This document shows positions 1 through 64,000 of a stretch of DNA of 64,000 bases, one piece after another (positions within the stretch are counted from its first letter, which is position 1; each line of letters opens with the position of its first letter). Made by a program: the position numbers and the translations under genes. The notes under the pieces were generated by a model, which was not told where the DNA came from, searched no databases, and was given only the letters and a program-made list of their open reading frames with translations. Source of the stretch: Chitinophagaceae bacterium (GTDB lineage Bacteria > Bacteroidota > Bacteroidia > Chitinophagales > Chitinophagaceae). Where the stretch lies: positions 1 through 64,000 of the forward strand of contig JAICGN010000005.1 in assembly GCA_025923075.1 (NCBI GenBank), read 5' to 3'.

Positions 1-138
1 TAATAGTTATCGCTATCATATAGATGCCAGGTTGCTGCTTCACCGGGGCGGGCAACCCTTGTAAAATAACAATCACTATACTTTATGCCGTTGTGTTTAA
101 AGCTTATTGGTATGGGATCCATACTCCAAAATAGAAAG

Positions 139-159
139 CCCTTTTGTAGAAACAAAGGG
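139..159 (-). terminator. Terminator-like hairpin
   Basis: Imperfect stem CCCTTTtGT / ACAAAGGG with a four-base loop. It lies about 20 bp beyond a 28-bp repeat (178-205) on the minus strand. The T-tract is weak in both directions. It would end minus-strand transcripts carrying the short ORFs at 292-576. Confidence 0.4.
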
Positions 160-177
160 ACTTTTGGTAAGTAATTT

Positions 178-205
178 ACCATTAAACCTTATCCTATGAA
201 AATTC
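178..205 (-). repeat. 28-bp repeat, copy 1
   Basis: Read on the minus strand, these 28 bases are identical to 20360-20387 on the plus strand; the core is CATAGGATAAGGTTTAATGG. At both places a hairpin follows about 20 bp downstream and a short open frame precedes. Perfect identity over 28 bp at two distant loci is unlikely to be chance. Function unknown; it could be the 3' part of a small RNA or a mobile-element relic. Confidence 0.6.
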
Positions 206-291
206 TGGTCTAATGTAGCTAATTAAAGTTGTAAGTATGAAATTTTACCTTCTGTATTATTACGATTTTGATCTGATACGGGTGTAATCAG

Positions 292-360
292 CTATAGCTT
301 TTTAATCGTGACCAGATTTTCACAAACGCAACCTTCAATAATAATAATCTGGTTAGACAT
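292..360 (-). CDS. Possible 22-residue peptide with strong RBS
   Basis: A 22-codon frame beginning MSNQIIIIEGCVCENL and ending at TAG. Immediately upstream on the minus strand is AAAGGAGG with good spacing to ATG, a strong Shine-Dalgarno sequence that is rare in this phylum. The SD is the 3' end of the preceding 70-codon frame (364-576), so the two could be translationally coupled. The sequence is not recognised. The strong SD is the main argument for translation; shortness and lack of known homologues argue against it. Confidence 0.25.
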   Translation of the reverse strand: MSNQIIIIEGCVCENLVTIKKL

Positions 361-363
361 GAG

Positions 364-576
364 CTACCTCCTTTGACACAATTTTCCTATCAATCGGTTT
401 GTAGTTCTCCTATGTTTTCTTGAGTTCATAAAAGTAATTAAGCGTAGGGGTGCAACAGTTCCGGCAAACAGCTTCTCCAAACCAACAATACATTGGTCCG
501 GCCCGACGCAATCAGGTGTACGGGCCAGACACTGGTTTTTAGTGTTTTTCATTAAAATCCAGTTTTTCTTAATCAA
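364..576 (-). CDS. Possible small Cys-containing protein
   Basis: A 70-codon frame divergent from the dihydroorotase-like gene. It has three cysteines within a [14 protein letters not shown] segment and a basic C-terminus. Its last codons form the AGGAGG that precedes the 22-codon frame at 292-360. No signal peptide or TM segment is visible and I do not recognise the family. It may be spurious, but it is the only open frame in the 602 bp left of the first clear gene. Confidence 0.25.
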
Positions 577-587
577 AAAACAACCTT

Positions 588-595
588 TATCTTCG
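588..595 (+). promoter_or_regulatory. -7 promoter element
   Basis: TATCTTCG matches the Bacteroidota -7 consensus TAnnTTTG at seven of eight positions. It ends 7 bp before the ATG at 603, so transcription would start at or next to the start codon and the mRNA would be nearly leaderless. No clear -33 TTG was found. Confidence 0.4.
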
Positions 596-602
596 CCGCT
601 TA

Positions 603-1868
603 ATGAATCTCCTCATTAAGAACGCACGGGTTGTTGACCCCAATTCTCCTTTCAATTCACAATCAGCAGATATTTTCATCGAAAACGGAATTATAAAAAA
701 GATCGGCAAGGATCTATCGTCCAAAGCTGACAAGGAAATTTCAGCAGATGGACTCTGTGTTTCTCCCGGATGGGTTGACATGTTCGCCAATTTTGCGGAC
801 CCGGGCTATGAGTATAAAGAATCTATTGAATCCGGTTGCTTAGCTGCAGCTTCAGGTGGATTTACTGATGTGATGGTAATTCCCAATACCAAACCAGTGA
901 TCGATACAAAGACCCAGGTAGAATACATTGTTCAAAAAGCAAAGTCTTCGCCGGTAAACGTGCACCCTATCGCCGCCGTTACCAAAAATGCTGAAGGAAA
1001 AGAGCTGGCAGAAATGTACGATATGAAAACAAGTGGTGCCATTGCCTTTGGGGATGGTATCAATTGCATTCAGTCGGCCGGGCTGCTGCTAAAAGCTTTG
1101 CAATATGTAAAAGCGTTTGATGGCATCATTGTTCAATTACCTGATGATAAAAGCATCAACCCTCATGGTTTAATGCACGAGGGAATTGTCTCGACCCAAA
1201 TCGGACTTCCCGGAAAACCGGCGATGGCCGAAGAACTGATAGTAGCAAGAGATATAAAGCTGGCGAGGTATGCAGAATCAAAACTTCATTTCACGGGAGT
1301 TTCTGCAAAAAAATCACTTGAGTATATTGACAGGGGTAAAAAAGGCGGAGTTAATATAAGCTGTTCAGTCACTCCCTATCATTTGTATTTTACCGATGAT
1401 GATTTGAAAACTTATGACAGTAATTTAAAAGTAAATCCACCGCTCCGAACGGCTGAGGATAAGGATGCAATTAAAAAAGCAATTGAGGACGGCACGGTTG
1501 ATTGTATTGCTACTCATCACATGCCCCACGAAGCTGATAGTAAGGAAACAGAATTTGAATATGCGAAAAATGGAATGTCAGGGTTGGAAACTGCTTATGC
1601 TGTTCTGAAGACAAGCATGCCCGAACTTCAAGAAGCCAGGTTGATCCAACTTTTATCAATTAATCCAAGAAAATTATTAGGGTTAAACCAGGTGACAATA
1701 AAAGAAAACGGAAAGGCATGTCTGACGTTGTTTTGTCCTGGCAAACAATGGACCTATGAAAGAAGTAAGATCAATTCAAGGTCGAAAAATTCTCCTTTTA
1801 TCGGTAAAAAACTTGCCGGTAAAGTAATCGGGATAATTAATAAAGACCAAGTACATTTGAACCCTTAA
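603..1868 (+). CDS. Dihydroorotase-like protein, non-catalytic
   Basis: 421 residues with the full amidohydrolase-barrel layout of class I dihydroorotase (PyrC). The metal and catalytic residues are replaced. The HxH of the usual DxHxHxREPG motif reads [13 protein letters not shown], the His of the HVS motif is Thr (FTGVSAKKS), and the catalytic Asp of TDHAPH is His (ATHHMPH). Dihydroorotase activity is therefore not expected. In some bacteria such PyrC' proteins are structural partners of aspartate transcarbamoylase; that role here is inference. It opens a plus-strand cluster and is followed after 10 bp by the DUF4199 gene. General RNA/pyrimidine database names such as dihydroorotase would be misleading. 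Confidence 0.85.
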
Positions 1869-1878
1869 AACCAACATC

Positions 1879-2403
1879 ATGGAAGAAAATAAAATTATGT
1901 CGCCCCAGATTAAGGGACTTTTGATTTCCTTAGTCATCATTATCATTGGTATTGCCGGCTATTTTACAGATCTCGCTTTTACCGGTTGGTATAGCTGGGC
2001 CGTAAACGGCCTATTGTTAATCGCAATAATTTTTGCTTGTGTCCATTATGCAAATCAGAAGGATGGATATGTGACTTTTGGGAACGTGTTTGCGCATGGA
2101 TTTAAAGTTACCGCGGTAGTTACCGTTATCCTCCTTATTTATACTTTGCTTGCAATGACGGTTCTGTTTCCTGATATGAAGCAAAGGATATTTGATATGC
2201 AGCAAGCCAAAATGGAAGAACAGGGGCTTCCCGACGATCAAATTGAACAAGGCATGAGTATGATGAAAAAATACTTCACGTTATTTCTTATCCTGGGTGT
2301 GATAGTTGGGAACCTGATATTTGGATGTATTGCATCACTTATTGGCGCTGCAATTGCTAAGAAAAAGCCTGTTAACCCACTTACTCAACAAGGCGGCATG
2401 TAA
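1879..2403 (+). CDS. DUF4199 family membrane protein
   Basis: 174 residues with four predicted TM segments at roughly residues 9-28, 36-56, 75-95 and 130-158, plus a charged loop (about 100-128) between TM3 and TM4. The pattern and the KDGYVTFGNVFAHGF segment fit DUF4199, a Bacteroidota inner-membrane family of unknown function. Its TAA overlaps the ATG of the next gene (TAATG), so it is translationally coupled to the GT2 gene. This pairing of DUF4199 with a dolichol-phosphate-mannose-synthase-like GT2 suggests a role in lipid-linked sugar metabolism, but no biochemical function is visible. Confidence 0.8.
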   Translation: MEENKIMSPQIKGLLISLVIIIIGIAGYFTDLAFTGWYSWAVNGLLLIAIIFACVHYANQKDGYVTFGNVFAHGFKVTAVVTVILLIYTLLAMTVLFPDMKQRIFDMQQAKMEEQGLPDDQIEQGMSMMKKYFTLFLILGVIVGNLIFGCIASLIGAAIAKKKPVNPLTQQGGM

Positions 2404-3344
2404 TGGATATTTCACTTGTCATACCACTAAAGGACGAAGAAGAATCGCTGCCGGAACTCAGCGATTGGATAAACCGTGTAATGAAGGCAAATAACTTTTC
2501 TTACGAAATAATTTTCGTAGATGATGGCAGCACCGATAATTCCTGGCAAGTGATCGAGGAACTCAGCTGTAAAAATGAAAATATCAAGGGCATAAAGTTT
2601 CAGCGTAATTATGGAAAGTCAGCCGGATTAAATGAAGGGTTTCGGGCTGCGCAAGGTGATGTGGTAATTACAATGGACGCAGATTTGCAGGACAGCCCTG
2701 AAGAAATTCCTGAACTTCGTCGCATGATCGTTGAAGATGGCTATGATCTTGTGAGCGGATGGAAGAAGAAAAGATATGATAACACGTTAACGAAAAATAT
2801 TCCTTCCAAGTTTTATAATGCCACCACCCGGTGGATGTCGGGCATCAAACTTCATGATTTCAATTGCGGCTTAAAATCATACCGCAAAAATGTAGCAAAG
2901 AGTATTGAAGTGTATGGTGAAATGCACAGGTATACACCCGTGCTGGCAAAGTGGTCAGGTTTTAAGAAAGTTGGCGAAAAAGTGGTGACGCACCAGGCAA
3001 GAAAATATGGTAAGAGCAAATTTGGAATGAGCAGGTTTATTAATGGACCCCTTGATCTGGCTTCCATCATGTTTGTTGGGAAATATGGAAAAAGGCCAAT
3101 GCATTTTTTTGGATTGTTGGGTTCACTTTTTTTCCTGATTGGTATTGGGCTTTCAATTTATCTTGTAGTAAAAAAATTTATTGACCCTGAATCTACATTA
3201 ACGGATAAACCGGGGTTTTATCTCGCACTTGCTACAACTATCATCGGTGTTCAACTTTTCCTTTCCGGTTTCATTGGTGAGCTGATCTCAAGAAATGCGC
3301 CGGGTAGAAATTCTTATCTCATTGAAAAGAAAGTAAGGGTTTAA
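2403..3344 (+). CDS. GT2 glycosyltransferase with C-terminal TM helices
   Basis: 313 residues. The GT-A fold is shown by the N-terminal ISLVIPLKDEEESLPEL strand, the VDDGSTDNSW nucleotide-binding motif (about residues 40-49) and the metal-binding DAD in ITMDADLQDSPEE (about 97). Two C-terminal TM helices (about 237-260 and 277-297) place it in the DPM1/GtrB-like group that transfers a sugar from a nucleotide donor to polyprenyl phosphate at the cytoplasmic face of the inner membrane. Start and stop overlap neighbours by one base (TAATG) on both sides, indicating an operon. The sugar cannot be told from sequence. Confidence 0.88.
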   Translation: MDISLVIPLKDEEESLPELSDWINRVMKANNFSYEIIFVDDGSTDNSWQVIEELSCKNENIKGIKFQRNYGKSAGLNEGFRAAQGDVVITMDADLQDSPEEIPELRRMIVEDGYDLVSGWKKKRYDNTLTKNIPSKFYNATTRWMSGIKLHDFNCGLKSYRKNVAKSIEVYGEMHRYTPVLAKWSGFKKVGEKVVTHQARKYGKSKFGMSRFINGPLDLASIMFVGKYGKRPMHFFGLLGSLFFLIGIGLSIYLVVKKFIDPESTLTDKPGFYLALATTIIGVQLFLSGFIGELISRNAPGRNSYLIEKKVRV

Positions 3345-4495
3345 TGAGTAAGGTGGTAATCATAGGACCCGGCCATCCGTTACGGGGAGGATTAGCTACG
3401 TTTAACCAAAGGCTCGCTAAAGAGTTTATTCAATCAGGTCACGATTGTTCGATCTGTTCTTTTTCCTTGCAATATCCCGGAATTTTTTTCCCGGGAAAAT
3501 CACAATACACAAAGGAACCGGCGCCGGAAGGATTGGTAATTCGCCCACTGATCAATTCTATAAATCCTTTAAACTGGATCAGTGTCGGTAAAAAATTAGG
3601 AAACGAAAAACCGGATATTATCGTGGTTCGTTTCTGGATACCCCTGATGGGCCCGGCACTTGGGACTATATTAAGACGGGTAAAAAAGAATGCCCATACA
3701 AAGATCATTTGCATAGCCGATAACGTAATTCCCCATGAACACCGGCCTGGTGATACAACGTTTACCAGTTACTTTCTTAAAAGTTGCGATGCATTTATTA
3801 CTATGAGTGAAAAAGTGATGGCTGATCTTCGGTTATTTCAAAAAAGCAAACCAGGCAAAATTGTTCAGCATCCATTGTATGATAATTTCGGCGATGCAAT
3901 ATCAAAGGAAGAAGCAAGAAAAAAACTGGTTTTACCAAAGGAGGATAAGATCGTCTTGTTTTTTGGTTTTATCAGGCATTATAAAGGATTGGATATTCTA
4001 CTTCAAGCCATGGCTGATGTAAGGATAAAAAATGCACGGATAAAGTTGATGATCGCAGGAGAGTTTTATGAGGATAAAAGACAATATTTAGACCTAATTG
4101 ATCAATTAAAGATCAAAGACCAACTGATCTTAAAAACAGATTTTATTCCCGATTCGGAAGTTAGGAATTATTTATGCGCTGCTGATGCGGTGATACAGCC
4201 ATATCGAAATGCAACACAAAGCGGCGTTACTCCCCTCGCCTATCATTTTGAAAAACCAATGGTGGTTACTAATGTTGGTGGACTTGCTTCGCTGGTTCCG
4301 CATGAAAAAGTTGGACTTGTTGCAGAACCAACTCCTCAATCAATTGCAAATGCGATTCTTCGGTTTTATCAATTAGGAGAGAATTATTTTATTCCGCATC
4401 TTCGCACAGAAAAGCAAAAATATAGCTGGGCAAATTTGGTTAATGCCGTGTTGGCTCTTGCAGACGTGAAAAGTGAAACGTTAAACGTGAAATAA
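3344..4495 (+). CDS. GT4-type glycosyltransferase
   Basis: 383 residues with GT-B fold. The N-terminal acceptor domain starts at IIGPGHPLRGGLATFNQRL. The C-terminal donor domain carries VLFFGFIRHYKGLDILL (about residue 203) and TQSGVTPLAYHFEKPMV, the EX7E-like region in which the first Glu is not conserved (QSGVTPLA). Predicted cytoplasmic, nucleotide-sugar dependent, building an envelope glycan. It is translationally coupled to the upstream GT2 gene and shares a cluster with GDP-heptose synthesis genes, so a heptosyl or related transfer is plausible but not shown. Confidence 0.85.
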   Translation: MSKVVIIGPGHPLRGGLATFNQRLAKEFIQSGHDCSICSFSLQYPGIFFPGKSQYTKEPAPEGLVIRPLINSINPLNWISVGKKLGNEKPDIIVVRFWIPLMGPALGTILRRVKKNAHTKIICIADNVIPHEHRPGDTTFTSYFLKSCDAFITMSEKVMADLRLFQKSKPGKIVQHPLYDNFGDAISKEEARKKLVLPKEDKIVLFFGFIRHYKGLDILLQAMADVRIKNARIKLMIAGEFYEDKRQYLDLIDQLKIKDQLILKTDFIPDSEVRNYLCAADAVIQPYRNATQSGVTPLAYHFEKPMVVTNVGGLASLVPHEKVGLVAEPTPQSIANAILRFYQLGENYFIPHLRTEKQKYSWANLVNAVLALADVKSETLNVK

Positions 4496-4508
4496 AACGC
4501 TTGACTCT

Positions 4509-4855
4509 ATGTTTATAAAATTGAATCACCAAGCGCTTGATGTATATAAGGATGTTCGCGAATTAATAAAAGAGATTCATTTTATTTCTATCAAATTACC
4601 CGGAGAAGAAAAATTTAATATGGTTCACCAAATGAGAAGGGCTGCGTTAGCCGTTAAATTAAATCTAGCTGAAGGCGCATCGAGACGATCGCCGGCTGAG
4701 AGAAAAAGATTTTTTGAAGTATCCCGAGGCTCTCTGATTGAAGTTGACGCAATACTGGAAACGGCTGTGGATTTGAAATATTTTTCAGTTGAGCAGCTGG
4801 CAACTACGGGTAATTTATAAGTAAATGTTTTGCAATGCTTTCAAAAATGATCTAA
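4509..4855 (+). pseudogene. Four-helix-bundle protein, frameshifted C-terminus
   Basis: Matches the four-helix-bundle family (23S rRNA intervening-sequence protein, TIGR02436). KFNMVHQMRRAALAVKLNLAEGASRRS and KRFFEVSRGSLIEVDA are family hallmarks. The frame from 4509 stops at 4820 after 103 residues, but the next frame continues directly as ISKCFAMLSKMI and stops at 4853-4855, which is the expected fourth-helix ending. One missing T in the TTT run at 4814-4816 explains the shift. The gene is either recently broken or carries a homopolymer sequencing error. It sits between glycosyltransferase and heptose genes; such genes often drop into sugar clusters. Function unknown. Confidence 0.8.
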
Positions 4856-4901
4856 TGCGACACGCTGCTTTTCACGTTTCACTTTTCACCTTTGACGTAA
4901 A

Positions 4902-5921
4902 ATGATTTATCGTAGCAAAGCACCTTTACGAATTGGATTGGCCGGTGGGGGCACTGATGTAAGTCCGTATAGTGATTTATACGGAGGCGCAATATTGAAT
5001 GCAACTGTTTCATTGTATGCACATGCCACGTTGGAACCGCTGACAGATAAAAGAATTATTTTATCAGCTATTGACAGGCATGAGGAGCAGGCTTTTGATT
5101 GGTCAAAAGAATTGCCGATCACCGGAAGTCTTGACCTGATGAAAGGCGCCTACAATCGCATTCAAAAGGATCATGGGTTACAAACTGGTTTTAAACTTTC
5201 AACTTATGTAGATGCCCCGGCCGGTTCAGGTCTTGGCACTTCTTCAACGCTTGTGGTCGCGATCATTGGCGTATTTGCCGAACTGCTCCGTCTTCCGTTT
5301 GGTGAGTATGATATGGCTCATTACGCCTATGATATTGAGAGAAAAGACCTGAATTTTGCAGGCGGCAAACAAGATCAGTATGCAGCAACGTTTGGGGGTG
5401 TAAATTATATGGAATTTTACGAGAACGATAAAGTGGTAGTGAATCCATTGCGGATCAAACAACAATATTTATTTGAGCTGGAAAATAATCTGTTGTTGTA
5501 TTATACTGCTACGACTCGTGATTCGGGGAAGATAATTGAGCAACAGGCGAAAAACGTAACAGCTAAACAGGAAACTTCGATTGAGGCTATGCACCAGTTA
5601 AAACAACAGGCGATGATGATGAAGGAAGCGTTGCTGAAAGGACGACTAAATGAAATTGGTGAAATACTTGATTTTGGTTTTCAGCAAAAAAGAAAAATGG
5701 CAGAAGGGATCAGCAATTCGCTGATGGAAGAAATTTATGAAACTGCGAAAGCATCGGGTGCATCCGGAGGAAAAATATCAGGTGCAGGCGGTGGCGGGTT
5801 TATGATCTTTTATTGCCCGGGAAATACAAAGTATGCCGTGATGAAAAGCCTGGAAAGATTTGGAGGCAAGTCCCGTAACTACCAGTTTGTCGAGCATGGA
5901 TTGACGACGTGGACGATTTGA
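4902..5921 (+). CDS. hddA: D-glycero-alpha-D-manno-heptose-7-phosphate kinase
   Basis: 339-residue GHMP-family kinase. It has the N-terminal APLRIGLAGGGTDVSPYSD motif, the ATP-binding PAGSGLGTSSTLVVA loop (about residues 105-119) and the C-terminal KISGAGGGGFMIFY loop (about 289-302). This architecture is that of HddA, which phosphorylates heptose-7-phosphate at C1 to give the alpha-1,7-bisphosphate in the GDP-heptose branch. Context supports this over other GHMP kinases: gmhA follows after 31 bp and the hddC-gmhB fusion comes next. Cytoplasmic. The product would feed heptosylation of a surface glycan, S-layer or LPS-like polymer. Confidence 0.88.
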   Translation: MIYRSKAPLRIGLAGGGTDVSPYSDLYGGAILNATVSLYAHATLEPLTDKRIILSAIDRHEEQAFDWSKELPITGSLDLMKGAYNRIQKDHGLQTGFKLSTYVDAPAGSGLGTSSTLVVAIIGVFAELLRLPFGEYDMAHYAYDIERKDLNFAGGKQDQYAATFGGVNYMEFYENDKVVVNPLRIKQQYLFELENNLLLYYTATTRDSGKIIEQQAKNVTAKQETSIEAMHQLKQQAMMMKEALLKGRLNEIGEILDFGFQQKRKMAEGISNSLMEEIYETAKASGASGGKISGAGGGGFMIFYCPGNTKYAVMKSLERFGGKSRNYQFVEHGLTTWTI

Positions 5922-5952
5922 TAATTAAGAATTAAAAATTAATAATTAAGAA

Positions 5953-6534
5953 TTGATGGATAAAATCAAAGGTATAATTCAGTCCTCAATCGACACCAAG
6001 CAAAATCTTTTAGAGAATGAATTTTTGTTGAAAACCATTGCCGCAATTATTGATGTGATGGTAAACGCATTTCGTACTGGTAAAAAGATTTATTTCTGCG
6101 GGAATGGGGGCAGCGCTGCAGATGCACAACATTTAGCTGCAGAGTTTTCGGGAAGATTTTATAAAGACCGGAAAGCATTGCCCGCAGAAGCCTTGCATTG
6201 CAATACCTCTTACCTGACTGCCGTGGCGAATGACTATAGCTTCGATGATATCTATTCAAGATTGATCGATGGAATTGGTGAAAAAGGGGATGTATTAGTT
6301 GGTTTATCAACCTCTGGTAATTCTGTGAACATTTTGAAAGCATTCGAAACTGCAAGAAAAAAAGAAATGATCACTGTTGGGTTTACCGGGGAAAGCGGTG
6401 GGAAGATGAAATCATTTTGCGATCATTTAATCAATATCCCATCAACAGATACTCCGCGGATACAGGAAAGTCATATCATGGTGGGGCATATAATATGTCA
6501 GTTAGTCGAAGAACAATATTTTAAACCCCTCTAA
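5953..6534 (+). CDS. gmhA: Sedoheptulose-7-phosphate isomerase
   Basis: 193-residue SIS-domain protein. It has the GmhA phosphate/sugar-binding motifs GNGGSAADAQHLAAEFSGRF (about residues 50-69) and STSGNSVNILKAF (about 118-130), plus the C-terminal HIMVGHIICQLVEE helix. It converts sedoheptulose-7-phosphate to D-glycero-D-manno-heptose-7-phosphate, the first step of heptose synthesis, in the cytoplasm. The last residues (FKPL) and the stop codon lie inside the 123-bp palindromic element at 6519-6641, so the native C-terminus probably ended a few residues differently. Length is normal for the family. Confidence 0.92.
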   Translation: MMDKIKGIIQSSIDTKQNLLENEFLLKTIAAIIDVMVNAFRTGKKIYFCGNGGSAADAQHLAAEFSGRFYKDRKALPAEALHCNTSYLTAVANDYSFDDIYSRLIDGIGEKGDVLVGLSTSGNSVNILKAFETARKKEMITVGFTGESGGKMKSFCDHLINIPSTDTPRIQESHIMVGHIICQLVEEQYFKPL

Positions 6535-6641
6535 ATCTCCCTGAAAGGGGAGACTTATGGAAAGTCGTTAACTTGAACACCCAAAATTCCAAAAACCAAG
6601 AGTTTAGAAAAGCCCCCTTTAGGGGGTTTGGGGGTTTAAAA
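6519..6641. repeat. 123-bp palindromic (MITE-like) element
   Basis: Bounded by inverted ends TTTTAAACCCC (6519-6529) and GGGGGTTTAAAA (6630-6641), with an internal hairpin at each end: CTCCC/GGGAG near 6537-6552 and CCCCC/GGGGG near 6613-6626. It contains no transposase. It covers the last codons and stop of gmhA and the first 22 codons of the hddC-gmhB fusion. A partial related copy lies at 13453-13480 next to the lepA start. Similar GGGG/CCCC palindromes are familiar intergenic elements in Bacteroidota. No target-site duplication could be fixed by eye. Confidence 0.65.
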
Positions 6642-7895
6642 GAAGCAATCATACTCGCAGGTGGTTTCGGAACAAGACTAAAAGAAGCGATTCCCGATCT
6701 CCCCAAATGCATGGCGCCGGTAAATGGAAGACCGTTTCTATTCTACTTAATCAATTATTTAAGAAGCCAGGGCATTGAGCGATTTGTTTTTTCACTTGGA
6801 TATAAGCATGAGGTGATCGAAGCATATTTAAATGCTGAATTTTCTACACTCGATTTTCAATGCTCGATTGAAAAGGAGCCTTTAGGTACAGGTGGGGCCA
6901 TTTTTGCAGCATGCTATAAAGCTTCGGAAAAAACTGTTTTGATAGTTAATGGTGATACGCTTTTTAAGATTAACGTTAGAAAAGCATTAGTTGGGCATAA
7001 TAAACATCACTCAGATTGTACATTGGCCTTAAAGCCAATGGAAAATTTTGAAAGGTATGGTGTGGTGGAGTTAAATGATGATGATTCAATAAAAAGCTTC
7101 AGGGAGAAACAATTCTACAAAACTGGTTTGATAAATGGCGGAGCTTATGTTTTAAACACAGAACAGTTTCTTGCAGAGGAATTTCCCGTGAAATTCTCCT
7201 TTGAAAAAGATTGGCTTGAAAAATATTTTGAGACAAGGAGAATATACGGCTCGGTTCAAGATGAGTATTTTATTGATATTGGTATTCCTGAGGATTATTT
7301 TAGGGCTCAGCAGGAATTAAAGCAACCAGACCTTGACCTCAGCAGCATCGATAAAGAGTGGACCTTGTTTCTTGACCGCGATGGAGTAATCAATTATGAA
7401 AAGCAAGATGATTATATCCGAAACTGGCGGGAATTCAAATTTTATGAAGGTGCAAAACATGCCCTGAAGATTTTTGCAAAAAAATTCGGGAAAATAGTTG
7501 TCGTAAGTAATCAACGCGGGATCGGCAAAAGTTTAATGACAGAGGAAGAGCTGGCGACCATTCACGAAAATATGCAGCGGGATATTGAATCTGCCGGGGG
7601 AAGAATTGATGGCATTTACTACTGTACGGATGTTGATCCGAAGAGCTTTTACCGTAAGCCCAACCCGGGGATGGCTTTTTCCGCAAAAGAAGATTTTCCG
7701 CAAATTGATTTAAGCAGAGCTATCATTGCCGGCAACAAGCCAAGCGATATGCTTTTTGGGAAAAATGCCGGGATGTACTCGGTATATATCGCATCTACAC
7801 ATCCACAAACCCCTTTCCCCCACCCTGATATCGATCTTCGATTCGATAGTATTCAGGATTTTGCCAAAGCTTGTCTGCCGGCAGACGGGCTTTAA
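6573..7895 (+). CDS. Bifunctional heptose-1-P nucleotidyltransferase / heptose-1,7-bisP phosphatase
   Basis: 440-residue fusion. Residues about 23-245 are a sugar-nucleotidyltransferase (KEAIILAGGFGTRL, EKEPLGTGGA, VNGDTLF), fitting HddC, which makes GDP-heptose from heptose-1-phosphate. Residues about 260-440 are a HAD phosphatase of GmhB type (FLDRDGVINYE with both catalytic Asp, VVSNQRGIGKS, YRKPNPGMA). The zinc-binding Cys/His cluster of E. coli GmhB is reduced to a single Cys (YYCTDVDP). No ATG is available: the frame opens at TTG 6573, and the first 22 residues are encoded by the 123-bp element. Family members normally begin (M)KEAIILAGG, so the element appears to have removed the native start. 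Last gene of the heptose set. Confidence 0.85.
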   Translation: MNTQNSKNQEFRKAPFRGFGGLKEAIILAGGFGTRLKEAIPDLPKCMAPVNGRPFLFYLINYLRSQGIERFVFSLGYKHEVIEAYLNAEFSTLDFQCSIEKEPLGTGGAIFAACYKASEKTVLIVNGDTLFKINVRKALVGHNKHHSDCTLALKPMENFERYGVVELNDDDSIKSFREKQFYKTGLINGGAYVLNTEQFLAEEFPVKFSFEKDWLEKYFETRRIYGSVQDEYFIDIGIPEDYFRAQQELKQPDLDLSSIDKEWTLFLDRDGVINYEKQDDYIRNWREFKFYEGAKHALKIFAKKFGKIVVVSNQRGIGKSLMTEEELATIHENMQRDIESAGGRIDGIYYCTDVDPKSFYRKPNPGMAFSAKEDFPQIDLSRAIIAGNKPSDMLFGKNAGMYSVYIASTHPQTPFPHPDIDLRFDSIQDFAKACLPADGL

Positions 7896-7970
7896 TAAAA
7901 AGTTATAAAATACTTCGAACCTTTTGGCGTTATTCTACGTCTGGTAAAAGCGGTGTAAATTCGCAATCAA

Positions 7971-8963
7971 ATGCCAATAGTGAATTCTGTGAAAAAATCA
8001 ACCCTCTCTTTCTTAACAATTGCTATTTTGCTTTTTTCATCGGTACAGGCATCATCACAAGTCATTTCTTCGGCCGATAAGAAAATACTGAGAATAAAAG
8101 AAGATTCGCTCCAGCAGATAGCCAGGTTTATGATCCTGGATTCACTCGAAGTAGGGCGGCTACTCGCCTACAAGGACTTTGTCCCCGTATTGCTTAGGGC
8201 ATTGAAAGTTAAGAACTCATTTTACTATCCTTTTGACTCTGTCCTTGGCATTTCCAAACTGTATGCACCTGACAGCAGTTTTCGAATCATAACCTGGTAC
8301 ATAGAAATTGATGATTACCGGGGGTATCAGAAAGGACTGATACAACACAATACAAAGGATGGTTCGTTAAAGCTGAATATCCTTTTTGATAATTCTGAGT
8401 GGGCCGATAATAAGCATTCGAAAATTTGCAGGGACACTAACTGGATCGGCGCTGTCTATTATAATATGATCAAAACGCAGCACCAGGGGAAAAACTATTA
8501 TACCCTTTTTGGAATTGACCGTGAGGGTCTCAGAAGCCAAAAGAAATGGATCGATGTATTATCATTCGATGAAAAAAAGAATCCGGTTTTTGGCGGTGGT
8601 TTTAGCTTTAAAGAAGATAGTATAATTAAACCGACACAATCACGCTTCAGCATTGAATACAAAAAAGAAGCAAGGACCTACGTGAATTACGAGCCGGAAT
8701 TAAAATTGATCTTATTCGATCATTTGATCTCGGAGACTGAAGAACCTGAGTTCCCGTGGACATTCGTTCCCGATGGGGACTATGAAGGCTTTAAATGGCA
8801 AAACGGACAATGGGTTCATGTTGACAAGGTATTTAATTATAAATTGGAAGATGGCCAGGCTCCTGTCGGCGATCAGCTGCTGGATTCTAAGGGAAATAAG
8901 AACGAAGAAAAATTAAAACAGAAGTCCGACGCAAATAAAGGCAAGAAACCGGGCGGTAATTAG
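7971..8963 (+). CDS. Conserved secreted protein of unknown function
   Basis: 330 residues with a signal peptide (KKSTLSFLTIAILLFSSVQASSQ, cleavage near residue 30) and a charged, low-complexity tail (about 295-330) rich in Lys, Asn and Gly. The middle is a beta-rich globular domain with conserved-looking stretches such as SFRIITWYIEIDDYRGYQ and WPFTFVP-like PEFPWTFVPDGDYEGFKW. I recognise it only as a Bacteroidota periplasmic or outer-membrane hypothetical protein; it is not a gliding GldN. It stands after the heptose cluster in the same direction and its 3' end overlaps the convergent DUF2304 gene by 4 bp. Confidence 0.75.
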   Translation: MPIVNSVKKSTLSFLTIAILLFSSVQASSQVISSADKKILRIKEDSLQQIARFMILDSLEVGRLLAYKDFVPVLLRALKVKNSFYYPFDSVLGISKLYAPDSSFRIITWYIEIDDYRGYQKGLIQHNTKDGSLKLNILFDNSEWADNKHSKICRDTNWIGAVYYNMIKTQHQGKNYYTLFGIDREGLRSQKKWIDVLSFDEKKNPVFGGGFSFKEDSIIKPTQSRFSIEYKKEARTYVNYEPELKLILFDHLISETEEPEFPWTFVPDGDYEGFKWQNGQWVHVDKVFNYKLEDGQAPVGDQLLDSKGNKNEEKLKQKSDANKGKKPGGN

Positions 8964-9301
8964 TCTTTCTCTTTCATCTCTTCAGCTTCTTCAAGGCTTT
9001 TATTTCTTACAAGCTCAGTAAATTTTTCCTCTATTTTTCTTAACCGGGAATAAAGTTTCAGGATAAGAAAAAATAAAAATAAAATAGCTGAATACAAGAG
9101 CAGGTTAGCGCCTTTGCTTACACCGACAAAATGTGCAATCGCATTTGTTGTCTCCGGAAAGAATGTAAAGAAAATTCCTCCTACGAAAAAAAGGCCGATC
9201 AGGATAATATCAAATAAACCACTACGCAATCGCATGTACATATAAATTGCGATCAGGGTAATGCATACCGTAAGAACTATCTGTATTATGTTTATGTTCA
9301 T
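8960..9301 (-). CDS. DUF2304 family membrane protein
   Basis: 113 residues. Three TM helices (about 4-22, 30-50, 67-90) precede a cytoplasmic coiled-coil-like tail (SRLRKIEEKFTELVRNKSLEEAEE). This is the DUF2304 pattern, commonly encoded beside polyprenyl-phosphate GT2 enzymes and presumed to assist them. The ATG overlaps the stop of the upstream GT2 gene (ATGA), so it is translationally coupled. Role inferred only from this pairing. Confidence 0.82.
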   Translation of the reverse strand: MNINIIQIVLTVCITLIAIYMYMRLRSGLFDIILIGLFFVGGIFFTFFPETTNAIAHFVGVSKGANLLLYSAILFLFFLILKLYSRLRKIEEKFTELVRNKSLEEAEEMKEKD

Positions 9302-9987
9302 CAGCGGAAAATTTTATGTAAAAAGATCTCAAAAAGAATTTTTATTCCGTCCTTGTTTTTCAACCCCTTGCCTTTCGAATAATCACTATAATGAATAGCA
9401 ACGGGGTATTCTGCATATTTAATTTTGTTCGCAGCAGTAAGCATCAATATCTCTACAGGATGAGCCATCCGGTTCTCTGTGATCTTTATTTTTTCAACGG
9501 CCTGTCTGGAAAATAGGCGCAATCCATTGAACGAATCACTCAGCAGGATGCCGGAAAAAAAATAATTTATATAGCGACCCAAATTCAAGGCAACGCTGCG
9601 TGAACGTGACACATTCGTTTTGGCGCCAGGTAGAAAACGCGAACCAAAAACAATGTCGGCATTTTCTTGCTCTAAAAACTCTACCATACCTGCTATATCA
9701 TTGCAATCATGCTGGCCGTCTGCATCAAAAGTCACAAAATATTTTGCGCCCTTCTTTTTGGAAAAATCAATCCCTGTCTGCAAGGCGGCGCCTTGTCCCA
9801 AATTAACACGGTGACGTAAATAATAAAGGGGTAAACCTGAGAGTTGCTTCCTTGAATTATCCCTGGAACAATCATCAACTATTACAACGCGATATCCCTT
9901 TGCAAGAACTTCTTCAACTGTTTGCCTTATGACACTGCCTTCGTTGTAACAGGGAATTATAACGAATATGGATTTGGTATCGGTCAA
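9301..9987 (-). CDS. GT2 glycosyltransferase (DPM1-like)
   Basis: 228 residues, single GT-A domain. It has IFVIIPCYNEGSVIRQTVEE at the N-terminus, VDDCSRDNS for nucleotide binding and FDADGQHD with the metal-binding DxD. No TM helices; membrane attachment may be supplied by the coupled DUF2304 partner. Likely makes polyprenyl-phosphate sugar for the GT39 enzyme encoded 21 bp upstream. Together the three minus-strand genes (GT39, GT2, DUF2304) form a lipid-linked sugar transfer operon. Confidence 0.88.
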   Translation of the reverse strand: MTDTKSIFVIIPCYNEGSVIRQTVEEVLAKGYRVVIVDDCSRDNSRKQLSGLPLYYLRHRVNLGQGAALQTGIDFSKKKGAKYFVTFDADGQHDCNDIAGMVEFLEQENADIVFGSRFLPGAKTNVSRSRSVALNLGRYINYFFSGILLSDSFNGLRLFSRQAVEKIKITENRMAHPVEILMLTAANKIKYAEYPVAIHYSDYSKGKGLKNKDGIKILFEIFLHKIFR

Positions 9988-10008
9988 TATTGGGTTTTTA
10001 AATTTGTT

Positions 10009-11556
10009 TCAATTGTCAAACAAAAGAAAGCAATGATTGATCTGTCCTGAAGGTTTTAAGTTTGACGTCCAGGAATATTTATTTTCATTTTTCAAATTAA
10101 GATAATCATTCACCCTGATCGCAAATTTACCACCTCTTGCTGTTGTATCCGCAACATAAACATCCGGATGCGATCTTAAATAACCTTCCAGCGCATAAAC
10201 ACCCTGACCAAAATCAAGATTGGAATCTGCCATCACTTTATAAGCATTCTTTTTAACAGGGATTAATTCGTTTGAATAAGAAATAAGATTGGGAAAAAAA
10301 TAATAGTAAGTAGCAACTGAATAGATCACAATCAGTCGTTGCAGTAATTTTGCTCTTTTTTGAAAGAAGGAAGTCGTAGCAAAAAAACCGCAAAGCACAT
10401 AAAGCGGGGGATAAACCATCAAGGCATGCCTGATCCCTATCTGTACATTATTTTGGGAACCCAGTACTAATAAAAAGTAAAAGATCAATCCCACTAGAAA
10501 AAGCATTGTGTTTGGATGCCCCTGTCTTTTCTTTCTTACAAACAGAAATGCAACAGCGCCGAAGAGGATCAACAAGGCTGTTAAAGGTGTTTTGAAAATA
10601 AAAACAACTAAATAATAATACCAGAAACCAGTGCCGGTCTTTTTTTGACCGACAATATAATTTGCATCAGAAACATTCGGATTACCCGCACCTAATTCAT
10701 TCATATATGTTGTCAGATCCAGGCCCTTAATATAGGGCGCCGGGAGCGGAAGAGGGAGCGAGCCAACAAAAGAACTTTGAAGCGCAGTAAATTTCTGACT
10801 CGACATATCAAATTCATCTAACCCTTTAGCAGGTTTATTAAAAAGAAATCCAACGTTAATAAGGAATAGCACCACAATTCCCAATACGATTAAGCGAATC
10901 GAATTCCATCCTATTCTTTTGATCAGCGATCCTCTTTTTATCAAAACAAAAAAAGAAACAATACCAAAGAAAATAATGAGATGAAGCATTGAATACTTTA
11001 CAAGTTGCGCCAGTCCCAGACTAATGCAGAAGGCAAGAAAATTCAATCCGTTTGATTTTTTTATAAACCTCCAATAAAAATAGGCTGTCGAAACAGTGAA
11101 CAATGCTGCGTATGCATCTGTCGTTAAAAGTGCTCCATGCCCGTTCAGGTTCGGACAAAAAACAAATAAGAATAAAGACAACAATGCGGCATTTTCACCA
11201 AACAATTGCTTTGACCAGGTATAAATAAAAAAGCCTGTAAGGAGGCAAACGATCAGTGTAACGTAGCGGCCATTCATAATATCACTAAAGCCGCCATCAG
11301 TTTTTTGTAATTCCGGATCTATAATTTGCTGGAAAGCTCTTGGGATTGCATTTACTCCGGATACAGGCATAGTGCTCGCGTCGTCAAATGGAAAGATCTT
11401 ATCCGTTTCCTTCATCAATACCCTTTTGCCATAGCTCCAGTGATCCATTTCATCGTACGTAACCGAGTTGCGGGGAATAGCGATAAGCCCATTTATGAGA
11501 TAAATGGCAAACAAAAAGATCACTAAATAGAAATGCTTTCCCCTTTTGTGCAGCAT
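10009..11556 (-). CDS. GT39/ArnT-like membrane glycosyltransferase
   Basis: About 515 residues with roughly ten or more TM helices and the catalytic acidic pair in the first periplasmic loop (RNSVTYDEMDHWSYGKRVL), typical of the PMT/ArnT GT-C superfamily that uses polyprenyl-phosphate sugars. A longer frame reaches 11616, but it runs through the lepA terminator hairpin (11581-11600). I therefore start at the ATG at 11554-11556, which begins MLHKRGKHFYLVIFLF. It works with the downstream GT2 and DUF2304 genes. The sugar acceptor cannot be predicted. Confidence 0.85.
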   Translation of the reverse strand: MLHKRGKHFYLVIFLFAIYLINGLIAIPRNSVTYDEMDHWSYGKRVLMKETDKIFPFDDASTMPVSGVNAIPRAFQQIIDPELQKTDGGFSDIMNGRYVTLIVCLLTGFFIYTWSKQLFGENAALLSLFLFVFCPNLNGHGALLTTDAYAALFTVSTAYFYWRFIKKSNGLNFLAFCISLGLAQLVKYSMLHLIIFFGIVSFFVLIKRGSLIKRIGWNSIRLIVLGIVVLFLINVGFLFNKPAKGLDEFDMSSQKFTALQSSFVGSLPLPLPAPYIKGLDLTTYMNELGAGNPNVSDANYIVGQKKTGTGFWYYYLVVFIFKTPLTALLILFGAVAFLFVRKKRQGHPNTMLFLVGLIFYFLLVLGSQNNVQIGIRHALMVYPPLYVLCGFFATTSFFQKRAKLLQRLIVIYSVATYYYFFPNLISYSNELIPVKKNAYKVMADSNLDFGQGVYALEGYLRSHPDVYVADTTARGGKFAIRVNDYLNLKNENKYSWTSNLKPSGQINHCFLLFDN

Positions 11557-11574
11557 GATGCAATATAGTTTAAA

Positions 11575-11600
11575 CAAAAAAGGCATCATAACTGATGCCT
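11575..11600 (-). terminator. lepA rho-independent terminator
   Basis: On the minus strand AGGCATC and GATGCCT form a perfect 7-bp stem with a 6-base loop, followed by TTTTTTGTTT. It is placed 57 bp after the lepA stop. It overlaps the N-terminal extension of the GT39 frame, which argues for the shorter GT39 start. Confidence 0.8.
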
Positions 11601-11625
11601 TCAACAATTTATTCACTATTCACCT

Positions 11626-11641
11626 CCCGATAATTATCGGG
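11626..11641. repeat. Perfect 16-bp palindrome
   Basis: CCCGATAATTATCGGG, perfectly self-complementary, lies between the lepA stop codon and its terminator. Such CCCGATAnnTATCGGG palindromes recur in Bacteroidota intergenic DNA. No function can be assigned. Confidence 0.5.
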
Positions 11642-11656
11642 CGACCATTCACGAAA

Positions 11657-13450
11657 TCAATCATCCAACTTCAACACCGCCAAAAACGCTTCCTGTGGTA
11701 CTTCCACTGTTCCGATCTGGCGCATACGTTTCTTTCCCTCTTTTTGCTTTTCCAACAATTTACGCTTACGGCTTACGTCACCACCATAACATTTAGCGGT
11801 AACATCTTTTCTCATTGCCGAGATATTTTCACGTGCAATGATCTTAGCGCCGATCGCTGCCTGAATAGTAATCTGGAATTGCTGGCGGGGAACGAGCTCT
11901 TTTAGTTTCTCACAAAGCTTTCTTCCAAAATCCTGTGCACGGCTGCGATGTATCAATGCACTCAATGCATCCACTTTATCACCATTCAACAAAATATCCA
12001 TTTTCACAATATCACTTTCACGATAACCGATAGGATGATAATCAAAAGAAGCATAGCCACGGGTTTGGGATTTTAATTTATCATAGAAATCAAAAACGAT
12101 CTCGGTCAATGGCATTTCAAATAACAGCTCAACCCTCGTCGGGGTAAGGTAATGCTGGTTGATAAGAATTCCTCTTTTGCCCAAACACAGCGTCATGATA
12201 TTTCCAATATATTCAGGTTTTGAAATTATCTGGGCCTTGATATAAGGTTCTTCAATTCGTTCTGTCTTTACAGGATCAGGAAACTCAGTGGGATTATTTA
12301 CAGTTACCTGCTCGCCTTTTGTAGTATAAGCAATAAACCCAACGTTAGGGACCGTAGTGATCACCGTCTGGTCAAACTCTCTTTCCAAACGTTCCTGAAT
12401 AATTTCCATGTGCAGCAATCCCAGGAAACCACAACGGAAGCCAAAACCTAATGCCTGTGATGTTTCTAATTCATACGTTAATGAGGCGTCATTCAATTGC
12501 AGCTTATCCATACAGTCACGCAGCTCTTCAAAATCGTCTGTGTCCACGGGGAAGATGCCCGCAAACACCATTGGCTTCACATCTTCAAAACCCTGTACCA
12601 TTTGCGGATTAGGATTTGAGGCGATAGTAATAGTATCTCCCACTTTTACTTCCTTGGCCACTTTAATACCCGTAATAATATAGCCAACATCACCACAATT
12701 CACTTCCGGTCTTTCTGACATCTTCAATTTGAGAACTCCCACTTCATCTGCTTCATATTCCTGGTCGGTAGAAACAAACTTTACAGTATCCCCCTTTTTT
12801 ATTTTGCCATTCAATATGCGATAGTAAACAATGATGCCGCGAAAAGAATTGAACACACTGTCGAAGATCAATGCCTGCAGCGGCGCATCAGGATCGCCCT
12901 TAGGAGCGGGAATTCTATCTACAATTGCATCCAAAATTTCGGGCACACCTAATCCTGTTCTTGCGCTTGCCAATAGTATCGCTTCGGGTTTACAACCTAC
13001 AAGATCAATGATCTGATCCCTCACTTCATCCACCATTGCACCGTCCATATCAATTTTATTGATGACAGGAATGATCTCAAGATCATTTTCAATAGCGAGG
13101 TATAAATTGCTGATGGTCTGCGCCTGGATACCCTGTGTCGCATCTACCAGCAGCAGGCATCCTTCACAGGCAGCCAGTGCCCGGCTCACTTCATAGCTAA
13201 AGTCCACATGACCGGGCGTATCGATCAGGTTCAGGATATATTCCTTACCATCATTGTGTTTATAATTGATCTGAATCGCATGGCTTTTAATGGTAATTCC
13301 TTTCTCTCTTTCAAGGTCCATATCATCAAGCACCTGGTCCATCATATCGCGGTCGCTGATGGTCCCTGTGCTTTGTAATAGCCGGTCAGCCAGGGTGGAT
13401 TTGCCATGGTCAATATGTGCAATAATGCAAAAATTACGGATGTTCTTCAT
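11657..13450 (-). CDS. lepA: Elongation factor 4 (LepA)
   Basis: 597-residue translational GTPase. Motifs G1 [13 protein letters not shown], switch I around [11 protein letters not shown]3 DTPGHVDF and G4 NKIDMDGA are all present, followed by the EF-G-like domains. The LepA-specific C-terminus is present ([24 protein letters not shown]). It back-translocates or remodels stalled ribosomes under ionic or cold stress. The frame extends four codons upstream to a TTG, but the ATG at 13448-13450 ([16 protein letters not shown]) matches the family start. Normal length. A partial GGGG/CCCC palindromic element abuts the start codon. Confidence 0.97.
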
Positions 13451-13452
13451 GT

Positions 13453-13480
13453 AGACCCCCAAACCCCTAAAGGGGAGTAT
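13453..13480. repeat. Partial copy of the palindromic element
   Basis: GACCCCCAAACCCCTAAAGG followed by GGAGT closely matches the reverse complement of the right end of the element at 6519-6641 (about 6608-6634). It forms a short CCCCTAAAGGGG hairpin only 2-3 bp upstream of the lepA ATG, where it will shape the mRNA 5' leader. The other end of the element is not evident. Confidence 0.5.
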
Positions 13481-13502
13481 TTAGGTGCTTAAAAATTGGT
13501 GG

Positions 13503-13510
13503 CGAAGGTA
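13503..13510 (-). promoter_or_regulatory. Probable lepA -7 element
   Basis: On the minus strand TACCTTCG matches TAnnTTTG at seven of eight positions. It lies about 53 bp upstream of the lepA ATG. A convincing -33 TTG was not located. Confidence 0.35.
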
Positions 13511-13646
13511 ACGAAAAGCGACGAGAGAGAAGGGATTATGTACCGGGCATTTGAGCCTTGATTGGGCTGTCGTTGCGGCGCTCCGTTAAGGGGTTCGGTA
13601 ATTCTATTAAACTTTCTTATTTTGACTATTAATAACGACAACCACT

Positions 13647-13745
13647 ATGTATATCGATGAATTAAATATCATCATAAGATGTTTTGAAAAACAGGTTATA
13701 AATTCTTCAAACAAAAAATTGAAACTAGACAGTTTATGCGAATAA
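13647..13745 (+). CDS. Possible 32-residue leader ORF
   Basis: A short frame starting MYIDELNIIIRCFEKQ that ends 10 bp inside the start of the TonB-domain gene; its TAA overlaps ATGCGAATAA. This arrangement allows translational coupling. No recognisable domain. The initiation context is not remarkable, so this is a candidate only. Confidence 0.25.
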   Translation: MYIDELNIIIRCFEKQVINSSNKKLKLDSLCE

Positions 13746-14503
13746 TCTTTTCCATTTTATTTTTCTATGGCTTATACCCCGCTTTTTCCCAGAAATCAAA
13801 CAATGTGACCGACACCTACTACGCATTTGACACTAACTGGAAACCCTCCTCATTAGAAAATGCTACCTACTTGTCTTTGGTTAGAAAATCAAATGATACA
13901 ACATATCGATGGTATAATTATAATATTGATGGCCCTCTTTTCAGCGTAGAAACGTACGAGGATGATAGTTATTCCATTCTGAATGGTTTTGTTGCTTATT
14001 ATGATAAAGATGGCATGATAGACTCTTCAGGCTATGTAAAAAAAGGTAAGCGGGACAAAACCTGGTATTTCTACACGGATACTTTATCAATTATTTTTCA
14101 AAAAGATTATGAAGACGGAAAACTTATAAGAACAATTGATCTTGAATCAAAAAGAAAAGAAGATTCATCCAACGAAAAAATACCGGAAGGGTTTGAGGAA
14201 GTGGAGAAGGAAGCCGATTTTAAAGGCGGTGTAAAATCATGGGTAAAATATTTAGAAAAAAATCTTCAATTTCCCAAAAGGGCTGAAAACCTTAGGAAGT
14301 CCGGACAGGTTATGATTGGTTTTGCAGTGGATACCGATGGCAGCACGAAGGAATTATTCATTGTAAAATCCGTCGAATTATCTTTGGATATGGAGGCATG
14401 GAGGTTAATAGAAATTTCCCCCAAATGGGATCCTGCTGTTCAGAAGGGTAAAAATGTAAAAGCTTACCGTAGACAACCTATCACTTTTGCTTTTAGTGAT
14501 TAA
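13736..14503 (+). CDS. Secreted TonB C-terminal-domain protein
   Basis: 255 residues with a signal peptide (MRIIFSILFFYGLYPAFSQ), a central beta-rich region resembling MORN/toxin-antitoxin-like repeats (GFVAYYDKDGMIDSSGYVKKGKRDKTW) and a C-terminal TonB-like domain. That domain includes VKSWVKYLEKNLQFPKRA, GQVMIGFAVDTDGS and IEISPKWDPAVQKGK. It lacks an N-terminal TM anchor and proline-rich spanner, so it is not a classical energy transducer. It is more likely a periplasmic protein that reuses the TonB fold, a common Bacteroidota type. Monocistronic, with an overlapping short upstream frame. Confidence 0.8.
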   Translation: MRIIFSILFFYGLYPAFSQKSNNVTDTYYAFDTNWKPSSLENATYLSLVRKSNDTTYRWYNYNIDGPLFSVETYEDDSYSILNGFVAYYDKDGMIDSSGYVKKGKRDKTWYFYTDTLSIIFQKDYEDGKLIRTIDLESKRKEDSSNEKIPEGFEEVEKEADFKGGVKSWVKYLEKNLQFPKRAENLRKSGQVMIGFAVDTDGSTKELFIVKSVELSLDMEAWRLIEISPKWDPAVQKGKNVKAYRRQPITFAFSD

Positions 14504-14567
14504 TATAAAATTTACTTTTTATGTCTTACGCATTTGGTGGTTTGTCGTCTCTCAATGGCGAAACGAT

Positions 14568-14825
14568 CTAACCCTTATTTATATTGATTGACAGTTTACC
14601 CGGAGCACTAACAGAAATATTATAGTCTGATCTTTTTTCTTCCCACAATAATTGTTTTTGTATCCTCTCTAATGAGTCCTTGCAGTTTTTATATTCGCCG
14701 GGATATCGTTCTCCTCTCAGGAGGACCTTGATGAACTGCCGGGTCTGTTCTGTAAACCGATCGATCAACACCGACTTGTATATTTTTTTATAGAACATAG
14801 GATCAATTTTCTTCCTAAAAAACAA
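14568..14825 (-). CDS. Small hypothetical protein
   Basis: 85 residues, basic, no signal peptide or TM. It contains RFTEQTRQFIKVLLRGERYPGEYKNCKDSLERIQKQLLWEEKRSD, which looks helical, and a short beta C-terminus (ISVSAPGKLSININ). A second possible start is the Met at residue 10. Not recognised. The frame fills the space between the TonB-domain gene and the ferritin-like gene and has protein-like composition. Confidence 0.45.
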   Translation of the reverse strand: MFFRKKIDPMFYKKIYKSVLIDRFTEQTRQFIKVLLRGERYPGEYKNCKDSLERIQKQLLWEEKRSDYNISVSAPGKLSININKG

Positions 14826-14945
14826 ACACTGTGCAAGAAATGGTTAAGACGCTCAGAACTTTGATAAACAATTAATTGTCAATCAAATGGAAGAATAATT
14901 TTCCTTATTATTCCAGGCCATTCCTCCAGATTTGTGAGAAAAACA

Positions 14946-14969
14946 AAGCCGGGTTATTAACCCCGGCCT
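14946..14969 (-). terminator. Terminator of the YciF-like gene
   Basis: On the minus strand GCCGGGGTTaataACCCGGC forms a GC-rich hairpin followed by TTTGTTTTTC. It lies 26 bp after the stop of the 14995-15588 gene. Confidence 0.75.
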
Positions 14970-14994
14970 TGGCTTATACAGTCCTACATGTCGT

Positions 14995-15588
14995 CTATGC
15001 TTTTTCAGTTTCCTGTTCTGCTTCCCAATTGATATTATTTTCTGCTATTTCGGTGAGTAATTCATCTGTTTCCTTTTCCTCTTCCAGCGTTTCATTTAAC
15101 AGATCGGCGGCTTCATCAAGACCCATCGTAGTTGCTATTTGTGCAAGACCGCCATAGGTTGCTATTTCATAATGTTCAACTTTTTGAGCAGCCATTATGA
15201 TTCCAACATCACGTGTCATGCTTCCATCCTCGGTTTCTTCTATTATAGATTCCCCTTCTTTTATTAAGCCTTCCATAGCATCGCACTTTTTAGCCTGCGC
15301 CTTTTTACCAATCAGTTCAAAAACCTGTTCAAGGCGTTTTACCTGCGTTTCGGTTTGTGCTAAATGTTCCTCGATTGCATTCTTCAATTCTTCTGTCGTT
15401 GCCGCTTCCTGCATTTTCGGCAATGCCTTCGTCAAGCTTTTTTCAGCCCAGTAAATATCTTTTAAAGAATCTTCAAAGAACTTTTGAAGTTGTGAATTTG
15501 TTTGCTGCTTACTTGCATTACGGTCTTTTGTTTTACCATTTGCGGCCTTAGACTTTTCTGTGTTTTTATTTTTTGTGTTTGGCATCAT
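14995..15588 (-). CDS. Ferritin-like DUF892 (YciE/YciF) protein
   Basis: 197 residues. A low-complexity Lys/Asn N-terminus (about 30 residues) precedes a four-helix ferritin-like DUF892 domain. The domain has acidic/His metal-ligand-like positions in FEDSLKDIYWAEKSL, EEHLAQTETQVKRLEQVF, MAAQKVEHYEIATYGGL and NETLEEEKETDELLTEIA. The family is stress-induced in many bacteria, but its chemistry is not established. Upstream (15635-15649) lies a sigma-54-like TGGCATATCGTTTGT box placing the transcript start about 35 nt before ATG. A terminator follows the gene. Confidence 0.88.
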   Translation of the reverse strand: MMPNTKNKNTEKSKAANGKTKDRNASKQQTNSQLQKFFEDSLKDIYWAEKSLTKALPKMQEAATTEELKNAIEEHLAQTETQVKRLEQVFELIGKKAQAKKCDAMEGLIKEGESIIEETEDGSMTRDVGIIMAAQKVEHYEIATYGGLAQIATTMGLDEAADLLNETLEEEKETDELLTEIAENNINWEAEQETEKA

Positions 15589-15634
15589 TGATCTTTTTTA
15601 GTTATTGTATTTGTTTATTAAGAATCATATGGAA

Positions 15635-15649
15635 ACAAACGATATGCCA
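15635..15649 (-). promoter_or_regulatory. TGGCAT box of the YciF-like gene
   Basis: TGGCATATCGTTTGT on the minus strand: a -24 GG and, ten bases on, GT in place of the -12 GC of sigma-54 promoters. One of fifteen related boxes in the window. Confidence 0.5.
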
Positions 15650-15825
15650 TGGGGTAAATGCGCAGTGTAGAGCAATAAAAGGATTACTTAATGATACTTT
15701 GAAACAGTCTGTAAGATTTATTGATATTAATGGGCAAAAGCTGCCTCAAGAGTTATTGTGTTCACTAAGGAATCTGTTGTTGTAACAAAGCCTTGTAATG
15801 ATTGAATTAGTAATAAAACGAAAAA

Positions 15826-15849
15826 TGCCCCGGCTTTATGACCGGGGCA
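15826..15849 (-). terminator. Terminator of lipoprotein A
   Basis: On the minus strand TGCCCCGG / CCGGGGCA forms an 8-bp stem with an 8-base loop, followed by TTTTTCG. It lies 28 bp after the stop of the 15877-16326 gene. Confidence 0.8.
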
Positions 15850-15876
15850 ACTTCAAATCGAAGCTTTTCAATTTCT

Positions 15877-16326
15877 TTAGTGTTGAAATCTCCTGATATA
15901 TTTCACGGGTTGGCCCTGAGAGTTCTGATCGATGTAATATACTTCAAGGATGTTCTCATCCAATTTATTGATCTTTTCAGGTGCGGCAAAAATGGCAAGC
16001 TCTGTTCCGTTGTTAGAAAAAGCCCATCCAAAATCAATCGTGGGTGGTTCTCCGGCACTGCATTGAAGGGTGCCACCCGCATAAACACCAGTACCATTGG
16101 CATTGAATGTATATACATCATCAGTTTCACATTCTAACATGCCGTTTTCAGCTCCTTCAATGATTCCGTTATTATTTTCATCCAGGCCATACATTTCGAA
16201 TTTCCATGATTTTTGAGTAAGTAGTTCTGTTTGCGATTTCGCGGTGTTATCTGTCTTACTACAGGATACACAGATGATAGACAAAAAAAGGCCGATTGTA
16301 ATAGACCTTAAAGCAATTGTTTTCAT
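15877..16326 (-). CDS. Lipoprotein with EF-hand-like loop, paralogue A
   Basis: 149 residues. The lipoprotein signal (SIICVSC, lipobox Cys about residue 22) is followed by a lipocalin-like beta domain. A canonical calcium-loop pattern DENNNGIIEGAE (D1, N3, N5, G6, I8, E12) precedes two conserved Cys that could pair. The C-terminus (ELAIFAAPEKINKLDENILE) is nearly identical in paralogues B (18708-19151) and C (22107-22571). Calcium binding is inferred from the loop only. The gene shares about 100 bp of upstream sequence with B and C, including a TGGCATGATATTT box. Confidence 0.8.
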   Translation of the reverse strand: MKTIALRSITIGLFLSIICVSCSKTDNTAKSQTELLTQKSWKFEMYGLDENNNGIIEGAENGMLECETDDVYTFNANGTGVYAGGTLQCSAGEPPTIDFGWAFSNNGTELAIFAAPEKINKLDENILEVYYIDQNSQGQPVKYIRRFQH

Positions 16327-16358
16327 TTAGGGTTGGGTTTTAAATTTGCATAGTAAGT

Positions 16359-16373
16359 CGAAATATCATGCCA
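16359..16373 (-). promoter_or_regulatory. TGGCAT box of lipoprotein A
   Basis: TGGCATGATATTTCG on the minus strand, about 33 bp before the ATG. Preceded by conserved blocks ACGGATTTTTT and AGGGGAAATAG also seen upstream of paralogues B and C. Confidence 0.5.
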
Positions 16374-16607
16374 ACCAAGGGCTAAAAAATCCGTTAATGA
16401 GCCCTATTTCCCCTTGGTATTAATATCTAATTACGCTCGACAATTTCCGAGTCGGGTAATTACCAGGAAAAGTAAAACTGAGAGATAGAGAGAAATGGGA
16501 ATCTCCACCCTGCAGGGCCCGGAGACCGCCTGCAACTTATTCAATGGACGAATTCCCTCTTTGCAAATGATTGTATCTTGCCAGAACTTACATCAAACAA
16601 CTGAATT

Positions 16608-17066
16608 ATGAAACGGCATTCAGTGATCTTTTTACCATTATCAATACTGCTCTCCTGTTCATCTCCTGACACCCGCAATAAGAATAACGCCCAAAATGAC
16701 AATGCGAGACAGGAAATAGAAAAAGCAGAAAAAGATTTCCAACAGATGGCAGCTGATAAAGGCATTGTTGAAGCATTTTATTTTTTTGCTGATTCAAATG
16801 CAACCATAAAAAGACAAAATGATACATTGATACACGGCAAGGAAGCGATCAAAAATTTTTACTCCACTCCATTTTATCAGAAAGCAACCGTTAAATGGTC
16901 GCCGGATTTTATACAAGCTTCCGAAAACGGAGATATGGGTTATACTTATGGTAAATATGTTTGGTCATCTACAGATTCTACGGGTAAACCCATAAGTTTT
17001 ACCGGCGTTTTTCATACGGTTTGGAAAAGGCAGGTTGACGGAAGCTGGAAATATGTATGGGATTGA
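16608..17066 (+). CDS. NTF2-like (DUF4440) lipoprotein
   Basis: 152 residues. Lipoprotein signal with lipobox LLSCSS (Cys about residue 17), a helical linker, then a SnoaL/DUF4440 cone-shaped domain: EAFYFFADSNATIKRQNDTLIHGKEAIKNFY, GYTYGKYVWSS and the typical ending VWKRQVDGSWKYVWD. Such domains bind small ligands or act as mini-enzymes; the ligand is unknown. Exported and membrane-anchored. It is divergent from lipoprotein A with a 281-bp shared upstream region. Confidence 0.85.
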   Translation: MKRHSVIFLPLSILLSCSSPDTRNKNNAQNDNARQEIEKAEKDFQQMAADKGIVEAFYFFADSNATIKRQNDTLIHGKEAIKNFYSTPFYQKATVKWSPDFIQASENGDMGYTYGKYVWSSTDSTGKPISFTGVFHTVWKRQVDGSWKYVWD

Positions 17067-17168
17067 ATCAAAATGTCATGGCCCTACGAAATGCGTTGGA
17101 GGAAACACGCTGACCACTTTTGCAATTCTTGCTTCATCATTACACTGGCGCTCCTGAACTTTTTATTT

Positions 17169-17183
17169 CTGCATGCCATTTGC
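17169..17183 (+). promoter_or_regulatory. Sigma-54-like box before the 17211 gene
   Basis: CTGCATGCCATTTGC has the -12 GC correctly spaced from a weak -24 (TG in place of GG). It lies 28 bp before the ATG at 17211. Confidence 0.35.
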
Positions 17184-17210
17184 ATGTCCATATAGTAAAA
17201 ACCCTCATTT

Positions 17211-17438
17211 ATGGAAGCACTCCAAGATTTTCAGCGTTCAGAGCTTGCGCATTTATTAGCTAAGGAAACAATAACGTATTATAAGTTGGTAGGATATGGC
17301 GCAAGTGTAGAAGAATGTACACAATGCAATAAAAGGATAAAGCAAATTGAAAAGGAATTAGATTCCCGGAGAAACCCGGAAGAAAAAAAATTGTTTCAGC
17401 GATATTCCGCGGTACCTGCTGATAATTTGACATTATGA
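17211..17438 (+). CDS. Small hypothetical cytoplasmic protein
   Basis: 75 residues, highly charged, predicted helical, with two cysteines in ECTQCNK. No signal peptide. Its last codons overlap the ATG of the outer-membrane gene (17435) by 4 bp, which supports translation and an operon. Not recognised as a known family. A possible sigma-54-like box lies just upstream. Confidence 0.6.
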   Translation: MEALQDFQRSELAHLLAKETITYYKLVGYGASVEECTQCNKRIKQIEKELDSRRNPEEKKLFQRYSAVPADNLTL

Positions 17439-18511
17439 GGGTTTTTGCACACAGCCTGGTCCTGAAAAAATTTATTGGTTGGTTTTCTTTTTTTCTTTTC
17501 GTTGCGCCAATAATCAATGGTCAAATAAATGTTGTAATAGGCGATACGGCTGCGTCATCAAATCCAGATGCAGCGATGGATCGTTACCACCAACTGCTTC
17601 GGCATAATGATCCGATGATGTACCTCGCCTTTCCCGTGATCACGCCTATGTTGGATAGAGCGGTTGCCTTGAAGGATGGTGAAGGCAAGAATGGCTACTG
17701 GGCTGAGGGACATTTCGGGCACCGGTTTGTAATTTATCAGGGAAAATATTATAGCCCATCCTTTGCTCAACGGATGAGATTGACTTTTGATGTTAGCCTT
17801 CTCACTCGCCTGACGCAGGATTATTCAAATCCCCTGCTACCCACAAGTAATAAGTTTGGTTTCGGGCTTGATTATCTCTTTTCTTCGCTGAGAAAGCTAA
17901 GCGAATCGAGGGGTGGTTTAGTATGGACAACTATTCAATTGCATCACTATTCAAACGGTCAGGCTGATAGTTTTTTTCTCAACACTCCATCCCGGAGAAA
18001 CAATTATAAAAGTGGAGATTTCAGTACAAATTACTGGCGGGTTATGTTGAATATATCAAGTAACAGTAGTAATAAGAATCTTGTTATTGCGGGGGTCGGA
18101 TATCAGAATGAAGTTGATCTGGATGGTCCATTCAGTAAAAGCGAAGAGCTAACTCACTATTACGGAGAAAGAAGAATCCTGTTCCATCTTCACTGGCTCA
18201 AAAAACCAATTATACAGACATTAACTACAGTCAATCGGAATAAACCTGGTGGATCCATGGTGAAAAGAGAAGTGCAAAGACAGTTAGGCATAAGAACAGA
18301 GTTTGAATTTATAACTGGCGACCTGTCCGCGTTTCCGCATGACAGTAAATACAGGGTTGGTTGGCACACTTACTTTAATTATATGCCTTCGGTAACAAAT
18401 GAAATAGGGTTTATGGTGCATAGCTTTTTAGGACGAGATTATCTTAATATACGCTTCGATGATGTGGTATTTATTGGAGAATTAGGTTTGTATTTTAAAT
18501 TTAACCGTTAA
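17435..18511 (+). CDS. Outer-membrane phospholipase-like beta-barrel protein
   Basis: 358 residues with a signal peptide (about residues 1-30, ending INGQ) and alternating beta-strand pattern ending in aromatic residues (GLYFKFNR). The striking feature is QLHHYSNGQAD at about residues 167-177, followed by an Asn/Arg-containing segment and YWRVMLNI. HxSNG is the active-site signature of outer-membrane phospholipase A, and HxS also occurs in PagL lipid A deacylases. A hydrolase acting on outer-membrane lipid is therefore likely, but the enzyme class is inference. Co-transcribed with the preceding 75-residue protein. Confidence 0.65.
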   Translation: MRVFAHSLVLKKFIGWFSFFLFVAPIINGQINVVIGDTAASSNPDAAMDRYHQLLRHNDPMMYLAFPVITPMLDRAVALKDGEGKNGYWAEGHFGHRFVIYQGKYYSPSFAQRMRLTFDVSLLTRLTQDYSNPLLPTSNKFGFGLDYLFSSLRKLSESRGGLVWTTIQLHHYSNGQADSFFLNTPSRRNNYKSGDFSTNYWRVMLNISSNSSNKNLVIAGVGYQNEVDLDGPFSKSEELTHYYGERRILFHLHWLKKPIIQTLTTVNRNKPGGSMVKREVQRQLGIRTEFEFITGDLSAFPHDSKYRVGWHTYFNYMPSVTNEIGFMVHSFLGRDYLNIRFDDVVFIGELGLYFKFNR

Positions 18512-18707
18512 TGACTTCAATTGCTTAGCAATTGAAACGCGTGGTCGCAGCCTCCACCGATTTATTTACAAGTCATTGTTTTCATAATCACTTTTTTGTT
18601 TTTTGATCTTATTCAGCGATCATGAAATCAGGTAGTTGTTGTCGCGTCTTAACCTCGTGCAAACTACAGGAACAAATGCCGGCAAACTATTTTGGAACAC
18701 TAGATGA

Positions 18708-19151
18708 TCAATGACGGAATCGCCTGATAAACTTCACCGCCTCTCCTTGAAAGTTTTGATCCATATAATACACTTCAAGGATGTTTTCATCCAGCTTGTT
18801 GATTTTTTCAGGCGCCGCAAAAATGGCCAATTCAGTTTCATTATTCGAAAAACTCCAGGTGAAATTAATCACGGCAGGTTCCCCTTCCGTGCATGGTAAA
18901 GCATAACCTTCAAAGAAGCCTGCCCCATCGACCATAAAAGTAAAAACATCATCTGCTTCACAAGGCATCATATAGTTCTCTGCATCTTCTATCACGCCAT
19001 TGTTGTTTTCGTCCAATCCATAGCGTTCAAATCTCCAGCTCCTTTCAACTAGTAAGGTCGTCTTACTCTCAATAGTTTCTTTAATGCATGACGAAGGAAT
19101 AATAACCGAGAATATGCTAACCAGTGTAAGCTTTAGCCAGGTTGTTTTCAT
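18708..19151 (-). CDS. Lipoprotein with EF-hand-like loop, paralogue B
   Basis: 147 residues; lipobox SSCIK (Cys about residue 22). It has the same architecture as A and C: calcium-loop pattern DENNNGVIEDAE, paired Cys (MPCEADD and LPCTEGEP) and the invariant ELAIFAAPEKINKLDENILE segment. It differs from the others in the middle (FMVDGAGFFEGYA). The upstream region again has a CTGGCATGATATTTAA box and AGGGGAAATAG block. Located between the phospholipase-like gene and the DedA gene. Confidence 0.8.
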   Translation of the reverse strand: MKTTWLKLTLVSIFSVIIPSSCIKETIESKTTLLVERSWRFERYGLDENNNGVIEDAENYMMPCEADDVFTFMVDGAGFFEGYALPCTEGEPAVINFTWSFSNNETELAIFAAPEKINKLDENILEVYYMDQNFQGEAVKFIRRFRH

Positions 19152-19177
19152 AAGTTGATTTTAAGTAACTAGTAGCT

Positions 19178-19192
19178 TTAAATATCATGCCA
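19178..19192 (-). promoter_or_regulatory. TGGCAT box of lipoprotein B
   Basis: TGGCATGATATTTAA on the minus strand, 27 bp before the ATG. Identical over 15 bases to the box of paralogue C. Confidence 0.5.
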
Positions 19193-19383
19193 GCAGGGGG
19201 CAGAAAACTCCGTTCGGGGGTACTATTTCCCCTTCGTATTTTTTTTATTTCAGGCTGAATTTTTCCAGTGAGTGTTGATTTATGGATAGAGCTGTTATTA
19301 AAATCAGTTAAGTTTTTACGCCTTTACAACTTTATACCCTTGTTGGTATTTTAATAATTTTTCAAAGCTTACTGACAAATAAA

Positions 19384-20025
19384 CTACAGTACGTTCTTCT
19401 TATTCTCTTCTCGCATCCTTTTTAATTCTTTAATTATCCAGATAACAAGAGGTATGGTAATAACAAGTATAAAACCGATTACGATATAGTTTAACATTGG
19501 CTTTAAATATGGCCGGCTGCCAATATAGTACCCTGCTAATACAAAACTCAGTACCCAAACCACAGAGCCGGCAACAGAAAGTAAAATGAAACGGCGAAAA
19601 TTCAGCCTGACAACTCCTGCAATAGTGGAAGCGAATGTGCGGATAATAGGCAGGTATAACCCAACAGTTAATGCCAACCAGCCATACTTATTATAAAAGG
19701 TTCCAGCTGTTGTAAGATGTTGTTTTTTGAAGAATCTTGAATCTTTTCGACTATACAACAAAGGACCTGTTTTCCATCCCAACCAATAACCGGTGAGATT
19801 TCCCAATACCGAAGCAAGTATCAGTAAAGCACACACGGTGAAAACATCATACTGGAGGCCACCTGTTGCAATAAATATCCCCGCAGTAAACAATACGGCA
19901 CCTGTGGGTATAAAGAAACAAAAGAATAAACCGGTGCTGCCATAGACCAATAAAAAAACGATCAGCACACCGCCATTACTGATCAACGATTCAGGATCGA
20001 AAATCTTGAGCATGCTATGGAGCAT
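19384..20025 (-). CDS. DedA family membrane protein
   Basis: Polytopic inner-membrane protein of the DedA/SNARE-associated family, now regarded as undecaprenyl-phosphate or phospholipid flippase-like. Hallmarks are FFCFFIPTGAVLFTAGIF, NLTGYWLGWKTGPLL, FYNKYGWLALTVGLYLPIIRTFASTIAGV (the conserved F/GRxxPxxR region reads GLYLPIIRT) and a C-terminal TM pair. The frame also permits ATG starts up to 20085. I favour the Met at 20025 (MLHSMLKIFDPESLI) because family members begin close to the first hydrophobic segment. Confidence 0.85.
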   Translation of the reverse strand: MLHSMLKIFDPESLISNGGVLIVFLLVYGSTGLFFCFFIPTGAVLFTAGIFIATGGLQYDVFTVCALLILASVLGNLTGYWLGWKTGPLLYSRKDSRFFKKQHLTTAGTFYNKYGWLALTVGLYLPIIRTFASTIAGVVRLNFRRFILLSVAGSVVWVLSFVLAGYYIGSRPYLKPMLNYIVIGFILVITIPLVIWIIKELKRMREENKKNVL

Positions 20026-20359
20026 ATTAATGACGCAGTCTGGCATTACGCAGAATAGTTTTTCGTCATTGCCGATATCTTGCATGCTTGTCTGCTACGC
20101 ATATCAGCGAACTAATTGATATAAAGATAACGTATCAGAAATTTACGTGCCGGCCCTTTGCAAGGAAGACGCAAAGAAATTATCCCCTTTTATACATTCA
20201 TGACACATCAACTCCAAATCCAAAAATTCAAAATGACCGAATAATACAGATTGAATCTTTGTCTATTCCAAAATTAAAAATGGTAGAAACACGATTGTCC
20301 GATGTCAAGAAAATGTCAGAAGAGCTGTTTAAATCGCCGCTATGAATTATATTCATTAT

Positions 20360-20387
20360 GAATTTTCATAGGATAAGGTTTAATGGT
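20360..20387 (+). repeat. 28-bp repeat, copy 2
   Basis: Identical, in the opposite orientation, to 178-205. It lies 15 bp after a short open frame (ends 20345) and 19 bp before the hairpin at 20406-20430. See copy 1. Confidence 0.6.
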
Positions 20388-20405
20388 TAATGGTTTTTGA
20401 TTAGC

Positions 20406-20430
20406 GGCCCCTGCAATCTTGCGGGGGTCC
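20406..20430 (+). terminator. GC-rich hairpin after the 28-bp repeat
   Basis: GGCCCCtGCA atct TGCgGGGGTCC forms a strong stem, followed by TCAATTTTGTT. The rest of the 20086-20499 interval has no convincing gene. Confidence 0.6.
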
Positions 20431-20499
20431 TCAATTTTGTTGGTTTAGCATAATCTTTGTTAATGATTGAATCATGACTTTCATTTAACTCTGTTTCAA

Positions 20500-20625
20500 A
20501 TGCAGCATTCAAGACGATATTATACCAGGCGAAGGAATTTTATCCTAATTCTTATGGTAGCTTTTATTCTTCTTTTAATCGTACTAATCTGGGGTTATCG
20601 ACTGGTTGAACTGTTTCCCCAATAA
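20500..20625 (+). CDS. 41-residue single-TM protein
   Basis: A very short gene: basic N-terminus (MQHSRRYYTRRRN) followed by one hydrophobic helix (FILILMVAFILLLIVLIW) and a short tail ending LFPQ. Positive-inside topology puts the N-terminus in the cytoplasm. It sits alone between the DedA and NlpC/P60 genes. Composition strongly suggests a real membrane miniprotein; function unknown. Confidence 0.5.
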   Translation: MQHSRRYYTRRRNFILILMVAFILLLIVLIWGYRLVELFPQ

Positions 20626-20772
20626 ATGGAGCTATACGACCTGAAGTTTTAGGTCCGCTCAAAGCAAAACAAACCGGGGGTTTCTTTATCGCTTCTGCTT
20701 TTAAGCAACGATCCAGGTCCACCTCAAATAATTCGCCGAATTCATTTCTGTATCAGGTTTCAGTATTAGGTT

Positions 20773-21423
20773 TCATCGGAAATGATTTTCCGGAAACACC
20801 CTGATGACCTTTACAAACCTTGCTTCGTAATAACCTTTTAAAGGGCTTATAACGACACCTTTTGCTTTCCCGGATGTGGAGTGAATAAAAAGCAAATTGC
20901 CTTTTTCATTGCTTTCTACGATTCCCATATGTCCAACGATCTTTATTGTACTGTCTGTGCCTGTAAATAAAATAAGATCGCCCGGTCTGGCGACTGCGGC
21001 CGGTATTTCCCTGCCAACATTTGTAAAATCGACAGACGATCTTGGAACGGCAATGTCAAAATGATTAAACACGTACGTAATAAATCCCGAACAATCGAAG
21101 CCTTTAGCGGGATCAGAAGATGCATATAGATACGGAATGCCTACCAATGATTTACCGAAGGCGACAAGGCTATCAGGTACAATCGGGCCTGTTTTAATGT
21201 CCTCGCCCTGTTTATAAATATCAGGATCAGGCAGCGCTACGATCGTTATGCTTGAATCAATTTCATTACCTAACTCAAAAGAATTATTAGTGTCGGTTGT
21301 ATTGGACTCTATTTGATCTGAAACCGAGACAGGATCTTGAAAAGACATCTCATTTTTATCCTTACACGAGATCAGGAGCACCGAAACAACAAATAGCCCA
21401 CACGAAGTACAGCCTCGTACCAT
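20773..21423 (-). CDS. NlpC/P60 cysteine peptidase lipoprotein
   Basis: 216 residues with a lipoprotein-type signal (VVSVLLISC, lipobox Cys about residue 20), a disordered acidic linker and a C-terminal NlpC/P60 domain. The catalytic triad is visible: Cys111 in GFDCSGF, His165 in VGHMGIV and His181 in FIHSTS. It probably cleaves peptidoglycan stem peptides (D-gamma-glutamyl-diamino acid bonds) in the periplasm. A CGGCATGATTTTTTA box lies 13 bp upstream of the ATG, implying a very short leader if used. Confidence 0.88.
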   Translation of the reverse strand: MVRGCTSCGLFVVSVLLISCKDKNEMSFQDPVSVSDQIESNTTDTNNSFELGNEIDSSITIVALPDPDIYKQGEDIKTGPIVPDSLVAFGKSLVGIPYLYASSDPAKGFDCSGFITYVFNHFDIAVPRSSVDFTNVGREIPAAVARPGDLILFTGTDSTIKIVGHMGIVESNEKGNLLFIHSTSGKAKGVVISPLKGYYEARFVKVIRVFPENHFR

Positions 21424-21435
21424 GCGCTAAATAGT

Positions 21436-21450
21436 TAAAAAATCATGCCG
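21436..21450 (-). promoter_or_regulatory. TGGCAT-like box before the NlpC gene
   Basis: CGGCATGATTTTTTA on the minus strand matches the box seen before 38032 (TGGCATGATTTTCTT). It is unusually close to the start codon. Confidence 0.35.
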
Positions 21451-21570
21451 CTATGCCTTACAGCACAAATTTCATAGCAGAAATGCAGGTCTTAAAAAAA
21501 CTAAAACAGTCTGTCGGTGAGAAATTAATTATCTTGTGTTTTATTCTAATAACAAGTAACAACCCGATAA

Positions 21571-22008
21571 ATGAAACAATTTTTTTCTGCAGCCGCAATC
21601 CTGTTTTTTACCGTACTTGTTTCCTGTGACAGTAAACCGGAGAATAAGGAACAAATTGCAGCACCTTCTGTTTTGCCGGCAACAACAAATCCGGTTTTAC
21701 CAGGCGGCTATGATAGCCTGGCAGCTTCAAATCAAGGGGTAGCATTGAATCCCCAACATGGAGAACCCGGACATCGTTGTGATATTGCGGTCGGTGCACC
21801 ATTAAATGCGCCAGCGACGACCAGCACTATTCAACCGAATGCTCCAACTTCTGCTCCTGGTGTGATTACACCTGCGGCAACTACGGATGCCAAGACAGTG
21901 ACCCCTAAATCAACTCCTGCCACCGCAACGCTGAATCCTAAACATGGTGAGCCAGGGCATCGATGCGATATCGCAGTAGGCGCACCACTTAGCGGTAAAC
22001 CGCAATAA
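21571..22008 (+). CDS. Lipoprotein with two HGEPGHRCDIAVGAPL repeats
   Basis: 145 residues. The lipobox LVSCDS (Cys about residue 19) is followed by a Pro/Ala/Thr-rich disordered chain that carries two copies of LNP(Q/K)HGEPGHRCDIAVGAPL, near residues 58-77 and 120-139. The copies are almost identical. Each has two His and one Cys, suggesting metal or haem binding or disulfide cross-linking. I know similar GQPGHRCDI-type motifs from other Bacteroidota secreted proteins, but no function is established. Anchored at the membrane with the motif on a flexible tether. Confidence 0.75.
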   Translation: MKQFFSAAAILFFTVLVSCDSKPENKEQIAAPSVLPATTNPVLPGGYDSLAASNQGVALNPQHGEPGHRCDIAVGAPLNAPATTSTIQPNAPTSAPGVITPAATTDAKTVTPKSTPATATLNPKHGEPGHRCDIAVGAPLSGKPQ

Positions 22009-22106
22009 CTTTCCTACAGTTGTCTTGTAGGTTGGTGTAAGACATGGTAATAACAGACAGTAATTCCGATGCCACTGTTTCCTTCTTGTTTTATTTCTAT
22101 GGTCCG

Positions 22107-22571
22107 TCAATGACTAAATCTTCTGATATACTTCACAGGTTGTCCCTGGGAGTTCTGATCCATATAATAAACTTCAAGGATGTTCGCATCCAGTTTATTT
22201 ATCTTTTCAGGTGCAGCAAAAATTGCCAGTTCTGTTCCGTTGTTTGAAAAACTCCAATTGAAATTTATTACGGCTGGCTCTCCCATACTACAGGGGGTAG
22301 TACCTCCTTCAAAAACACCCGTTCCATTGGCATGAAACGTAAAGATATCGTCGATTTCGCAGGCAAGCATGTTATTCTCTGATTCTTCTATTACACCGTT
22401 ATTGTTTTCATCCAGTCCGTATATCTCGAATTTCCAGCTCTTTTCAATAAGTAAGGCAGTCTGACGATCAATAGTATGGGCTGCTTCCTTTGAGCAGGAT
22501 GTAAAAAAAGGTGTAATAAAAATAGCTGAGAAGAAGCTTAATATAATAAGCTTTGGCGTGATCGTTTTCAT
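22107..22571 (-). CDS. Lipoprotein with EF-hand-like loop, paralogue C
   Basis: 154 residues; lipobox FFTSCSK (Cys about residue 26). Third member of the A/B/C family, with calcium-loop pattern DENNNGVIEESE, conserved Cys pair (LACEIDD and TPCSMGEP) and the invariant ELAIFAAPEKINKLDANILE segment. DNA similarity to A and B extends about 110 bp upstream of the gene, so promoter and gene were duplicated together. Confidence 0.8.
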   Translation of the reverse strand: MKTITPKLIILSFFSAIFITPFFTSCSKEAAHTIDRQTALLIEKSWKFEIYGLDENNNGVIEESENNMLACEIDDIFTFHANGTGVFEGGTTPCSMGEPAVINFNWSFSNNGTELAIFAAPEKINKLDANILEVYYMDQNSQGQPVKYIRRFSH

Positions 22572-22602
22572 TTAGGGTTGGTTTTAATTTACAATAGTAG
22601 AT

Positions 22603-22617
22603 TTAAATATCATGCCA
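22603..22617 (-). promoter_or_regulatory. TGGCAT box of lipoprotein C
   Basis: TGGCATGATATTTAA on the minus strand, 32 bp before the ATG, preceded by AACGGATTTTTAGCC and AGGGGAAAATGG blocks shared with paralogues A and B. Confidence 0.5.
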
Positions 22618-22707
22618 ACCAATGGCTAAAAATCCGTTCTTTATGCACCATTTTCCCCTCGTATTATTCCAGTTAAGCACGACAAATCCCGTGATAATTT
22701 GCCGCCC

Positions 22708-23229
22708 CTAGAATTTTAACTTCCACTCAACTACACTACAATTCACTTTATTGAAAGCCTCCTTATCTGAGTAGTTTATTCCGGATATAAAATACGTTGT
22801 ATCGGTCTTGGCATCCATACTTCCCACGCCGCGTAAGAGCCTTCCGGCTTCTTTTTTAAAGTATACCTCCATTACTGAATGCATACCTTCTGAAGTGAAA
22901 TCGTACCACAGTTTTATAATTTCCCCATCTTCTTTTCCTTTTACGGTACCCCTGCTCCCATCTTTCTCATAATTATCATAAAGCATTTTACCTGAAATTT
23001 CTTTTCCTTTTTGTTCAAGCATAACAATGGCAGTGTCTCTGCCAATTATTTTCATGTAGCAGCCATCCAGATCCGCAGCCGGCTTTTCACCAGTTTCCTG
23101 AGCAGTGGTTTTAGAAGTATCAGAAGATTTTGCCGCACTGGATCGCTCATTTGTTTGAATAGTATTATTGCAGGATAGTAGTTTGCCAGACAATAATATA
23201 AAAAGAATGTACTTCACCATTGTTTTCAA
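22708..23229 (-). CDS. Hypothetical lipoprotein
   Basis: 173 residues with signal and lipobox (LSGKLLSCNN, Cys about residue 20), a Ser/Thr-rich linker and a beta-rich domain: DGCYMKIIGRDTAIVMLEQKGKEISGKMLYDNYEKDGSRGTVKG. This resembles small barrel/lipocalin-like proteins that measure or bind cell-wall ligands, but I do not recognise a named family. Two Cys in the mature domain could form a disulfide. Located downstream of another minus-strand lipoprotein gene, separated by a terminator. Confidence 0.7.
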   Translation of the reverse strand: MKTMVKYILFILLSGKLLSCNNTIQTNERSSAAKSSDTSKTTAQETGEKPAADLDGCYMKIIGRDTAIVMLEQKGKEISGKMLYDNYEKDGSRGTVKGKEDGEIIKLWYDFTSEGMHSVMEVYFKKEAGRLLRGVGSMDAKTDTTYFISGINYSDKEAFNKVNCSVVEWKLKF

Positions 23230-23257
23230 CTTTAATTTTTATACGATCTGGTTTAAT

Positions 23258-23288
23258 AATTCGGGCCTTCGAAAAGAAAGCCCGAATT
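23258..23288 (-). terminator. Terminator hairpin
   Basis: AATTCGGGC and GCCCGAATT form a perfect 9-bp stem with a 13-base loop. It lies 21 bp past the stop of the 23309-23701 gene and upstream of 22708-23229. Confidence 0.7.
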
Positions 23289-23308
23289 AATTATGAAAGA
23301 GCAATATC

Positions 23309-23701
23309 CTAATTGTCATTTTTTACTTTCTTTTCTTCTTCATCTGTCTTTATTTTTTTGTCATCAGTTTTCACTTTTGCTTCATCTCCTTCGACTTTCT
23401 TTTTATAGTCATCGTTTTTCACCTTATACTCTTCTTCATCAAACTTGTATTTTCCATCACTTGTCTTTATAACATAGCCATTGATCACTTTTCCGGTAGC
23501 ACCATAAATGGTATCGTTTGTCCTGGTATCAACATACATGTATACCGGTTCGTCGGTCGCAGCGTTCAACATTAGACCTGTCTTTTCATCCTTTTCAAGT
23601 TCTACATATCTTCCCGCCGTCAGGTCATAATACCGCTGCTGTTTGCAGGCGGTCGACAATATAATGGTGGCAACTGAACTAATTACTAATAGCTTTTTCA
23701 T
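23309..23701 (-). CDS. Hypothetical lipoprotein with charged repeats
   Basis: 130 residues with lipoprotein signal (IILSTACKQQ, Cys about residue 19). A compact N-terminal region (RYYDLTAGRYVELEKDEKTGLMLNAATDEPVYMYVDTRTNDTIYG) is followed by a Lys/Asp/Glu-rich tail with repeats of the type VKxDD(x)KK. The first part resembles Bacteroidota lipoproteins that display a short beta-hairpin domain. Function unknown. No TGGCAT box of good quality upstream. Confidence 0.65.
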   Translation of the reverse strand: MKKLLVISSVATIILSTACKQQRYYDLTAGRYVELEKDEKTGLMLNAATDEPVYMYVDTRTNDTIYGATGKVINGYVIKTSDGKYKFDEEEYKVKNDDYKKKVEGDEAKVKTDDKKIKTDEEEKKVKNDN

Positions 23702-24131
23702 ATTAGATTGTTTACAGTAAAATGAACAAGTATCAGACCAGCAGCTCTTGCCAGCCCGGGTTTTTTTGCAGGGATGAAAATTGATAATGTGAGCACTTTA
23801 AAGTGGTAACGTAGAGAAATATCCACAGGTTTTAAACTCAACGCATAGTAACTATACGATTTAATGGCCACACAATAATTAGCACAACCTTTGATACTGT
23901 AAGTTAAACCAAACTGGTAGGATAAATAGTTTTTAGGATCATTCACCCTGCGGAATAATTGATCAAAAATGTAGAATAGGCTTTACAGATTTTCTAAACC
24001 GACGGTATGGCATTCATAGTTGTAATGAAATTAGATAACAGCATTTTTTGGTAATTCATAGGATGATGAATTTCTATGTGGGGGCGGGATTTCTATCTCA
24101 GCCCTTTTTTATTCGATCTATAGTAACCGAT
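23702..24131. other. 430-bp interval without a supported gene
   Basis: Holds only an 82-codon minus-strand frame (23698-23946, beginning MNDPKNYLSYQFGLTYSIKG) with no recognisable domain. It may be a relic of a barrel protein. A TGGCAT occurs at about 24006 on the plus strand but no plus-strand gene follows. Confidence 0.4.
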
Positions 24132-24809
24132 CTATAGTAACCATTGCATCACAAGGTTTGATGCAGTCTGGAATAAAAGATAACTGGTTACTATGCTTAC
24201 AATACTTTTTACAGCGATCCACCATATGGCTTTCCCTTTAAAGAAATTCAAATATGTCCATGTATTGTAAGTAATTAAAAAGGTCACTTCCAGAATCTGA
24301 ACAACACCTTCGGGGAAAAAAAAGTAAAGGATATTGATAGGCACTATAAGAACAGACATAAATCCAAGCATATAAACATTCATCACCAGCGCTTCGGCAT
24401 AATAGAGCTTTGAACTTTTGAAAAGTATATATGTGATAAAGGAATAAAAAGGAAGCATGGCTGCCTGAACGATAAAGTAGTAGTGTTTGTAATATTGGTT
24501 GATTTCATCTTTCGCATCATGGTAGATCAGGAATAATAGAAGGGCACCGAAGGTTGCGGAAATAGCGAAGAATGAAAACGGCTTTTGATAATGCAACCGC
24601 AACCCCGATACATATCTTCTTTGCATCATGCCGGGACTGGTTGCCAGCTCTTTTAATGTATATAAAAATCCCTTTTCAAGATGCCAGAAAGTATGCGTTA
24701 CCTCATGGAGTAAATGAGCCAGGCTGATGCGTTTGATTGTAAGTGGCTGACCGCAATTTGAGCAATAAATCTGCTCACCTTCATAACCACAATTTTGGCA
24801 TACTATCAT
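24132..24809 (-). CDS. DUF3667 zinc-ribbon membrane protein
   Basis: 225 residues. The N-terminal zinc ribbon CxNC...CxNCG (CQNCGYEGEQIYCSNCGQ) is followed by an amphipathic segment (HEVTHTFWHLEKGFLYTLKELATSPG) and about five TM helices. This matches DUF3667, a Bacteroidota family of unknown function related to YIP1-like membrane proteins. Likely inner membrane with the ribbon in the cytoplasm. Monocistronic. No specialised promoter box seen. Confidence 0.82.
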   Translation of the reverse strand: MIVCQNCGYEGEQIYCSNCGQPLTIKRISLAHLLHEVTHTFWHLEKGFLYTLKELATSPGMMQRRYVSGLRLHYQKPFSFFAISATFGALLLFLIYHDAKDEINQYYKHYYFIVQAAMLPFYSFITYILFKSSKLYYAEALVMNVYMLGFMSVLIVPINILYFFFPEGVVQILEVTFLITYNTWTYLNFFKGKAIWWIAVKSIVSIVTSYLLFQTASNLVMQWLL

Positions 24810-24939
24810 TTTGATTCAGCAAAAGAAAGGTACTGTATATCCGGGTCAATTCGCAGAATAAAATTTTTAAAACAATCTCAAGATTGACCTCAACTGTGTA
24901 CTTATTTCTTTGAGCCCATTCTATTAGGCTGTAAGGATT

Positions 24940-25170
24940 GACCGTAGTGAAGGAAATTTGTAACTGCCAGGTCTATCAGGAAAGTTAAAAGTGATCCTGA
25001 ATTTCGTAGACGAGCTAAGCTGTGTCGGGAGAAATAAGGCTGCAGGGTCAGCTGCCAAAAGTGAACTTAGATGTTTAGTTCGACTATTGATGCCTTGAAG
25101 AATAGGTGCGGATGGTTGGATAATTGCTAATGAATTTCCACCATCGAGGTCATTATTCAAACGAATTCAA
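24940..25170 (+). pseudogene. Possible decayed remnant of a small Bacteroidota protein
   Basis: The plus strand contains RSIRKVKSDPEFRR in one frame and, after a shift, VGRNKAAGSAAK followed by LRCLVRLLMP. These resemble consecutive parts of a common Bacteroidota small-protein family (pattern RxKxDPxFxRTRENxxEFGRAxxAGKxLR). Stops and frame changes mean nothing intact remains. The minus strand has a 78-codon frame over the same bases that I do not credit. The rest of 24810-25266 shows nothing else but a terminator. Confidence 0.25.
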
Positions 25171-25222
25171 AAAAACCGATGGGAACAAATCCCCGATCAA
25201 TTGAACCCTGGTTTAAAAATGC

Positions 25223-25245
25223 GAGCAGACCGTTAAAGTCTGCTC
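25223..25245 (-). terminator. Terminator of the 25267 gene
   Basis: GAGCAGAC and GTCTGCTC form a perfect 8-bp stem. On the minus strand it is followed by GCATTTTTAAACC. It lies 21 bp past the stop of 25267-25527. Confidence 0.75.
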
Positions 25246-25266
25246 ACATATATAACGATCCTCAGG

Positions 25267-25527
25267 TTAATCTTTTATTACTGTAGTTCGCGTTTCGCTG
25301 GTGCTGGAGTTACCACGCATAAGTGCAACAAGAATGATAATAAACACCGCTCCTCCTGCTACCCATACCCATGGAGACGTATACCATTCTGTTGTCTTAG
25401 TTGTGCTGGTGGTAGTTTTGGTAGTTACACTTTGATCGCCTTCCTGCGCCCAAAGCACTACCTGAAGACAAGTAAATACGAAGGCGAGGAAAAATCGATA
25501 TCCCCAGCTAAGGCTTATCTTTTTCAT
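25267..25527 (-). CDS. Signal-peptide/single-TM protein, paralogue 1
   Basis: 86 residues: signal peptide (FFLAFVFTCLQVVLWAQ), a Thr-rich linker (TTKTTTSTTKTT), then EWYTSPWVWVAGGAVFIIILVALMRG as a C-terminal TM helix and a short tail. The frame extends 24 codons upstream to 25599, but the ATG at 25525-25527 begins MKKISLSWGYRFF like its paralogue at 29571-29792. A TGGCCTGATTCTTAT box at 25570-25584 would place the transcript start inside the longer frame. Function unknown; possibly a periplasmic tether in the inner membrane. Confidence 0.72.
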   Translation of the reverse strand: MKKISLSWGYRFFLAFVFTCLQVVLWAQEGDQSVTTKTTTSTTKTTEWYTSPWVWVAGGAVFIIILVALMRGNSSTSETRTTVIKD

Positions 25528-25569
25528 ATAAATTCTTTTAATTAAAAAATAATTGCCATTATAACACTG

Positions 25570-25584
25570 ATAAGAATCAGGCCA
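25570..25584 (-). promoter_or_regulatory. TGGC-box before paralogue 1
   Basis: TGGCCTGATTCTTAT on the minus strand, 43 bp before the ATG at 25527. It shares TGGCCTGAT with the box before the LEA-type gene (31112). Confidence 0.35.
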
Positions 25585-25718
25585 AAATTTTTTAAGCAAT
25601 TAATCGTTAATCACAAGCTTCCCGGGGGGAATTGTTTCTACAATTTCACGATTTATTCCAGCTTCAGTACCTTCCAAATTTTAAAAAGCCACCATACTTT
25701 TGAATCGGCCAGACAATC

Positions 25719-26111
25719 ATGCAAGCAACCTCCATCAAAATCAAATCACTTGTTCAGCTCTATGAGCTTTTACCCGAGAATGAAAGGGTCATTACTGATG
25801 TCTTAAGGCAGATCGTAAAAGAGAATCTACCTGCTGGATGCAAAGAAAAAATAGCTTACAACGTTCCTTTCTTTTATGGTAAAAAAGGCATTTGCATAAT
25901 CTGGCCGGCAACTATTCCACGAGGCGGAATTAAGAGGGGTGTTCTATTCGGACTTTGGCACGGAAACAAATTGCAGGACACAGAGAACTATCTTATTCGG
26001 GGGACCAACAGGCAGGTATTTTATAAAATATTTTATTCCGCCGAAGAAATTGACTGCGGAGCCATAATCAAACTTTTAAAAGAGGCAGTAAAGATTGATG
26101 GGGTAAAATAA
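25719..26111 (+). CDS. DUF1801 family protein
   Basis: 130 residues, cytoplasmic. Matches DUF1801/YdhG-like alpha+beta proteins, structurally close to the frataxin-like fold: SLVQLYELLPENERVITDVLRQIVKENLPAGCKEKIAYNVPFFYGKKGICIIWPA and the C-terminal SAEEIDCGAIIKLLKEAVKID. The family is widespread in Bacteroidota with no settled function; iron or small-molecule handling has been proposed. Single gene, convergent with the small membrane gene at 26138. Confidence 0.85.
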   Translation: MQATSIKIKSLVQLYELLPENERVITDVLRQIVKENLPAGCKEKIAYNVPFFYGKKGICIIWPATIPRGGIKRGVLFGLWHGNKLQDTENYLIRGTNRQVFYKIFYSAEEIDCGAIIKLLKEAVKIDGVK

Positions 26112-26137
26112 AATTTATATTCAAACCAAAATAAGGC

Positions 26138-26314
26138 TCAATGCAGTTGTGATCTGTTATCAATATCCGCATCCCCTTCTTCATTCTTTGATTTGGGATA
26201 ATCATTTTTCATCTGGTCAATAACTTCCCTTTTATCTTTTTGATTCCTTATTACAAGAAGAATTATGAATAGAATCGCTGTGATTCCAACAAAAATTAAA
26301 ACCGGCAAATTCAT
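26138..26314 (-). CDS. 58-residue single-TM protein
   Basis: Short minus-strand gene: MNLPVLIFVGITAILFII is an N-terminal TM helix, followed by a charged cytoplasmic tail (RNQKDKREVIDQMKNDYPKSKNEEGD). Ends at TGA 26138-26140, just after the convergent DUF1801 gene. The TM-plus-charged-tail pattern is typical of small Bacteroidota membrane proteins. Function unknown. Confidence 0.6.
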   Translation of the reverse strand: MNLPVLIFVGITAILFIILLVIRNQKDKREVIDQMKNDYPKSKNEEGDADIDNRSQLH

Positions 26315-26442
26315 ATCTAAATTTATGATTAAATCTACATGTATTTTTTGCAGGATCTATTAAGGCATTAGCATTGCCCTACTAAAAACACACTAATTTT
26401 TGAAATATTGAACAACCTTAATCCTAGTACGGCTTAGAAAAA

Positions 26443-26527
26443 TTGCGACGAGTGCATTGCCCTGGGTACCATAACAGAAGCTAAGCCCGGGTCAGGGGCA
26501 GGCAGCTATGAGCACAGCCCCTCGCAA
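26443..26527 (+). ncRNA. Candidate structured RNA
   Basis: A GC-rich 85-nt island in AT-rich intergenic DNA. Outer stem TTGCGA (26443-26448) / TCGCAA (26522-26527), inner stem GTGC (26452-26455) / GCAC (26512-26515), and a further stem CCTGGG / CCCGGG (26461-26466 / 26486-26491) fit a nested fold. No coding frame explains it. GGTCAGG recalls signal-recognition-particle RNA, but the GGAA tetraloop and AGCAG bulge are missing. Class unknown. Strand uncertain; the plus strand leads to the 26742 gene. Confidence 0.35.
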
Positions 26528-26675
26528 ATTCATTGCTCCCGCCAAACCATAAAACTCTTGGTCGTCAACTCTACTTCGATTAATGTTCCAACAAAAATAC
26601 ACGTTATCCCTGATTTCTGCCGTTCGTAACCAAAGTGATTACAGGTCGATCAAACTTTTCCACTAATTATGCCGA

Positions 26676-26690
26676 TGGCATTATTTTTTC
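26676..26690 (+). promoter_or_regulatory. TGGCAT box before the 26742 gene
   Basis: TGGCATTATTTTTTC: -24 GG and, ten bases on, TC instead of GC. It lies 52 bp before the ATG. Confidence 0.45.
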
Positions 26691-26741
26691 TGCTACTCGT
26701 GTCTTACCATTTTATTATTATTCACTTAAAATTTCACTTGT

Positions 26742-27107
26742 ATGAAAAAGTTATTGTTATTAATGATGGGCGTTGCCTTTGTAGGTACAGCTGCGATGGC
26801 GCAATTAGAACAAAAAGATTACAAAAAGGAAAAGGCAGAATGGGAGAACAAGATCAAAGAGGAGTTAAAATTGAGTGCTGACCAGTTAGTTAAATACGAT
26901 GCTCTTACCAAAGAGTATGATGACAAGTTTTCTGCTATTGCACAAGACGCTAACCTAAGTAAAGATGCACAGAAGGAAAAGAAGATGAGCTTGAAAAAAG
27001 AAAAAGAAGCAAAACTTTTTGAATTTCTTACTCCTGAGCAACAAACACGCTACAAAGAATTAATTGAAAAGAAGAAAAAGGAAATGGAGAAACCGGCAAA
27101 CGGTTGA
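26742..27107 (+). CDS. Secreted Spy/LTxxQ-like helical protein
   Basis: 121 residues with signal peptide (LLLLMMGVAFVGTAAMAQ) and a long, Lys/Glu-rich helical mature part. ELKLSADQLVKYDALTKEYDDKF and LFEFLTPEQQTRYKELIEKKKKEMEK are reminiscent of the LTxxQ motifs of Spy/CpxP periplasmic chaperones. A stress-related periplasmic role is therefore plausible but not proved. A TGGCAT box precedes and an 11-bp perfect stem terminator follows. Confidence 0.72.
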   Translation: MKKLLLLMMGVAFVGTAAMAQLEQKDYKKEKAEWENKIKEELKLSADQLVKYDALTKEYDDKFSAIAQDANLSKDAQKEKKMSLKKEKEAKLFEFLTPEQQTRYKELIEKKKKEMEKPANG

Positions 27108-27134
27108 CCTTAGTGATTTTAGCCAGATTAATAT

Positions 27135-27166
27135 GAATTGCCCCAGCCCTCAGGTTGGGGCAATTC
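27135..27166 (+). terminator. Terminator hairpin
   Basis: GAATTGCCCCA / TGGGGCAATTC, a perfect 11-bp stem with a 10-base loop, 27 bp after the stop of 26742-27107. The trailing T-tract is short. Confidence 0.75.
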
Positions 27167-27203
27167 ATTTACCTTCAATCAACAATTTTAATCTGTATAG
27201 TTT

Positions 27204-27631
27204 ATGCAGATCATGGTCAGAGAAATGCTTATCAAAGATGCCGAAGCAGTTAATTTACTTTCTGCACAACTGGTTATACCCTGTCTCCTGAACAAACTTT
27301 TAAAAATATTAAAGCTGTCTTAAGCAGCAAGAAACCCATTGCTTTCGTAGCATTGCATGAAAACAAAATTGTTGGATGGATCCGCGCTGCAGACAACTAT
27401 GATAGAAGTAATGCCTCATTGTGAGATCAACGGGTGGTAACTGACGAACGATACAGAGGGAAAGGTGTTGGAAGATTGCTGATTGAAAAGGTAAAACAAT
27501 GGGCAAGAGAAAATGGTAATAAAGTATTGAGTCTTCATTGCAACCTGACGAGAACAGCCGCACATCTATTTTACGAACATATCGGTTTTACGGCCATCAA
27601 AGAACAAAAATATTTTACGATTGAAATTTGA
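27204..27631 (+). pseudogene. GNAT acetyltransferase pseudogene
   Basis: A GNAT N-acetyltransferase is recognisable across two frames. The first part reads IKDAEAVNLLSAQL. After loss of one G at about 27272 it continues as YTLSPEQTFKNIKAVLSSKK. Then an in-frame TGA (27422-27424) interrupts before VVTDERYRGKGVGRLLIEK (acetyl-CoA-binding motif) and LFYEHIGFTAIKEQKYF. Two lesions, one frameshift and one nonsense codon, indicate a true pseudogene, although sequencing error at the first cannot be excluded. Confidence 0.8.
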
Positions 27632-27644
27632 CCCTGCAAAAAAA

Positions 27645-27685
27645 CCCAGCCTTTCCTTTAACTTGACAACATCGGAAAGGCCGGG
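27645..27685. terminator. Bidirectional terminator
   Basis: CCCaGCCTTTCC pairs with GGAAAGGCcGGG across a 17-base loop. A-rich on the left and moderately T-rich on the right, it serves the convergent GNAT pseudogene and DUF4476 gene. Confidence 0.65.
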
Positions 27686-27714
27686 CATTTGAAAACAGCG
27701 TTTCAAACTACATC

Positions 27715-29343
27715 TTACCTATTGTAAGAATAAGTATTCACAAAAGTTGATAATTCGTTCTTGCTTGATTGACTTGTCAACACTTCATACATCAGGTTGA
27801 AATTTTGAGGATCGGTAATATTACCATAAGCCGATTTTGCTAATTGTAATCTGTTACTTTCAGAGCTCACCAGCTGAATTAATTGTTTTGCCTGAGCAAC
27901 GGTGAAATAATAACTATCATTATCAAAAATTTCGGTAAGCTCGGACATTTTTGCACCAAATCCCCATGTGTTTTTAACGTTATTGTATAAAGTATTAAAA
28001 CTGGTGCTCGACATTGGTGTTCTGTTGGTGTAAGCCGGAGTTGTAGACCCTGGAGTCGTATTTTGATAATCCCTTACATATACTTCCAGTTCATTCCTGC
28101 TGGTGGTGCTTGAAAACACATCATATAATTGATTGAAATTAACCTGGTCAACAATGTTGTCGTATGATGCTTTAGCAAGCTCAAGCCTGTTACTTTCGGA
28201 ACTTACTAATTGGATAAGCTGTCGCGCCTGAGCTACGGTGAAATAATAATTTTCGTTTGCAAATACATTTTGCAGGGCTGACATTTTTGCGCCAAGACCA
28301 AAACGATTTTGAATGTCCCTGTACAGCACATTATAATCATCATCTTTCATCGCAATCCTTGTATAAACGGGATTGCTATCATCGTAAGTACTTACAAAGG
28401 TGCTTAGCTCATTTCTGTTTGCTTGACTATTAAGGAGAGCAGACATCTGTGAAAAATTATTTCTGTCGATAATACTTCTGTAAGAAATTTTAGCCAGGTA
28501 AAGCCTGTTTGGTTCATCCGGAACTAACAGAATCAATCGCCGGGCTTGTGACACCGTGAAAAAATTATTGGTGTTGGCAAAAGCGTTGTAGATATATGAC
28601 ACTCTTGAATTGACTGTTGATTGCCGTTTTGCGGTTTTGTAAAGCGTATTAAACGCTGCATTGGTCATCGCTGTTGATGAACTTCCTGCATTATATGTGC
28701 TTACATAGTCTGCTAGTTGGTCTCTGTACGACTGGCTGTTGAATACATCATACATCTGCGTAAAATTAACGGGATCGGTAATACCGCGATATGCTGCTTT
28801 TGCGAGGGTGAAACGGTTACTTTGATTGTTGATCAGCTGTATCAACTGTTTGGCCTGCGCTGTTGTAAAATAATTACTCTTATTTGCAAATGCATCGCTA
28901 ACTAATGTCACCTTGTTAGAATTCCTCCATTGGCTTCGAACGCTGTTATAAAGGGTATTAAAATCAGCAGCGCTCATTGGAGTTGCATATTCGGCAATAT
29001 TATTATCCGCGCGCCATTTAATTTCTTTTGATTGTACGCTGCCATTTGCAGTTATCGTGATTTGCAGATCGTAGCCGTTCCTTATCGTGAATACTGTCGA
29101 TGAGGGGTTGACTTCATTGATACGCCTTATCTGCAATGTATGTTGTCCCGACTGAAGGTTTGAAACAACTATTGGCGTATTGGTATTCGTATTGTAATCA
29201 TTGCTCACTACATACTCCTTGCCGTCAATAATAATAGCTTCATTGTTATTTCCTCTAACGTTAATTGTTACAGTACTTACAGTCTGGCTGATCACCGACG
29301 TTGTTATTATACAACTGACGAGGAAAAGGGATATCGTTTTCAT
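27715..29343 (-). CDS. Secreted DUF4476 four-repeat protein
   Basis: 542 residues: signal peptide (LFLVSCIITTSVISQ), an N-terminal beta-sandwich (about 25-125) and four tandem DUF4476 units of roughly 95-105 residues. Each unit runs from an xxFNTLYxxV start to an NYFTxAQAxQLIQLxxxESNR helix and an NFxxxYDVxxS(x)xSRxEL end. DUF4476 is a Bacteroidota family of unknown function, perhaps protein-binding. The open frame continues to 29472, but signal peptide, paralogue pattern and the TGGCAT box at 29389-29403 all favour the ATG at 29341-29343. Confidence 0.82.
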   Translation of the reverse strand: MKTISLFLVSCIITTSVISQTVSTVTINVRGNNNEAIIIDGKEYVVSNDYNTNTNTPIVVSNLQSGQHTLQIRRINEVNPSSTVFTIRNGYDLQITITANGSVQSKEIKWRADNNIAEYATPMSAADFNTLYNSVRSQWRNSNKVTLVSDAFANKSNYFTTAQAKQLIQLINNQSNRFTLAKAAYRGITDPVNFTQMYDVFNSQSYRDQLADYVSTYNAGSSSTAMTNAAFNTLYKTAKRQSTVNSRVSYIYNAFANTNNFFTVSQARRLILLVPDEPNRLYLAKISYRSIIDRNNFSQMSALLNSQANRNELSTFVSTYDDSNPVYTRIAMKDDDYNVLYRDIQNRFGLGAKMSALQNVFANENYYFTVAQARQLIQLVSSESNRLELAKASYDNIVDQVNFNQLYDVFSSTTSRNELEVYVRDYQNTTPGSTTPAYTNRTPMSSTSFNTLYNNVKNTWGFGAKMSELTEIFDNDSYYFTVAQAKQLIQLVSSESNRLQLAKSAYGNITDPQNFNLMYEVLTSQSSKNELSTFVNTYSYNR

Positions 29344-29388
29344 AATATTATTAGTTTTATTGATAGTGTAGTTTTGTTTATAGTTTAT

Positions 29389-29403
29389 GAAAGACAAATG
29401 CCA
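29389..29403 (-). promoter_or_regulatory. TGGCAT box of the DUF4476 gene
   Basis: TGGCATTTGTCTTTC on the minus strand, 46 bp before the chosen ATG. It lies inside the longer reading frame, so it decides for the shorter protein. Confidence 0.45.
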
Positions 29404-29523
29404 TACCAATAAGACAACACGCAGAAATACGACGCAAATGGTAGAACAAGGAGTGTAGCGTTTTCGCCCCATTTGTTTTTTCTTGTTGTTCGATGTCTGG
29501 ATGTTATTGCATCAAAAAAAGAA

Positions 29524-29543
29524 AACCGGACAAAAATCCGGCT
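29524..29543 (-). terminator. Terminator of the 29571 gene
   Basis: CCGGA / TCCGG stem with an A-rich loop. On the minus strand it is followed by TTTTCTTTTTTT. It lies 28 bp after the stop codon. Confidence 0.7.
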
Positions 29544-29570
29544 TTCGGTATATCCACCTCAACGCTATAA

Positions 29571-29792
29571 CTACGCACTTTTCTTTTCACCACCTCGAAG
29601 CAATGCTACTAATAATAGAATGAATACTGCACCTCCAATTACCCATACAATAGGGTTTTGATACCATTCATTTTCTTTCTTCACACTTATATCAACATCA
29701 ACGCCTTTTTCCTGGGCAAATGTCAGTACGCTGAAGAAGCATAAAAATGTAAATGTTGTGAATCGTAGCCATAACCCGCTGATCTTTTTCAT
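29571..29792 (-). CDS. Signal-peptide/single-TM protein, paralogue 2
   Basis: 73 residues: MKKISGLWLRF, signal peptide ending SVLTFAQ, a short linker (EKGVDVDISVKKE), then EWYQNPIVWVIGGAVFILLLVALLRGG as a C-terminal TM helix. Same layout as 25267-25527 (EWYTSPWVWVAGGAVFIIILVALMRG), so the two are paralogues 4 kb apart. A textbook sigma-54-like promoter, TGGCATCTTTTTTGC, lies about 108 bp upstream of the ATG. Function unknown. Confidence 0.72.
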   Translation of the reverse strand: MKKISGLWLRFTTFTFLCFFSVLTFAQEKGVDVDISVKKENEWYQNPIVWVIGGAVFILLLVALLRGGEKKSA

Positions 29793-29899
29793 ACATAGAT
29801 GGTTTTAGTAGTTAAAAAAATATTTACGTTAATGAACGGGAGCATTAACACAGTTATCTTTCACCATCATAACATTGATGCTCCCCATAACGGTGGTTG

Positions 29900-29914
29900 G
29901 CAAAAAAGATGCCA
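29900..29914 (-). promoter_or_regulatory. Sigma-54 promoter match before paralogue 2
   Basis: TGGCATCTTTTTTGC on the minus strand fits TGGCAyN5TTGC completely: GG and GC separated by ten bases. It is the best -24/-12 match in the window and overlaps the divergent region of the 29970 gene. Confidence 0.6.
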
Positions 29915-29933
29915 TTGAAAATTTTATTTAATC

Positions 29934-29948
29934 TGGCATGTATTTTTC
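29934..29948 (+). promoter_or_regulatory. TGGCAT box before the 29970 gene
   Basis: TGGCATGTATTTTTC, with TC in place of the -12 GC, 22 bp before the ATG. It is divergent from the sigma-54-like promoter at 29900-29914. Confidence 0.45.
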
Positions 29949-29969
29949 AACAATAGAAAAAACACCCTT

Positions 29970-30260
29970 ATGGCTAAATCTGTGAATAAACCTTCTTTAA
30001 GTGGGGAAGGGAAAAAAGGAAGAAACAACAAACAAAAATCAATTTCACAAGGTAAAACTGCGAAAGAGATAGTAAAAAGACACTTAAGTGATGAGAATGA
30101 CAAAATAACCGAGGATGATCTAAAACATTTAAAAATAGATCTGACAATACCGAAAGACAAAGCCCATCAGCCATTAAAGATTAAGAAGAGAAAAGATAGG
30201 CCAAAAGATGAAGAGAAGGATAAATCGACACTAACTCCCTGGGATGTGATTGGTGAATGA
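29970..30260 (+). CDS. Lysine-rich small hypothetical protein
   Basis: 96 residues, very basic (KPSLSGEGKKGRNNKQKSIS, PLKIKKRKDRPKDEEKDKS), no signal peptide, probably largely disordered with one short acidic stretch (DENDKITEDDLKHLKID). Ends TPWDVIGE, a tail I recall from small Bacteroidota proteins without a function. Could bind nucleic acid, but nothing in the sequence proves it. Preceded by a TGGCAT box. Confidence 0.65.
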   Translation: MAKSVNKPSLSGEGKKGRNNKQKSISQGKTAKEIVKRHLSDENDKITEDDLKHLKIDLTIPKDKAHQPLKIKKRKDRPKDEEKDKSTLTPWDVIGE

Positions 30261-30351
30261 TCAGGAGTTTATTGAAGGCCTATATTCATTAATGTTTCAT
30301 TCATCAGCAGGTGCCAAGGTTATTCATGAGATTTTCAAGAGAGCACTAATA

Positions 30352-31023
30352 TCAAACTAATTGTGATGCATTGTCTGGCGGCCTTTTCTTTATTAACACG
30401 ATTATTCTAAGAAGTTGGTAAATGATAAAACCAAAGCATGCCCCCATTGTATTTAAGATCACATCATCGATATCGGTGCTGCGGTAACTGGTAGCAAGTT
30501 GAATCACCTCAATTCCTACTGAAACAAGGAAAGATATCAATAACACAGCAAAGAAACCAGAAAGTCGCCGGAGCCTTCTAAGCAACAATGGTAGGTATAT
30601 GCCAAGCGGAAAAAGCATAACAAAATTTCCGATCACTTGTTTATCAAAAGTGTTATATATACCGATGGTTTTAAAAGCAATAAAATTTACATGATCATTT
30701 GTAGCTACACGATGATTCATTTTATCCCACCAGCCATGCGAAGACACTTCTTTAAAAAGTATAAAATATCCAGTGAGCTGGAGTACGGCAAAAACATAAA
30801 CAAAAAAGCTTGATTGTACCAATACCTGTAAAAAGTTGTTTTGGTTCTTTTGTATCGTTACAAATATGATCCATGCATAAAATATAAGAATACACAGCAC
30901 CAGGCCCGCTGTTCTTTTAAAACTGGCTTCTTCATAGTCTCTATGGTACAGCACAGGGAGATACGCCAGGCTTACAATTATAACCGGCAGGACAACAACC
31001 AATTTTTTTAACCAGGTTTTCAT
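30352..31023 (-). CDS. VanZ family membrane protein
   Basis: 223 residues with about five TM helices and a VanZ-like core: the NFVMLFPLGIYLPLLLRRLR region, SFLVSVGIEVIQLATSYRSTDIDDVILNTMGACFGFIIYQL with the conserved RSTDIDDVILNTMG motif. VanZ-domain proteins are inner-membrane proteins linked to teicoplanin resistance in enterococci; in Bacteroidota the function is unknown, and resistance should not be inferred. Single gene, divergent from the LEA-type lipoprotein. Confidence 0.85.
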   Translation of the reverse strand: MKTWLKKLVVVLPVIIVSLAYLPVLYHRDYEEASFKRTAGLVLCILIFYAWIIFVTIQKNQNNFLQVLVQSSFFVYVFAVLQLTGYFILFKEVSSHGWWDKMNHRVATNDHVNFIAFKTIGIYNTFDKQVIGNFVMLFPLGIYLPLLLRRLRRLSGFFAVLLISFLVSVGIEVIQLATSYRSTDIDDVILNTMGACFGFIIYQLLRIIVLIKKRPPDNASQLV

Positions 31024-31111
31024 TAGCGGAGGCGGATGTAAAATAGCAAAATTCGAATAAGAATTTTAAAATGATGTTAAGAGTATCGATTCACAGAAGT
31101 TTAACGTAAAA

Positions 31112-31126
31112 TGGCCTGATAGTTCG
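31112..31126 (+). promoter_or_regulatory. TGGC-box before the LEA-type gene
   Basis: TGGCCTGATAGTTCG, related to TGGCATGATATTTCG before lipoprotein A; 45 bp before the ATG. Confidence 0.35.
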
Positions 31127-31170
31127 ATTATAATAACGTTTTATACTTATTAAATTTAAAATCAAACGTT

Positions 31171-31644
31171 ATGAAAAGATTAATACTCATTTTGGCTCCG
31201 GCCGCTTTTCTTTTTGGTTCATGTAAGTCAGACAATATACGAGATCCTGAATACCGCGAAATTCAGAATGTACGTATTATGGATGTTGGTCTGCTGCAAA
31301 CTACCGCAGGCCTTGATTTGGTTTATTATAATCCAAACGACTTTGGCGTTACGCTTAGCCAGGCAAGAGGAGATGTCTATATTGATAATATGTTTTTCGG
31401 CCGGTTTGGGATCAGTGATAAAGTCGCTGTTAGCAAACGCCGCGAATTCATAATTCCCGCGGTATTGAAAATGGATAATATCAGCGCTGTAAAAAATCAT
31501 CGTGAGATATTCAGAAAGAAACAGGCATTGATCAGGATTGAAGGATTTGCTACGGTGAGGAAGGCAGGTTTTAACAAAGATGTTCCAATTAAGTACGAAG
31601 GGATTCAGGACATAGAGCGTCTCCGTTCACTTGTCGCAAATTAA
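31171..31644 (+). CDS. LEA type 2 family lipoprotein
   Basis: 157 residues. Lipobox LFGSCKS (Cys about residue 17), then a late-embryogenesis-abundant type 2 (water stress/WHy-like) beta-sandwich: DVGLLQTTAGLDLVYYNPNDFGVTLSQARGDVYIDNMFFGRF. The YYNPNxFGVTL core is the family hallmark. These periplasmic lipoproteins are linked to desiccation or envelope stress in other organisms; here the role is inference. A TGGC-box lies upstream and a strong rho-independent terminator follows. Confidence 0.85.
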   Translation: MKRLILILAPAAFLFGSCKSDNIRDPEYREIQNVRIMDVGLLQTTAGLDLVYYNPNDFGVTLSQARGDVYIDNMFFGRFGISDKVAVSKRREFIIPAVLKMDNISAVKNHREIFRKKQALIRIEGFATVRKAGFNKDVPIKYEGIQDIERLRSLVAN

Positions 31645-31663
31645 TTTTCATCTGGAGTTTTTT

Positions 31664-31697
31664 AATAACCTGTGTCCATGACACGGGTTATTTTTTT
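31664..31697 (+). terminator. Rho-independent terminator
   Basis: AATAACCtGTGTC cat GACACgGGTTATT followed by a T-tract: a 13-position stem with one mismatch, 20 bp after the LEA-type gene. Confidence 0.9.
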
Positions 31698-31805
31698 ATC
31701 ACACCATCAATGATTTTCTCATTGTTAAAAGTCAATGATCATAAAGGATTAATTACTTGTTGCTTGAAATTCAATTAACGATTCCTTTAACAGTTATCAA
31801 ATCTC

Positions 31806-31820
31806 TGGCACCGTTTTTCT
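31806..31820 (+). promoter_or_regulatory. TGGCAC box before the glycine-zipper gene
   Basis: TGGCACCGTTTTTCT: perfect -24 half, -12 reads CT instead of GC. It lies 51 bp before the ATG at 31871. Confidence 0.45.
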
Positions 31821-31870
31821 ATATATAGGTTGTAATGAAAAATAATTTAATCATCTTAAAAAACTCAGTT

Positions 31871-32341
31871 ATGAAACAACCTTTACTAGTTATTGTTATT
31901 GCCATAGCTGCAGTAGCATCTGTAGCAGCAGTAGTCGGTATCAGCAGCAATTCTAAAATGAAAAAAGTTGATGCCGCAGAATTAGCACAATTCGAAACAT
32001 GGAAAGAAACAAAGGCATTAGAAGCCTTAGAAACGCAGAAGGCAAGTTATACTGCCCCAAAGACCGCAACCAGAAGTACAGCAGCAAAACGTACTGTAAA
32101 TTATCAGAGTCCTAAAATGGTTTCTGAAACACAAAACAGTGCTAAAACGGCAACCGCGAAGAAAGGCTGGAGCAAGGCTGCAAAAGCAACAGCGATCGGC
32201 GCTGGTGCTGGCGCAGTTCTTGGCGCCGTCATTCACAAACGTAATCGTGCAGTCGGTGCTGTTGTCGGTGGTGTTGTTGGCGGTGGTGGTGGCTATGTTA
32301 TTGGACGTAGTATGGATAAAAAAGATGGACGGGTGCAATAA
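31871..32341 (+). CDS. Glycine-zipper membrane protein
   Basis: 156 residues: N-terminal TM/signal anchor (LLVIVIAIAAVASVAAVVGI), an Ala/Thr/Lys-rich linker (about 30-100), then a C-terminal glycine-zipper region (AIGAGAGAVLGAVIHKRNRAVGAVVGGVVGGGGGYVIG) like YMGG/Gly-zipper_2 proteins that form membrane-spanning or oligomeric hairpins. A frame starting at 31835 exists, but the TGGCAC box at 31806-31820 would leave it almost leaderless, so the ATG at 31871 is preferred. Terminator follows. Confidence 0.72.
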   Translation: MKQPLLVIVIAIAAVASVAAVVGISSNSKMKKVDAAELAQFETWKETKALEALETQKASYTAPKTATRSTAAKRTVNYQSPKMVSETQNSAKTATAKKGWSKAAKATAIGAGAGAVLGAVIHKRNRAVGAVVGGVVGGGGGYVIGRSMDKKDGRVQ

Positions 32342-32361
32342 CAGCATAAAAGCTTAATGTG

Positions 32362-32387
32362 AAAGGGACTTACTAGTCCCTTTTTTT
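32362..32387 (+). terminator. Rho-independent terminator
   Basis: AAAGGGACT tact AGTCCCTTT followed by TTTT; perfect 9-bp stem 20 bp after the glycine-zipper gene. Confidence 0.9.
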
Positions 32388-32488
32388 ATTGCCCGAAAAA
32401 AGTATGAATACAGCTCAAATTGCGTAACTGTTTCAACGCTTCCCGATTTTAGCAAAATCATGTAACTTCAAAATGAAAACGAATCATT

Positions 32489-33313
32489 ATGCCCTTGTAT
32501 ATGGATTTGCACAGAGGGGTTCAGGGACTCACAAAGGACGAGATGAGACAAGTTCACCAGGCGGATCTTGATGTACAGGATAAATATGGAGTCAAGTACC
32601 ATAAATTTTGGGTAAATGAAGAATCGGGAACAATTTTTTGTCTTGTTGAAGGCCCAAACAAAGCAGCTTGTATTGCTACTCATGGAGAAGCTCACGGACA
32701 CCTGGCCTGTGAAATAATAGAAGTGCAGCCAACTGACGTTGCCCTGTTTATGGGAAATGCTGAGGCAAATGAGATCGGAAGGGTAATTCATACTGATGGT
32801 CATTATGACTCTTCAGTCCGAACATTTTTATTTACAGATATAGTAGGCTCTACTGATCTGACACAAACTGTTGGCGATGACAAAGCAATTACAATTCTTA
32901 GAAAACATAATGAAATAGTAAGGGTCAATCTTATTGCCCATGAGGGCAAAGAGGTAAAGCACACAGGTGATGGCATTATGGCTTGCTTTTTTTCCGCGTC
33001 GAAAGCTGTTCAATGTGCCAAAGAAATTCAAAAAACATTGAAGAATTTCAGAGCCAGTAATCCTGACATCCCATTATATATTCGTATCGGTCTAAATACG
33101 GGTGAACCTGTTACTGAGGGTGGTGATTTCTTTGGGGCTGCAGTTCAATTAGCCGCAAGAATTTGCAGTAAGGCAGCCTCAAACCAGGTGTTGGCTTCTT
33201 CCGTTGTGAAAGATCTGTGTATGGGAAAAGATATTGTATTTAATGAACTTGGCCATACCGATTTAAAGGGCTTTAATTCTCCGGTATTGGTTTTTGATGT
33301 GCGGTGGGAATAG
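32489..33313 (+). CDS. DUF4242-nucleotide cyclase fusion protein
   Basis: 274 residues. Residues 1-90 are a DUF4242 (SCO4226-like nickel-binding) ferredoxin-like domain with several His. Residues about 108-274 are a class III adenylate/guanylate cyclase homology domain with metal Asp117 (LFTDIVGST), purine-binding-type Lys157 and Asp161 (KHTGDG), and Arg224 (AAR). The transition-state Asn usual in VNxAAR is Gln220 (AVQLAAR), so activity may be altered. Cytoplasmic, no TM. A sensor-cyclase responding to metal or redox via DUF4242 is an attractive inference. Confidence 0.85.
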   Translation: MPLYMDLHRGVQGLTKDEMRQVHQADLDVQDKYGVKYHKFWVNEESGTIFCLVEGPNKAACIATHGEAHGHLACEIIEVQPTDVALFMGNAEANEIGRVIHTDGHYDSSVRTFLFTDIVGSTDLTQTVGDDKAITILRKHNEIVRVNLIAHEGKEVKHTGDGIMACFFSASKAVQCAKEIQKTLKNFRASNPDIPLYIRIGLNTGEPVTEGGDFFGAAVQLAARICSKAASNQVLASSVVKDLCMGKDIVFNELGHTDLKGFNSPVLVFDVRWE

Positions 33314-33373
33314 GATCAGGTTTTGGTACTTTTGTTTCTTAACTGTATTAATTTCTCCACTAAATAATTGGAA

Positions 33374-34168
33374 ATGAAAAAAAGGTTCAAACCTCTCTGT
33401 CTCATTGCCCTGCTTTTATGTGGTCTTATCATTCAATCGTGGGTGCCAACGGATGATACTCAGGGCGAATTCTATCAACTTAGTATTTATCATTTCAGCA
33501 ATACAACACAGGAAAAGATGCTGGATAGCTATTTAGAAAACGCCTTACTTCCGGCTTTGCATAAACTGAGAATGAAAAATATCGGGGTTTTTAAAAACCA
33601 TTCAAATGATACGCTTTCGGATAAAACATTATACGTGTTACTACCCGCCCGATCGACAGAAGATCTATTTAAAATACCAATAAAATTAAACGCTGACAAG
33701 GACTACCAGTCTGCAGGTGCTGCATACATTAATGCTGCCCATACTTCCCCACCCTATGCGAGAATGGAGACAATTTTACTCCAGGCTTTTTCATTGTCGC
33801 CCAAACTCAAGGTACCTGCCTTAAAAGAACCAAGGAGAAACAGGATATATGAATTGCGCAGTTATGAAAGTGCGACCGAGAAAATTTTCCAAAACAAGGT
33901 TAAAATGTTTAATGAGGGCGATGAGATCGGCTTATTCAAGCGACTCAATTTTAATGCAGCCTTTTATGGTGAAGTCATTGCAGGCAGTAAGATGCCGAAT
34001 CTAATGTATATGACATGTCATGAAAATCAGACCTCAAGAGATGCCAACTGGAAAGCGTTTGTGGATGATCCTTTTTGGAAAAAACTTTCTGCAATGCCGG
34101 AATACCAGCATAACGTTTCTCATATTGATATTTTATTTCTTTATCCCACTGAATATTCAGATTACTAA
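33374..34168 (+). CDS. Secreted NIPSNAP family protein
   Basis: 264 residues with signal peptide (LCLIALLLCGLIIQSW) and two NIPSNAP ferredoxin-like (dimeric alpha/beta barrel) repeats: EFYQLSIYHFSNTTQEKMLDSYLENALLPALHK and RIYELRSYESATEKIFQNKVKMFNEGDEIGLFKRL, ending with WKAFVDDPFWKKLSAMPEY. Bacteroidota NIPSNAP proteins are often exported and unassigned. The frame opens two codons earlier at a TTG; the ATG at 33374 (MKKRFKPLC) gives a proper signal peptide. Confidence 0.85.
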   Translation: MKKRFKPLCLIALLLCGLIIQSWVPTDDTQGEFYQLSIYHFSNTTQEKMLDSYLENALLPALHKLRMKNIGVFKNHSNDTLSDKTLYVLLPARSTEDLFKIPIKLNADKDYQSAGAAYINAAHTSPPYARMETILLQAFSLSPKLKVPALKEPRRNRIYELRSYESATEKIFQNKVKMFNEGDEIGLFKRLNFNAAFYGEVIAGSKMPNLMYMTCHENQTSRDANWKAFVDDPFWKKLSAMPEYQHNVSHIDILFLYPTEYSDY

Positions 34169-34180
34169 GAAGAACGTGGA

Positions 34181-34966
34181 TCACTCACCTAACTTGTTTT
34201 TTTTAAAATTTTCCCATTGTTGGGTACTCATTTTTTCGGTCTTTATTAATTGCATCATTCCATTTTCAAAACCCGGTTCGTCCGGTAATTCAATTTTATA
34301 TTGTTCTATCATAAAATTTTCCTGGTTCACCCAGATATGTCCCCCTTTGTTTTCAAGGCCAGGGCCGTTGGCGAAATATTTCAAACATTGCTTATTGTTA
34401 ACCATTTCCTCGCCGTTGAATTTTACCGTCACTTTTCCCTTATTTACTAATTTTGGGTTGGCATTAACCATTGCCACATCCGCGATGTGAAACCAGAATT
34501 GATCCTTTTTATTTTTTAGCGAACGCCAGATAAAACTCAGGCCGGCAAAATCAAAATCATAACTCTGCCAGGGCAAATCGCTGATCAAAAGTGAATCCCG
34601 CATCTCTCCCACTTCGATTTTCAAATTTTTATCCCCTTTAAGTCGTGCGATAAATTCAGGAGCCAGTCCTTTCTTTAATTTATGGTTCTGAAACTCACCT
34701 ACAGAATATGTATTCCAATCAATAATTGCAGTTACCAGGGTGGCTACTTCATCTCCTTCCGACCATTTGAAGGATTCAAGCCTGTTGCTGTCTGCTACGT
34801 ACAGAAAAACACGAGAAGAGTGAGTGCCATCCCAATTGGATTTTTTGTATTCGTACAGGAGATGCTTATCTGTGAACGAGCCCGGCTTGTCAAATTTGTT
34901 TATTTGCGCCGTAACAGTAACCGAAAAACTGACAATAAAGACGATTAAAAACGGGGTGGTTTTCAT
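34181..34966 (-). CDS. Exported hypothetical protein
   Basis: 261 residues with signal peptide (FLIVFIVSFSVTVTAQ). The mature protein is beta-rich (HLLYEYKKSNWDGTHSSRVFLYVADSNRLESFKW, VTVKFNGEEMVNNKQCLKYFANGPGLENKGGHIWVNQENFMIEQYKIELPDEPGF), resembling outer-membrane-lipoprotein-sorting-like or DUF3108-type beta barrels that bind lipid. No catalytic motif is apparent. Convergent with the NIPSNAP gene, 12 bp apart. Confidence 0.75.
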   Translation of the reverse strand: MKTTPFLIVFIVSFSVTVTAQINKFDKPGSFTDKHLLYEYKKSNWDGTHSSRVFLYVADSNRLESFKWSEGDEVATLVTAIIDWNTYSVGEFQNHKLKKGLAPEFIARLKGDKNLKIEVGEMRDSLLISDLPWQSYDFDFAGLSFIWRSLKNKKDQFWFHIADVAMVNANPKLVNKGKVTVKFNGEEMVNNKQCLKYFANGPGLENKGGHIWVNQENFMIEQYKIELPDEPGFENGMMQLIKTEKMSTQQWENFKKNKLGE

Positions 34967-35040
34967 TTTTTAGCCTTTGACGCAGGGCACACAAGAAGGT
35001 TACAGTTTTTTCGAACAGTTTCGGTCATTCTAATTATGGA

Positions 35041-35055
35041 TTGCACGATTATTGC
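35041..35055 (+). promoter_or_regulatory. Sigma-54-like promoter before the 35090 gene
   Basis: TTGCACGATTATTGC differs from TGGCACGN4TTGC at one position; the -12 GC is intact. It lies 35 bp before the ATG at 35090 and inside the longer frame from 35036. Confidence 0.5.
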
Positions 35056-35089
35056 TTTAAATTCGACTCACTACCTAAAGCCTTTCTTT

Positions 35090-35671
35090 ATGAAATCCTC
35101 TTTTTTTCTTCGCATTTATTTCGCCGCAGTTGCTATGTTAATAATGGCAAGTCTGCACGCACAGAGCTTAAAAAGTCTTGACGAAAATAATGGATTTAAA
35201 AAGTATAAGCTTGGATCAAAGTTCGTGCTTGGATATGGGGTGAAGCATAAGGATCCGGACGGAGCGGATAAAATTGTTATAGACTATCTAAAAGAAACAA
35301 TTGGTGATATACCTGTCAGAGCAGTTGAGTTATATTATCTAAAAGACACGCTTGCAAAGATCATTGTAAAAGTTTCACCTGAGTACCATGCAAAGCTTAT
35401 TGAGGCTGTAAAGAGCTCGTTTGGCCCTCCTACCCAGGACATCAGCAGTAACGAAAAAGCAAATTTTGACACTACGTTCTCGCCACATTTATATAAAGAT
35501 GATTATCTATGGAAAACAGGCCGCCTCAGGTTGGAATACTTTTACTCTTACCCAAAAATAAGTGGCGGAGCTTATGGTGTTAAAAATCTGTATCTCGCTT
35601 ATGTTTTAAATGATTATGGCCAGCGGTTGCAACGGGTGCAAAGAGGTGCCAATTCAGCAAAGAATTTTTGA
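35090..35671 (+). CDS. Exported hypothetical protein
   Basis: 193 residues with signal peptide (FFLRIYFAAVAMLIMASLHAQ). The mature part is predicted alpha/beta: NGFKKYKLGSKFVLGYGVKHKDPDGADK, VELYYLKDTLAKIIVKVSPEYHAKLIEAVKSSFGPP, GRLRLEYFYSYPKISGG. It resembles periplasmic proteins measuring a ligand-dependent fold change but I do not recognise the family. The frame can start at 35036, but the promoter-like site at 35041-35055 makes the ATG at 35090 more likely. Confidence 0.72.
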   Translation: MKSSFFLRIYFAAVAMLIMASLHAQSLKSLDENNGFKKYKLGSKFVLGYGVKHKDPDGADKIVIDYLKETIGDIPVRAVELYYLKDTLAKIIVKVSPEYHAKLIEAVKSSFGPPTQDISSNEKANFDTTFSPHLYKDDYLWKTGRLRLEYFYSYPKISGGAYGVKNLYLAYVLNDYGQRLQRVQRGANSAKNF

Positions 35672-35691
35672 TTAAGTAGTATCTTCATTTG

Positions 35692-36204
35692 ATGCCGATT
35701 TCATTTGCAGAAGGGAAAGATATTTGTTCAATGGTAACGTTAATGGACAGCGCTTATCGAGGCGAGAGCTCCAAACAAGGCTGGACATCTGAGGCCGATC
35801 TTTTTATCGGCAATAAAAGAACTGATGAAGCCACTATATCTAAATTGATAACCCAACCGGGCTCAGTATTTCTGAAATATACGAATGAAGATGGGATCAT
35901 TCAAGGCTGCGTTTATCTTCACAAGAAAGAATCGAGACTTTACCTGGGAATGTTTTCGGTGTCCCCTGCTGCACAAGGAAAAGGCATCGGCAAAAAATTA
36001 CTAGCTGCAGCCGATGAACATGCAAAAGCACAGAACTGTTCTTCTATCTACATGACCGTGATAACCGTTCGTGAAGAACTGATCGCCTGGTATGAAAAAA
36101 ATGGCTACCGGCGAACTGGCAAAGTACTTCCCTTCCCTGTTGATGAACGTTTTGGTATTCCCACACAGCCGCTTGAAATGATGGTGCTGGAAAAGTATGT
36201 ATGA
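35692..36204 (+). CDS. GNAT family N-acetyltransferase
   Basis: 170 residues. GNAT fold with the acetyl-CoA-binding segment LYLGMFSVSPAAQGKGIGKKLLAAADEHAK (Q/RxxGxG/A reads AAQGKGIG) and the C-terminal ELIAWYEKNGYRRTGK motif. Substrate unknown. A TTG precedes the ATG at 35692 in frame; ATG is chosen. Intact, unlike the GNAT pseudogene at 27204, which it does not closely resemble. Confidence 0.88.
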   Translation: MPISFAEGKDICSMVTLMDSAYRGESSKQGWTSEADLFIGNKRTDEATISKLITQPGSVFLKYTNEDGIIQGCVYLHKKESRLYLGMFSVSPAAQGKGIGKKLLAAADEHAKAQNCSSIYMTVITVREELIAWYEKNGYRRTGKVLPFPVDERFGIPTQPLEMMVLEKYV

Positions 36205-36303
36205 GCGTATAAACAGACGAAAATAAGACTGTATAAGTTTATTAGAATTCTGAAAAAAATAAAGAGGCCCCGATTGAAGACCTTCTATGAAAAAGAGCGA
36301 TAA

Positions 36304-36657
36304 TTAATTCTCAAGCATCCCATCATCTTTGAAACTCTTGAAAACGGCAATAGTATCAGCTGCTAGTTTTTGGGATTTTTTAAAGGGCATAAAACCCTTG
36401 TCAGTCGGATTTAATTCAATACGACGGACGATCTCGTCAATATCTGCTTTCACGTTTGCATAGTTATCGTATGCCTTTTTATTGCCTCCTTTCGAAGGAA
36501 TATGGCAAGGTGAGCATTTATCAGCAATGACCGGTGCAAGTGTTGCCGCATAAGTTGTTTTTGGAACAGCTGCAGCGATCGCCTTTTTTGATGAAGAGCA
36601 ATAAGTAAGGCCTAATAATAAAATAGCCATAGCGCCGAATACATAAATTTTATTCAT
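36304..36657 (-). CDS. Cytochrome c-type lipoprotein
   Basis: 117 residues. Signal with lipobox-like LLLGLTYCSSS (Cys about residue 20), then a single haem-binding CSPCH motif at about residues 49-53 and a downstream Met in GFMPFKKS as likely sixth ligand. The size and DKCSPCHIPSKGG signature fit small class I c-type cytochromes or haem-binding domain proteins of Bacteroidota. Likely periplasmic or surface, electron transfer. Single gene; no partner oxidase nearby. Confidence 0.8.
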   Translation of the reverse strand: MNKIYVFGAMAILLLGLTYCSSSKKAIAAAVPKTTYAATLAPVIADKCSPCHIPSKGGNKKAYDNYANVKADIDEIVRRIELNPTDKGFMPFKKSQKLAADTIAVFKSFKDDGMLEN

Positions 36658-36763
36658 TCCTTAGGTTTTAGTTTTTAAATGTATTGAAAATTATTTAACG
36701 AAAAAAACATTACTGATTTGATAATTGTCAAAATTATCCGCGTGGTACATTTGCATCTCTCTT

Positions 36764-37972
36764 ATGTTAATGCCTGTTCTAAGAACTTATAAAAACGCAT
36801 ATACCGGTTTATCCCGTCCAACATGGCTGCTATCCACTGTAATGCTTATTAACAGAAGTGGTACGATGGTAGTGCCCTTTCTTACGCTTTATCTTATCAG
36901 GATGGGTTATAGTGTATCAATGGCAGGGATCGTATTTGCATTTTTTGGCTTTGGGGCCTTTAGCGGAGCTTACGTTGGCGGAAGGCTTACAGATAAGATC
37001 GGGTTTTATCCTGTACAGATCATAACCTTGCTTGGCGGAGGTATTATGTTTTTTGTTTTATCAGAAATGAAAACGTACTGGCTGATTTGTCTTTTTACTT
37101 ATCTCCTTGCGTTTATAAATGAAGCTTTTCGACCTGCTAATTCCACTGCTATTGCATTTTATAGTAAAGCAGAAAACCGCACCAGATCTTATGCTCTTAA
37201 CAGGCTTGCAATTAACATAGGATGGGCATTGGGAAGTTCCATTGGCGGTGTGCTTGCGGATATTGATTACACATTATTGTTTTATGTGGATGGTATCACC
37301 AACATTGCCGCGGCAATCTTGATTTGGCTTTTTTTAAAACCGGTAAAGGTTAATGAAGAGAATGAAAAACAAACGGCACCTATAAAATTGATGTCCGCCT
37401 ATAAAGATAAAACATACCTACTTTTTATTTTTCTAACTATATTTTTTGCTAGCTGCTTTTTCCAATTTTTCACCAACCTTTCTCCATTTTTTTACAAGGA
37501 ATTGCATTTTTCGGAGACCCTGATTGGTTTTTTGTTGGCCATAAATGGCGTTATCATAGCCCTGGTTGAAATGGTACTAATCTATAAATTGGAAGGCAAA
37601 GGCAGAGACATCCAGTATATTTCCCTGGGAATATTTATGGTAGGGCTATCTTTTTTCATGCTCAATATCCCGGGAATGGGGCCTATTCTGGCTTTTTCCA
37701 CAATCACTCTTTTAACCTTTGGGGAAATTTTTTCCATGCCATTTATGAATAGTTTTTGGATCAGCAGAACGCAGGCCGGCAATCGTGGCCAATATGCCGC
37801 CCTATATACAATGGCATGGTCAGCGGCTCAGACTCTCGGACCCCTTGGCGGCTCATTACTCGCTGGCCAGTTTGGTTTTAAGTGGCTGTGGTTCAGTGCG
37901 GGAACAGTTTGTATCATCGTAGCATTTGCTGTTAAAAAATTGAGAAGAACGGGACATCTGCCGATAAAATAA
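36764..37972 (+). CDS. MFS transporter
   Basis: About 402 residues with twelve predicted TM helices. The MFS loop 2-3 motif reads GGRLTDKIGFYPVQ, and the N-terminal half has the usual RPANSTAIAFYSKAENRTRSYALNRLAINIGWALGSSIGG region typical of drug/H+ antiporter-like YdgA/MFS_1 proteins. The open frame reaches a TTG at 36725, but that region is hydrophobic without a proper N-terminus; ATG 36764 is preferred (36770 also possible). Substrate unknown. Inner membrane. Confidence 0.85.
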   Translation: MLMPVLRTYKNAYTGLSRPTWLLSTVMLINRSGTMVVPFLTLYLIRMGYSVSMAGIVFAFFGFGAFSGAYVGGRLTDKIGFYPVQIITLLGGGIMFFVLSEMKTYWLICLFTYLLAFINEAFRPANSTAIAFYSKAENRTRSYALNRLAINIGWALGSSIGGVLADIDYTLLFYVDGITNIAAAILIWLFLKPVKVNEENEKQTAPIKLMSAYKDKTYLLFIFLTIFFASCFFQFFTNLSPFFYKELHFSETLIGFLLAINGVIIALVEMVLIYKLEGKGRDIQYISLGIFMVGLSFFMLNIPGMGPILAFSTITLLTFGEIFSMPFMNSFWISRTQAGNRGQYAALYTMAWSAAQTLGPLGGSLLAGQFGFKWLWFSAGTVCIIVAFAVKKLRRTGHLPIK

Positions 37973-37992
37973 GCCCCGGTATCCCGGTTACT

Positions 37993-38007
37993 TGGCATGA
38001 TTTTCTT
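37993..38007 (+). promoter_or_regulatory. TGGCAT box before the 38032 gene
   Basis: TGGCATGATTTTCTT preceded by T (TTGGCATG), 25 bp before the ATG at 38032. The -12 half is TT. Confidence 0.45.
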
Positions 38008-38031
38008 AACTTAACTGTTCAAATTTCTATC

Positions 38032-38277
38032 ATGGATAATACTAACGGAACCGTTGCGGTCAAAAAGAACAGAAAAGAGTTTCGTCGAATGATTTCAGCG
38101 AAATTGGAAACTTGTCTAGTAGAGTTTCAAAACGACGTCAGGGCGAAAAAGTTTAAAGCTGCTATAAAGCGGGCGGGCAAGCTTCTAGCAAATGATTTGT
38201 ACGTAAAGAATAAAAAAGAAAAAAACAAAAAGGAAGAAAAAGCCAGCACGGTAGCGGCTGAAACTATTGGAGCTTAA
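38032..38277 (+). CDS. Small Lys-rich hypothetical protein
   Basis: 81 residues, predicted helical and basic in the centre (KKNRKEFRRMISAKLETCLVEFQNDVRAKKFKAAIKRAGKLL), with a charged linker (KNKKEKNKKEEK) and an Ala-rich tail. No signal peptide. Not recognised. It carries a TGGCAT box upstream and a terminator downstream, which supports it as a real monocistronic gene. Confidence 0.65.
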   Translation: MDNTNGTVAVKKNRKEFRRMISAKLETCLVEFQNDVRAKKFKAAIKRAGKLLANDLYVKNKKEKNKKEEKASTVAAETIGA

Positions 38278-38298
38278 TTTTTGTCTTCACATTAATTT

Positions 38299-38328
38299 AC
38301 CGTCAGCATTAAACGCGACGGTTTTTTA
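38299..38328 (+). terminator. Rho-independent terminator
   Basis: ACCGTC / GACGGT stem with a 12-base loop and six T, 21 bp after the 38032-38277 gene. It overlaps the 3' end of the convergent DUF2784 gene. Confidence 0.8.
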
Positions 38329-38704
38329 TTTGCCTGTTTTTTCTGTAGTCAGCTATATTTAGCCAACTACTCAATCCAAGAGAGGCAAAGAAAACTATCA
38401 ATGTCACCTTATCCACAAGGTCTTTTTGAAAATTAATCCCCGTAAGCTTTAGTAATAAGAAATGAACATACGAATTTGACTGATCAAACAGGCCCATCTT
38501 TTCTCTTACCGTCCAATGCCAATCTGTGCAAAAACAATAGCCCCAGCCATACCAGATCCCGATAATAAACCAAGAGGCTGCAGTAAGTAAAAGTGTTACC
38601 AGGTTCCAGCGCCGGGTCTTTTTCCAAGCCCAGCCAAAACAATTAAACAACATGAGTACTGTGTGAAAAACGAAGAAGAAAATATTCAATAACTGATAAC
38701 CCAT
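38309..38704 (-). CDS. DUF2784-like membrane protein
   Basis: 131 residues with four TM helices. The central WFIIGIWYGWGYCFCTDWHWTVREKMG segment matches the DUF2784 signature (GYCpCTDWhW). Function unknown. The start ATG at 38704 overlaps the stop of the CBS gene by one base (TGATG), so the two are translationally coupled; a TTG one codon upstream is not needed. Its last codons lie in the terminator of the convergent gene. Confidence 0.8.
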   Translation of the reverse strand: MGYQLLNIFFFVFHTVLMLFNCFGWAWKKTRRWNLVTLLLTAASWFIIGIWYGWGYCFCTDWHWTVREKMGLFDQSNSYVHFLLLKLTGINFQKDLVDKVTLIVFFASLGLSSWLNIADYRKNRQIKNRRV

Positions 38705-39159
38705 CAATATATTTTTCTGCCTTCCTCATGACTTAATAACTGTTCGGCCATAGAATGATCAAATACTGCCTCTTTATTTGAAATAACCTGGCGCAAAAGG
38801 TCGTGAATGGTAATGACGCCAACAAATTGCTGATCGTTATATGCAAGCAGGTACCGGGCTTTATGAGCGATCATCAGGTTCATACAATGCTCTACCGTAT
38901 CCGCAACATCCACCATCGGAAGATCGTTGGTCATGACGTCTTTCACTTTTGTATTTGAACTGGAGCGACCCTTTAGAATAACATTCCTGCTATAATCTCT
39001 TTCACAAAAAATTCCTTTGAACTCATCGTCTTTTTTTACAACGAGGTAACTCAGGTTAACTGAATTCAACATTTGCAACGCATCTATAACAAGAGCATCG
39101 GCATCAATATTATTGAAAACAATTGGTTTGCTTTTGAGCAGATCGTGTACGGTGCGCAT
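38704..39159 (-). CDS. CBS-pair domain protein
   Basis: 151 residues forming two CBS domains (Bateman module): first about residues 8-65 (LVIDALQMLNSVNLSYLVVKKDDEFKGIFCERDYSRNVIL), second about 75-130 (VKDVMTNDLPMVDVADTVEHCMNLMIAHKARYLLAYNDQQFVGVITIHDLLR). No catalytic domain attached. CBS pairs bind adenine nucleotides and regulate partners. Coupled to the DUF2784-like gene, an unusual pairing that may indicate regulation of a membrane process. Confidence 0.9.
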   Translation of the reverse strand: MRTVHDLLKSKPIVFNNIDADALVIDALQMLNSVNLSYLVVKKDDEFKGIFCERDYSRNVILKGRSSSNTKVKDVMTNDLPMVDVADTVEHCMNLMIAHKARYLLAYNDQQFVGVITIHDLLRQVISNKEAVFDHSMAEQLLSHEEGRKIY

Positions 39160-39454
39160 AACATATGGTTTGCTATAAAGTTCGGCTTTTTTATTAAATG
39201 AAAGTTTGATTTTTATTTAGAGTAAAAAACAATGTTTTCAACAAACCGGTCCTCTTAAAATTTTCTTCTGAGGTCCTTTCCGGTGTCCGCATCCATTAAA
39301 ATTCCCATAACTCTATTTTCTATCCCCATTACCACATGAAACCAGCAAAGGTTTTTTTAGTGTTCTCCGGTTTGTGACTTTAGCTCCTTGTTCTTTTTGG
39401 TTTTAAGGCTTTCATTTTTGATAAATCATATACTTTCGTCATAAATGTTCTCAA

Positions 39455-39709
39455 ATGGATTTGCAAAAACAATTTGAAGAAGCAATGGCTAGCAGCAAAA
39501 CGCTTAGCGAAAAGCCATCCAACGAAGTTTTACTTCAACTTTATTCTTTATATAAGCAAGCTACAAGCGGCGATGTAAATACGGAACCGCCTTCAAATCC
39601 TTTTGACTTTGTAAACAAGGCCAAGCATGATGCCTGGGCGGCATTGAAAGGAAAATCAAAGGTGGATGCAATGAGGGAGTACATTGATCTTGTAACTAAG
39701 TTGAAATGA
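39455..39709 (+). CDS. Acyl-CoA-binding protein
   Basis: 84 residues, the complete ACBP four-helix fold: FEEAMASSKTLSEKPSNEVLLQLYSLYKQATSGDVNTEPP and FDFVNKAKHDAWAALKGKSKVDAMREYIDLV, including the conserved YKQAT and K(A)KxDAWxxLKG motifs that bind CoA. Cytoplasmic carrier and buffer of long-chain acyl-CoA. Length is standard. The stop is one base from the convergent glycosyltransferase gene's stop. Upstream 39160-39454 shows no other gene. Confidence 0.95.
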   Translation: MDLQKQFEEAMASSKTLSEKPSNEVLLQLYSLYKQATSGDVNTEPPSNPFDFVNKAKHDAWAALKGKSKVDAMREYIDLVTKLK

Positions 39710-39710
39710 T

Positions 39711-40880
39711 TTAACCATTCTTCTTTAATATTATATCCCTGTAGAGGTCATAAAATTGTTTTCCAATAGTTGAGTAGCTGAATTTTTTTTGCGAATCTTC
39801 AGCAATTTTTGATCTGTCAAATTTGTGGTACTCATTCATCATTTTGGCCATTGCTTGGATCAATTCTGCTTCACTTTCCGAGTTTACTATAATTCCATTA
39901 TCGTTATTAACTGCTTCCCGCACTCCTCCCACATTTGTGGCGATGCACGGTAGCCCACAACAAAGTGCTTCTACTATAACACATGGAAAATTCTCATGTC
40001 GGCTAAACAAAACAAATGCTGAAGCATGCTGCATCTGAGAAGCCACTTGGGGATAACCAATTTCACCTGTATAGGTAACTAAGGACGTTACGTTGAGTGT
40101 GGCAATCGTTTTTACAAGCTCGGAGGCAATGGGGCCAACAATTACCAATTCAAAATCCTGACGCAATTTTGAAAGACCTTTAACAGCCTTTAATATGCCT
40201 TCAACATTTTTTTGATGTGTCAGGGTAGAAACATGAATAAACCTGAATTTATGAGGTGTATGTTTTTGGTAGTTAAACAGCAATGTGTTGACCGTATTAT
40301 GTATAACCTTTACTTCAAAGAGATCGAATAACATTCTTAATGTATCTCCAACGACAGCAGAAACATTTGTAACCGCTGCGGCATTTTGGAATACCCTTTT
40401 TACATTATGGCGATACAGGAAACTTCTTTGGTGAAAATTTCCAGGGGAAAATCTATTGTACAAAGATGACTGTTCTGAAACAATATAAGGGGTTCGCCAG
40501 CGTCGTTTCATCCATAGAGCAATCATGCCAGCTTTCATCGGCACGTGTACATGAACAATATCTGGCCGGCCATCTGTTTTGATATATTCTGATATTATCT
40601 TTTTGTAAGTTTTGTAGTAAATAATATTGTATTTGATCTTGTCAAACCATTCGACTCCTGTTTTTTTGTACTTAAAAAAAACAATCTTTTCAAGAACGTT
40701 ATCTTTTTCTTGCTCTATAAACTGGCCATTATAAACATTTAGTGTTTCTCCGGCTTGGGAAAGATAAACCACCGTTACTTTGGAGTATGCCGCGACAGCT
40801 CTTGCATGGCGTTGAATAAAATCTCCTTCATAAGGGCTAACTTGATTTGGATACCAACTAGCCAACCAAAGTACTTTCAT
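39711..40880 (-). CDS. GT4 family glycosyltransferase
   Basis: 389 residues with GT-B fold. N-terminal WLASWYPNQVSPYEGDFIQRHARAVAAYSKVTVVYL, and C-terminal donor domain FRFIHVSTLTHQKNVEGILKAVKGL and SAFVLFSRHENFPCVIVEALCCGLPCIATNVGGVREAV. The latter contains the E-x7-E motif (ENFPCVIVE). Cytoplasmic; builds an exopolysaccharide or O-antigen-like chain. A 74-bp gap separates it from the flippase gene upstream on the same strand, so they probably form one operon. Confidence 0.9.
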   Translation of the reverse strand: MKVLWLASWYPNQVSPYEGDFIQRHARAVAAYSKVTVVYLSQAGETLNVYNGQFIEQEKDNVLEKIVFFKYKKTGVEWFDKIKYNIIYYKTYKKIISEYIKTDGRPDIVHVHVPMKAGMIALWMKRRWRTPYIVSEQSSLYNRFSPGNFHQRSFLYRHNVKRVFQNAAAVTNVSAVVGDTLRMLFDLFEVKVIHNTVNTLLFNYQKHTPHKFRFIHVSTLTHQKNVEGILKAVKGLSKLRQDFELVIVGPIASELVKTIATLNVTSLVTYTGEIGYPQVASQMQHASAFVLFSRHENFPCVIVEALCCGLPCIATNVGGVREAVNNDNGIIVNSESEAELIQAMAKMMNEYHKFDRSKIAEDSQKKFSYSTIGKQFYDLYRDIILKKNG

Positions 40881-40954
40881 CGCAGTCCATTTTTAGTTTT
40901 ATCGGCATAGGATAACAATATTTTCTACTAAAATCGGTTGATATATGATTGACT

Positions 40955-42262
40955 TCATGTATCCTGATTATCGGTTTTTATGATCCGCGATGAAAATAAA
41001 TCAAAATCAGATTTTTTTAAAATAAATAACTGTTTGAGTGAAGTCTTAATAAATGTCGTTAATCGGGCAATAACATAAAAAGTAGCGATTGAGTAAGCAA
41101 AGAGATTAGCGATTGCCGCTCCTTTATAACTCATTGTTGGAATAAGCAAGAAATCCAATAACAGCATAACAGCACAACAGATGACCGAACCAATAAGGTT
41201 CACTTTTAATAAACGGTTAGCCGAAAAATATGCTGCAAGTATTGTAGTAATAGTAAATAACAGGTAACCCGGTAACATTATCAATAAGGAAAAGAACCCA
41301 TCGAAATAAACTGGAGGCAGAAAGAATTGATAAATAAGGAAAGAAACAACTATTAATATTGCCCCTAAGGCGATATGCATATAAAATGAAAGCTTGCAAA
41401 TGGAAATGAGTCCTGCATCAGTTAGTTTCTGATTCTCATTTTTTAGTGCCGGTGTTATCAAGCCTGCCAGGATTCCAGGCACGATCCATAACAATTGCGC
41501 AAATTTTGAAGCCTGGGCATAAACCCCAACGGTATCATGACCATAGTATGCGCTAATAAACCAATAGTCGGCACGGTAAGCGATAAACTGGATGATATTT
41601 GTAATCAATACGATGGCTGAAAAAGCTGAGAAGGATCGATATTCTTCCTGTGAAATGCTTTTGACGGAAGGTTTGAATTTAAAAAGAAAAAATATAAATA
41701 TGATCATGGCAGGAATAAAAATAAAAAGACTGTAACTCCATACGGGGTAATTGGCAATTAAATCAGGCCGAATAGCCCAGATTATTAAGACAATTAAAAA
41801 TAATATTCCAGAGACAATTGCTAATATTTTATTACAAAGTTTTGCTTCATGCTGTGAATAGTAGAGCGATAGAAATTTATCCAAAAATACCAGGCCGGTA
41901 AAATAAACCACTTCAGCAAAAAAAATGTTAAGATCAAAACTGCCTCCCAGTAAAGTATGTCCCAAAAAAAGAAAACCAAGAATTGCAATAATATAAAAGA
42001 ACAGCAATTGAATAAACGCTGTTATTATGGTAAAAGAAAATACTTTGTCACGGCTATAAGTCGCGCCGGATATTCCATGCCAGACGATTGCCGAATCGGT
42101 GCCGAGTCCGGTTATAATATAAATAAATGCTGCGTTGACTATGATTAACGACAGGGAGCCAAACTTATCAGCTCCTGCAAGCTTCGCAATCAATAGGCTG
42201 ATCAAGAACCCGATGGCCGTGAAAACGATCCTGAAAACAAATCCCCTTAGCAGAAATTGCAC
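40955..42262 (-). CDS. Polysaccharide flippase (Wzx-like)
   Basis: 435 residues with about 12-14 TM helices. Matches the MOP superfamily oligosaccharide flippases, e.g. RGFVFRIVFTAIGFLISLLIAKLAGADKFGSLSLI at the N-terminus and YRADYWFISAYYGHDTVGVYAQASKFAQLLWIVPGIL in the middle, a typical Wzx/RfbX segment. It moves lipid-linked glycan across the inner membrane. Encoded just upstream of a GT4 enzyme, but no polymerase or chain-length regulator is nearby in the window. Confidence 0.88.
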   Translation of the reverse strand: MQFLLRGFVFRIVFTAIGFLISLLIAKLAGADKFGSLSLIIVNAAFIYIITGLGTDSAIVWHGISGATYSRDKVFSFTIITAFIQLLFFYIIAILGFLFLGHTLLGGSFDLNIFFAEVVYFTGLVFLDKFLSLYYSQHEAKLCNKILAIVSGILFLIVLIIWAIRPDLIANYPVWSYSLFIFIPAMIIFIFFLFKFKPSVKSISQEEYRSFSAFSAIVLITNIIQFIAYRADYWFISAYYGHDTVGVYAQASKFAQLLWIVPGILAGLITPALKNENQKLTDAGLISICKLSFYMHIALGAILIVVSFLIYQFFLPPVYFDGFFSLLIMLPGYLLFTITTILAAYFSANRLLKVNLIGSVICCAVMLLLDFLLIPTMSYKGAAIANLFAYSIATFYVIARLTTFIKTSLKQLFILKKSDFDLFSSRIIKTDNQDT

Positions 42263-42399
42263 AATCTTAGTTTATGCAAATAAAATCTAATTTATTCAAA
42301 GTAGCGGATCAGTCTGGTCTCGTTGAAAAATTAATGAATGTTTATACAGGTAACTGATGGAAGTGCTGAATAATGGAGAGGTTGATCTAGTTTTTCCTT

Positions 42400-42783
42400 T
42401 TATCGCTTCGCAAATTTGTCCTGTTTGATTTGTATGAAAGAATTCCTGTCTATATAATAAGCAAACAAAAGATACACTATGGGTAAAAAGCTAAGCAGTT
42501 TCAAAGCTAAAGTCCCTGTATAGAAGCCGAGAAGATAAAATACAATCAATACAAAAGCATTCCCAAGTAACTGCATATCATCAATTGAACAAACGACTTT
42601 AAAATGATAATAACTGGGCTGTTTGTAAGTAAGATCAATGGGCCTGGTAAAATGAAAGCCGTCTGTGACGACAATCCGGGAATGATTATCCTTCACTTCA
42701 ATGATGACGGGCTCTGTATTGCTTAAAGGGTAGATCTCTTTATTATTTACAATCACTCGTACATTCAGCATGCTTAGCAGCAA
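42400..42783 (-). CDS. Small membrane protein, unknown
   Basis: 127 residues. The first ~65 look like a beta domain (LNVRVIVNNKEIYPLSNTEPVIIEVKDNHSRIVVTDGFHFTRPI), followed by two TM helices (about 73-90 and 92-110) and a basic tail. No family recognised. The Met at residue 5 is an alternative start. It lies between the flippase and tpiA on the same strand. Confidence 0.6.
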   Translation of the reverse strand: MLLSMLNVRVIVNNKEIYPLSNTEPVIIEVKDNHSRIVVTDGFHFTRPIDLTYKQPSYYHFKVVCSIDDMQLLGNAFVLIVFYLLGFYTGTLALKLLSFLPIVYLLFAYYIDRNSFIQIKQDKFAKR

Positions 42784-42831
42784 CTGTTTCTTTCGGCTAA
42801 TGACAATATAGTACTGAGACGTTATAGGTTA

Positions 42832-43593
42832 TTATTTCAGCGAACGGATGATCTCGATAAAGTCAGCGGCAACCAGTGAAGCACCTCCAACCAACCCGCC
42901 ATCCACATCAGGGCAACTGAACAATTCCCTTGCATTATTTGCTTTTACGCTGCCACCATAAAGAATGGGAACCTGGTTTGCAACCGCTACACTGTATTGG
43001 ACCGCAATTATAGAACGCAAATGTGCATGCATTTCTTGTGCCTGTTCAGTAGTTGCCGTTTTCCCTGTCCCAATAGCCCATATTGGTTCATAAGCAATAA
43101 CTACATTCCTGATTTGGTCAGCGGTTAAATGAAATAATGATTCTTTCAACTGTTGAGCAACAAATTCATTTTGTGTTTCCGCTTCACGAACAGGCAGGGC
43201 TTCGCCACAACAGAAGATCGGAGAAATAAAATTTCCAAGGCATAGGTTCACCTTTTCAGCCACCATAGAATTTGTTTCGGCAAAATGCTCTCTTCGCTCG
43301 CTATGTCCAACTATACAATAATTGATTTTTAATGAATGAAGCATTTCGACAGACACTTCTCCTGTAAATGCACCGGATCTTTTATGATGGCAATTTTGAC
43401 CGGCTGCATAATAGTTCTTTTCATCGGTAACTTCACTTCTTGTCATTGTAAGGTAGGGATACGGAACGGCAAATATTGTTTTCTGGTGATCTTTCAATTT
43501 AATTTTCGCAGCGAGGATGTCATCTAATAGTTTTTCCCCTTGCTGAAAAGTCAAATTCATCTTCCAGTTAGCCGCTGCAATTTGTGTACGCAT
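42832..43593 (-). CDS. tpiA: Triosephosphate isomerase
   Basis: 253 residues. All TIM signature residues are present: Lys11 in AANWKMN, the electrophilic His in IVGHSERREHF, and catalytic Glu in AYEPIWAIGTGKTAT with flexible loop 6, then YGGSVKANN and GGLVGGASL. Interconverts dihydroxyacetone phosphate and glyceraldehyde-3-phosphate in the cytoplasm. Only 9 bp separate it from the upstream GlmU-like gene on the same strand, indicating co-transcription. Confidence 0.97.
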   Translation of the reverse strand: MRTQIAAANWKMNLTFQQGEKLLDDILAAKIKLKDHQKTIFAVPYPYLTMTRSEVTDEKNYYAAGQNCHHKRSGAFTGEVSVEMLHSLKINYCIVGHSERREHFAETNSMVAEKVNLCLGNFISPIFCCGEALPVREAETQNEFVAQQLKESLFHLTADQIRNVVIAYEPIWAIGTGKTATTEQAQEMHAHLRSIIAVQYSVAVANQVPILYGGSVKANNARELFSCPDVDGGLVGGASLVAADFIEIIRSLK

Positions 43594-43602
43594 GATTTGG
43601 TT

Positions 43603-44784
43603 TTAGTAATTTTTAAAGATATAGGTAAGAATTGTTTTTTCATTTTCAGTTATGTATTTCCCCTTGAGTTTTTTCCACTCACCGATATTGGTCAACGCTT
43701 TCTCAAGATCATACCGGCGGAGACCGTCACAACCCCAGGAAAAATTGGGAATATATATCGGGGAAAGCCCTGCTTCAAAAATGTTACTGCAGACACCTAT
43801 TACAGTTCCGGTGTTTATAGAGGTATTGATCGATGTTTTAGAATAATCGCCCATGAATACACCGCATTTCTGGCCAGCATTGATTTCTCCTTTTGGAGTC
43901 CACACTTTTACGATACTTGCATTGTTTTTTATATTTGAATTGGAAGTGCCGGCCCCGATATTGCACCACTCTCCGATCACGGAGTCCCCAATATACCCAT
44001 CATGAGCTTTATTGGAATAGGCAAAAAATACCGAGTTCCTGATTTCCCCCCCGGCCGTACAATAAGGGCCAATAGTTGTGGCACCATAAATCCTGGAATT
44101 CATTTTTATCACCGCTCCTTCGCCACATGCAAAAGCCCCCCGGATTGCGGCACCCTCCATGATCAGGGAATTTTTTCCTATGTAAATAGGCCCCTCGGCC
44201 GCATTGAGAAAGCAATGTTCGACAACAGCACCCTTATCTATAAAAATGTTTCCTGGTTTAACCACTTTGTTGGTCTTCGAAATTTTTTGCGATTTTCTTT
44301 TGCCAGTCAGGAGTTCAAAATCTTCACGAATTGCATAATCGTTCAATTGGCAAATATTCCAGGGAAATTGAATGCTCTTTATTTCATCGCGTAGTGTGAT
44401 GGCTTTGGATACTTTTATTTTATTGGGTTCTTGTATCTCTTTTCTTGAGAATCGGAAAATGACCCCGGTATTGCCATTTACTGAAATAAATTCGCCGTTT
44501 TGTAATTTGTGAAGCGCCTTTATAAGTTTAGCGGTCGGAAGAATATTTCCGTGGATCATAAAGCAAGTATCATCCTCCGCAAGACTCTCAAGGCGTATTG
44601 ATCTGTCAAGATCCTTATAATCATCTTCCCATCTATCGTATGATTTCATTCGAAGGGTTTTTTCCCACTTTTCTCTGATTGTGAGTATCCCTACTCTAAT
44701 ATCCTGGATTTGCCGTGTAAGCGTAAAAGGATAAAGGTTTTCGGGTTGACAAAATTCTTCTGTAAAAATGATTTTGGCAGGCAT
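43603..44784 (-). CDS. GlmU-like sugar-nucleotidyltransferase family protein
   Basis: 393 residues. A divergent N-terminal nucleotidyltransferase-like domain (IIFTEEFCQPENLYPFTLTRQIQDIRVGILTIREKWEKTL) lacks the usual GGxGTR loop. A C-terminal left-handed beta-helix of hexapeptide repeats follows (GAVVEHCFLNAAEGPIYIGKNSLIMEGAAIRGAFACGEGAVIKMNS). It matches the Bacteroidota GlmU family proteins of unknown activity. The missing loop suggests it may not be a classical uridylyltransferase; acyltransferase or scaffold roles are possible. Upstream partner of tpiA. Confidence 0.82.
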   Translation of the reverse strand: MPAKIIFTEEFCQPENLYPFTLTRQIQDIRVGILTIREKWEKTLRMKSYDRWEDDYKDLDRSIRLESLAEDDTCFMIHGNILPTAKLIKALHKLQNGEFISVNGNTGVIFRFSRKEIQEPNKIKVSKAITLRDEIKSIQFPWNICQLNDYAIREDFELLTGKRKSQKISKTNKVVKPGNIFIDKGAVVEHCFLNAAEGPIYIGKNSLIMEGAAIRGAFACGEGAVIKMNSRIYGATTIGPYCTAGGEIRNSVFFAYSNKAHDGYIGDSVIGEWCNIGAGTSNSNIKNNASIVKVWTPKGEINAGQKCGVFMGDYSKTSINTSINTGTVIGVCSNIFEAGLSPIYIPNFSWGCDGLRRYDLEKALTNIGEWKKLKGKYITENEKTILTYIFKNY

Positions 44785-44805
44785 CCGGTAAAGCTAAAAG
44801 ATTTT

Positions 44806-44843
44806 AAAAAAAACAAAAAGCCCCGAAGAAGAATCTCCGGGAC
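44806..44843 (-). terminator. rpmE2 terminator
   Basis: On the minus strand GTCCCGGAG...CTTCGGGGC forms a hairpin followed by TTTTTGTTTTTTT. It lies about 53 bp past the L31 stop. Confidence 0.75.
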
Positions 44844-44895
44844 TAAAGTATAGCCATGAAAAACAAAAACTTAATAACAATCCTAATTTAGGAAT

Positions 44896-45147
44896 TTATT
44901 TTTTCTTTTCATATTTCTTCTTGAATTTGTCGATACGACCTGCTGTGTCAACCAACATATTCTTGCCAGTGAAGAAAGGATGAGAAGTATTAGATATCTC
45001 CAGTTTCACCAAGGGATACTCGTTTCCATCTTCCCACTTAACTGTTTCCTTTGAACCCGCAGTTGAGCGGCTTAAGAAACTATGACCATTACTCATGTCT
45101 TTAAAAACCACTAACCGATAATTTTTTGGATGAATATCCTGTTTCAT
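44896..45147 (-). CDS. rpmE2: 50S ribosomal protein L31 type B
   Basis: 83 residues: [29 protein letters not shown], then [39 protein letters not shown], the type B L31 signature. The zinc-binding Cys of the C+ form are absent, as expected for the zinc-independent paralogue. The reading frame extends 20 codons upstream, but the ATG at 45145-45147 matches the family start and lies after a good promoter (45205-45235). Confidence 0.95.
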
Positions 45148-45204
45148 AAATGTTTGATTTAAAGGCTGTACGGATTTTGCCGTACCAAATAAAAAATTCA
45201 GGTG

Positions 45205-45235
45205 CAAAAGTAACGCAACAAAAGCTAATCACCAA
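45205..45235 (-). promoter_or_regulatory. rpmE2 promoter
   Basis: On the minus strand TTG, 20 bases, then TACTTTTG: a full match to the Bacteroidota -33 / -7 consensus. Transcription would begin near 45198, about 50 nt before the ATG. Confidence 0.65.
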
Positions 45236-45337
45236 CAGAAGGTCCGAAAAATAGAAAAGCGCCGGATTTTTCTTCCGTTCATTTGCCGAAGCTCCTGAAC
45301 GTCTTACTAACCCAACGCTTTCCGTGAGGCTTTGTGT

Positions 45338-45484
45338 CTTTTGACGAACACTCCACCCCAGCGATCAAATTCTTCTTTTGACGGACTCCTCTGATCGCAG
45401 ATCCTTAAAATCTTTTGACGGATTTTCCGGATCTCAGATCAAACTCGCTTTTGACGGCTCATTCAATCTTATAACGCTAAGATG
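45338..45484. repeat. Degenerate 36-38 bp tandem repeat, four units
   Basis: CTTTTGACG(G/A) recurs at 45338, 45374, 45412 and 45448, a regular 36-38 bp spacing. Units 2 and 3 also share GATC(G/T)CAGATC after the core. It occupies the otherwise gene-free 45208-45599 interval between yajQ and rpmE2. The units are too diverged in the rest for a CRISPR, and no protein frame explains them. Confidence 0.55.
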
Positions 45485-45599
45485 CCTTACAATAAAGTTC
45501 TTTCCAAATTTTTTAGGTAATTGATACCCACGCGTTTTGCACAACTGGAATTTGAGATATACACAATTTATCCATAGTTATGAACAGTTTATGAACGGA

Positions 45600-46091
45600 T
45601 CAGTCGCGCATATTGACAAATTGAAGCGGTAATTTCAGATTCGCAGATCGGCAGAGTTGAATCACTGCCTGGAGGTCGTCAATTTTTTTTCCGGTCACTC
45701 GGACGAGATCATCATTTATTGATGCCTGTACCTTCATTCCTGCGTCTTTTATCAATTTGACTATCTTCTTAGCATCGTCCTGTGGAAGTCCATTTCTTAC
45801 AAGCACTTCTTTTTTCCAAACCTTGCCGCTTTGCAATCCTTCTTTACTGATGTCAAAAGCCAATGGGTCTATTCCCTGTTTATGTGCCCTGCTGATAAGT
45901 ACGTCACAGAGCTGACGCATCTTCATGTCATCATCTGTTTCGATATTGATCTTATAATCTTTCTTGTTCAGGTCAATAACGACATGGCTTCCTTTAAAGT
46001 CGAAGCGGTTAGTTATTTCTTTGGTTGTAACATTTACTGCATTGTCTAGTGCTTGCGCATCGACTTTGGAAACGATGTCAAATGAAGGCAT
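45600..46091 (-). CDS. YajQ family nucleotide-binding protein
   Basis: 163 residues. Complete YajQ/DUF520 protein: MPSFDIVSKVDAQALDNAVNVTTKEITNRFDFKG at the N-terminus and QVQAS-like MKVQASINDDLVRVTGKKIDDLQAVIQLCR at the C-terminus, two ferredoxin-like domains. Family members bind cyclic di-GMP or nucleic acid in other bacteria; here the ligand is unknown. Normal length. A -7 element TACTTTTG lies at 46112-46119 on the minus strand, about 20 bp before the ATG. Confidence 0.95.
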   Translation of the reverse strand: MPSFDIVSKVDAQALDNAVNVTTKEITNRFDFKGSHVVIDLNKKDYKINIETDDDMKMRQLCDVLISRAHKQGIDPLAFDISKEGLQSGKVWKKEVLVRNGLPQDDAKKIVKLIKDAGMKVQASINDDLVRVTGKKIDDLQAVIQLCRSANLKLPLQFVNMRD

Positions 46092-46111
46092 AAAATAATT
46101 TTAAATGGATT

Positions 46112-46119
46112 CAAAAGTA
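46112..46119 (-). promoter_or_regulatory. yajQ -7 element
   Basis: TACTTTTG on the minus strand matches TAnnTTTG exactly. The region at the -33 distance is T-rich but lacks a clean TTG. Confidence 0.45.
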
Positions 46120-46136
46120 AGATTGTTTAAATAAAA

Positions 46137-46163
46137 AAACCTCTCATAGAAATAAGAGGTTTT
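46137..46163 (-). terminator. Terminator of the 46188 TonB receptor
   Basis: AACCTCT / AGAGGTT stem with a 10-base loop; on the minus strand it runs into TTTTTTTATTT. It lies 25 bp after the receptor's stop. Confidence 0.8.
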
Positions 46164-46187
46164 ACCACATGAGAAAACTTATATATT

Positions 46188-48656
46188 TTATTGACTTTGT
46201 CCTACCCGGTTTTGTTCATCCTGTGAACTGCTATTCCTGCGGCGTGGTTGGTTTTGCTGCCCAGTCTTTCCAAACCGCCAGGTAAATGTTCCGGTAACTT
46301 GTCTTATATCTGGGCGGGCAATAAAGCCACCATCCACCATTCCATAGGTATTTCTTCCTTCAAACTTTTGCCATGCAAAGGGATCACGAACATTAAAACG
46401 AACAGTTCCTTTTCCTTTCATTACTTGTTTTTGAACACCCAGGCTCATCTGGTAAATTGCTTCCATCTGTGTAAGACCATTCAGCGCTTTATGACGATAA
46501 AATCCACTTAGTTCAGCGGTCCACCCTTTTTTGAAAGTAAAGTTATTGGTTACGTTAGCAGTAAAGGAAGTATAAGCCATGTCAATATTAATAGTATCAT
46601 AAACTCCTTTGTAATGATTATTAAACACATTTGTAAAAAAATTGGCATTCCACCATTTTGCAAATGCAATCGGAGCCGTAAGAGAAATCCCAATATTTGT
46701 GTATCTGGCAACATTATCAACTGTGAGATATCTTATTTTACTATTCGGTTCAGGTTTTACTATTTGAGAAATGACGTCGTCTGTGTTATTATAATTGAAC
46801 GTTGTTATAAACTTGCCATTGAAGCTGTGTGTCACGTCAATATTATGTGTGTATTGCGGACGCAGATAAATATTTCCCTGTCTGTAACTTAACGTATCGA
46901 GGAAATAAATGAACGGATTCAGATCCTGGTAATTGGGTCGTTGAATACGACGACCATAAGCAATTGCCAGAGTATGTTTCTTGGTTAGCTTATAACTGAT
47001 AAATGCAGTGGGAAATAAATTTGAGGTATCTCTTTTGAACGTTTGGTTTGTAATAACCTGGTTGCCATTGGAAATAGAGCTTTCGAGTCTCAATCCCGCC
47101 TGGAACGTCCATTTCTTAATTTCACGGTTGAAATTGACATATCCCGCACCTATTGTTTCGTCATAAATAAAATGATTAGAACGTATATGATCCGTTTCCC
47201 AATCATTGCTGACCCATCTCTCATAGTTAACGAGGTTGTCATTTTTGACATAGCTAAATTTCACTCCTGCCTCAAATCTTCCACCACCTTTTAACGGGTG
47301 TGTGTAGTCGCTTTTGAAAGTGTAAATATTAATATCAGATGGCAAATGCCCTTTTAGGTAAGATGTGGATGTTTTTTGCAACGAGCTATTATAAAAATCT
47401 GTTGTCAAAACCATATCTGATACATTATTGTAAACTACATAATCAACATCTGCGGTTATTTCCCTGCCAGTTGTGTCAAATGTGTGTTTCCAGTTAAGGT
47501 TAAGTGTTGCATTCTGAAACTTAATATTATTATCAGTTGAAGAAACCAGCCTGTTTTCTAATTGCATGTTTGCGTCAACCAGATCAGAAACAGACGTTGG
47601 TGTTGGATGCCCACTGAATGTAAAGCCGCTAACGACAATTCCAAAAATATTCTTTTTATCAGCATACCAATCTAATCCCAATTTCAACGTATGATTGTTG
47701 TTTCCGAATCTGAAACGTGTTTCAGTAAAATTATAACCAGTGGTATTATGATTCTCATCAAGAAATCGGCTGTCCAGGGTAAGGCGATTCATACCGCGGG
47801 AAGCATTCGGATTGTAGTTGCCAAAAAAATTGATCTTATTTTTTTTCCAGTTAAAATTAAAACTGTTTTGTGTTTTAGGGTTCATGTAGAATGCTTCATC
47901 AGGTTTATACAGACTTGTAGTTGCACCAAGCATAATACTTCCGTTAAAGCCATTATTCTTTCCCTTTTTTGTTTTAATATTTATAATACCGGAATTTCCG
48001 GCCGCATCATATTTTGATGATGGGTTTGTCATGATCTCGATCTGGTCAAGTGCAGAAGCTGGCATGTTGCGCAGCAGGTTGGCCAAATCGGTTGCAGATA
48101 AATAAGTCTGTTTACCATCCATCATTACGATCACTCCCTGTTTGCCGCGAAGACTTATGGTGCCATCATTGTCTACAGTAATGCCCGGAGATTTTTCCAA
48201 AATATCAAGGGCAGTGGATCCAGCGCTTGTTGGTGAAGCATCCACATTCACCACGGTTTTATCAATCTTGGTTTCGATAAATGGTTTTTTAGCCGTAACA
48301 GTTACATCCTGCATTGATTTCGCTTCTGCAGAAACCGTGATCGTCTCAGCATTAAAAGATGAATTAGCAACTGTGATCTCTAATGATTGACCAAATCTTT
48401 TCTGAAAACCCACGGAAGACACGGACAACAGGAACTTTCCTTCCGTAACATTTTCAAACTCATACTTCCCTTCTTTATTTGTTATTGCAATTTTTACCAG
48501 GGATGAATCCTTTGCACGCAGCAATGAAACCGATGCAGATTGGACAGGCTTTTCCGATTCGTCGACGATGATCCCCGATACTTTACCAATTTTAGTTTGT
48601 GAAAAAGCAAGAGTATATAACAATATACTTGCCACGAAGAAAGATAATTTTCTCAT
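46188..48656 (-). CDS. TonB-dependent outer-membrane receptor, paralogue 1
   Basis: 822 residues: signal peptide (LSFFVASILLYTLAFSQ), a CarboxypepD_reg-like beta-sandwich (about 20-115: GKVSGIIVDESEKPVQSASVSLLRAKDSSLVKIAITNKEG), a TonB plug (KTVVNVDASPTSAGSTALDILEKSPGITVDNDGTISLRG) and an OMP_b-brl_3-type barrel. It transports an unknown ligand; without a SusD partner it may not be a glycan system. The frame reaches 48689, but the ATG at 48654-48656 starts the signal peptide properly. Paralogous to the next gene upstream; both share NYQDLNPFI and IQIRRPNY-like QRPNYQDLNP segments. Confidence 0.9.
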   Translation of the reverse strand: MRKLSFFVASILLYTLAFSQTKIGKVSGIIVDESEKPVQSASVSLLRAKDSSLVKIAITNKEGKYEFENVTEGKFLLSVSSVGFQKRFGQSLEITVANSSFNAETITVSAEAKSMQDVTVTAKKPFIETKIDKTVVNVDASPTSAGSTALDILEKSPGITVDNDGTISLRGKQGVIVMMDGKQTYLSATDLANLLRNMPASALDQIEIMTNPSSKYDAAGNSGIINIKTKKGKNNGFNGSIMLGATTSLYKPDEAFYMNPKTQNSFNFNWKKNKINFFGNYNPNASRGMNRLTLDSRFLDENHNTTGYNFTETRFRFGNNNHTLKLGLDWYADKKNIFGIVVSGFTFSGHPTPTSVSDLVDANMQLENRLVSSTDNNIKFQNATLNLNWKHTFDTTGREITADVDYVVYNNVSDMVLTTDFYNSSLQKTSTSYLKGHLPSDINIYTFKSDYTHPLKGGGRFEAGVKFSYVKNDNLVNYERWVSNDWETDHIRSNHFIYDETIGAGYVNFNREIKKWTFQAGLRLESSISNGNQVITNQTFKRDTSNLFPTAFISYKLTKKHTLAIAYGRRIQRPNYQDLNPFIYFLDTLSYRQGNIYLRPQYTHNIDVTHSFNGKFITTFNYNNTDDVISQIVKPEPNSKIRYLTVDNVARYTNIGISLTAPIAFAKWWNANFFTNVFNNHYKGVYDTINIDMAYTSFTANVTNNFTFKKGWTAELSGFYRHKALNGLTQMEAIYQMSLGVQKQVMKGKGTVRFNVRDPFAWQKFEGRNTYGMVDGGFIARPDIRQVTGTFTWRFGKTGQQNQPRRRNSSSQDEQNRVGQSQ

Positions 48657-48833
48657 AAAGGCTATACTTTTAATAAGTTGGCGATACATAAAAGTGCTTC
48701 TATTAATTTCTATTAAGAAATGAAATATGACAAGATTCGTAGTTAACGTGTTGAAGGGCGAATTATAGTTACCTATACATGAGCGGTAAGAATCTTATTT
48801 AATAAATCTCAAGTGTGAAAATTTGTTAACAGA

Positions 48834-48857
48834 AAGCCTCTTGGAAAAGAGGCTTTT
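48834..48857. terminator. Intergenic hairpin between the two receptor genes
   Basis: AAAGCCTCT and AGAGGCTTT form a 9-bp stem with a 6-base loop, about 70 bp beyond the stop of the 48929-51382 receptor. T-richness is on the plus strand, so as a terminator for the minus-strand gene it is weak. Confidence 0.5.
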
Positions 48858-48928
48858 GTTTTTCATGAGAAAACTAAAACTGACTGCTTGTAATTTTCAT
48901 GGCTATACTCGGTCTAATGATTGTGTTC

Positions 48929-51382
48929 TTACTCTCCTGTCTTTATGCGACTTTGTTCTTCATTTGCACCACCTGTCTTTCTTTTTTGATTCGTATTCAT
49001 TTTCCCTTTTGCAAAACGATACGTAAATCCAAGGGCCACCTGTCTTGAGTCACGACGTTGCTGGAAGGAAGCATCGATGTTGCTGTATTTGATGTCACCT
49101 TTTATTTTCTGCGTACGAAACACGTCACGGCCAGTTAATCTGAATGTTCCTTTTCCTTTAAATACTTGTTTGCTCAGTCCCATATTTACCATTCCAAAAC
49201 TTTTGATCCTGAAAACACCTTGGACGCCACCTGAGTTAAAATAACCGCTTAATTCAGCACTCAGGGTTTTTCCAAGTTTAAATTGGTTTTGAAGATTCGC
49301 CTGAAGGGTTGTGGCGCCTGTCTTTACATAATCACCATTTATTATTCCCTCAAACTGGTTGTTATAAAGATTTGTCCACAAGTTTGGAGTCCACCATTTT
49401 TTAACTGGTCCGCTCGCACTAACTGATATACCATATTGACGCTGCTTTGCAATATTATCTTTCTTCACATAGGTTTCATTTCTGTCCGTGTTTTGTTCAA
49501 GCACTTCGTTGATGATGTCGGTTGTCCTTGTATAATTTAAAGTTGTATTTACAAACCCTTTGTAGCTATGCGTGAATTCGATGTTATGAGCAAACTGTGG
49601 CTGCAGATTAGGGTTACCCTGCTCAAAAGTATATTTATCGAGGAAGAGAATGAATGGATTCAGATCCTGGTAATTGGGTCTTTGAATACGACGGCCATAA
49701 TTCAACACAAAACTGTTTTTGTCACTTGCCTTGTATTGAATAAACGCAGTGGGGAATAATTGCGTATAATGACGATCGAATTTCTGACCTGTTGTTACCT
49801 GGTCACCTGTAGCATTTGTATTTTCAAGTCGTAATCCAAACTGTCCAAACCATTTTTTTGAAAGGGCTCTGCTGTAATTTACATAGGCAGCATTCACATT
49901 CTCTTTATAAATGAAATGGTTGCTGCGGCCATTATCCCGAACTCTTATGCCATAATTTACGCTATCATAGATTGCATTGTTGTCAGTTTCAACATAACTT
50001 GTTTTAACTCCTGCTTCGAACTTTGCACCTTTTTTTAATGGCAAAGTATAATCAACTTTAGCAGAGTAAATATTTATGTCTTGTGGCAAGCTGCCAAGCA
50101 ACGTATCTGCTTTGTCGGTTGGGATGCCATTAGGATCATAATAGGCATTAACCAGGTATTGGGAATTTGTAGTTCTGTATGTGAGATAGTCAAGATCAGC
50201 TGTGATCTCCTGCCCGGTAGTATCAAGCAAGTGACGGAAGTTTACATTTGTGCTAAAGTTTTTCCATTCTCTGTCATTACTTGTTTTAGCAAGCGTTCTG
50301 CTCAATAAGAAATGATTAGCATCTGAAATAAGAACATCACTTTGATTGCTGAAAAGTCCCGGATTAAAATATCCAGTAAAAACGGCGCCAAATGTTGTTT
50401 TCTTATTTGCAAAATAATCAAACCCAACTTTCGCATTATAAGATTGACCTTCATCTTTAATTCTCGATTCCTGGTCATAATGGGATTTTATCTCTTTTGT
50501 AGAATGCTCGATGAATTTTCTTTGAATATCAAGATCCTGCCAATTTTTGCGATAGTTATATCCAAGTGTAGTAAACAGGTTCAATTTGTTCTTTCTATAA
50601 TTAAAATTGAAAGACTCGCTAACTTTTGGATAACGGCCCTGGCTCCATGTGGAAGATATACTGCCACTGTAGCCAAGCTGTTTGGTCTTTTTGGTCTTGA
50701 TATTAATAATACCCGCATTGCCAGCAGCGTCATATTTTGCAGGTGGATTGGTCATTATTTCTATTTGATCCAATTGATTGCTGCTTAGATTGCGCAGGTA
50801 ATTTGCCAGATCTGGCCCTGACAAATAAGAAGGCCTCCCATCAATATATATCTGCACACCCTGCTTTCCTTTTAAACTGATGTTCCCATCTTTATCAATT
50901 GAAACGCCTGGGGATTTTTCCAATACTTCTAAAGCTGAAGTACCAACGTTGGTAATAGATGCATCAACATTCACGATCATCCGGTCTATTTTCTGTTCGA
51001 TCAAAGGTTTTTTCGCGGACACAGTTACTCCTGTAAGATTTTTGGCAAGTGGAACAAGTTCGATAGTCTTAAGAGTAATATTTGTATGTGACGGTGTGAT
51101 TTCAAATACTTCCGAAAAGCCTTTGGTATGTCCAACAGCAGTAATTGAAACAAGGTATTTTCCCTCGTTTACATTTTCAAATACAAAGTTGCCAGTTTTA
51201 TTAGCGGCGCTGATTTTTGCTACGCTTGAATCCTTTGCGCGCAACAACGTAATAGTTGCAGCCTCGATAGTTTTGGTATTTCCGTCAATTACTTGGCCTG
51301 ATACCTTCCCGCTTCCCTTTTGTGCCAGGGTCGAAATCGATATGGTGATACAAAGGGTCAGTAAGGTCAATAACTTTCTCAT
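48929..51382 (-). CDS. TonB-dependent outer-membrane receptor, paralogue 2
   Basis: 817 residues with signal peptide (LLTLLTLCITISISTLAQ), CarboxypepD_reg-like N-domain, TonB plug (MIVNVDASITNVGTSALEVLEKSPGVSIDKDGNISLKG) and outer-membrane barrel. Same architecture and many identical segments as 46188-48656 (e.g. GRRIQRPNYQDLNPFI, LLRAKDSS), hence a tandem duplication. No SusD neighbour. Its promoter carries a -7 TATCTTTG and a GTACTTG-N7-CAAGTAC palindrome (51439-51459), so this copy appears to be repressor-controlled. Confidence 0.9.
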   Translation of the reverse strand: MRKLLTLLTLCITISISTLAQKGSGKVSGQVIDGNTKTIEAATITLLRAKDSSVAKISAANKTGNFVFENVNEGKYLVSITAVGHTKGFSEVFEITPSHTNITLKTIELVPLAKNLTGVTVSAKKPLIEQKIDRMIVNVDASITNVGTSALEVLEKSPGVSIDKDGNISLKGKQGVQIYIDGRPSYLSGPDLANYLRNLSSNQLDQIEIMTNPPAKYDAAGNAGIINIKTKKTKQLGYSGSISSTWSQGRYPKVSESFNFNYRKNKLNLFTTLGYNYRKNWQDLDIQRKFIEHSTKEIKSHYDQESRIKDEGQSYNAKVGFDYFANKKTTFGAVFTGYFNPGLFSNQSDVLISDANHFLLSRTLAKTSNDREWKNFSTNVNFRHLLDTTGQEITADLDYLTYRTTNSQYLVNAYYDPNGIPTDKADTLLGSLPQDINIYSAKVDYTLPLKKGAKFEAGVKTSYVETDNNAIYDSVNYGIRVRDNGRSNHFIYKENVNAAYVNYSRALSKKWFGQFGLRLENTNATGDQVTTGQKFDRHYTQLFPTAFIQYKASDKNSFVLNYGRRIQRPNYQDLNPFILFLDKYTFEQGNPNLQPQFAHNIEFTHSYKGFVNTTLNYTRTTDIINEVLEQNTDRNETYVKKDNIAKQRQYGISVSASGPVKKWWTPNLWTNLYNNQFEGIINGDYVKTGATTLQANLQNQFKLGKTLSAELSGYFNSGGVQGVFRIKSFGMVNMGLSKQVFKGKGTFRLTGRDVFRTQKIKGDIKYSNIDASFQQRRDSRQVALGFTYRFAKGKMNTNQKRKTGGANEEQSRIKTGE

Positions 51383-51429
51383 TTTTAATTATTTATGTTG
51401 TTAAGTACTCGCTTTTGATTATTACAGTT

Positions 51430-51437
51430 CAAAGATA
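51430..51437 (-). promoter_or_regulatory. -7 element of TonB receptor 2
   Basis: TATCTTTG on the minus strand, an exact TAnnTTTG match, 48 bp before the ATG at 51382. No clean TTG is seen at the -33 distance. Confidence 0.55.
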
Positions 51438-51438
51438 G

Positions 51439-51459
51439 GTACTTGTTAATACCAAGTAC
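51439..51459. promoter_or_regulatory. Palindromic operator
   Basis: GTACTTG - 7 bases - CAAGTAC lies directly upstream of the -7 element, in the promoter spacer. Placement predicts repression of the receptor gene. The TACTT/AAGTA palindrome resembles operators of PadR-type repressors, but no such gene is in the window. The rest of 51383-51762 shows no gene. Confidence 0.5.
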
Positions 51460-51762
51460 ATTGTTTTAAAATAAACGGCCATATTTATTGATAAGTGGCC
51501 GATTCCCATGACTTCAATATGACGCTGGCCTCTAAACTTGGTTACAATAGTTTCCTAATTCATGACTAGTGGTATTTAGGTTATATAAAGGGTTTGATCG
51601 GATAATGACTGAATCTGAAGTGAAGCTACATCCACCTATACCACTTTGCAATGCCTGACCGGCAGGACGTGGAAAGCACTCGGCAAGCGACCGGTATTTC
51701 AGATCAACAGGGGAGTTTCGGTTTCACCGCTTGCCTGTTTTATATTGCAGGAAATTTGACCG

Positions 51763-52779
51763 ATGACAATTGATTTCAGATCGGATACAGTTACAAAGCC
51801 TACTCCCGGAATGTTGAAAGCAATGATGACTGCAAAAATTGGTGATGATGTTTTTGGAGAAGATCCTACAATAAACGAGTTGGAAAAGGTGTCTGCTGAA
51901 ATGTTTGGAATGGAATCGGCCCTCTTCTGCCCTTCTGGTACAATGACCAACCAAATCGCAATTAAGTGTCACACTCAACCGGGTGATGAAGTGATATGCG
52001 ATGAAAGTGCACATGTTTATCAATATGAAGGCGGTGGCATTGCCTTCAATTCCTCTGCTTCAGTAAAACTTTTATATGGAGACAGGGGAAGGATCAATGC
52101 TTCGCAAGTAAAAACGGCAATTAATCCTGATGATAATCATAAAGCACATACAAGCATAGTGTGTTTAGAAAATACCAGTAACCGGGGCGGTGGCAGTTGT
52201 TATGATTTCGAAGAAATAAAAAAGATAAAGCAAGTATGTACAGAAAATAAACTTTCACTTCATTTAGATGGAGCAAGATTATGGAATGCATTGGTGGCAA
52301 AAAATGAGAGTCCGAAGCAATATGGACAAGTGTTTGACAGTATTTCTATTTGCTTAAGTAAAAGTTTGGGTTGCCCTGTGGGTAGTGTCCTGATCGGTAA
52401 AAAAGAGTTTATTAAAAAAGGAAGAAGGATACGAAAGGTGTTTGGAGGGGGCATGAGGCAGGCCGGCTTTCTTGCTGCGGCTGGCATTTATGCTTTGCAA
52501 AACAATATTGAAAGATTAAAATGCGATCATGAGCATGCAAAGCAAATTGGGAAAGCGATCAGCAACAGCTCGATTGCAAAAGCTGTATTGCCTATAGAGA
52601 CTAATATCATCATTTTTGAAACAGCTGAAACGACGGCAGCATCGCAAGTAGTTGAAAAACTAAAGCAGCAAGAGATCTATTGTTATGCAATCGCTCCTGA
52701 TCGTGTACGATTGGTTGTGCATCTGGATATAACAGAAGAAATGGTGGATAAGACAATTGAAATAATAAAGAATATATAA
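51763..52779 (+). CDS. Low-specificity L-threonine aldolase
   Basis: 338-residue PLP enzyme of fold type I, beta-eliminating lyase/threonine aldolase family. Seen: [38 protein letters not shown], substrate-loop [21 protein letters not shown] and the PLP-binding Lys in [18 protein letters not shown] (about residue 200). It cleaves L-threonine/allo-threonine to glycine and acetaldehyde. It starts the plus-strand pair with pgi (4-bp gap), an unusual pairing. Divergent from the TonB receptor. Confidence 0.93.
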
Positions 52780-52783
52780 AGGC

Positions 52784-54442
52784 ATGTTACCTAAAATAAA
52801 CCCGGCAACCACAGCAGCATGGAAGGCCTTGCAGGAACATTTTTCTGAAATGAAAAATGTTCATATGAGAGAGTTATTTCAAAAAGATCCGGGTCGATTT
52901 TCTCGATATTCTATTGTCACCCGTGACATCGTTTTTGATTATTCCAAGAATATAGTTAATGACAAAACGCTTCAACTGCTTTTTCAATTGGCAACTGAAT
53001 GCAGACTGAAAGATGGAATAGATGCGATGTTTAACGGGGAAAAAATTAATGAAACCGAAGGAAGAGCTGTTCTTCACACTGCATTGAGAAATCTATCTGC
53101 TGAACCCGTTTTTGCCGAAGGAACAGATATCATGCCCGATGTAAGAAAAGTGCTGAAACAAATGAAAAATTTTTGTAAGCGTGTACACGACGGAGGATGG
53201 AGGGGTTACACAGGCAAGCGAATAAAGTACGTTGTTAATATCGGTATCGGTGGCAGCGATCTTGGCCCCTTGATGGTGACGGAAGCGCTAAAACCTTACT
53301 GGCTGGAAGATATTCAAACTTATTTTGTATCGAACGTTGATGGAACCCATATTGCCGAAACTTTAAAGAAGATAAAACCTGAAAGAACGCTTTTTCTTAT
53401 TGCATCAAAAACATTTACTACACAGGAAACGATGACCAACGCTTTTACAGCGCGGGAATGGTTTCTTGAACATGCTGTGGATGAAAAGCATATTGCAAAA
53501 CATTTTGCAGCGTTAAGCACAAATGAGACGGAGGTTGTAAAATTCGGGATAAATAGAAAAAATATGTTCGGGTTTTGGGACTGGGTTGGTGGCAGGTATT
53601 CTCTCTGGAGTGCAATTGGTTTATCTATTGCATTAACTATAGGGTACAAAAATTTTGAGGAACTGCTTGCTGGTGCCTATGAAGCTGATCAGCATTTCAA
53701 AAATACCTCGTTTGAAGAAAACGTGCCTGTCTTAATGGCTTTGATTGGGATTTGGTATACAAATTTCTTCGGGGCACAAAGTGAGGCGATACTTCCTTAC
53801 GATCAATACATGCATCGATTTGCTGCTTATTTTCAGCAGGGTAATATGGAAAGCAATGGCAAATCGATTGACAGAAACGGTGAGCAGGTCGAATATTCGA
53901 CAGGTCCGGTGATCTGGGGTGAACCGGGAACAAATGGTCAACATGCATTTTATCAGTTGATACACCAGGGCACGGTAATGATCCCATGTGATTTTATTGC
54001 ACCGGCACATAGTCATAATCCTATCGGCGACCATCACCAGAAACTGATGAGTAATTTCTTTGCACAAACCGAAGCGCTGATGAATGGAAAAACGGAGGAG
54101 GATGCAGCTAAAGAACTGGAAAGAACAGGGTCAGGACTTGAAACAATTTCCAAACTTCTCCCCTACAAAGTTTTTGCTGGCAATAAACCGACAAATTCGT
54201 TTTTAATAAAAAAGATAACACCATTTAACCTGGGCCAGTTGATCGCCTTTTATGAACATAAGATACTTGTGCAGGGATTGCTTTGGAATATTTTCAGCTT
54301 CGATCAATGGGGAGTTGAACTTGGTAAACGATTAGCAAATGAAATCCTAGACGAGTTAAGAGACGATGAAAGGATCTCAACTCATGACTCTTCTACAAAC
54401 GGCTTAATAAATATTTTTAAAGAAATGAAGCTAGATAAATAA
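52784..54442 (+). CDS. pgi: Glucose-6-phosphate isomerase
   Basis: 552 residues. Full-length PGI with [47 protein letters not shown] and C-terminal [12 protein letters not shown]. Catalytic His/Glu/Lys regions are intact (e.g. NQHAF-like [15 protein letters not shown]). Interconverts glucose-6-phosphate and fructose-6-phosphate in glycolysis and gluconeogenesis. It follows the threonine aldolase gene after 4 bp, so they are co-transcribed. A shared terminator with the convergent T9SS gene follows. Confidence 0.97.
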
Positions 54443-54463
54443 ATACTCAAAAAGGATGATAAA

Positions 54464-54495
54464 GACAGAGCCCCTTTAACTGAAGTGGCTTTGTC
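54464..54495. terminator. Bidirectional terminator
   Basis: GACAGAGCC pairs with GGCTTTGTC (one G-T pair) across a 14-base loop, between convergent pgi and the T9SS-protein gene. Confidence 0.7.
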
Positions 54496-54515
54496 CTTAT
54501 CTGATACACTTAACT

Positions 54516-57500
54516 TTACTTCACTGCTTTCAGGTTATATATTTTTCCGCCTGTTGCTACTTTCACAGAATAAACACCCTTGGCGAGGCTCATCGCCCTC
54601 GTATTGATTTGTAAAGAGCTTTGTGCATAATTATGATAGCCGGTTTCAAACACTTTCCTCCCTTTCATGTCATAAATGCTCACGGAAATATTGCTATTTG
54701 GTGTCTTAGCAAATTGGATATTTAAAATGTCAGTGAACGGATTACCTGCAATGTAGACGTCCTGTTTGCGGTAGGTATTCTTTACTAACAGTACCTCGCT
54801 ATAATCAAACGTATTATCGATGTCAACTAGTTTCAGACGATAGTAATTATGTTCTACTGCACGTTGCGGATCGGTAAATGTGTAATTTCTTGTTGTACTA
54901 CTATTACCCGATGATACGACAAAGCCAATCCTACGAAAATTTATACCATCAAGGGATTTTTCAATTTCAAATCCTTTGCTGTTTTGTTCAAATGCAGTAG
55001 ACCAGTTCAGCCTAACGTTTTCACTCTGCAATCTCCCGTCGAAACTCAATAATCTAATCGGCAATGTACCTTGACCGCCGGGTATTCCTGCGCCAAAACC
55101 AGAGAATCCATTGCTGAAAGTATACGATATTGTATAGCTTGTGCCTAAGGTTCCTAATGTTGGTGATACTACCTGTACAGTCCCTACGCCATCGGGCTCC
55201 GGTGTTGAAGGAGTTACATTGCTTATCTGGCCTGGTAATTTTATAAGTTGAATGGCTGCCCACGACTGGCCGGTGGCAGTTTGCCACCCGGTAACTTCTG
55301 CCTGCGTAAAGTATAATGTAATGGCGTATTGTCCTGATAGATTATTGTTTGTTGGAATTACCCTAAATGTTTTATTCATCAGATAGTTTGAGGCATTAGT
55401 ATTCCAGAATTGAGAACTGCCTGCACCTGCCCTGTCTATTTCGATGCTTGTACAACCGTAATCATGGGAACTTAAGTTTTGAATTCTTGCAAGAAGCTCA
55501 CCATCTGTTGAGGAATAAATATAGAGATCAGCATTAGGACCGAAATAAACTGATTTTGAAGAATTCAATACAGTTTCAATCGGAGTTTGCGGAACTGATT
55601 GTGTAAATCTGAACTGGGGACGACTATCGCTTAGCCCTACCCCCGAATTTAGTGCGCAACCAGCTCCTCCGCCTGTGGCTGTGGCTATTGCAGTTGCTCT
55701 TGTGCCCGCTCCCAAAGGAGCAGCAGTTCCTTGCACTACATCAATACTGCTGGTAGGTGATCCGTTTCCGTTATCAAAGCAAACCTGGACTAATAAATTG
55801 GCACCATCCCATGTAAATGGAGTCGTGAATGTAATCGTTTGCCAACCAGTTCCAGGCACTGTGTAATTGTTATTGTATACCTGAGTGAATGTAGGAGAAA
55901 TGAATCCACTACCAAGATTTGTCGTACTGGTATTTGCCATAGATATAGTATATCCTGTAAACGCCTGCGTCGAATTTTTTGTAATGATGTTGAACTCAAG
56001 CGCTGTGATCTGTCTGTTTGCGACCAATCCGGCCGCAATTAATTCTGCTGAAGTAATTATATATTGACTTCTTGCTTTTCTACTGCCACTCTGGAAAGGC
56101 GAAGTAGCGCTTGAGTTAATATCATAAGTAGCTACGGTATAATTAAAGCTCGCTGCTCCTGTTGGTGACGAGTCATTATCATCAATAGTAAGCGTGTACG
56201 TTTGATTAGTAGATCCTGCCTGGGCATCGGTAGTACCGGAAATAGAATAAGTTAATGTAAATACCTGCTCCGCTTCTACTTCCGCATCGTCATAAATACG
56301 AAGCGTGATGGGTTTAGGTCCAGTTGCCCCGCTTGGAAAAACAAATGTATTGCTTGGTGTTACAAAGTTGCCATTCGTTGTGAATTCAAAGTCTATTCCC
56401 TGTATTGCAGTAGCTCCGGCTTGTAGCGCTACTGTAATAGTTGCATCGCCAGTTGGGACGTTTGCGATTTGCATATTAATTGTGTAATCAGTATACGAAA
56501 GGCACCCGCTTGTCGACGTTGTTTGCTCCGTAACCGATGCTGATGAAACGGCAAAACTAACATCGGGCGTTGTCGTACTTGGCACAACAGCAGTAAATAA
56601 TCCGCGACCGTGTGTTGCCGCCGCAATTGTTCGGTCACTGTTGCGGTATTGCAGCATATCAACTCTTACATTGGCAAGGCCGGAATTAGTAGGATCCCAT
56701 TCAGTAGTTGCGCCATTTATATTATCGGTTGACCAAATGCCAAGCTCTGTTGCAATCAATGCCCAATCAGAATTTCTTGGATCCAACATAGCCCAGCGGA
56801 CCGGCATATCGGGAAGATTGCCTTCAACAGAAGTCCAGGAACTACCGCCATTTGTTGTCTCCCAAATGCTATTCACGCCATAATTGCTATACGTAACCAG
56901 GATATGATTTTCGTTTGTTGGATCTACGGCCACGCAGGAAACTGATCCGTTGATTCCTGTGGAAGCAAATAAATTGATCGTGTTTGAAGTTCCGGTATTC
57001 GCATTATTTACGTAACCAATGCGACCATTATCAAATCCAAAGTAAACACGATTAGATACGGTAGGTGAAACAGCTACATGTGTGATGAGTGCCGTAGTTG
57101 GAGAATTTGTTAATGTGACGAGAGAAGCAGTATTAGTAGTGCCAACGCCGGTGATGCGTCTATAGCGATTATATTCATAATTCATGGCCGGTCCGGCATC
57201 AGTATCTTCGGAACTACACCCATATAAAACATTTGCCGTATCATCATAATCCGTCGGGTTGATAAAATCACCACTTCCTCCATTTGGATCCGGGTCATCA
57301 TATAAGGTGCCAAATGTGGTTCCCCCATTGGTCGAAATAAAATAGTTATTATAAACGTAAGCTGTGATCTGAATGTTTGGATTATCCTGGTCGATATGGC
57401 AAAACGCACCATCTCCTCCGGTAACTTCTGTTGTATTACCGATACCGGCCGAAGTAAATTTTTGTGAACCGTTATCCTGTGCTCCTGCAAGAAAGAAATT

Positions 57501-58973
57501 CGGCAAAGAAGGATGAATGGCGACAGCATAAAACTGCGTCACATTATAACCTGAATTTTTTTCTGAAAATCCCGGAGCCGCAAGGTTGGCATTGTCAGAA
57601 TAAAATATACCACCATCACACCCGATCGCCAGTCGGCTGCTGCTTCCCGGCGCATAAGTGATCTGGTGGATATCCGCATGGACATAAGGAAGTCCTACCG
57701 GCCGCCAGTCTGAAACCTGGTCCCAATTAGCGCCATTGTTAGTGGATTTGTAAAGATCAATGGCACCGATATATAACGTATTAGCATTATTCGGGTCCAC
57801 CGATGCAATAAGATCATACCATGCCTGGCCGCGGGTATAGGGTCCGCCTCCCGAATAAGTTGGCACCGTTCTGCTGATCCAGGTATTAGTTGCAGCGTCG
57901 TATTGTTTTATGTTGCTGACATCATATGTTCCATTTCCTTCAAATATCCCATAAACTACATTTCCATTGCCGGGAGCGGTTGCTATTTCAATCCGGTCAT
58001 AGTTGTCGCCTGTCGCTGGAATTAGATTTGTTGTGGGGTTGGGAGTAATATCCGTCCATGTACCAGCATTGCCTGTATTCACTCCATTTACCGAAAAAGA
58101 AGAACGGTAGATTCTGCCTTCTGAAAAATTTCCTAAGGATGCATAAATATCTCCATTTGCGGCTACTTCAAGATCACAACCTCTGCCGGATACAAAACCC
58201 GCAAGCGGCGCTCCCAGTACCTGTGTCCATGTTGTCCCTCCATCCGTTGATTTTTGAATACCCCTGGCCTGCGATCCGGTTCTGTTCCTGACGGATGCAT
58301 ACAGATTTCCATTTTGATCGATCAATAAATCCTGAACATAAGCAAAACTCAGAGTCGACGGAAGTTGCGACCATGTTGAACCTCCATTGGTAGATCTCCA
58401 GATTCCCAGTCCTTCAATCGCATCAGCATTAAACCAGCCCTCGCCTGTGCCAAAGTACATCGTATTGGGCGAAGTGGAATTTTGTGCAAATGAAGTAATG
58501 GCGATATTATCAAAAACATCATTTACTTTATTCCAGATTGGTGAACCCACCGATATATCATTCGTATACCATAAGCCACCTCCGACGCTACCTGCCCAAA
58601 CCTTTTTATAGCTATTGGCTGCGTCATTGAGGTCGTACCAGACAACGCGACTTCTACCCCCTACATTTGATGGTCCTCTTTCTGTCCAATTAATGCCAGG
58701 AACTGATGTTGTTATTCGATTATTGTTTAACTGAGAAAGTTTTTGATCCTTGAACATTTTAGCCTGGATGAGACGCTGCACAGGGACGGAATTAGTACCA
58801 GGATCCTTCGTTCGCTTAATCTCTTGCCGAACTGCCAGATCAATTCTATCTTTCGAAGCTTCTTCCGCTTCAACTTTCGTTATGGCCCCTTTCTTTGAAA
58901 AATATTCCCATGTATAATATCCGAAAACAAAAAGCAGAGCAGCCAGCACTATGAGTGTAGGTTTTTTTTGCAT
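54516..58973 (-). CDS. Large T9SS-secreted protein with BNR/Vps10-like propeller
   Basis: 1485 residues. An N-terminal hydrophobic signal anchor is followed by a long beta-propeller region (about 95-800) full of Asp-box-like repeats (STNGGSTW, STDGGTTW, TTNGGSSW), as in sortilin/Vps10 and sialidase-like BNR proteins. Then come a Calx-beta-like segment (about 815-940), further beta-sandwich domains and a C-terminal type A sorting domain (IYDMKGRKVFETG...KGVYSVKVATGGKIYNLKAVK). Exported by the type IX system and displayed or released at the surface. Enzymatic activity is not evident; it may bind glycans. Confidence 0.88.
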   Translation of the reverse strand: MQKKPTLIVLAALLFVFGYYTWEYFSKKGAITKVEAEEASKDRIDLAVRQEIKRTKDPGTNSVPVQRLIQAKMFKDQKLSQLNNNRITTSVPGINWTERGPSNVGGRSRVVWYDLNDAANSYKKVWAGSVGGGLWYTNDISVGSPIWNKVNDVFDNIAITSFAQNSTSPNTMYFGTGEGWFNADAIEGLGIWRSTNGGSTWSQLPSTLSFAYVQDLLIDQNGNLYASVRNRTGSQARGIQKSTDGGTTWTQVLGAPLAGFVSGRGCDLEVAANGDIYASLGNFSEGRIYRSSFSVNGVNTGNAGTWTDITPNPTTNLIPATGDNYDRIEIATAPGNGNVVYGIFEGNGTYDVSNIKQYDAATNTWISRTVPTYSGGGPYTRGQAWYDLIASVDPNNANTLYIGAIDLYKSTNNGANWDQVSDWRPVGLPYVHADIHQITYAPGSSSRLAIGCDGGIFYSDNANLAAPGFSEKNSGYNVTQFYAVAIHPSLPNFFLAGAQDNGSQKFTSAGIGNTTEVTGGDGAFCHIDQDNPNIQITAYVYNNYFISTNGGTTFGTLYDDPDPNGGSGDFINPTDYDDTANVLYGCSSEDTDAGPAMNYEYNRYRRITGVGTTNTASLVTLTNSPTTALITHVAVSPTVSNRVYFGFDNGRIGYVNNANTGTSNTINLFASTGINGSVSCVAVDPTNENHILVTYSNYGVNSIWETTNGGSSWTSVEGNLPDMPVRWAMLDPRNSDWALIATELGIWSTDNINGATTEWDPTNSGLANVRVDMLQYRNSDRTIAAATHGRGLFTAVVPSTTTPDVSFAVSSASVTEQTTSTSGCLSYTDYTINMQIANVPTGDATITVALQAGATAIQGIDFEFTTNGNFVTPSNTFVFPSGATGPKPITLRIYDDAEVEAEQVFTLTYSISGTTDAQAGSTNQTYTLTIDDNDSSPTGAASFNYTVATYDINSSATSPFQSGSRKARSQYIITSAELIAAGLVANRQITALEFNIITKNSTQAFTGYTISMANTSTTNLGSGFISPTFTQVYNNNYTVPGTGWQTITFTTPFTWDGANLLVQVCFDNGNGSPTSSIDVVQGTAAPLGAGTRATAIATATGGGAGCALNSGVGLSDSRPQFRFTQSVPQTPIETVLNSSKSVYFGPNADLYIYSSTDGELLARIQNLSSHDYGCTSIEIDRAGAGSSQFWNTNASNYLMNKTFRVIPTNNNLSGQYAITLYFTQAEVTGWQTATGQSWAAIQLIKLPGQISNVTPSTPEPDGVGTVQVVSPTLGTLGTSYTISYTFSNGFSGFGAGIPGGQGTLPIRLLSFDGRLQSENVRLNWSTAFEQNSKGFEIEKSLDGINFRRIGFVVSSGNSSTTRNYTFTDPQRAVEHNYYRLKLVDIDNTFDYSEVLLVKNTYRKQDVYIAGNPFTDILNIQFAKTPNSNISVSIYDMKGRKVFETGYHNYAQSSLQINTRAMSLAKGVYSVKVATGGKIYNLKAVK

Positions 58974-59056
58974 AGAGATTGGATTTATTGGTCCGTTAAC
59001 CTATTCGGGTCAACTAGTTAAAACGGAAACAAAATATAAAAATTGCAAATAAAAAA

Positions 59057-59077
59057 GCCCTCAGATTACCTGAGGGC
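59057..59077 (-). terminator. Terminator of the PUR-protein gene
   Basis: GCCCTCAG / CTGAGGGC, a perfect 8-bp stem with a 5-base loop, running into TTTTTTATTT on the minus strand; 31 bp past the stop. Confidence 0.9.
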
Positions 59078-59107
59078 CTTACTAAGTATTCTTACTAGAA
59101 AACCTTT

Positions 59108-59518
59108 TTACCATTTATCTACATCCTCATGAGTACCATTTTCAGAAGGTGCAGGTGCGGGTTGTGTTTTTTCATTATTTACTGCTGCTTCTGGTGTTTC
59201 ACTTTCCCCATTTTCTGACGGCACATTATCATGATTGAACGCATCGAAATCAAAATCTGGCATTAGCTCAGTCTTAACATAATCAACTGCTTCACCAAGA
59301 GCTTTAGTGAATTTATTAAAGTCCTCTTTGTAAAGGAAGATCTTGTGACGATCATACCCGTTATCATTAAACCGTTTACGACTCTCTGTAATTGTCAGGT
59401 AATAGTCATTACCACGGGTGGTTCTCACATCAAAGAAATAAGTTCTGCGCTTACCAGCACGAATTCGTTTGCTGTAAATGCTTTCCATTTTGTTTTCGTT
59501 GTTATTCTCGTAGGCCAC
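59108..59518 (-). CDS. PUR-domain (DUF3276) nucleic-acid-binding protein
   Basis: 136 residues. A single PUR repeat (about 10-80): KRIRAGKRRTYFFDVRTTRGNDYYLTITESRKRF and RHKIFLYKEDFNKFTKALGEAVDYVKTEL, homologous to eukaryotic Pur-alpha, as in DUF3276 proteins of Bacteroidota that bind single-stranded nucleic acid as dimers. The C-terminal ~55 residues are acidic, Pro/Glu-rich and disordered. Preceded by a complete -33/-7 promoter and followed by a strong terminator, so monocistronic. Confidence 0.92.
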   Translation of the reverse strand: MAYENNNENKMESIYSKRIRAGKRRTYFFDVRTTRGNDYYLTITESRKRFNDNGYDRHKIFLYKEDFNKFTKALGEAVDYVKTELMPDFDFDAFNHDNVPSENGESETPEAAVNNEKTQPAPAPSENGTHEDVDKW

Positions 59519-59562
59519 TGTGTGTGTTTTACTGATTTAATAATCACATTCTTAGGAAGTCA

Positions 59563-59592
59563 CAAATATAATTATGTTTTTGATACAGCCAA
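59563..59592 (-). promoter_or_regulatory. Promoter of the PUR-protein gene
   Basis: On the minus strand TTG, 19 bases, then TATATTTG: exact Bacteroidota -33/-7 consensus, about 45 bp before the ATG. Confidence 0.7.
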
Positions 59593-59634
59593 ATTTGTGG
59601 GGATTTTGTTTCCCGTCGGGTACCATCTGATTCG

Positions 59635-61491
59635 TCAACGGGACTGGGAGTCCTGCTGCTGCTGACGATTATATAATTCAGTATAATAACCGTTTAGACT
59701 GAGTAGCTCCTCATGAGTGCCTTGTTCTACAATCTGTCCATCCTCAATTACCACTATTTTGTCAAAGTGGAAAAGCGAGAATATGCGATGCGTGATAATG
59801 ATCGCAGTCCTGTTTTCCAGGTACTCATATAGATTCCCGATTATTTCATTTTCAGTTTTCGCGTCCACCGCGCTTAGACAGTCATCGAAGATCACCAATC
59901 CATGATTCTTTATTAATGCCCTGGCAATAGAAATTCTTTGTTTTTGACCACCACTCAATGTGACACCCCTTTCGCCGATCAGTGTCTCGTATTGTTCTGT
60001 AAATCCCAATATTTCTTTGTGGACACTTGCTTCAACCGCAGCTTTTTCGACCTGAATTTTATTACCATCCTGGATGCCAAAAGAAATATTGTTCGCAACG
60101 GTATCGCTGAACAAAAACACATCCTGGGGTACATAAGAGACCTGTTCACGTAATGATCTAAGATCGATGTCCCTGATGTCTTTTCCTTCCAACTCGATCC
60201 TCCCATTGGTGACATCAAACATCCGGAGCAGTAATTGTGCAACTGTAGATTTCCCGCTGCCAGTTCTGCCAATGACCGCAACCTTCTCTCCTTTTTTAAT
60301 TGAGAGGTTAAAATTTTTCAATGCTTCAATGCCTGTATGAGAATAAGTAAAATCCACGGCCCTGAATTCAATGTTGCCTTTAAGATCAATTTTATCAGCT
60401 GAGGCCAGGCTATAAATAGTGGGATCGGTATTCAAGAATTCGTTTAATCTTTTTTGAGAGGCGGCAGCTCTTTGGATCATGCTTGCCGTCCAGCCAATAG
60501 CACTTACCGGAAACGTGAGCATATTGATGTAGATTACAAACTCGGTAATTGTTCCCAGAGACATTCGCGCAGGATAATAAATATAATAGTAACCGCCGAT
60601 CATAATTGTCAGCAGCGTGCTTAAGCCAATAAGCAATGCCATTGACGGGAAATACAATGACTCGACCTTTGAAAGACCAATCGCATTTTTTTTATATTCT
60701 TCGCTGTTTTTTTCAAAAAATCCAAGCATGGCTTTTTCCTGTACAAATGACTTTATCACCCTGATACCGGAATAAGATTCCTGTGCATTCGTAGTAAGAT
60801 TAGCAAGCAAAGCCTGTATCTTTTCACTCTTTTTATTGATGATGCTGTTTACATAATAAATGCTGATGGCAAGTACAGGCAACGGAGCCAACACGTACGC
60901 AGTCAGCTCAACATCTTTTTTCAGCATGAAAAACAGGCTTAAAGAAATAAGTGCAACTAGATTAATGAGGTACATAATAGCCGGACCCGTAAACATTCTT
61001 ACCCTCGCTACATCCTCAGCCATCCGGCTCATCAGGTCGCCTGTACTGTGTGTTTTGTAAAATGAAGTATCAAGTTGCTGGTAATGCTGAAATACTTCAT
61101 TTTTTTGGTCGTATTCAATATGGCGGCTCATTACGATGATCGTTTGCCGCATCAGGAACATAAAGAAACCGCGAAGCAGGGCCAGTAATAAAATAGTTAT
61201 ACCGCACAGAATAACCACCTTTGACAAATCAGAATCCTGATAGAAGTTCTTTTTTATCCAATCAATAAAACCTACCACAAGAACATCATATTCACGATCG
61301 TGGTTTTGAGATACGCTGGTTACCACTCCCCGTGTATCATCAATACTTTTTTGGACATGATCTATAATGAAACTGGTTACCTGCGGAGCCAGTACAGCGA
61401 AGTAGTTTGAAATAATAATAAATAGTGCGCCGATACCAAGCCGTACTCTATACTTCCAGAAATATTTATTTAACGCCTTAAGATGTTTCAT
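59635..61491 (-). CDS. ABC exporter (half-transporter)
   Basis: 618 residues: six-TM exporter domain (about 15-320) and a nucleotide-binding domain with Walker A GRTGSGKST, Q-loop region VSYVPQDVFLF, signature LSGGQKQR and Walker B LVIFDDCLSAVD. The catalytic Glu after Walker B is Asp (FDD), as in MdlA/YheI-type subunits that carry a degenerate site and usually pair with another half. A TAnnTTTG element (TATTTTTG, 61498-61505) sits right before the ATG at 61491, implying a leaderless mRNA; the TTG three codons upstream is therefore unlikely. Substrate unknown. Confidence 0.9.
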   Translation of the reverse strand: MKHLKALNKYFWKYRVRLGIGALFIIISNYFAVLAPQVTSFIIDHVQKSIDDTRGVVTSVSQNHDREYDVLVVGFIDWIKKNFYQDSDLSKVVILCGITILLLALLRGFFMFLMRQTIIVMSRHIEYDQKNEVFQHYQQLDTSFYKTHSTGDLMSRMAEDVARVRMFTGPAIMYLINLVALISLSLFFMLKKDVELTAYVLAPLPVLAISIYYVNSIINKKSEKIQALLANLTTNAQESYSGIRVIKSFVQEKAMLGFFEKNSEEYKKNAIGLSKVESLYFPSMALLIGLSTLLTIMIGGYYYIYYPARMSLGTITEFVIYINMLTFPVSAIGWTASMIQRAAASQKRLNEFLNTDPTIYSLASADKIDLKGNIEFRAVDFTYSHTGIEALKNFNLSIKKGEKVAVIGRTGSGKSTVAQLLLRMFDVTNGRIELEGKDIRDIDLRSLREQVSYVPQDVFLFSDTVANNISFGIQDGNKIQVEKAAVEASVHKEILGFTEQYETLIGERGVTLSGGQKQRISIARALIKNHGLVIFDDCLSAVDAKTENEIIGNLYEYLENRTAIIITHRIFSLFHFDKIVVIEDGQIVEQGTHEELLSLNGYYTELYNRQQQQDSQSR

Positions 61492-61497
61492 CCGGTA

Positions 61498-61505
61498 CAA
61501 AAATA
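61498..61505 (-). promoter_or_regulatory. -7 element of the ABC exporter
   Basis: TATTTTTG on the minus strand, an exact TAnnTTTG match ending 7 bp before the ATG, predicting a nearly leaderless transcript. Confidence 0.5.
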
Positions 61506-61601
61506 AGTTTCTGCCCTAATCAATCTTCATTTAGTTTGTTACCATTAAGCAAAACTGTTACCATGTTTTGATCAGGATGTGTGAGGTATGTACATGCAGG
61601 A

Positions 61602-62123
61602 CTATTTCCTGTTATAATCATCCTGCAGGCGAATGATGTCATCTTCATCGCTTGGATTAGATTCGTCGGTGTGCTGCCATATTTCTGCCACTATACCCCA
61701 TTCATTCATACCAATAAGCCGATGCCTTTTTCCGGTGGCAAGCTTTATGATATCTCCATTATTTAAGATGTAGGTATGCGTGTGTTCATCCGTATCACTT
61801 GTTGCCACGCTCACTGTATCGCTTATGCATTTCCAGATTTCAGCACGCCGATGATGGTATTGCCAGCTCAATCTTTTATGTGGTGCTACAATCAAAATCT
61901 TAGGACTAAGTTTATTAGTAATCTTTAGTTCATTTAAATTTTCTTCCGGAAAGAAATGCTTGGCAAATCGAATTGCCTGTGTTTCATCAATAACATAAAA
62001 GCCACCCCAGGGTCGGGATTCATCTTTGTCAACAATAGTGAAGTTTGCGGCTGCAAGCAGTGTGGCTACTTTTTTGAAAACCTGTTCTTTCCCTTCCATT
62101 AAAGATATTTTTATATCGGACAA
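61602..62123 (-). CDS. Mannose-6-phosphate isomerase-like cupin
   Basis: 173 residues, single cupin domain. SPKILIVAPHKRLSWQYHHRRAEIWKCISDTV and HTHTYILNNGDIIKLATGKRHRLIGMNEWGIVAEIWQHTDES carry the double His (YHHRRAE) and the E/H metal ligands of type II phosphomannose isomerase C-terminal domains. No nucleotidyltransferase part. It may isomerise or bind a sugar phosphate, or simply be a sugar-responsive cupin. Downstream of uxuA on the same strand (67 bp), suggesting hexuronate or mannose metabolism. Confidence 0.82.
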   Translation of the reverse strand: MSDIKISLMEGKEQVFKKVATLLAAANFTIVDKDESRPWGGFYVIDETQAIRFAKHFFPEENLNELKITNKLSPKILIVAPHKRLSWQYHHRRAEIWKCISDTVSVATSDTDEHTHTYILNNGDIIKLATGKRHRLIGMNEWGIVAEIWQHTDESNPSDEDDIIRLQDDYNRK

Positions 62124-62190
62124 TCAATGATCAGTAAAATTAAAGTAATTCAACTTTGTGCGATGCCTGCCAGAAAAAAATATAAGAATA

Positions 62191-63360
62191 TCAATTGATC
62201 ATTGATTGATGAATACCGTATTCAAGCCCTCTTAATTCAGCAAGACCTCTTAATCTGCCGATGGCAGAATAACCAGGATAGGTTTTCTTTTTAAGATCAT
62301 CGAGCATTTGATGACCATGATCCGGCCGCATAGGAATCGAAATGTTTCTTCGCTTTTGTATTAGCAATATCTCTGTGACGACCTCATACATATTTGTATC
62401 GCCGGCAAGATGATCGGCCTCATAAAAGTTTCCTTCGCTGTCGCGTTTTGTATTTCGCAAATGGAGAAAATGAACATGATCTCCAAAACGTTTCAGCATT
62501 TTCGGAATATCATTATCTGCTCTTGCCCCAAAACTTCCGGTACAAAAGCAAAAGCCATTTGCAGAGGATGGAACGGCACTCAGCATATCGGCGGCATCAT
62601 TTTCCGTACTCATGATCCTTGGCAAACCGAGCACAGAGTATGGCGGGTCATCAGGATGTATGGCCATTTTTACATTACATTCTTCCGCCACGGGCACTAC
62701 TTGTAGTAAAAAATAAAAAAGATGTTGCTTTAATTTTTTTGCATCGATACCTTCGTATTTTTTTAATTCTGTTAATACCAGTTCAGGCGTAAATGAATCG
62801 TCACTGCCGGGTAAACCCATCATCATATTGGCATATAGTTTTTTCTTTTGCTCAGAAGACAGTTCTTCATTTCTCTTTTTCGCCTTATTTAATTCATCAG
62901 CGGAATAATCTTTTTCTGCCCCGGGTCTTTTCAGTAAGAACAAATCAAATACCAAGTAATCAGCACGGTTGAAATATAGTGCTGTGCTTTTGTCAGGCAT
63001 CTCGTATTGTGTATCAGTGCGCAGCCAATCAAGTATCGGCATAAAGTTATAAGTGATGACCTTCAACCCACATGCGGCGACGTTGCGAATACTTTGTTTG
63101 TAGTTTTCGATATGCTGTAAATAATTTCCGCTTTGTCTTTTAATATCGTCGCTCACAGGCAAACTTTCAATAACGGTCCATGTCATGCCTGCTGATTCGA
63201 TCATCGCTTTGCGTTTTTCTATCTCATCAATTGTCCAGACATCGCCAACTGGAATATGATGTAAAGCAGTGACAACTCCGGCACAGCCTGCCTGTCGGAT
63301 ATCCCACAGGTTAACCACATCATTCGGCCCGAACCATCGCATTGTCTGATGCATCAACAT
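62191..63360 (-). CDS. uxuA: Mannonate dehydratase
   Basis: 389 residues, TIM-barrel of the UxuA family: [37 protein letters not shown] at the N-terminus, [59 protein letters not shown] and [12 protein letters not shown]. Conserved Cys and His metal ligands are visible. Dehydrates D-mannonate to 2-keto-3-deoxygluconate in glucuronate catabolism. The upstream partial gene is a sodium:solute symporter, a fitting hexuronate uptake partner. Two 14-bp direct repeats lie upstream (63421-63448). Confidence 0.95.
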
Positions 63361-63420
63361 TTGGTACTTTTTATTGGTGTAAAAGTATTATGAAGTAAGG
63401 ATTTTTCATTAAAAGAAAAA

Positions 63421-63448
63421 TAATCAATAATTATTAATCAATAATTAT
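63421..63448 (-). promoter_or_regulatory. Tandem 14-bp direct repeat upstream of uxuA
   Basis: TAATCAATAATTAT occurs twice head to tail, followed by CGATTATTA, which extends the pattern in inverted form. It lies 61 bp before the uxuA ATG, in the 121-bp gap after the symporter gene. Could be a regulator-binding site. Confidence 0.4.
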
Positions 63449-63481
63449 CGATTATTAGTATAAATTGGAAAAAACTTCCTG

Positions 63482-64000
63482 CTATCCCGTAAAATACATA
63501 TAAATAGCAATGATCGCTGCGATCAACAATACTGACAGGAACACGTCTTTCCAATTCCAGCTTGCACGGTTTTCAATCCTGTCTTCCCGTGTTAAAGTTG
63601 AGAATGTAAGTCCGCTGATCCTTGCATAATCAGGTGGTTTTGTTGCATAGCTTACCGCCAGGAATACAATAATGCAAACGATAGTAATTAAAAGACTATA
63701 GTATTGGAAGAAAGTATTGTTGATTATCCAAAGCAACGAACCTTCTTCGTATGGGGCGCCTCCCAGTTTGACGGGTGTATCGATCATAAGCCTGATCAAT
63801 CCCATGATAAATCCTGTGATCAGTGTTGCCAGGCAACCCGGACCATTTACCCGTTTCATAAATACTCCAAAAAAGAAAACAACAAATATTGGTGGCGCTA
63901 AATAGGCTTGTATACCCTGCAAATAATCATACAAACCTTTTGCTCCTTGTATAACAGGTATCCAAAGCAATCCTATAACTACCATTACCACTGTAGCTAC
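63482..64000 (-). CDS. Sodium:solute symporter, C-terminal part (cut by window edge)
   Basis: The minus-strand frame remains open at the right edge of the window, so only about the last 172 residues are seen, with four to five TM helices. LYDYLQGIQAYLAPPIFVVFFFGVFMKRVNGPGCLATLITGFIMGLIRLM is characteristic of SSS/SGLT family symporters, and the final TM helix ends YMYFTG. Sodium-coupled uptake of a sugar or hexuronate is likely given the uxuA neighbour downstream. The first part of the gene lies beyond 64000. Confidence 0.88.
   Translation of the reverse strand, partial: VATVVMVVIGLLWIPVIQGAKGLYDYLQGIQAYLAPPIFVVFFFGVFMKRVNGPGCLATLITGFIMGLIRLMIDTPVKLGGAPYEEGSLLWIINNTFFQYYSLLITIVCIIVFLAVSYATKPPDYARISGLTFSTLTREDRIENRASWNWKDVFLSVLLIAAIIAIYMYFTG

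Follow-up and report, generated by a model that had tools for sequence, protein, structure and literature searches.

A sigma-54-like box before small stress and envelope genes in a Chitinophagaceae bacterium: a candidate variant promoter class

Why should a run of small stress and envelope genes in one bacterium share a short box whose first half is that of a sigma-54 promoter and whose second half is not? Sigma-54 (RpoN) has the -24/-12 consensus TGGCAC-N5-TTGC. The box shared in the window, by which we mean the whole stretch of 64,000 nucleotides that was analysed, has the consensus TGGCAY-RRWW-TTT(-NN), a 15-bp element oriented toward the genes. A first-pass annotation had listed fifteen such sites as the promoters of a sigma-54-like regulon of exported stress proteins with a relaxed -12 half. 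We find that the box probably marks a general-stress regulon whose promoters form a variant class of the sigma-54 type, a reading in which the dependence on sigma-54 is what we infer.

A shared, oriented box in the window

All fifteen of the listed 15-mers were found at their coordinates when checked against the window sequence. To score them, we trained a matrix on 30 promoter sites of DUF892 genes from other genomes, an independent training set given by orthologues of the DUF892 gene 14995-15588, and called a site of at least 11 bits strong. Ten of the fifteen are strong, where 0.5 would be expected; the other five, at 4.7 to 8.1 bits, are indistinguishable from background, because 1.85 sites of at least 8 bits are expected on resampling the same stretch. 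The sites and the genes most closely tied to them are as follows.

15635-15649, minus strand: strong box TGGCATATCGTTTGT, 12.0 bits, 46 bp before the DUF892 gene 14995-15588
16359-16373, minus strand: strong box TGGCATGATATTTCG, 15.7 bits, 32 bp before the lipocalin-like gene 15877-16326
19178-19192, minus strand: strong box TGGCATGATATTTAA, 16.3 bits, 26 bp before the paralogue 18708-19151
21436-21450, minus strand: strong box CGGCATGATTTTTTA, 15.6 bits, 12 bp before the NlpC/P60 gene (Pfam) 20773-21423
22603-22617, minus strand: strong box TGGCATGATATTTAA, 16.3 bits, 31 bp before the paralogue 22107-22571
26676-26690, plus strand: strong box TGGCATTATTTTTTC, 13.9 bits, 51 bp before the small gene 26742-27107, which has a signal-like N-terminus
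29900-29914, minus strand: strong box TGGCATCTTTTTTGC, 12.6 bits, 107 bp before 29571-29792
29934-29948, plus strand: strong box TGGCATGTATTTTTC, 15.2 bits, 21 bp before 29970-30260, divergent to the 29900 box
31806-31820, plus strand: strong box TGGCACCGTTTTTCT, 13.8 bits, 14 bp before the glycine-zipper gene 31835-32341
37993-38007, plus strand: strong box TGGCATGATTTTCTT, 16.2 bits, 24 bp before 38032-38277
14995-15588, minus strand: DUF892 (YciF-like) gene, Pfam PF05974, E=1.4e-57
15877-16326, minus strand: lipocalin-like gene, first of three boxed paralogues, Lipocalin_4 just under the Pfam cut-off
18708-19151, minus strand: second paralogue, without Pfam match
22107-22571, minus strand: third paralogue, without Pfam match
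17169-17183, plus strand: weak site, 4.7 bits, without TGGCA, not accepted
25570-25584, minus strand: weak site, 8.1 bits, possible
29389-29403, minus strand: weak site, 5.7 bits, not accepted
31112-31126, plus strand: weak site, 6.9 bits, possible, before the LEA_2-like gene 31171-31644
35041-35055, plus strand: weak site, 5.4 bits, TTGC at -12

The box itself is real for ten of the fifteen listed sites. The GG of the sigma-54 -24 element is present in these ten, nine of which start with TGGCA and one with CGGCA, and the strongest share a GATNTTT core that goes beyond the sigma-54 consensus. The distance to the ATG is 12-51 bp in nine and 107 bp in one, which agrees with the distances of the first-pass annotation; for the glycine-zipper gene, the second ATG (31871) lies 50 bp from the box. 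The sites at 16359, 19178 and 22603 belong to three paralogous genes that resemble one another in their upstream DNA, so the number of independent sites is nearer eight. The weak site at 35041, judged from its letters, may be a sigma-54 site of the canonical type. Scanning the window for Rfam families and tRNAs gave no hits.

No strong box lies before the other 31 genes of the window, and a sample of 334 genes from the rest of the genome has seven. Between 14 and 39.5 kb, 10 of 33 genes have a strong site, against 7 of the 334 in the 400-kb sample (p=1e-7), and the contrast persists when paralogues are counted once (8/31 vs 7/334, p=5e-6); the antisense control at the same threshold of at least 11 bits gives two sites in this stretch and two in the 400-kb sample. 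The pattern TGGCATNNNNTTT occurs 8 times in the window where 2.1 are expected, a count that 0 of 100 shuffles reach, and 99 times genome-wide, where its reversal occurs 51 times. When the canonical sigma-54 pattern was searched for loosely, with up to two mismatches, the window showed no excess, a result that neither supports nor refutes the list of fifteen.

Much of the first-pass annotation thus stands: a shared, oriented box with a sigma-54-like -24 half, at promoter distance from the ATG and concentrated in one stretch, although TGGCATNNNNTTT is also found outside the window. Five of its fifteen sites do not hold up as real sites, and its regulon of exported proteins is not borne out, as a crude signal test found no enrichment (7 of the 10 strong-site genes vs 14 of the 23 genes of the stretch without such a site). 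The 14-39.5 kb stretch would form one island of the proposed regulon.

Recurrence in related genomes and the -12 half

The box is not confined to this genome. TGGCATATCGTTTGT also stands before the orthologous DUF892 gene in the nearest relative (L115), and across 80 related loci the pattern TGGCAY-N4-TTT was found 36 times upstream in the sense orientation against 6.5 expected, with 1 for the reversed control and 23 antisense. Genes behind such boxes in relatives encode YtxH, CsbD, BON, DUF2383, DUF5670 and PNPOx-like proteins, PAS kinases and OMP barrels; boxes before HSP20 and DUF4342 genes come from stretches fetched for holding the pattern and are not an unbiased sample. That the boxes precede stress and envelope genes, as first proposed, holds in the window and recurs before stress genes in relatives, and a box on about ten small stress/envelope genes together with the stress genes of relatives points to an undescribed stress-response circuit in the group.

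In Chitinophagaceae, the box lies mostly 20-50 bp before the ATG. A sigma-54 start, expected some 12-13 bp after the -12 element, would fall about one base from box position 28. This position, 14 bp after position 14, is a purine in 79% of 39 relatives' sites, and in a separate set of 68 sites 65% have an A there; the ten strong sites of the window show no such preference (4/10). Sites less than 20 bp from the ATG (8 of 46 in one set, 5 of 42 in another) would leave little room for a start at position 28 if their start codons are correctly assigned. Apart from A-richness from position 28 onward, the aligned flanks (24 bp upstream, 20 bp downstream) revealed no second conserved block, and a dyad search of 51 upstream regions, a set that includes one locus classed as coding (L075) and one of another family (L283), gave nothing convincing as a shared activator-binding palindrome. 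The primary sigma box of Bacteroidota, given as TAnnTTTG at -12 to -5 in the available part of PMC9723704, with the start 5 bp after it, is not matched either, with T at position 7 in 11% and A at position 8 in 41% of 27 sites.

It is the -12 half that sets these sites apart. Among Chitinophagaceae relatives, the -12 G (position 14) is present at 41 of 44 grpE and groES sites but at only 3 of 41 stress sites; by gene, it is found in 21/23 grpE, 20/21 groES and 23/23 rpoN sites, the last counted without requiring G in the search pattern. TGGCA itself is present in 21 of 30 groES and 23 of 30 grpE genes, denominators that include several loci with a wrongly picked ORF. Two of the ten strong window sites have the G. 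The full GC, 10 bp from the GG, was found in 2 of the relatives' 41 stress sites and in 1 of the 10 strong window sites, namely TGGCATCTTTTTTGC at 29900. The DUF892 sites, picked by TGGCAY only, instead carry T at positions 11, 12 and 13 in 90, 81 and 62% of cases. The half is thus not merely relaxed, as the first-pass annotation had it: the class has a T-tract and lacks the G that grpE and groES keep. The GC at -12 is also the most diagnostic sigma-54 feature, and its absence speaks against the sigma-54 reading.

RpoN, a candidate activator and competing readings

The genome has one rpoN gene (contig C103). RpoN is encoded in 60 of 60 Chitinophagaceae genomes, and no RpoN-free genome was found among these 60 or among the 49 genomes that carry 50 of the 80 DUF892 loci. 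The RpoN box is conserved. Of 62 records, 23 have an element YGGCNN-N-ATTTTTG about 60 bp before rpoN, and 10 of these, the source genome included, have a second element 19 bp on. Strong sigma-54 activators (PF00158) number four in the genome. The activator on contig C22 is of NtrC type, with a receiver domain (PF00072), an AAA+ domain (PF00158) bearing a GSFTGA loop and a Fis-type HTH (PF02954); a box-like site of 11.2 bits lies 44 bp upstream of its gene, and its neighbours are DUF2383, Ku, LigD and kinase genes. Of the 15 Chitinophagaceae genomes with two rpoN genes, 14 have an activator of this type next to the second one.

Does the box travel with this activator? Raw counts of TGGCATGATNTTT in Chitinophagaceae, source genome excluded, are 57 in 162 Mb with the activator vs 13 in 83.5 Mb without (p=0.003; p=0.014 when one genome, G026, is left out), and in the rest of the order the raw link is absent (22 in 106 Mb with, 111 in 597 Mb without). 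Such counts include background hits in coding DNA, where the reversed control, which contains TAG, is probably underrepresented; therefore the hits were recounted by promoter position. At least one promoter-positioned TGGCATGATNTTT is present in 26 of 40 Chitinophagaceae genomes with the activator vs 7 of 37 without (p=7e-5, kinship uncorrected, source genome excluded), under an activator cut-off set after the E-values were seen and with one genome (G038) counted on a partial match. The link is weak in the 18 added genomes alone (5/7 vs 4/11) and not significant per hit in the first 60 (35 promoter and 15 coding vs 4 and 6, p=0.14), and one activator-free genome (G057) has a promoter-positioned box before a DUF5670-like gene.

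The most serious competing reading, which we consider unlikely, is that another factor uses the box, an ECF sigma of the sigma-70 type or else a regulator that binds DNA, and that its site starts with TGGCA by coincidence. The loss of the -12 G in the stress class but not at grpE and groES, the GATNTTT core of the strongest sites, the window sites without a purine at position 28 and the fruitless dyad search would all suit such a factor; however, the aligned flanks show no second conserved block beyond A-richness, the usual 20-50 bp to the ATG leave scant space for a separate downstream promoter, and the activator both adjoins a second RpoN and co-occurs with the box in Chitinophagaceae. The start preferred in relatives, at position 28, is also unlike that of the primary sigma box in the available part of PMC9723704. 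That these are ordinary sigma-54 promoters whose -12 halves have drifted and become weak, forming no class of their own, is improbable: drift alone would not preserve the T-tract, nor does it sit with a G kept almost throughout grpE, groES and rpoN sites and absent from most stress sites, even though C at position 15 is rare in heat-shock sites too (3/23 grpE, 3/21 groES), so that the Chitinophagaceae -12 half departs from consensus generally, and the DUF892 sites are mixed, 29% of 21 having G at position 14. Chance matches, joined by promoter duplication with the three paralogues, could account for the five weak sites and three of the strong ones, but are very improbable overall given the independently trained matrix scores and per-gene contrast for the ten strong sites, which survives counting paralogues once, and the recurrence in other genera.

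If the box is a variant sigma-54-type promoter, it would form the promoter core shared by a general-stress regulon, and the RpoN holoenzyme would read it in a variant form. The TGGCA half would be bound by RpoN through its conserved RpoN box, and the -12 half would be read differently from that of the heat-shock class, as the usual G is missing and a T-tract stands at positions 11-13 in its place. Promoter opening would be triggered by the NtrC-type activator of contig C22, itself perhaps controlled by the nearby CHASE3 and PAS histidine kinases, with a second RpoN as partner in some relatives.

Relation to known stress systems

The box resembles canonical sigma-54 promoters in its TGGCAY -24 half, its contiguous 15-bp element and the presence of RpoN and activators, and differs from them in the absent -12 GC, the T-tract and the GATNTTT of the strongest sites. 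We know of no general-stress sigma system described for Bacteroidota, and none for Chitinophagaceae is named among the literature matches listed, whose coverage leaves out most subscription papers. The general-stress regulons of RpoS, SigB and EcfG (for EcfG, the available part of PMC7083833) include overlapping families, such as CsbD, YtxH, YciF-like and YflT-like proteins. These regulons are governed by sigma-70-family factors, whereas the box here is of sigma-54 type. In available accounts of the Borrelia Rrp2-RpoN-RpoS pathway, an enhancer-binding activator and RpoN likewise head an adaptation programme; that pathway acts via RpoS, while here the boxes lie directly before stress genes.

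Within Bacteroidota, the available part of PMC9723704 describes sigma-54 motifs at mapped starts in Flavobacterium psychrophilum, lying before genes for chaperones, envelope stress and exported proteins. This SM4 regulon is alike in its targets of protein quality control, envelope stress and exported proteins; its elements are described there as typical -24/-12, unlike the present box, its targets are chaperones, Lon, envelope and gliding genes rather than genes of the DUF892, YtxH and CsbD type, and no activators are assigned to it there. The available part of PMC3162934, which treats sigma-54 as a controller of the bacterial exterior with surface-related targets as a common theme, names neither Chitinophagaceae nor a class without the -12 G.

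With a box on stress genes across Chitinophagaceae and a candidate activator and kinases to go with it, the question can be put to a direct test, and it bears on the role of the sigma-54 -12 element, since promoter sets that keep its G and sets that lack it occur within one family. Tentatively, Chitinophagaceae, and perhaps other soil Bacteroidota, may run general stress through sigma-54: a dedicated activator of NtrC type, linked to CHASE3/PAS kinases and often accompanied by a second RpoN of its own, would open a separate promoter class that has a T-tract for the -12 G, and one RpoN would serve two classes, heat shock with the G and general stress without it, separated by the -12 half.

Concentration and shape of the box

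The scoring matrix was trained on 30 sites 5′ of DUF892 genes in other genomes only and then applied to the genome holding the window (4.98 Mb in 274 contigs, the window being a portion of contig C5), which avoids circularity. The island at 14-39.5 kb has 33 called genes, many of them small, with 10 upstream sites of at least 11 bits versus 0.5 in order-1 resampled sequence (antisense 2). No upstream site of this score was found by the matrix scan for the remaining 31 window genes, and a 400-kb sample of the same genome, composed of 20 stretches and containing 334 genes, has 7 versus 2.2 expected (antisense 2); the island exceeds the sample at p=5e-6 with three paralogues counted once. The motif TGGCAYNNNNTTT is found 8 times upstream in the sense direction and twice antisense in the window, and 0 times in 36.8 kb of the sample's upstream sequence. 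The first-pass annotation had described fifteen sigma-54-like 15-mers crowded into one 22-kb region; all fifteen exist where it placed them and the crowding is real, but only ten reach 11 bits with the independent matrix, the other five scoring 4.7-8.1 bits.

Island products include DUF892 (YciF-like), NlpC/P60, VTT-domain, glycine-zipper, DUF4476, VanZ and CBS proteins, as well as a LEA_2-like protein (match below cut-off). The closest DUF892 relative found, at 87% identity, comes from a Chitinophagaceae MAG. Two further features of the island:

15877-16326, 18708-19151 and 22107-22571: three dispersed paralogues, in which about 45 bp 5′ of the box are similar in DNA, with GGGGAAA and ACGGA stretches
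27715-29472: gene whose 585-aa product has DUF4476 in four stretches

At 80 named Bacteroidota DUF892 loci, TGGCAY lies 10-60 bp 5′ of a called gene 68 times, and the columns around it give the 15-bp box TGGCAY-RRWW-TTT-NN: R at positions 7-8, W at 9-10, T at 11 (76%), 12 (78%) and 13 (59%), then T or G. The alignment, which covers 24 bp upstream and 20 bp downstream, showed no second conserved block except A-richness from position 28. Upstream of genes at these loci TGGCAYNNNNTTT occurs 36 times in the sense direction versus 6.5 expected, and once in reversed sequence; shared divergent regions account for at least part of its antisense count of 23. The distance from box to ATG peaks at 20-45 bp, falling below 20 bp in 8/46 and 5/42 sites of two sets.

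A sigma-54 transcript would be expected to start about one base from box position 28. Of the 68 sites, 65% have A here, and in a second set (the 39 of 42 sites long enough) a purine occupies it in 79%, more often than in any other column from 16 to 42. The preference is missing from the ten strong window sites (purine in 4/10), which slightly lowers our confidence in both readings proposed below.

The -12 half in two promoter classes

In Flavobacterium psychrophilum, grpE and groES have sigma-54 motifs at mapped starts, according to the available part of PMC9723704. Taking the nearest TGGCA 8-115 bp upstream, present in 21/30 groES and 23/30 grpE genes of Chitinophagaceae, position 14 is G in 20/21 and 21/23 sites respectively, while C at position 15 is uncommon (3 sites each). 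Similarly, YGGCNN-N-ATTTTT precedes rpoN in 23/62 records and the following base is G in 23/23. The family thus retains the G of the -12 element and not the C. Among 41 promoter-positioned TGGCATGATNTTT sites of other activator-bearing genomes, which represent the stress class, G is found in 3/41 and GC in 2/41 (G versus grpE plus groES, p=5e-17, with sites of related genomes not independent). "Relaxed", as the -12 half had been called, therefore falls short as a description, since the other class keeps its G. DUF892 sites are intermediate (29% G; 21/79 genes with TGGCAY at 12-60 bp), and the strong window sites have it in 2/10. As a side observation, groES sites often read TCG at 12-14 and grpE sites TTG, a gene-specific -12 variant (L329-L388).

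The box was not classed as an ordinary sigma-54 promoter because the consensus GC was looked for and is missing from nearly all sites. The main rival is that a different DNA-binding factor uses the box; we consider it most likely that the box works like a sigma-54 promoter despite the missing GC.

Residues 3-495 of this genome's RpoN can be aligned with sigma-54 of the Klebsiella/E. coli type, for which structures are solved, and the RpoN box is retained. Klebsiella E378 in the sigma-54 HTH is termed highly conserved in the available part of PMC5505868; the corresponding position, matched by alignment and spacing to R383, is I or V in 62/62 RpoN records (two being the same gene), and R383 is kept. 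This substitution may alter how the -12 half is read. Upstream of rpoN, CGGCCTGATTTTTGA-like elements occur in 23/62 records, 10 records show a second one 19 bp further along, and in the window's genome one lies upstream of 4696 in L231; these suggest autoregulation.

Gene content and the activator

We ran Pfam on 40 products, 38 from the 41 promoter-positioned matches of other activator-bearing genomes (minus L053, L077 and L314), one from the window's genome (L026) and one from a CsbD gene whose site is classed as coding (L075). The most frequent matches are YtxH (7, two above cut-off), PAS/receiver kinases (3) and OMP barrels (3, one below cut-off), followed by two each of BON, DUF3185 and PAP2 (one PAP2 being the L026 product) and one each of CsbD, DUF2383, DUF5670, PNPOx-like, flavin reductase, LpxR, CAP, YceG, DUF4382, Por sorting domain and YflT (the last below cut-off). 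One product has coiled-coil matches only, below cut-off, and nine have no Pfam match at E 0.01 or better. Elsewhere in the window's genome, partly in stretches picked for holding the pattern, sites of at least 11 bits also precede HSP20, DUF4342 and Ku genes, rpoN and an NtrC-type activator on contig C22. Contig C21 has four such upstream sites within 20 kb (L021:711-18340), possibly a second island of the same regulon.

The C22 activator, one of four strong sigma-54 activators in the genome, combines receiver, AAA+ and Fis domains, has a GSFTGA loop and is preceded at 44 bp by a box-like site of 11.2 bits. Neighbouring genes encode a response regulator, a CHASE3 kinase, DUF2383, an SDR enzyme, Ku (itself with a 12.9-bit site 19 bp upstream), LigD and a receiver-PAS kinase. 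Relatives sharing 45-55% identity are found about 0.5 kb away from DUF892 in L130 and at other places in the DUF892 loci L141, L182 and L192; in two Dyadobacter loci (L216, L221) they are next to rpoN. Two rpoN genes occur in 15/60 Chitinophagaceae genomes, the second adjoining a C22-type activator in 14/15; in G026, rpoN2 is followed by the activator, two histidine kinases and finally a DUF5670 gene with a box 29 bp ahead of it (L066:8570-14417).

We classified 96 TGGCATGATNTTT matches, 76 from 60 Chitinophagaceae genomes and 20 from 18 family genomes added from a draw of the order, with the activator called at E near 1e-105, a cut-off chosen once a gap in the values had been seen, and G038 counted as a bearer from a partial match. 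With the activator, 45 are promoter-positioned, 17 within reading frames and 9 neither; without it, 8, 13 and 4. Excluding the window's genome, promoter-positioned matches occur in 26/40 genomes with the activator versus 7/37 without (p=7e-5), and promoter/in-frame matches number 41/16 versus 8/13 (p=0.009), statistics that ignore genome size, habitat and kinship. The match-level test gives p=0.14 for the first 60 genomes alone, the 18 added genomes alone give 5/7 versus 4/11, and in genomes newly drawn from the order raw counts show no difference between bearers of the activator (22 in 106 Mb) and the rest (111 in 597 Mb). The association of box and activator in Chitinophagaceae is suggestive.

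A putative promoter class for general stress

The box, its geometry, the class difference and the gene content can be read from the DNA itself, whereas RpoN binding, activator dependence and stress induction at the box are inferred. The reading we favour, as somewhat the likelier account, is a sigma-54-type promoter class serving a general-stress regulon. In this class the T-tract would replace the -12 G, a C22-type activator under kinase control would open the promoters, and these would drive the regulon, of which the window would contain one island. Flavobacterium work has already linked sigma-54 with envelope stress in Bacteroidota, in the available part of that study (PMC9723704); a separate class, its activator and a DUF892/YtxH/CsbD-type regulon appear in none of the literature matches listed. 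More tentatively, Chitinophagaceae may run general stress through sigma-54, in which case one RpoN would serve two promoter classes told apart by the -12 half, the stress class lacking its G.
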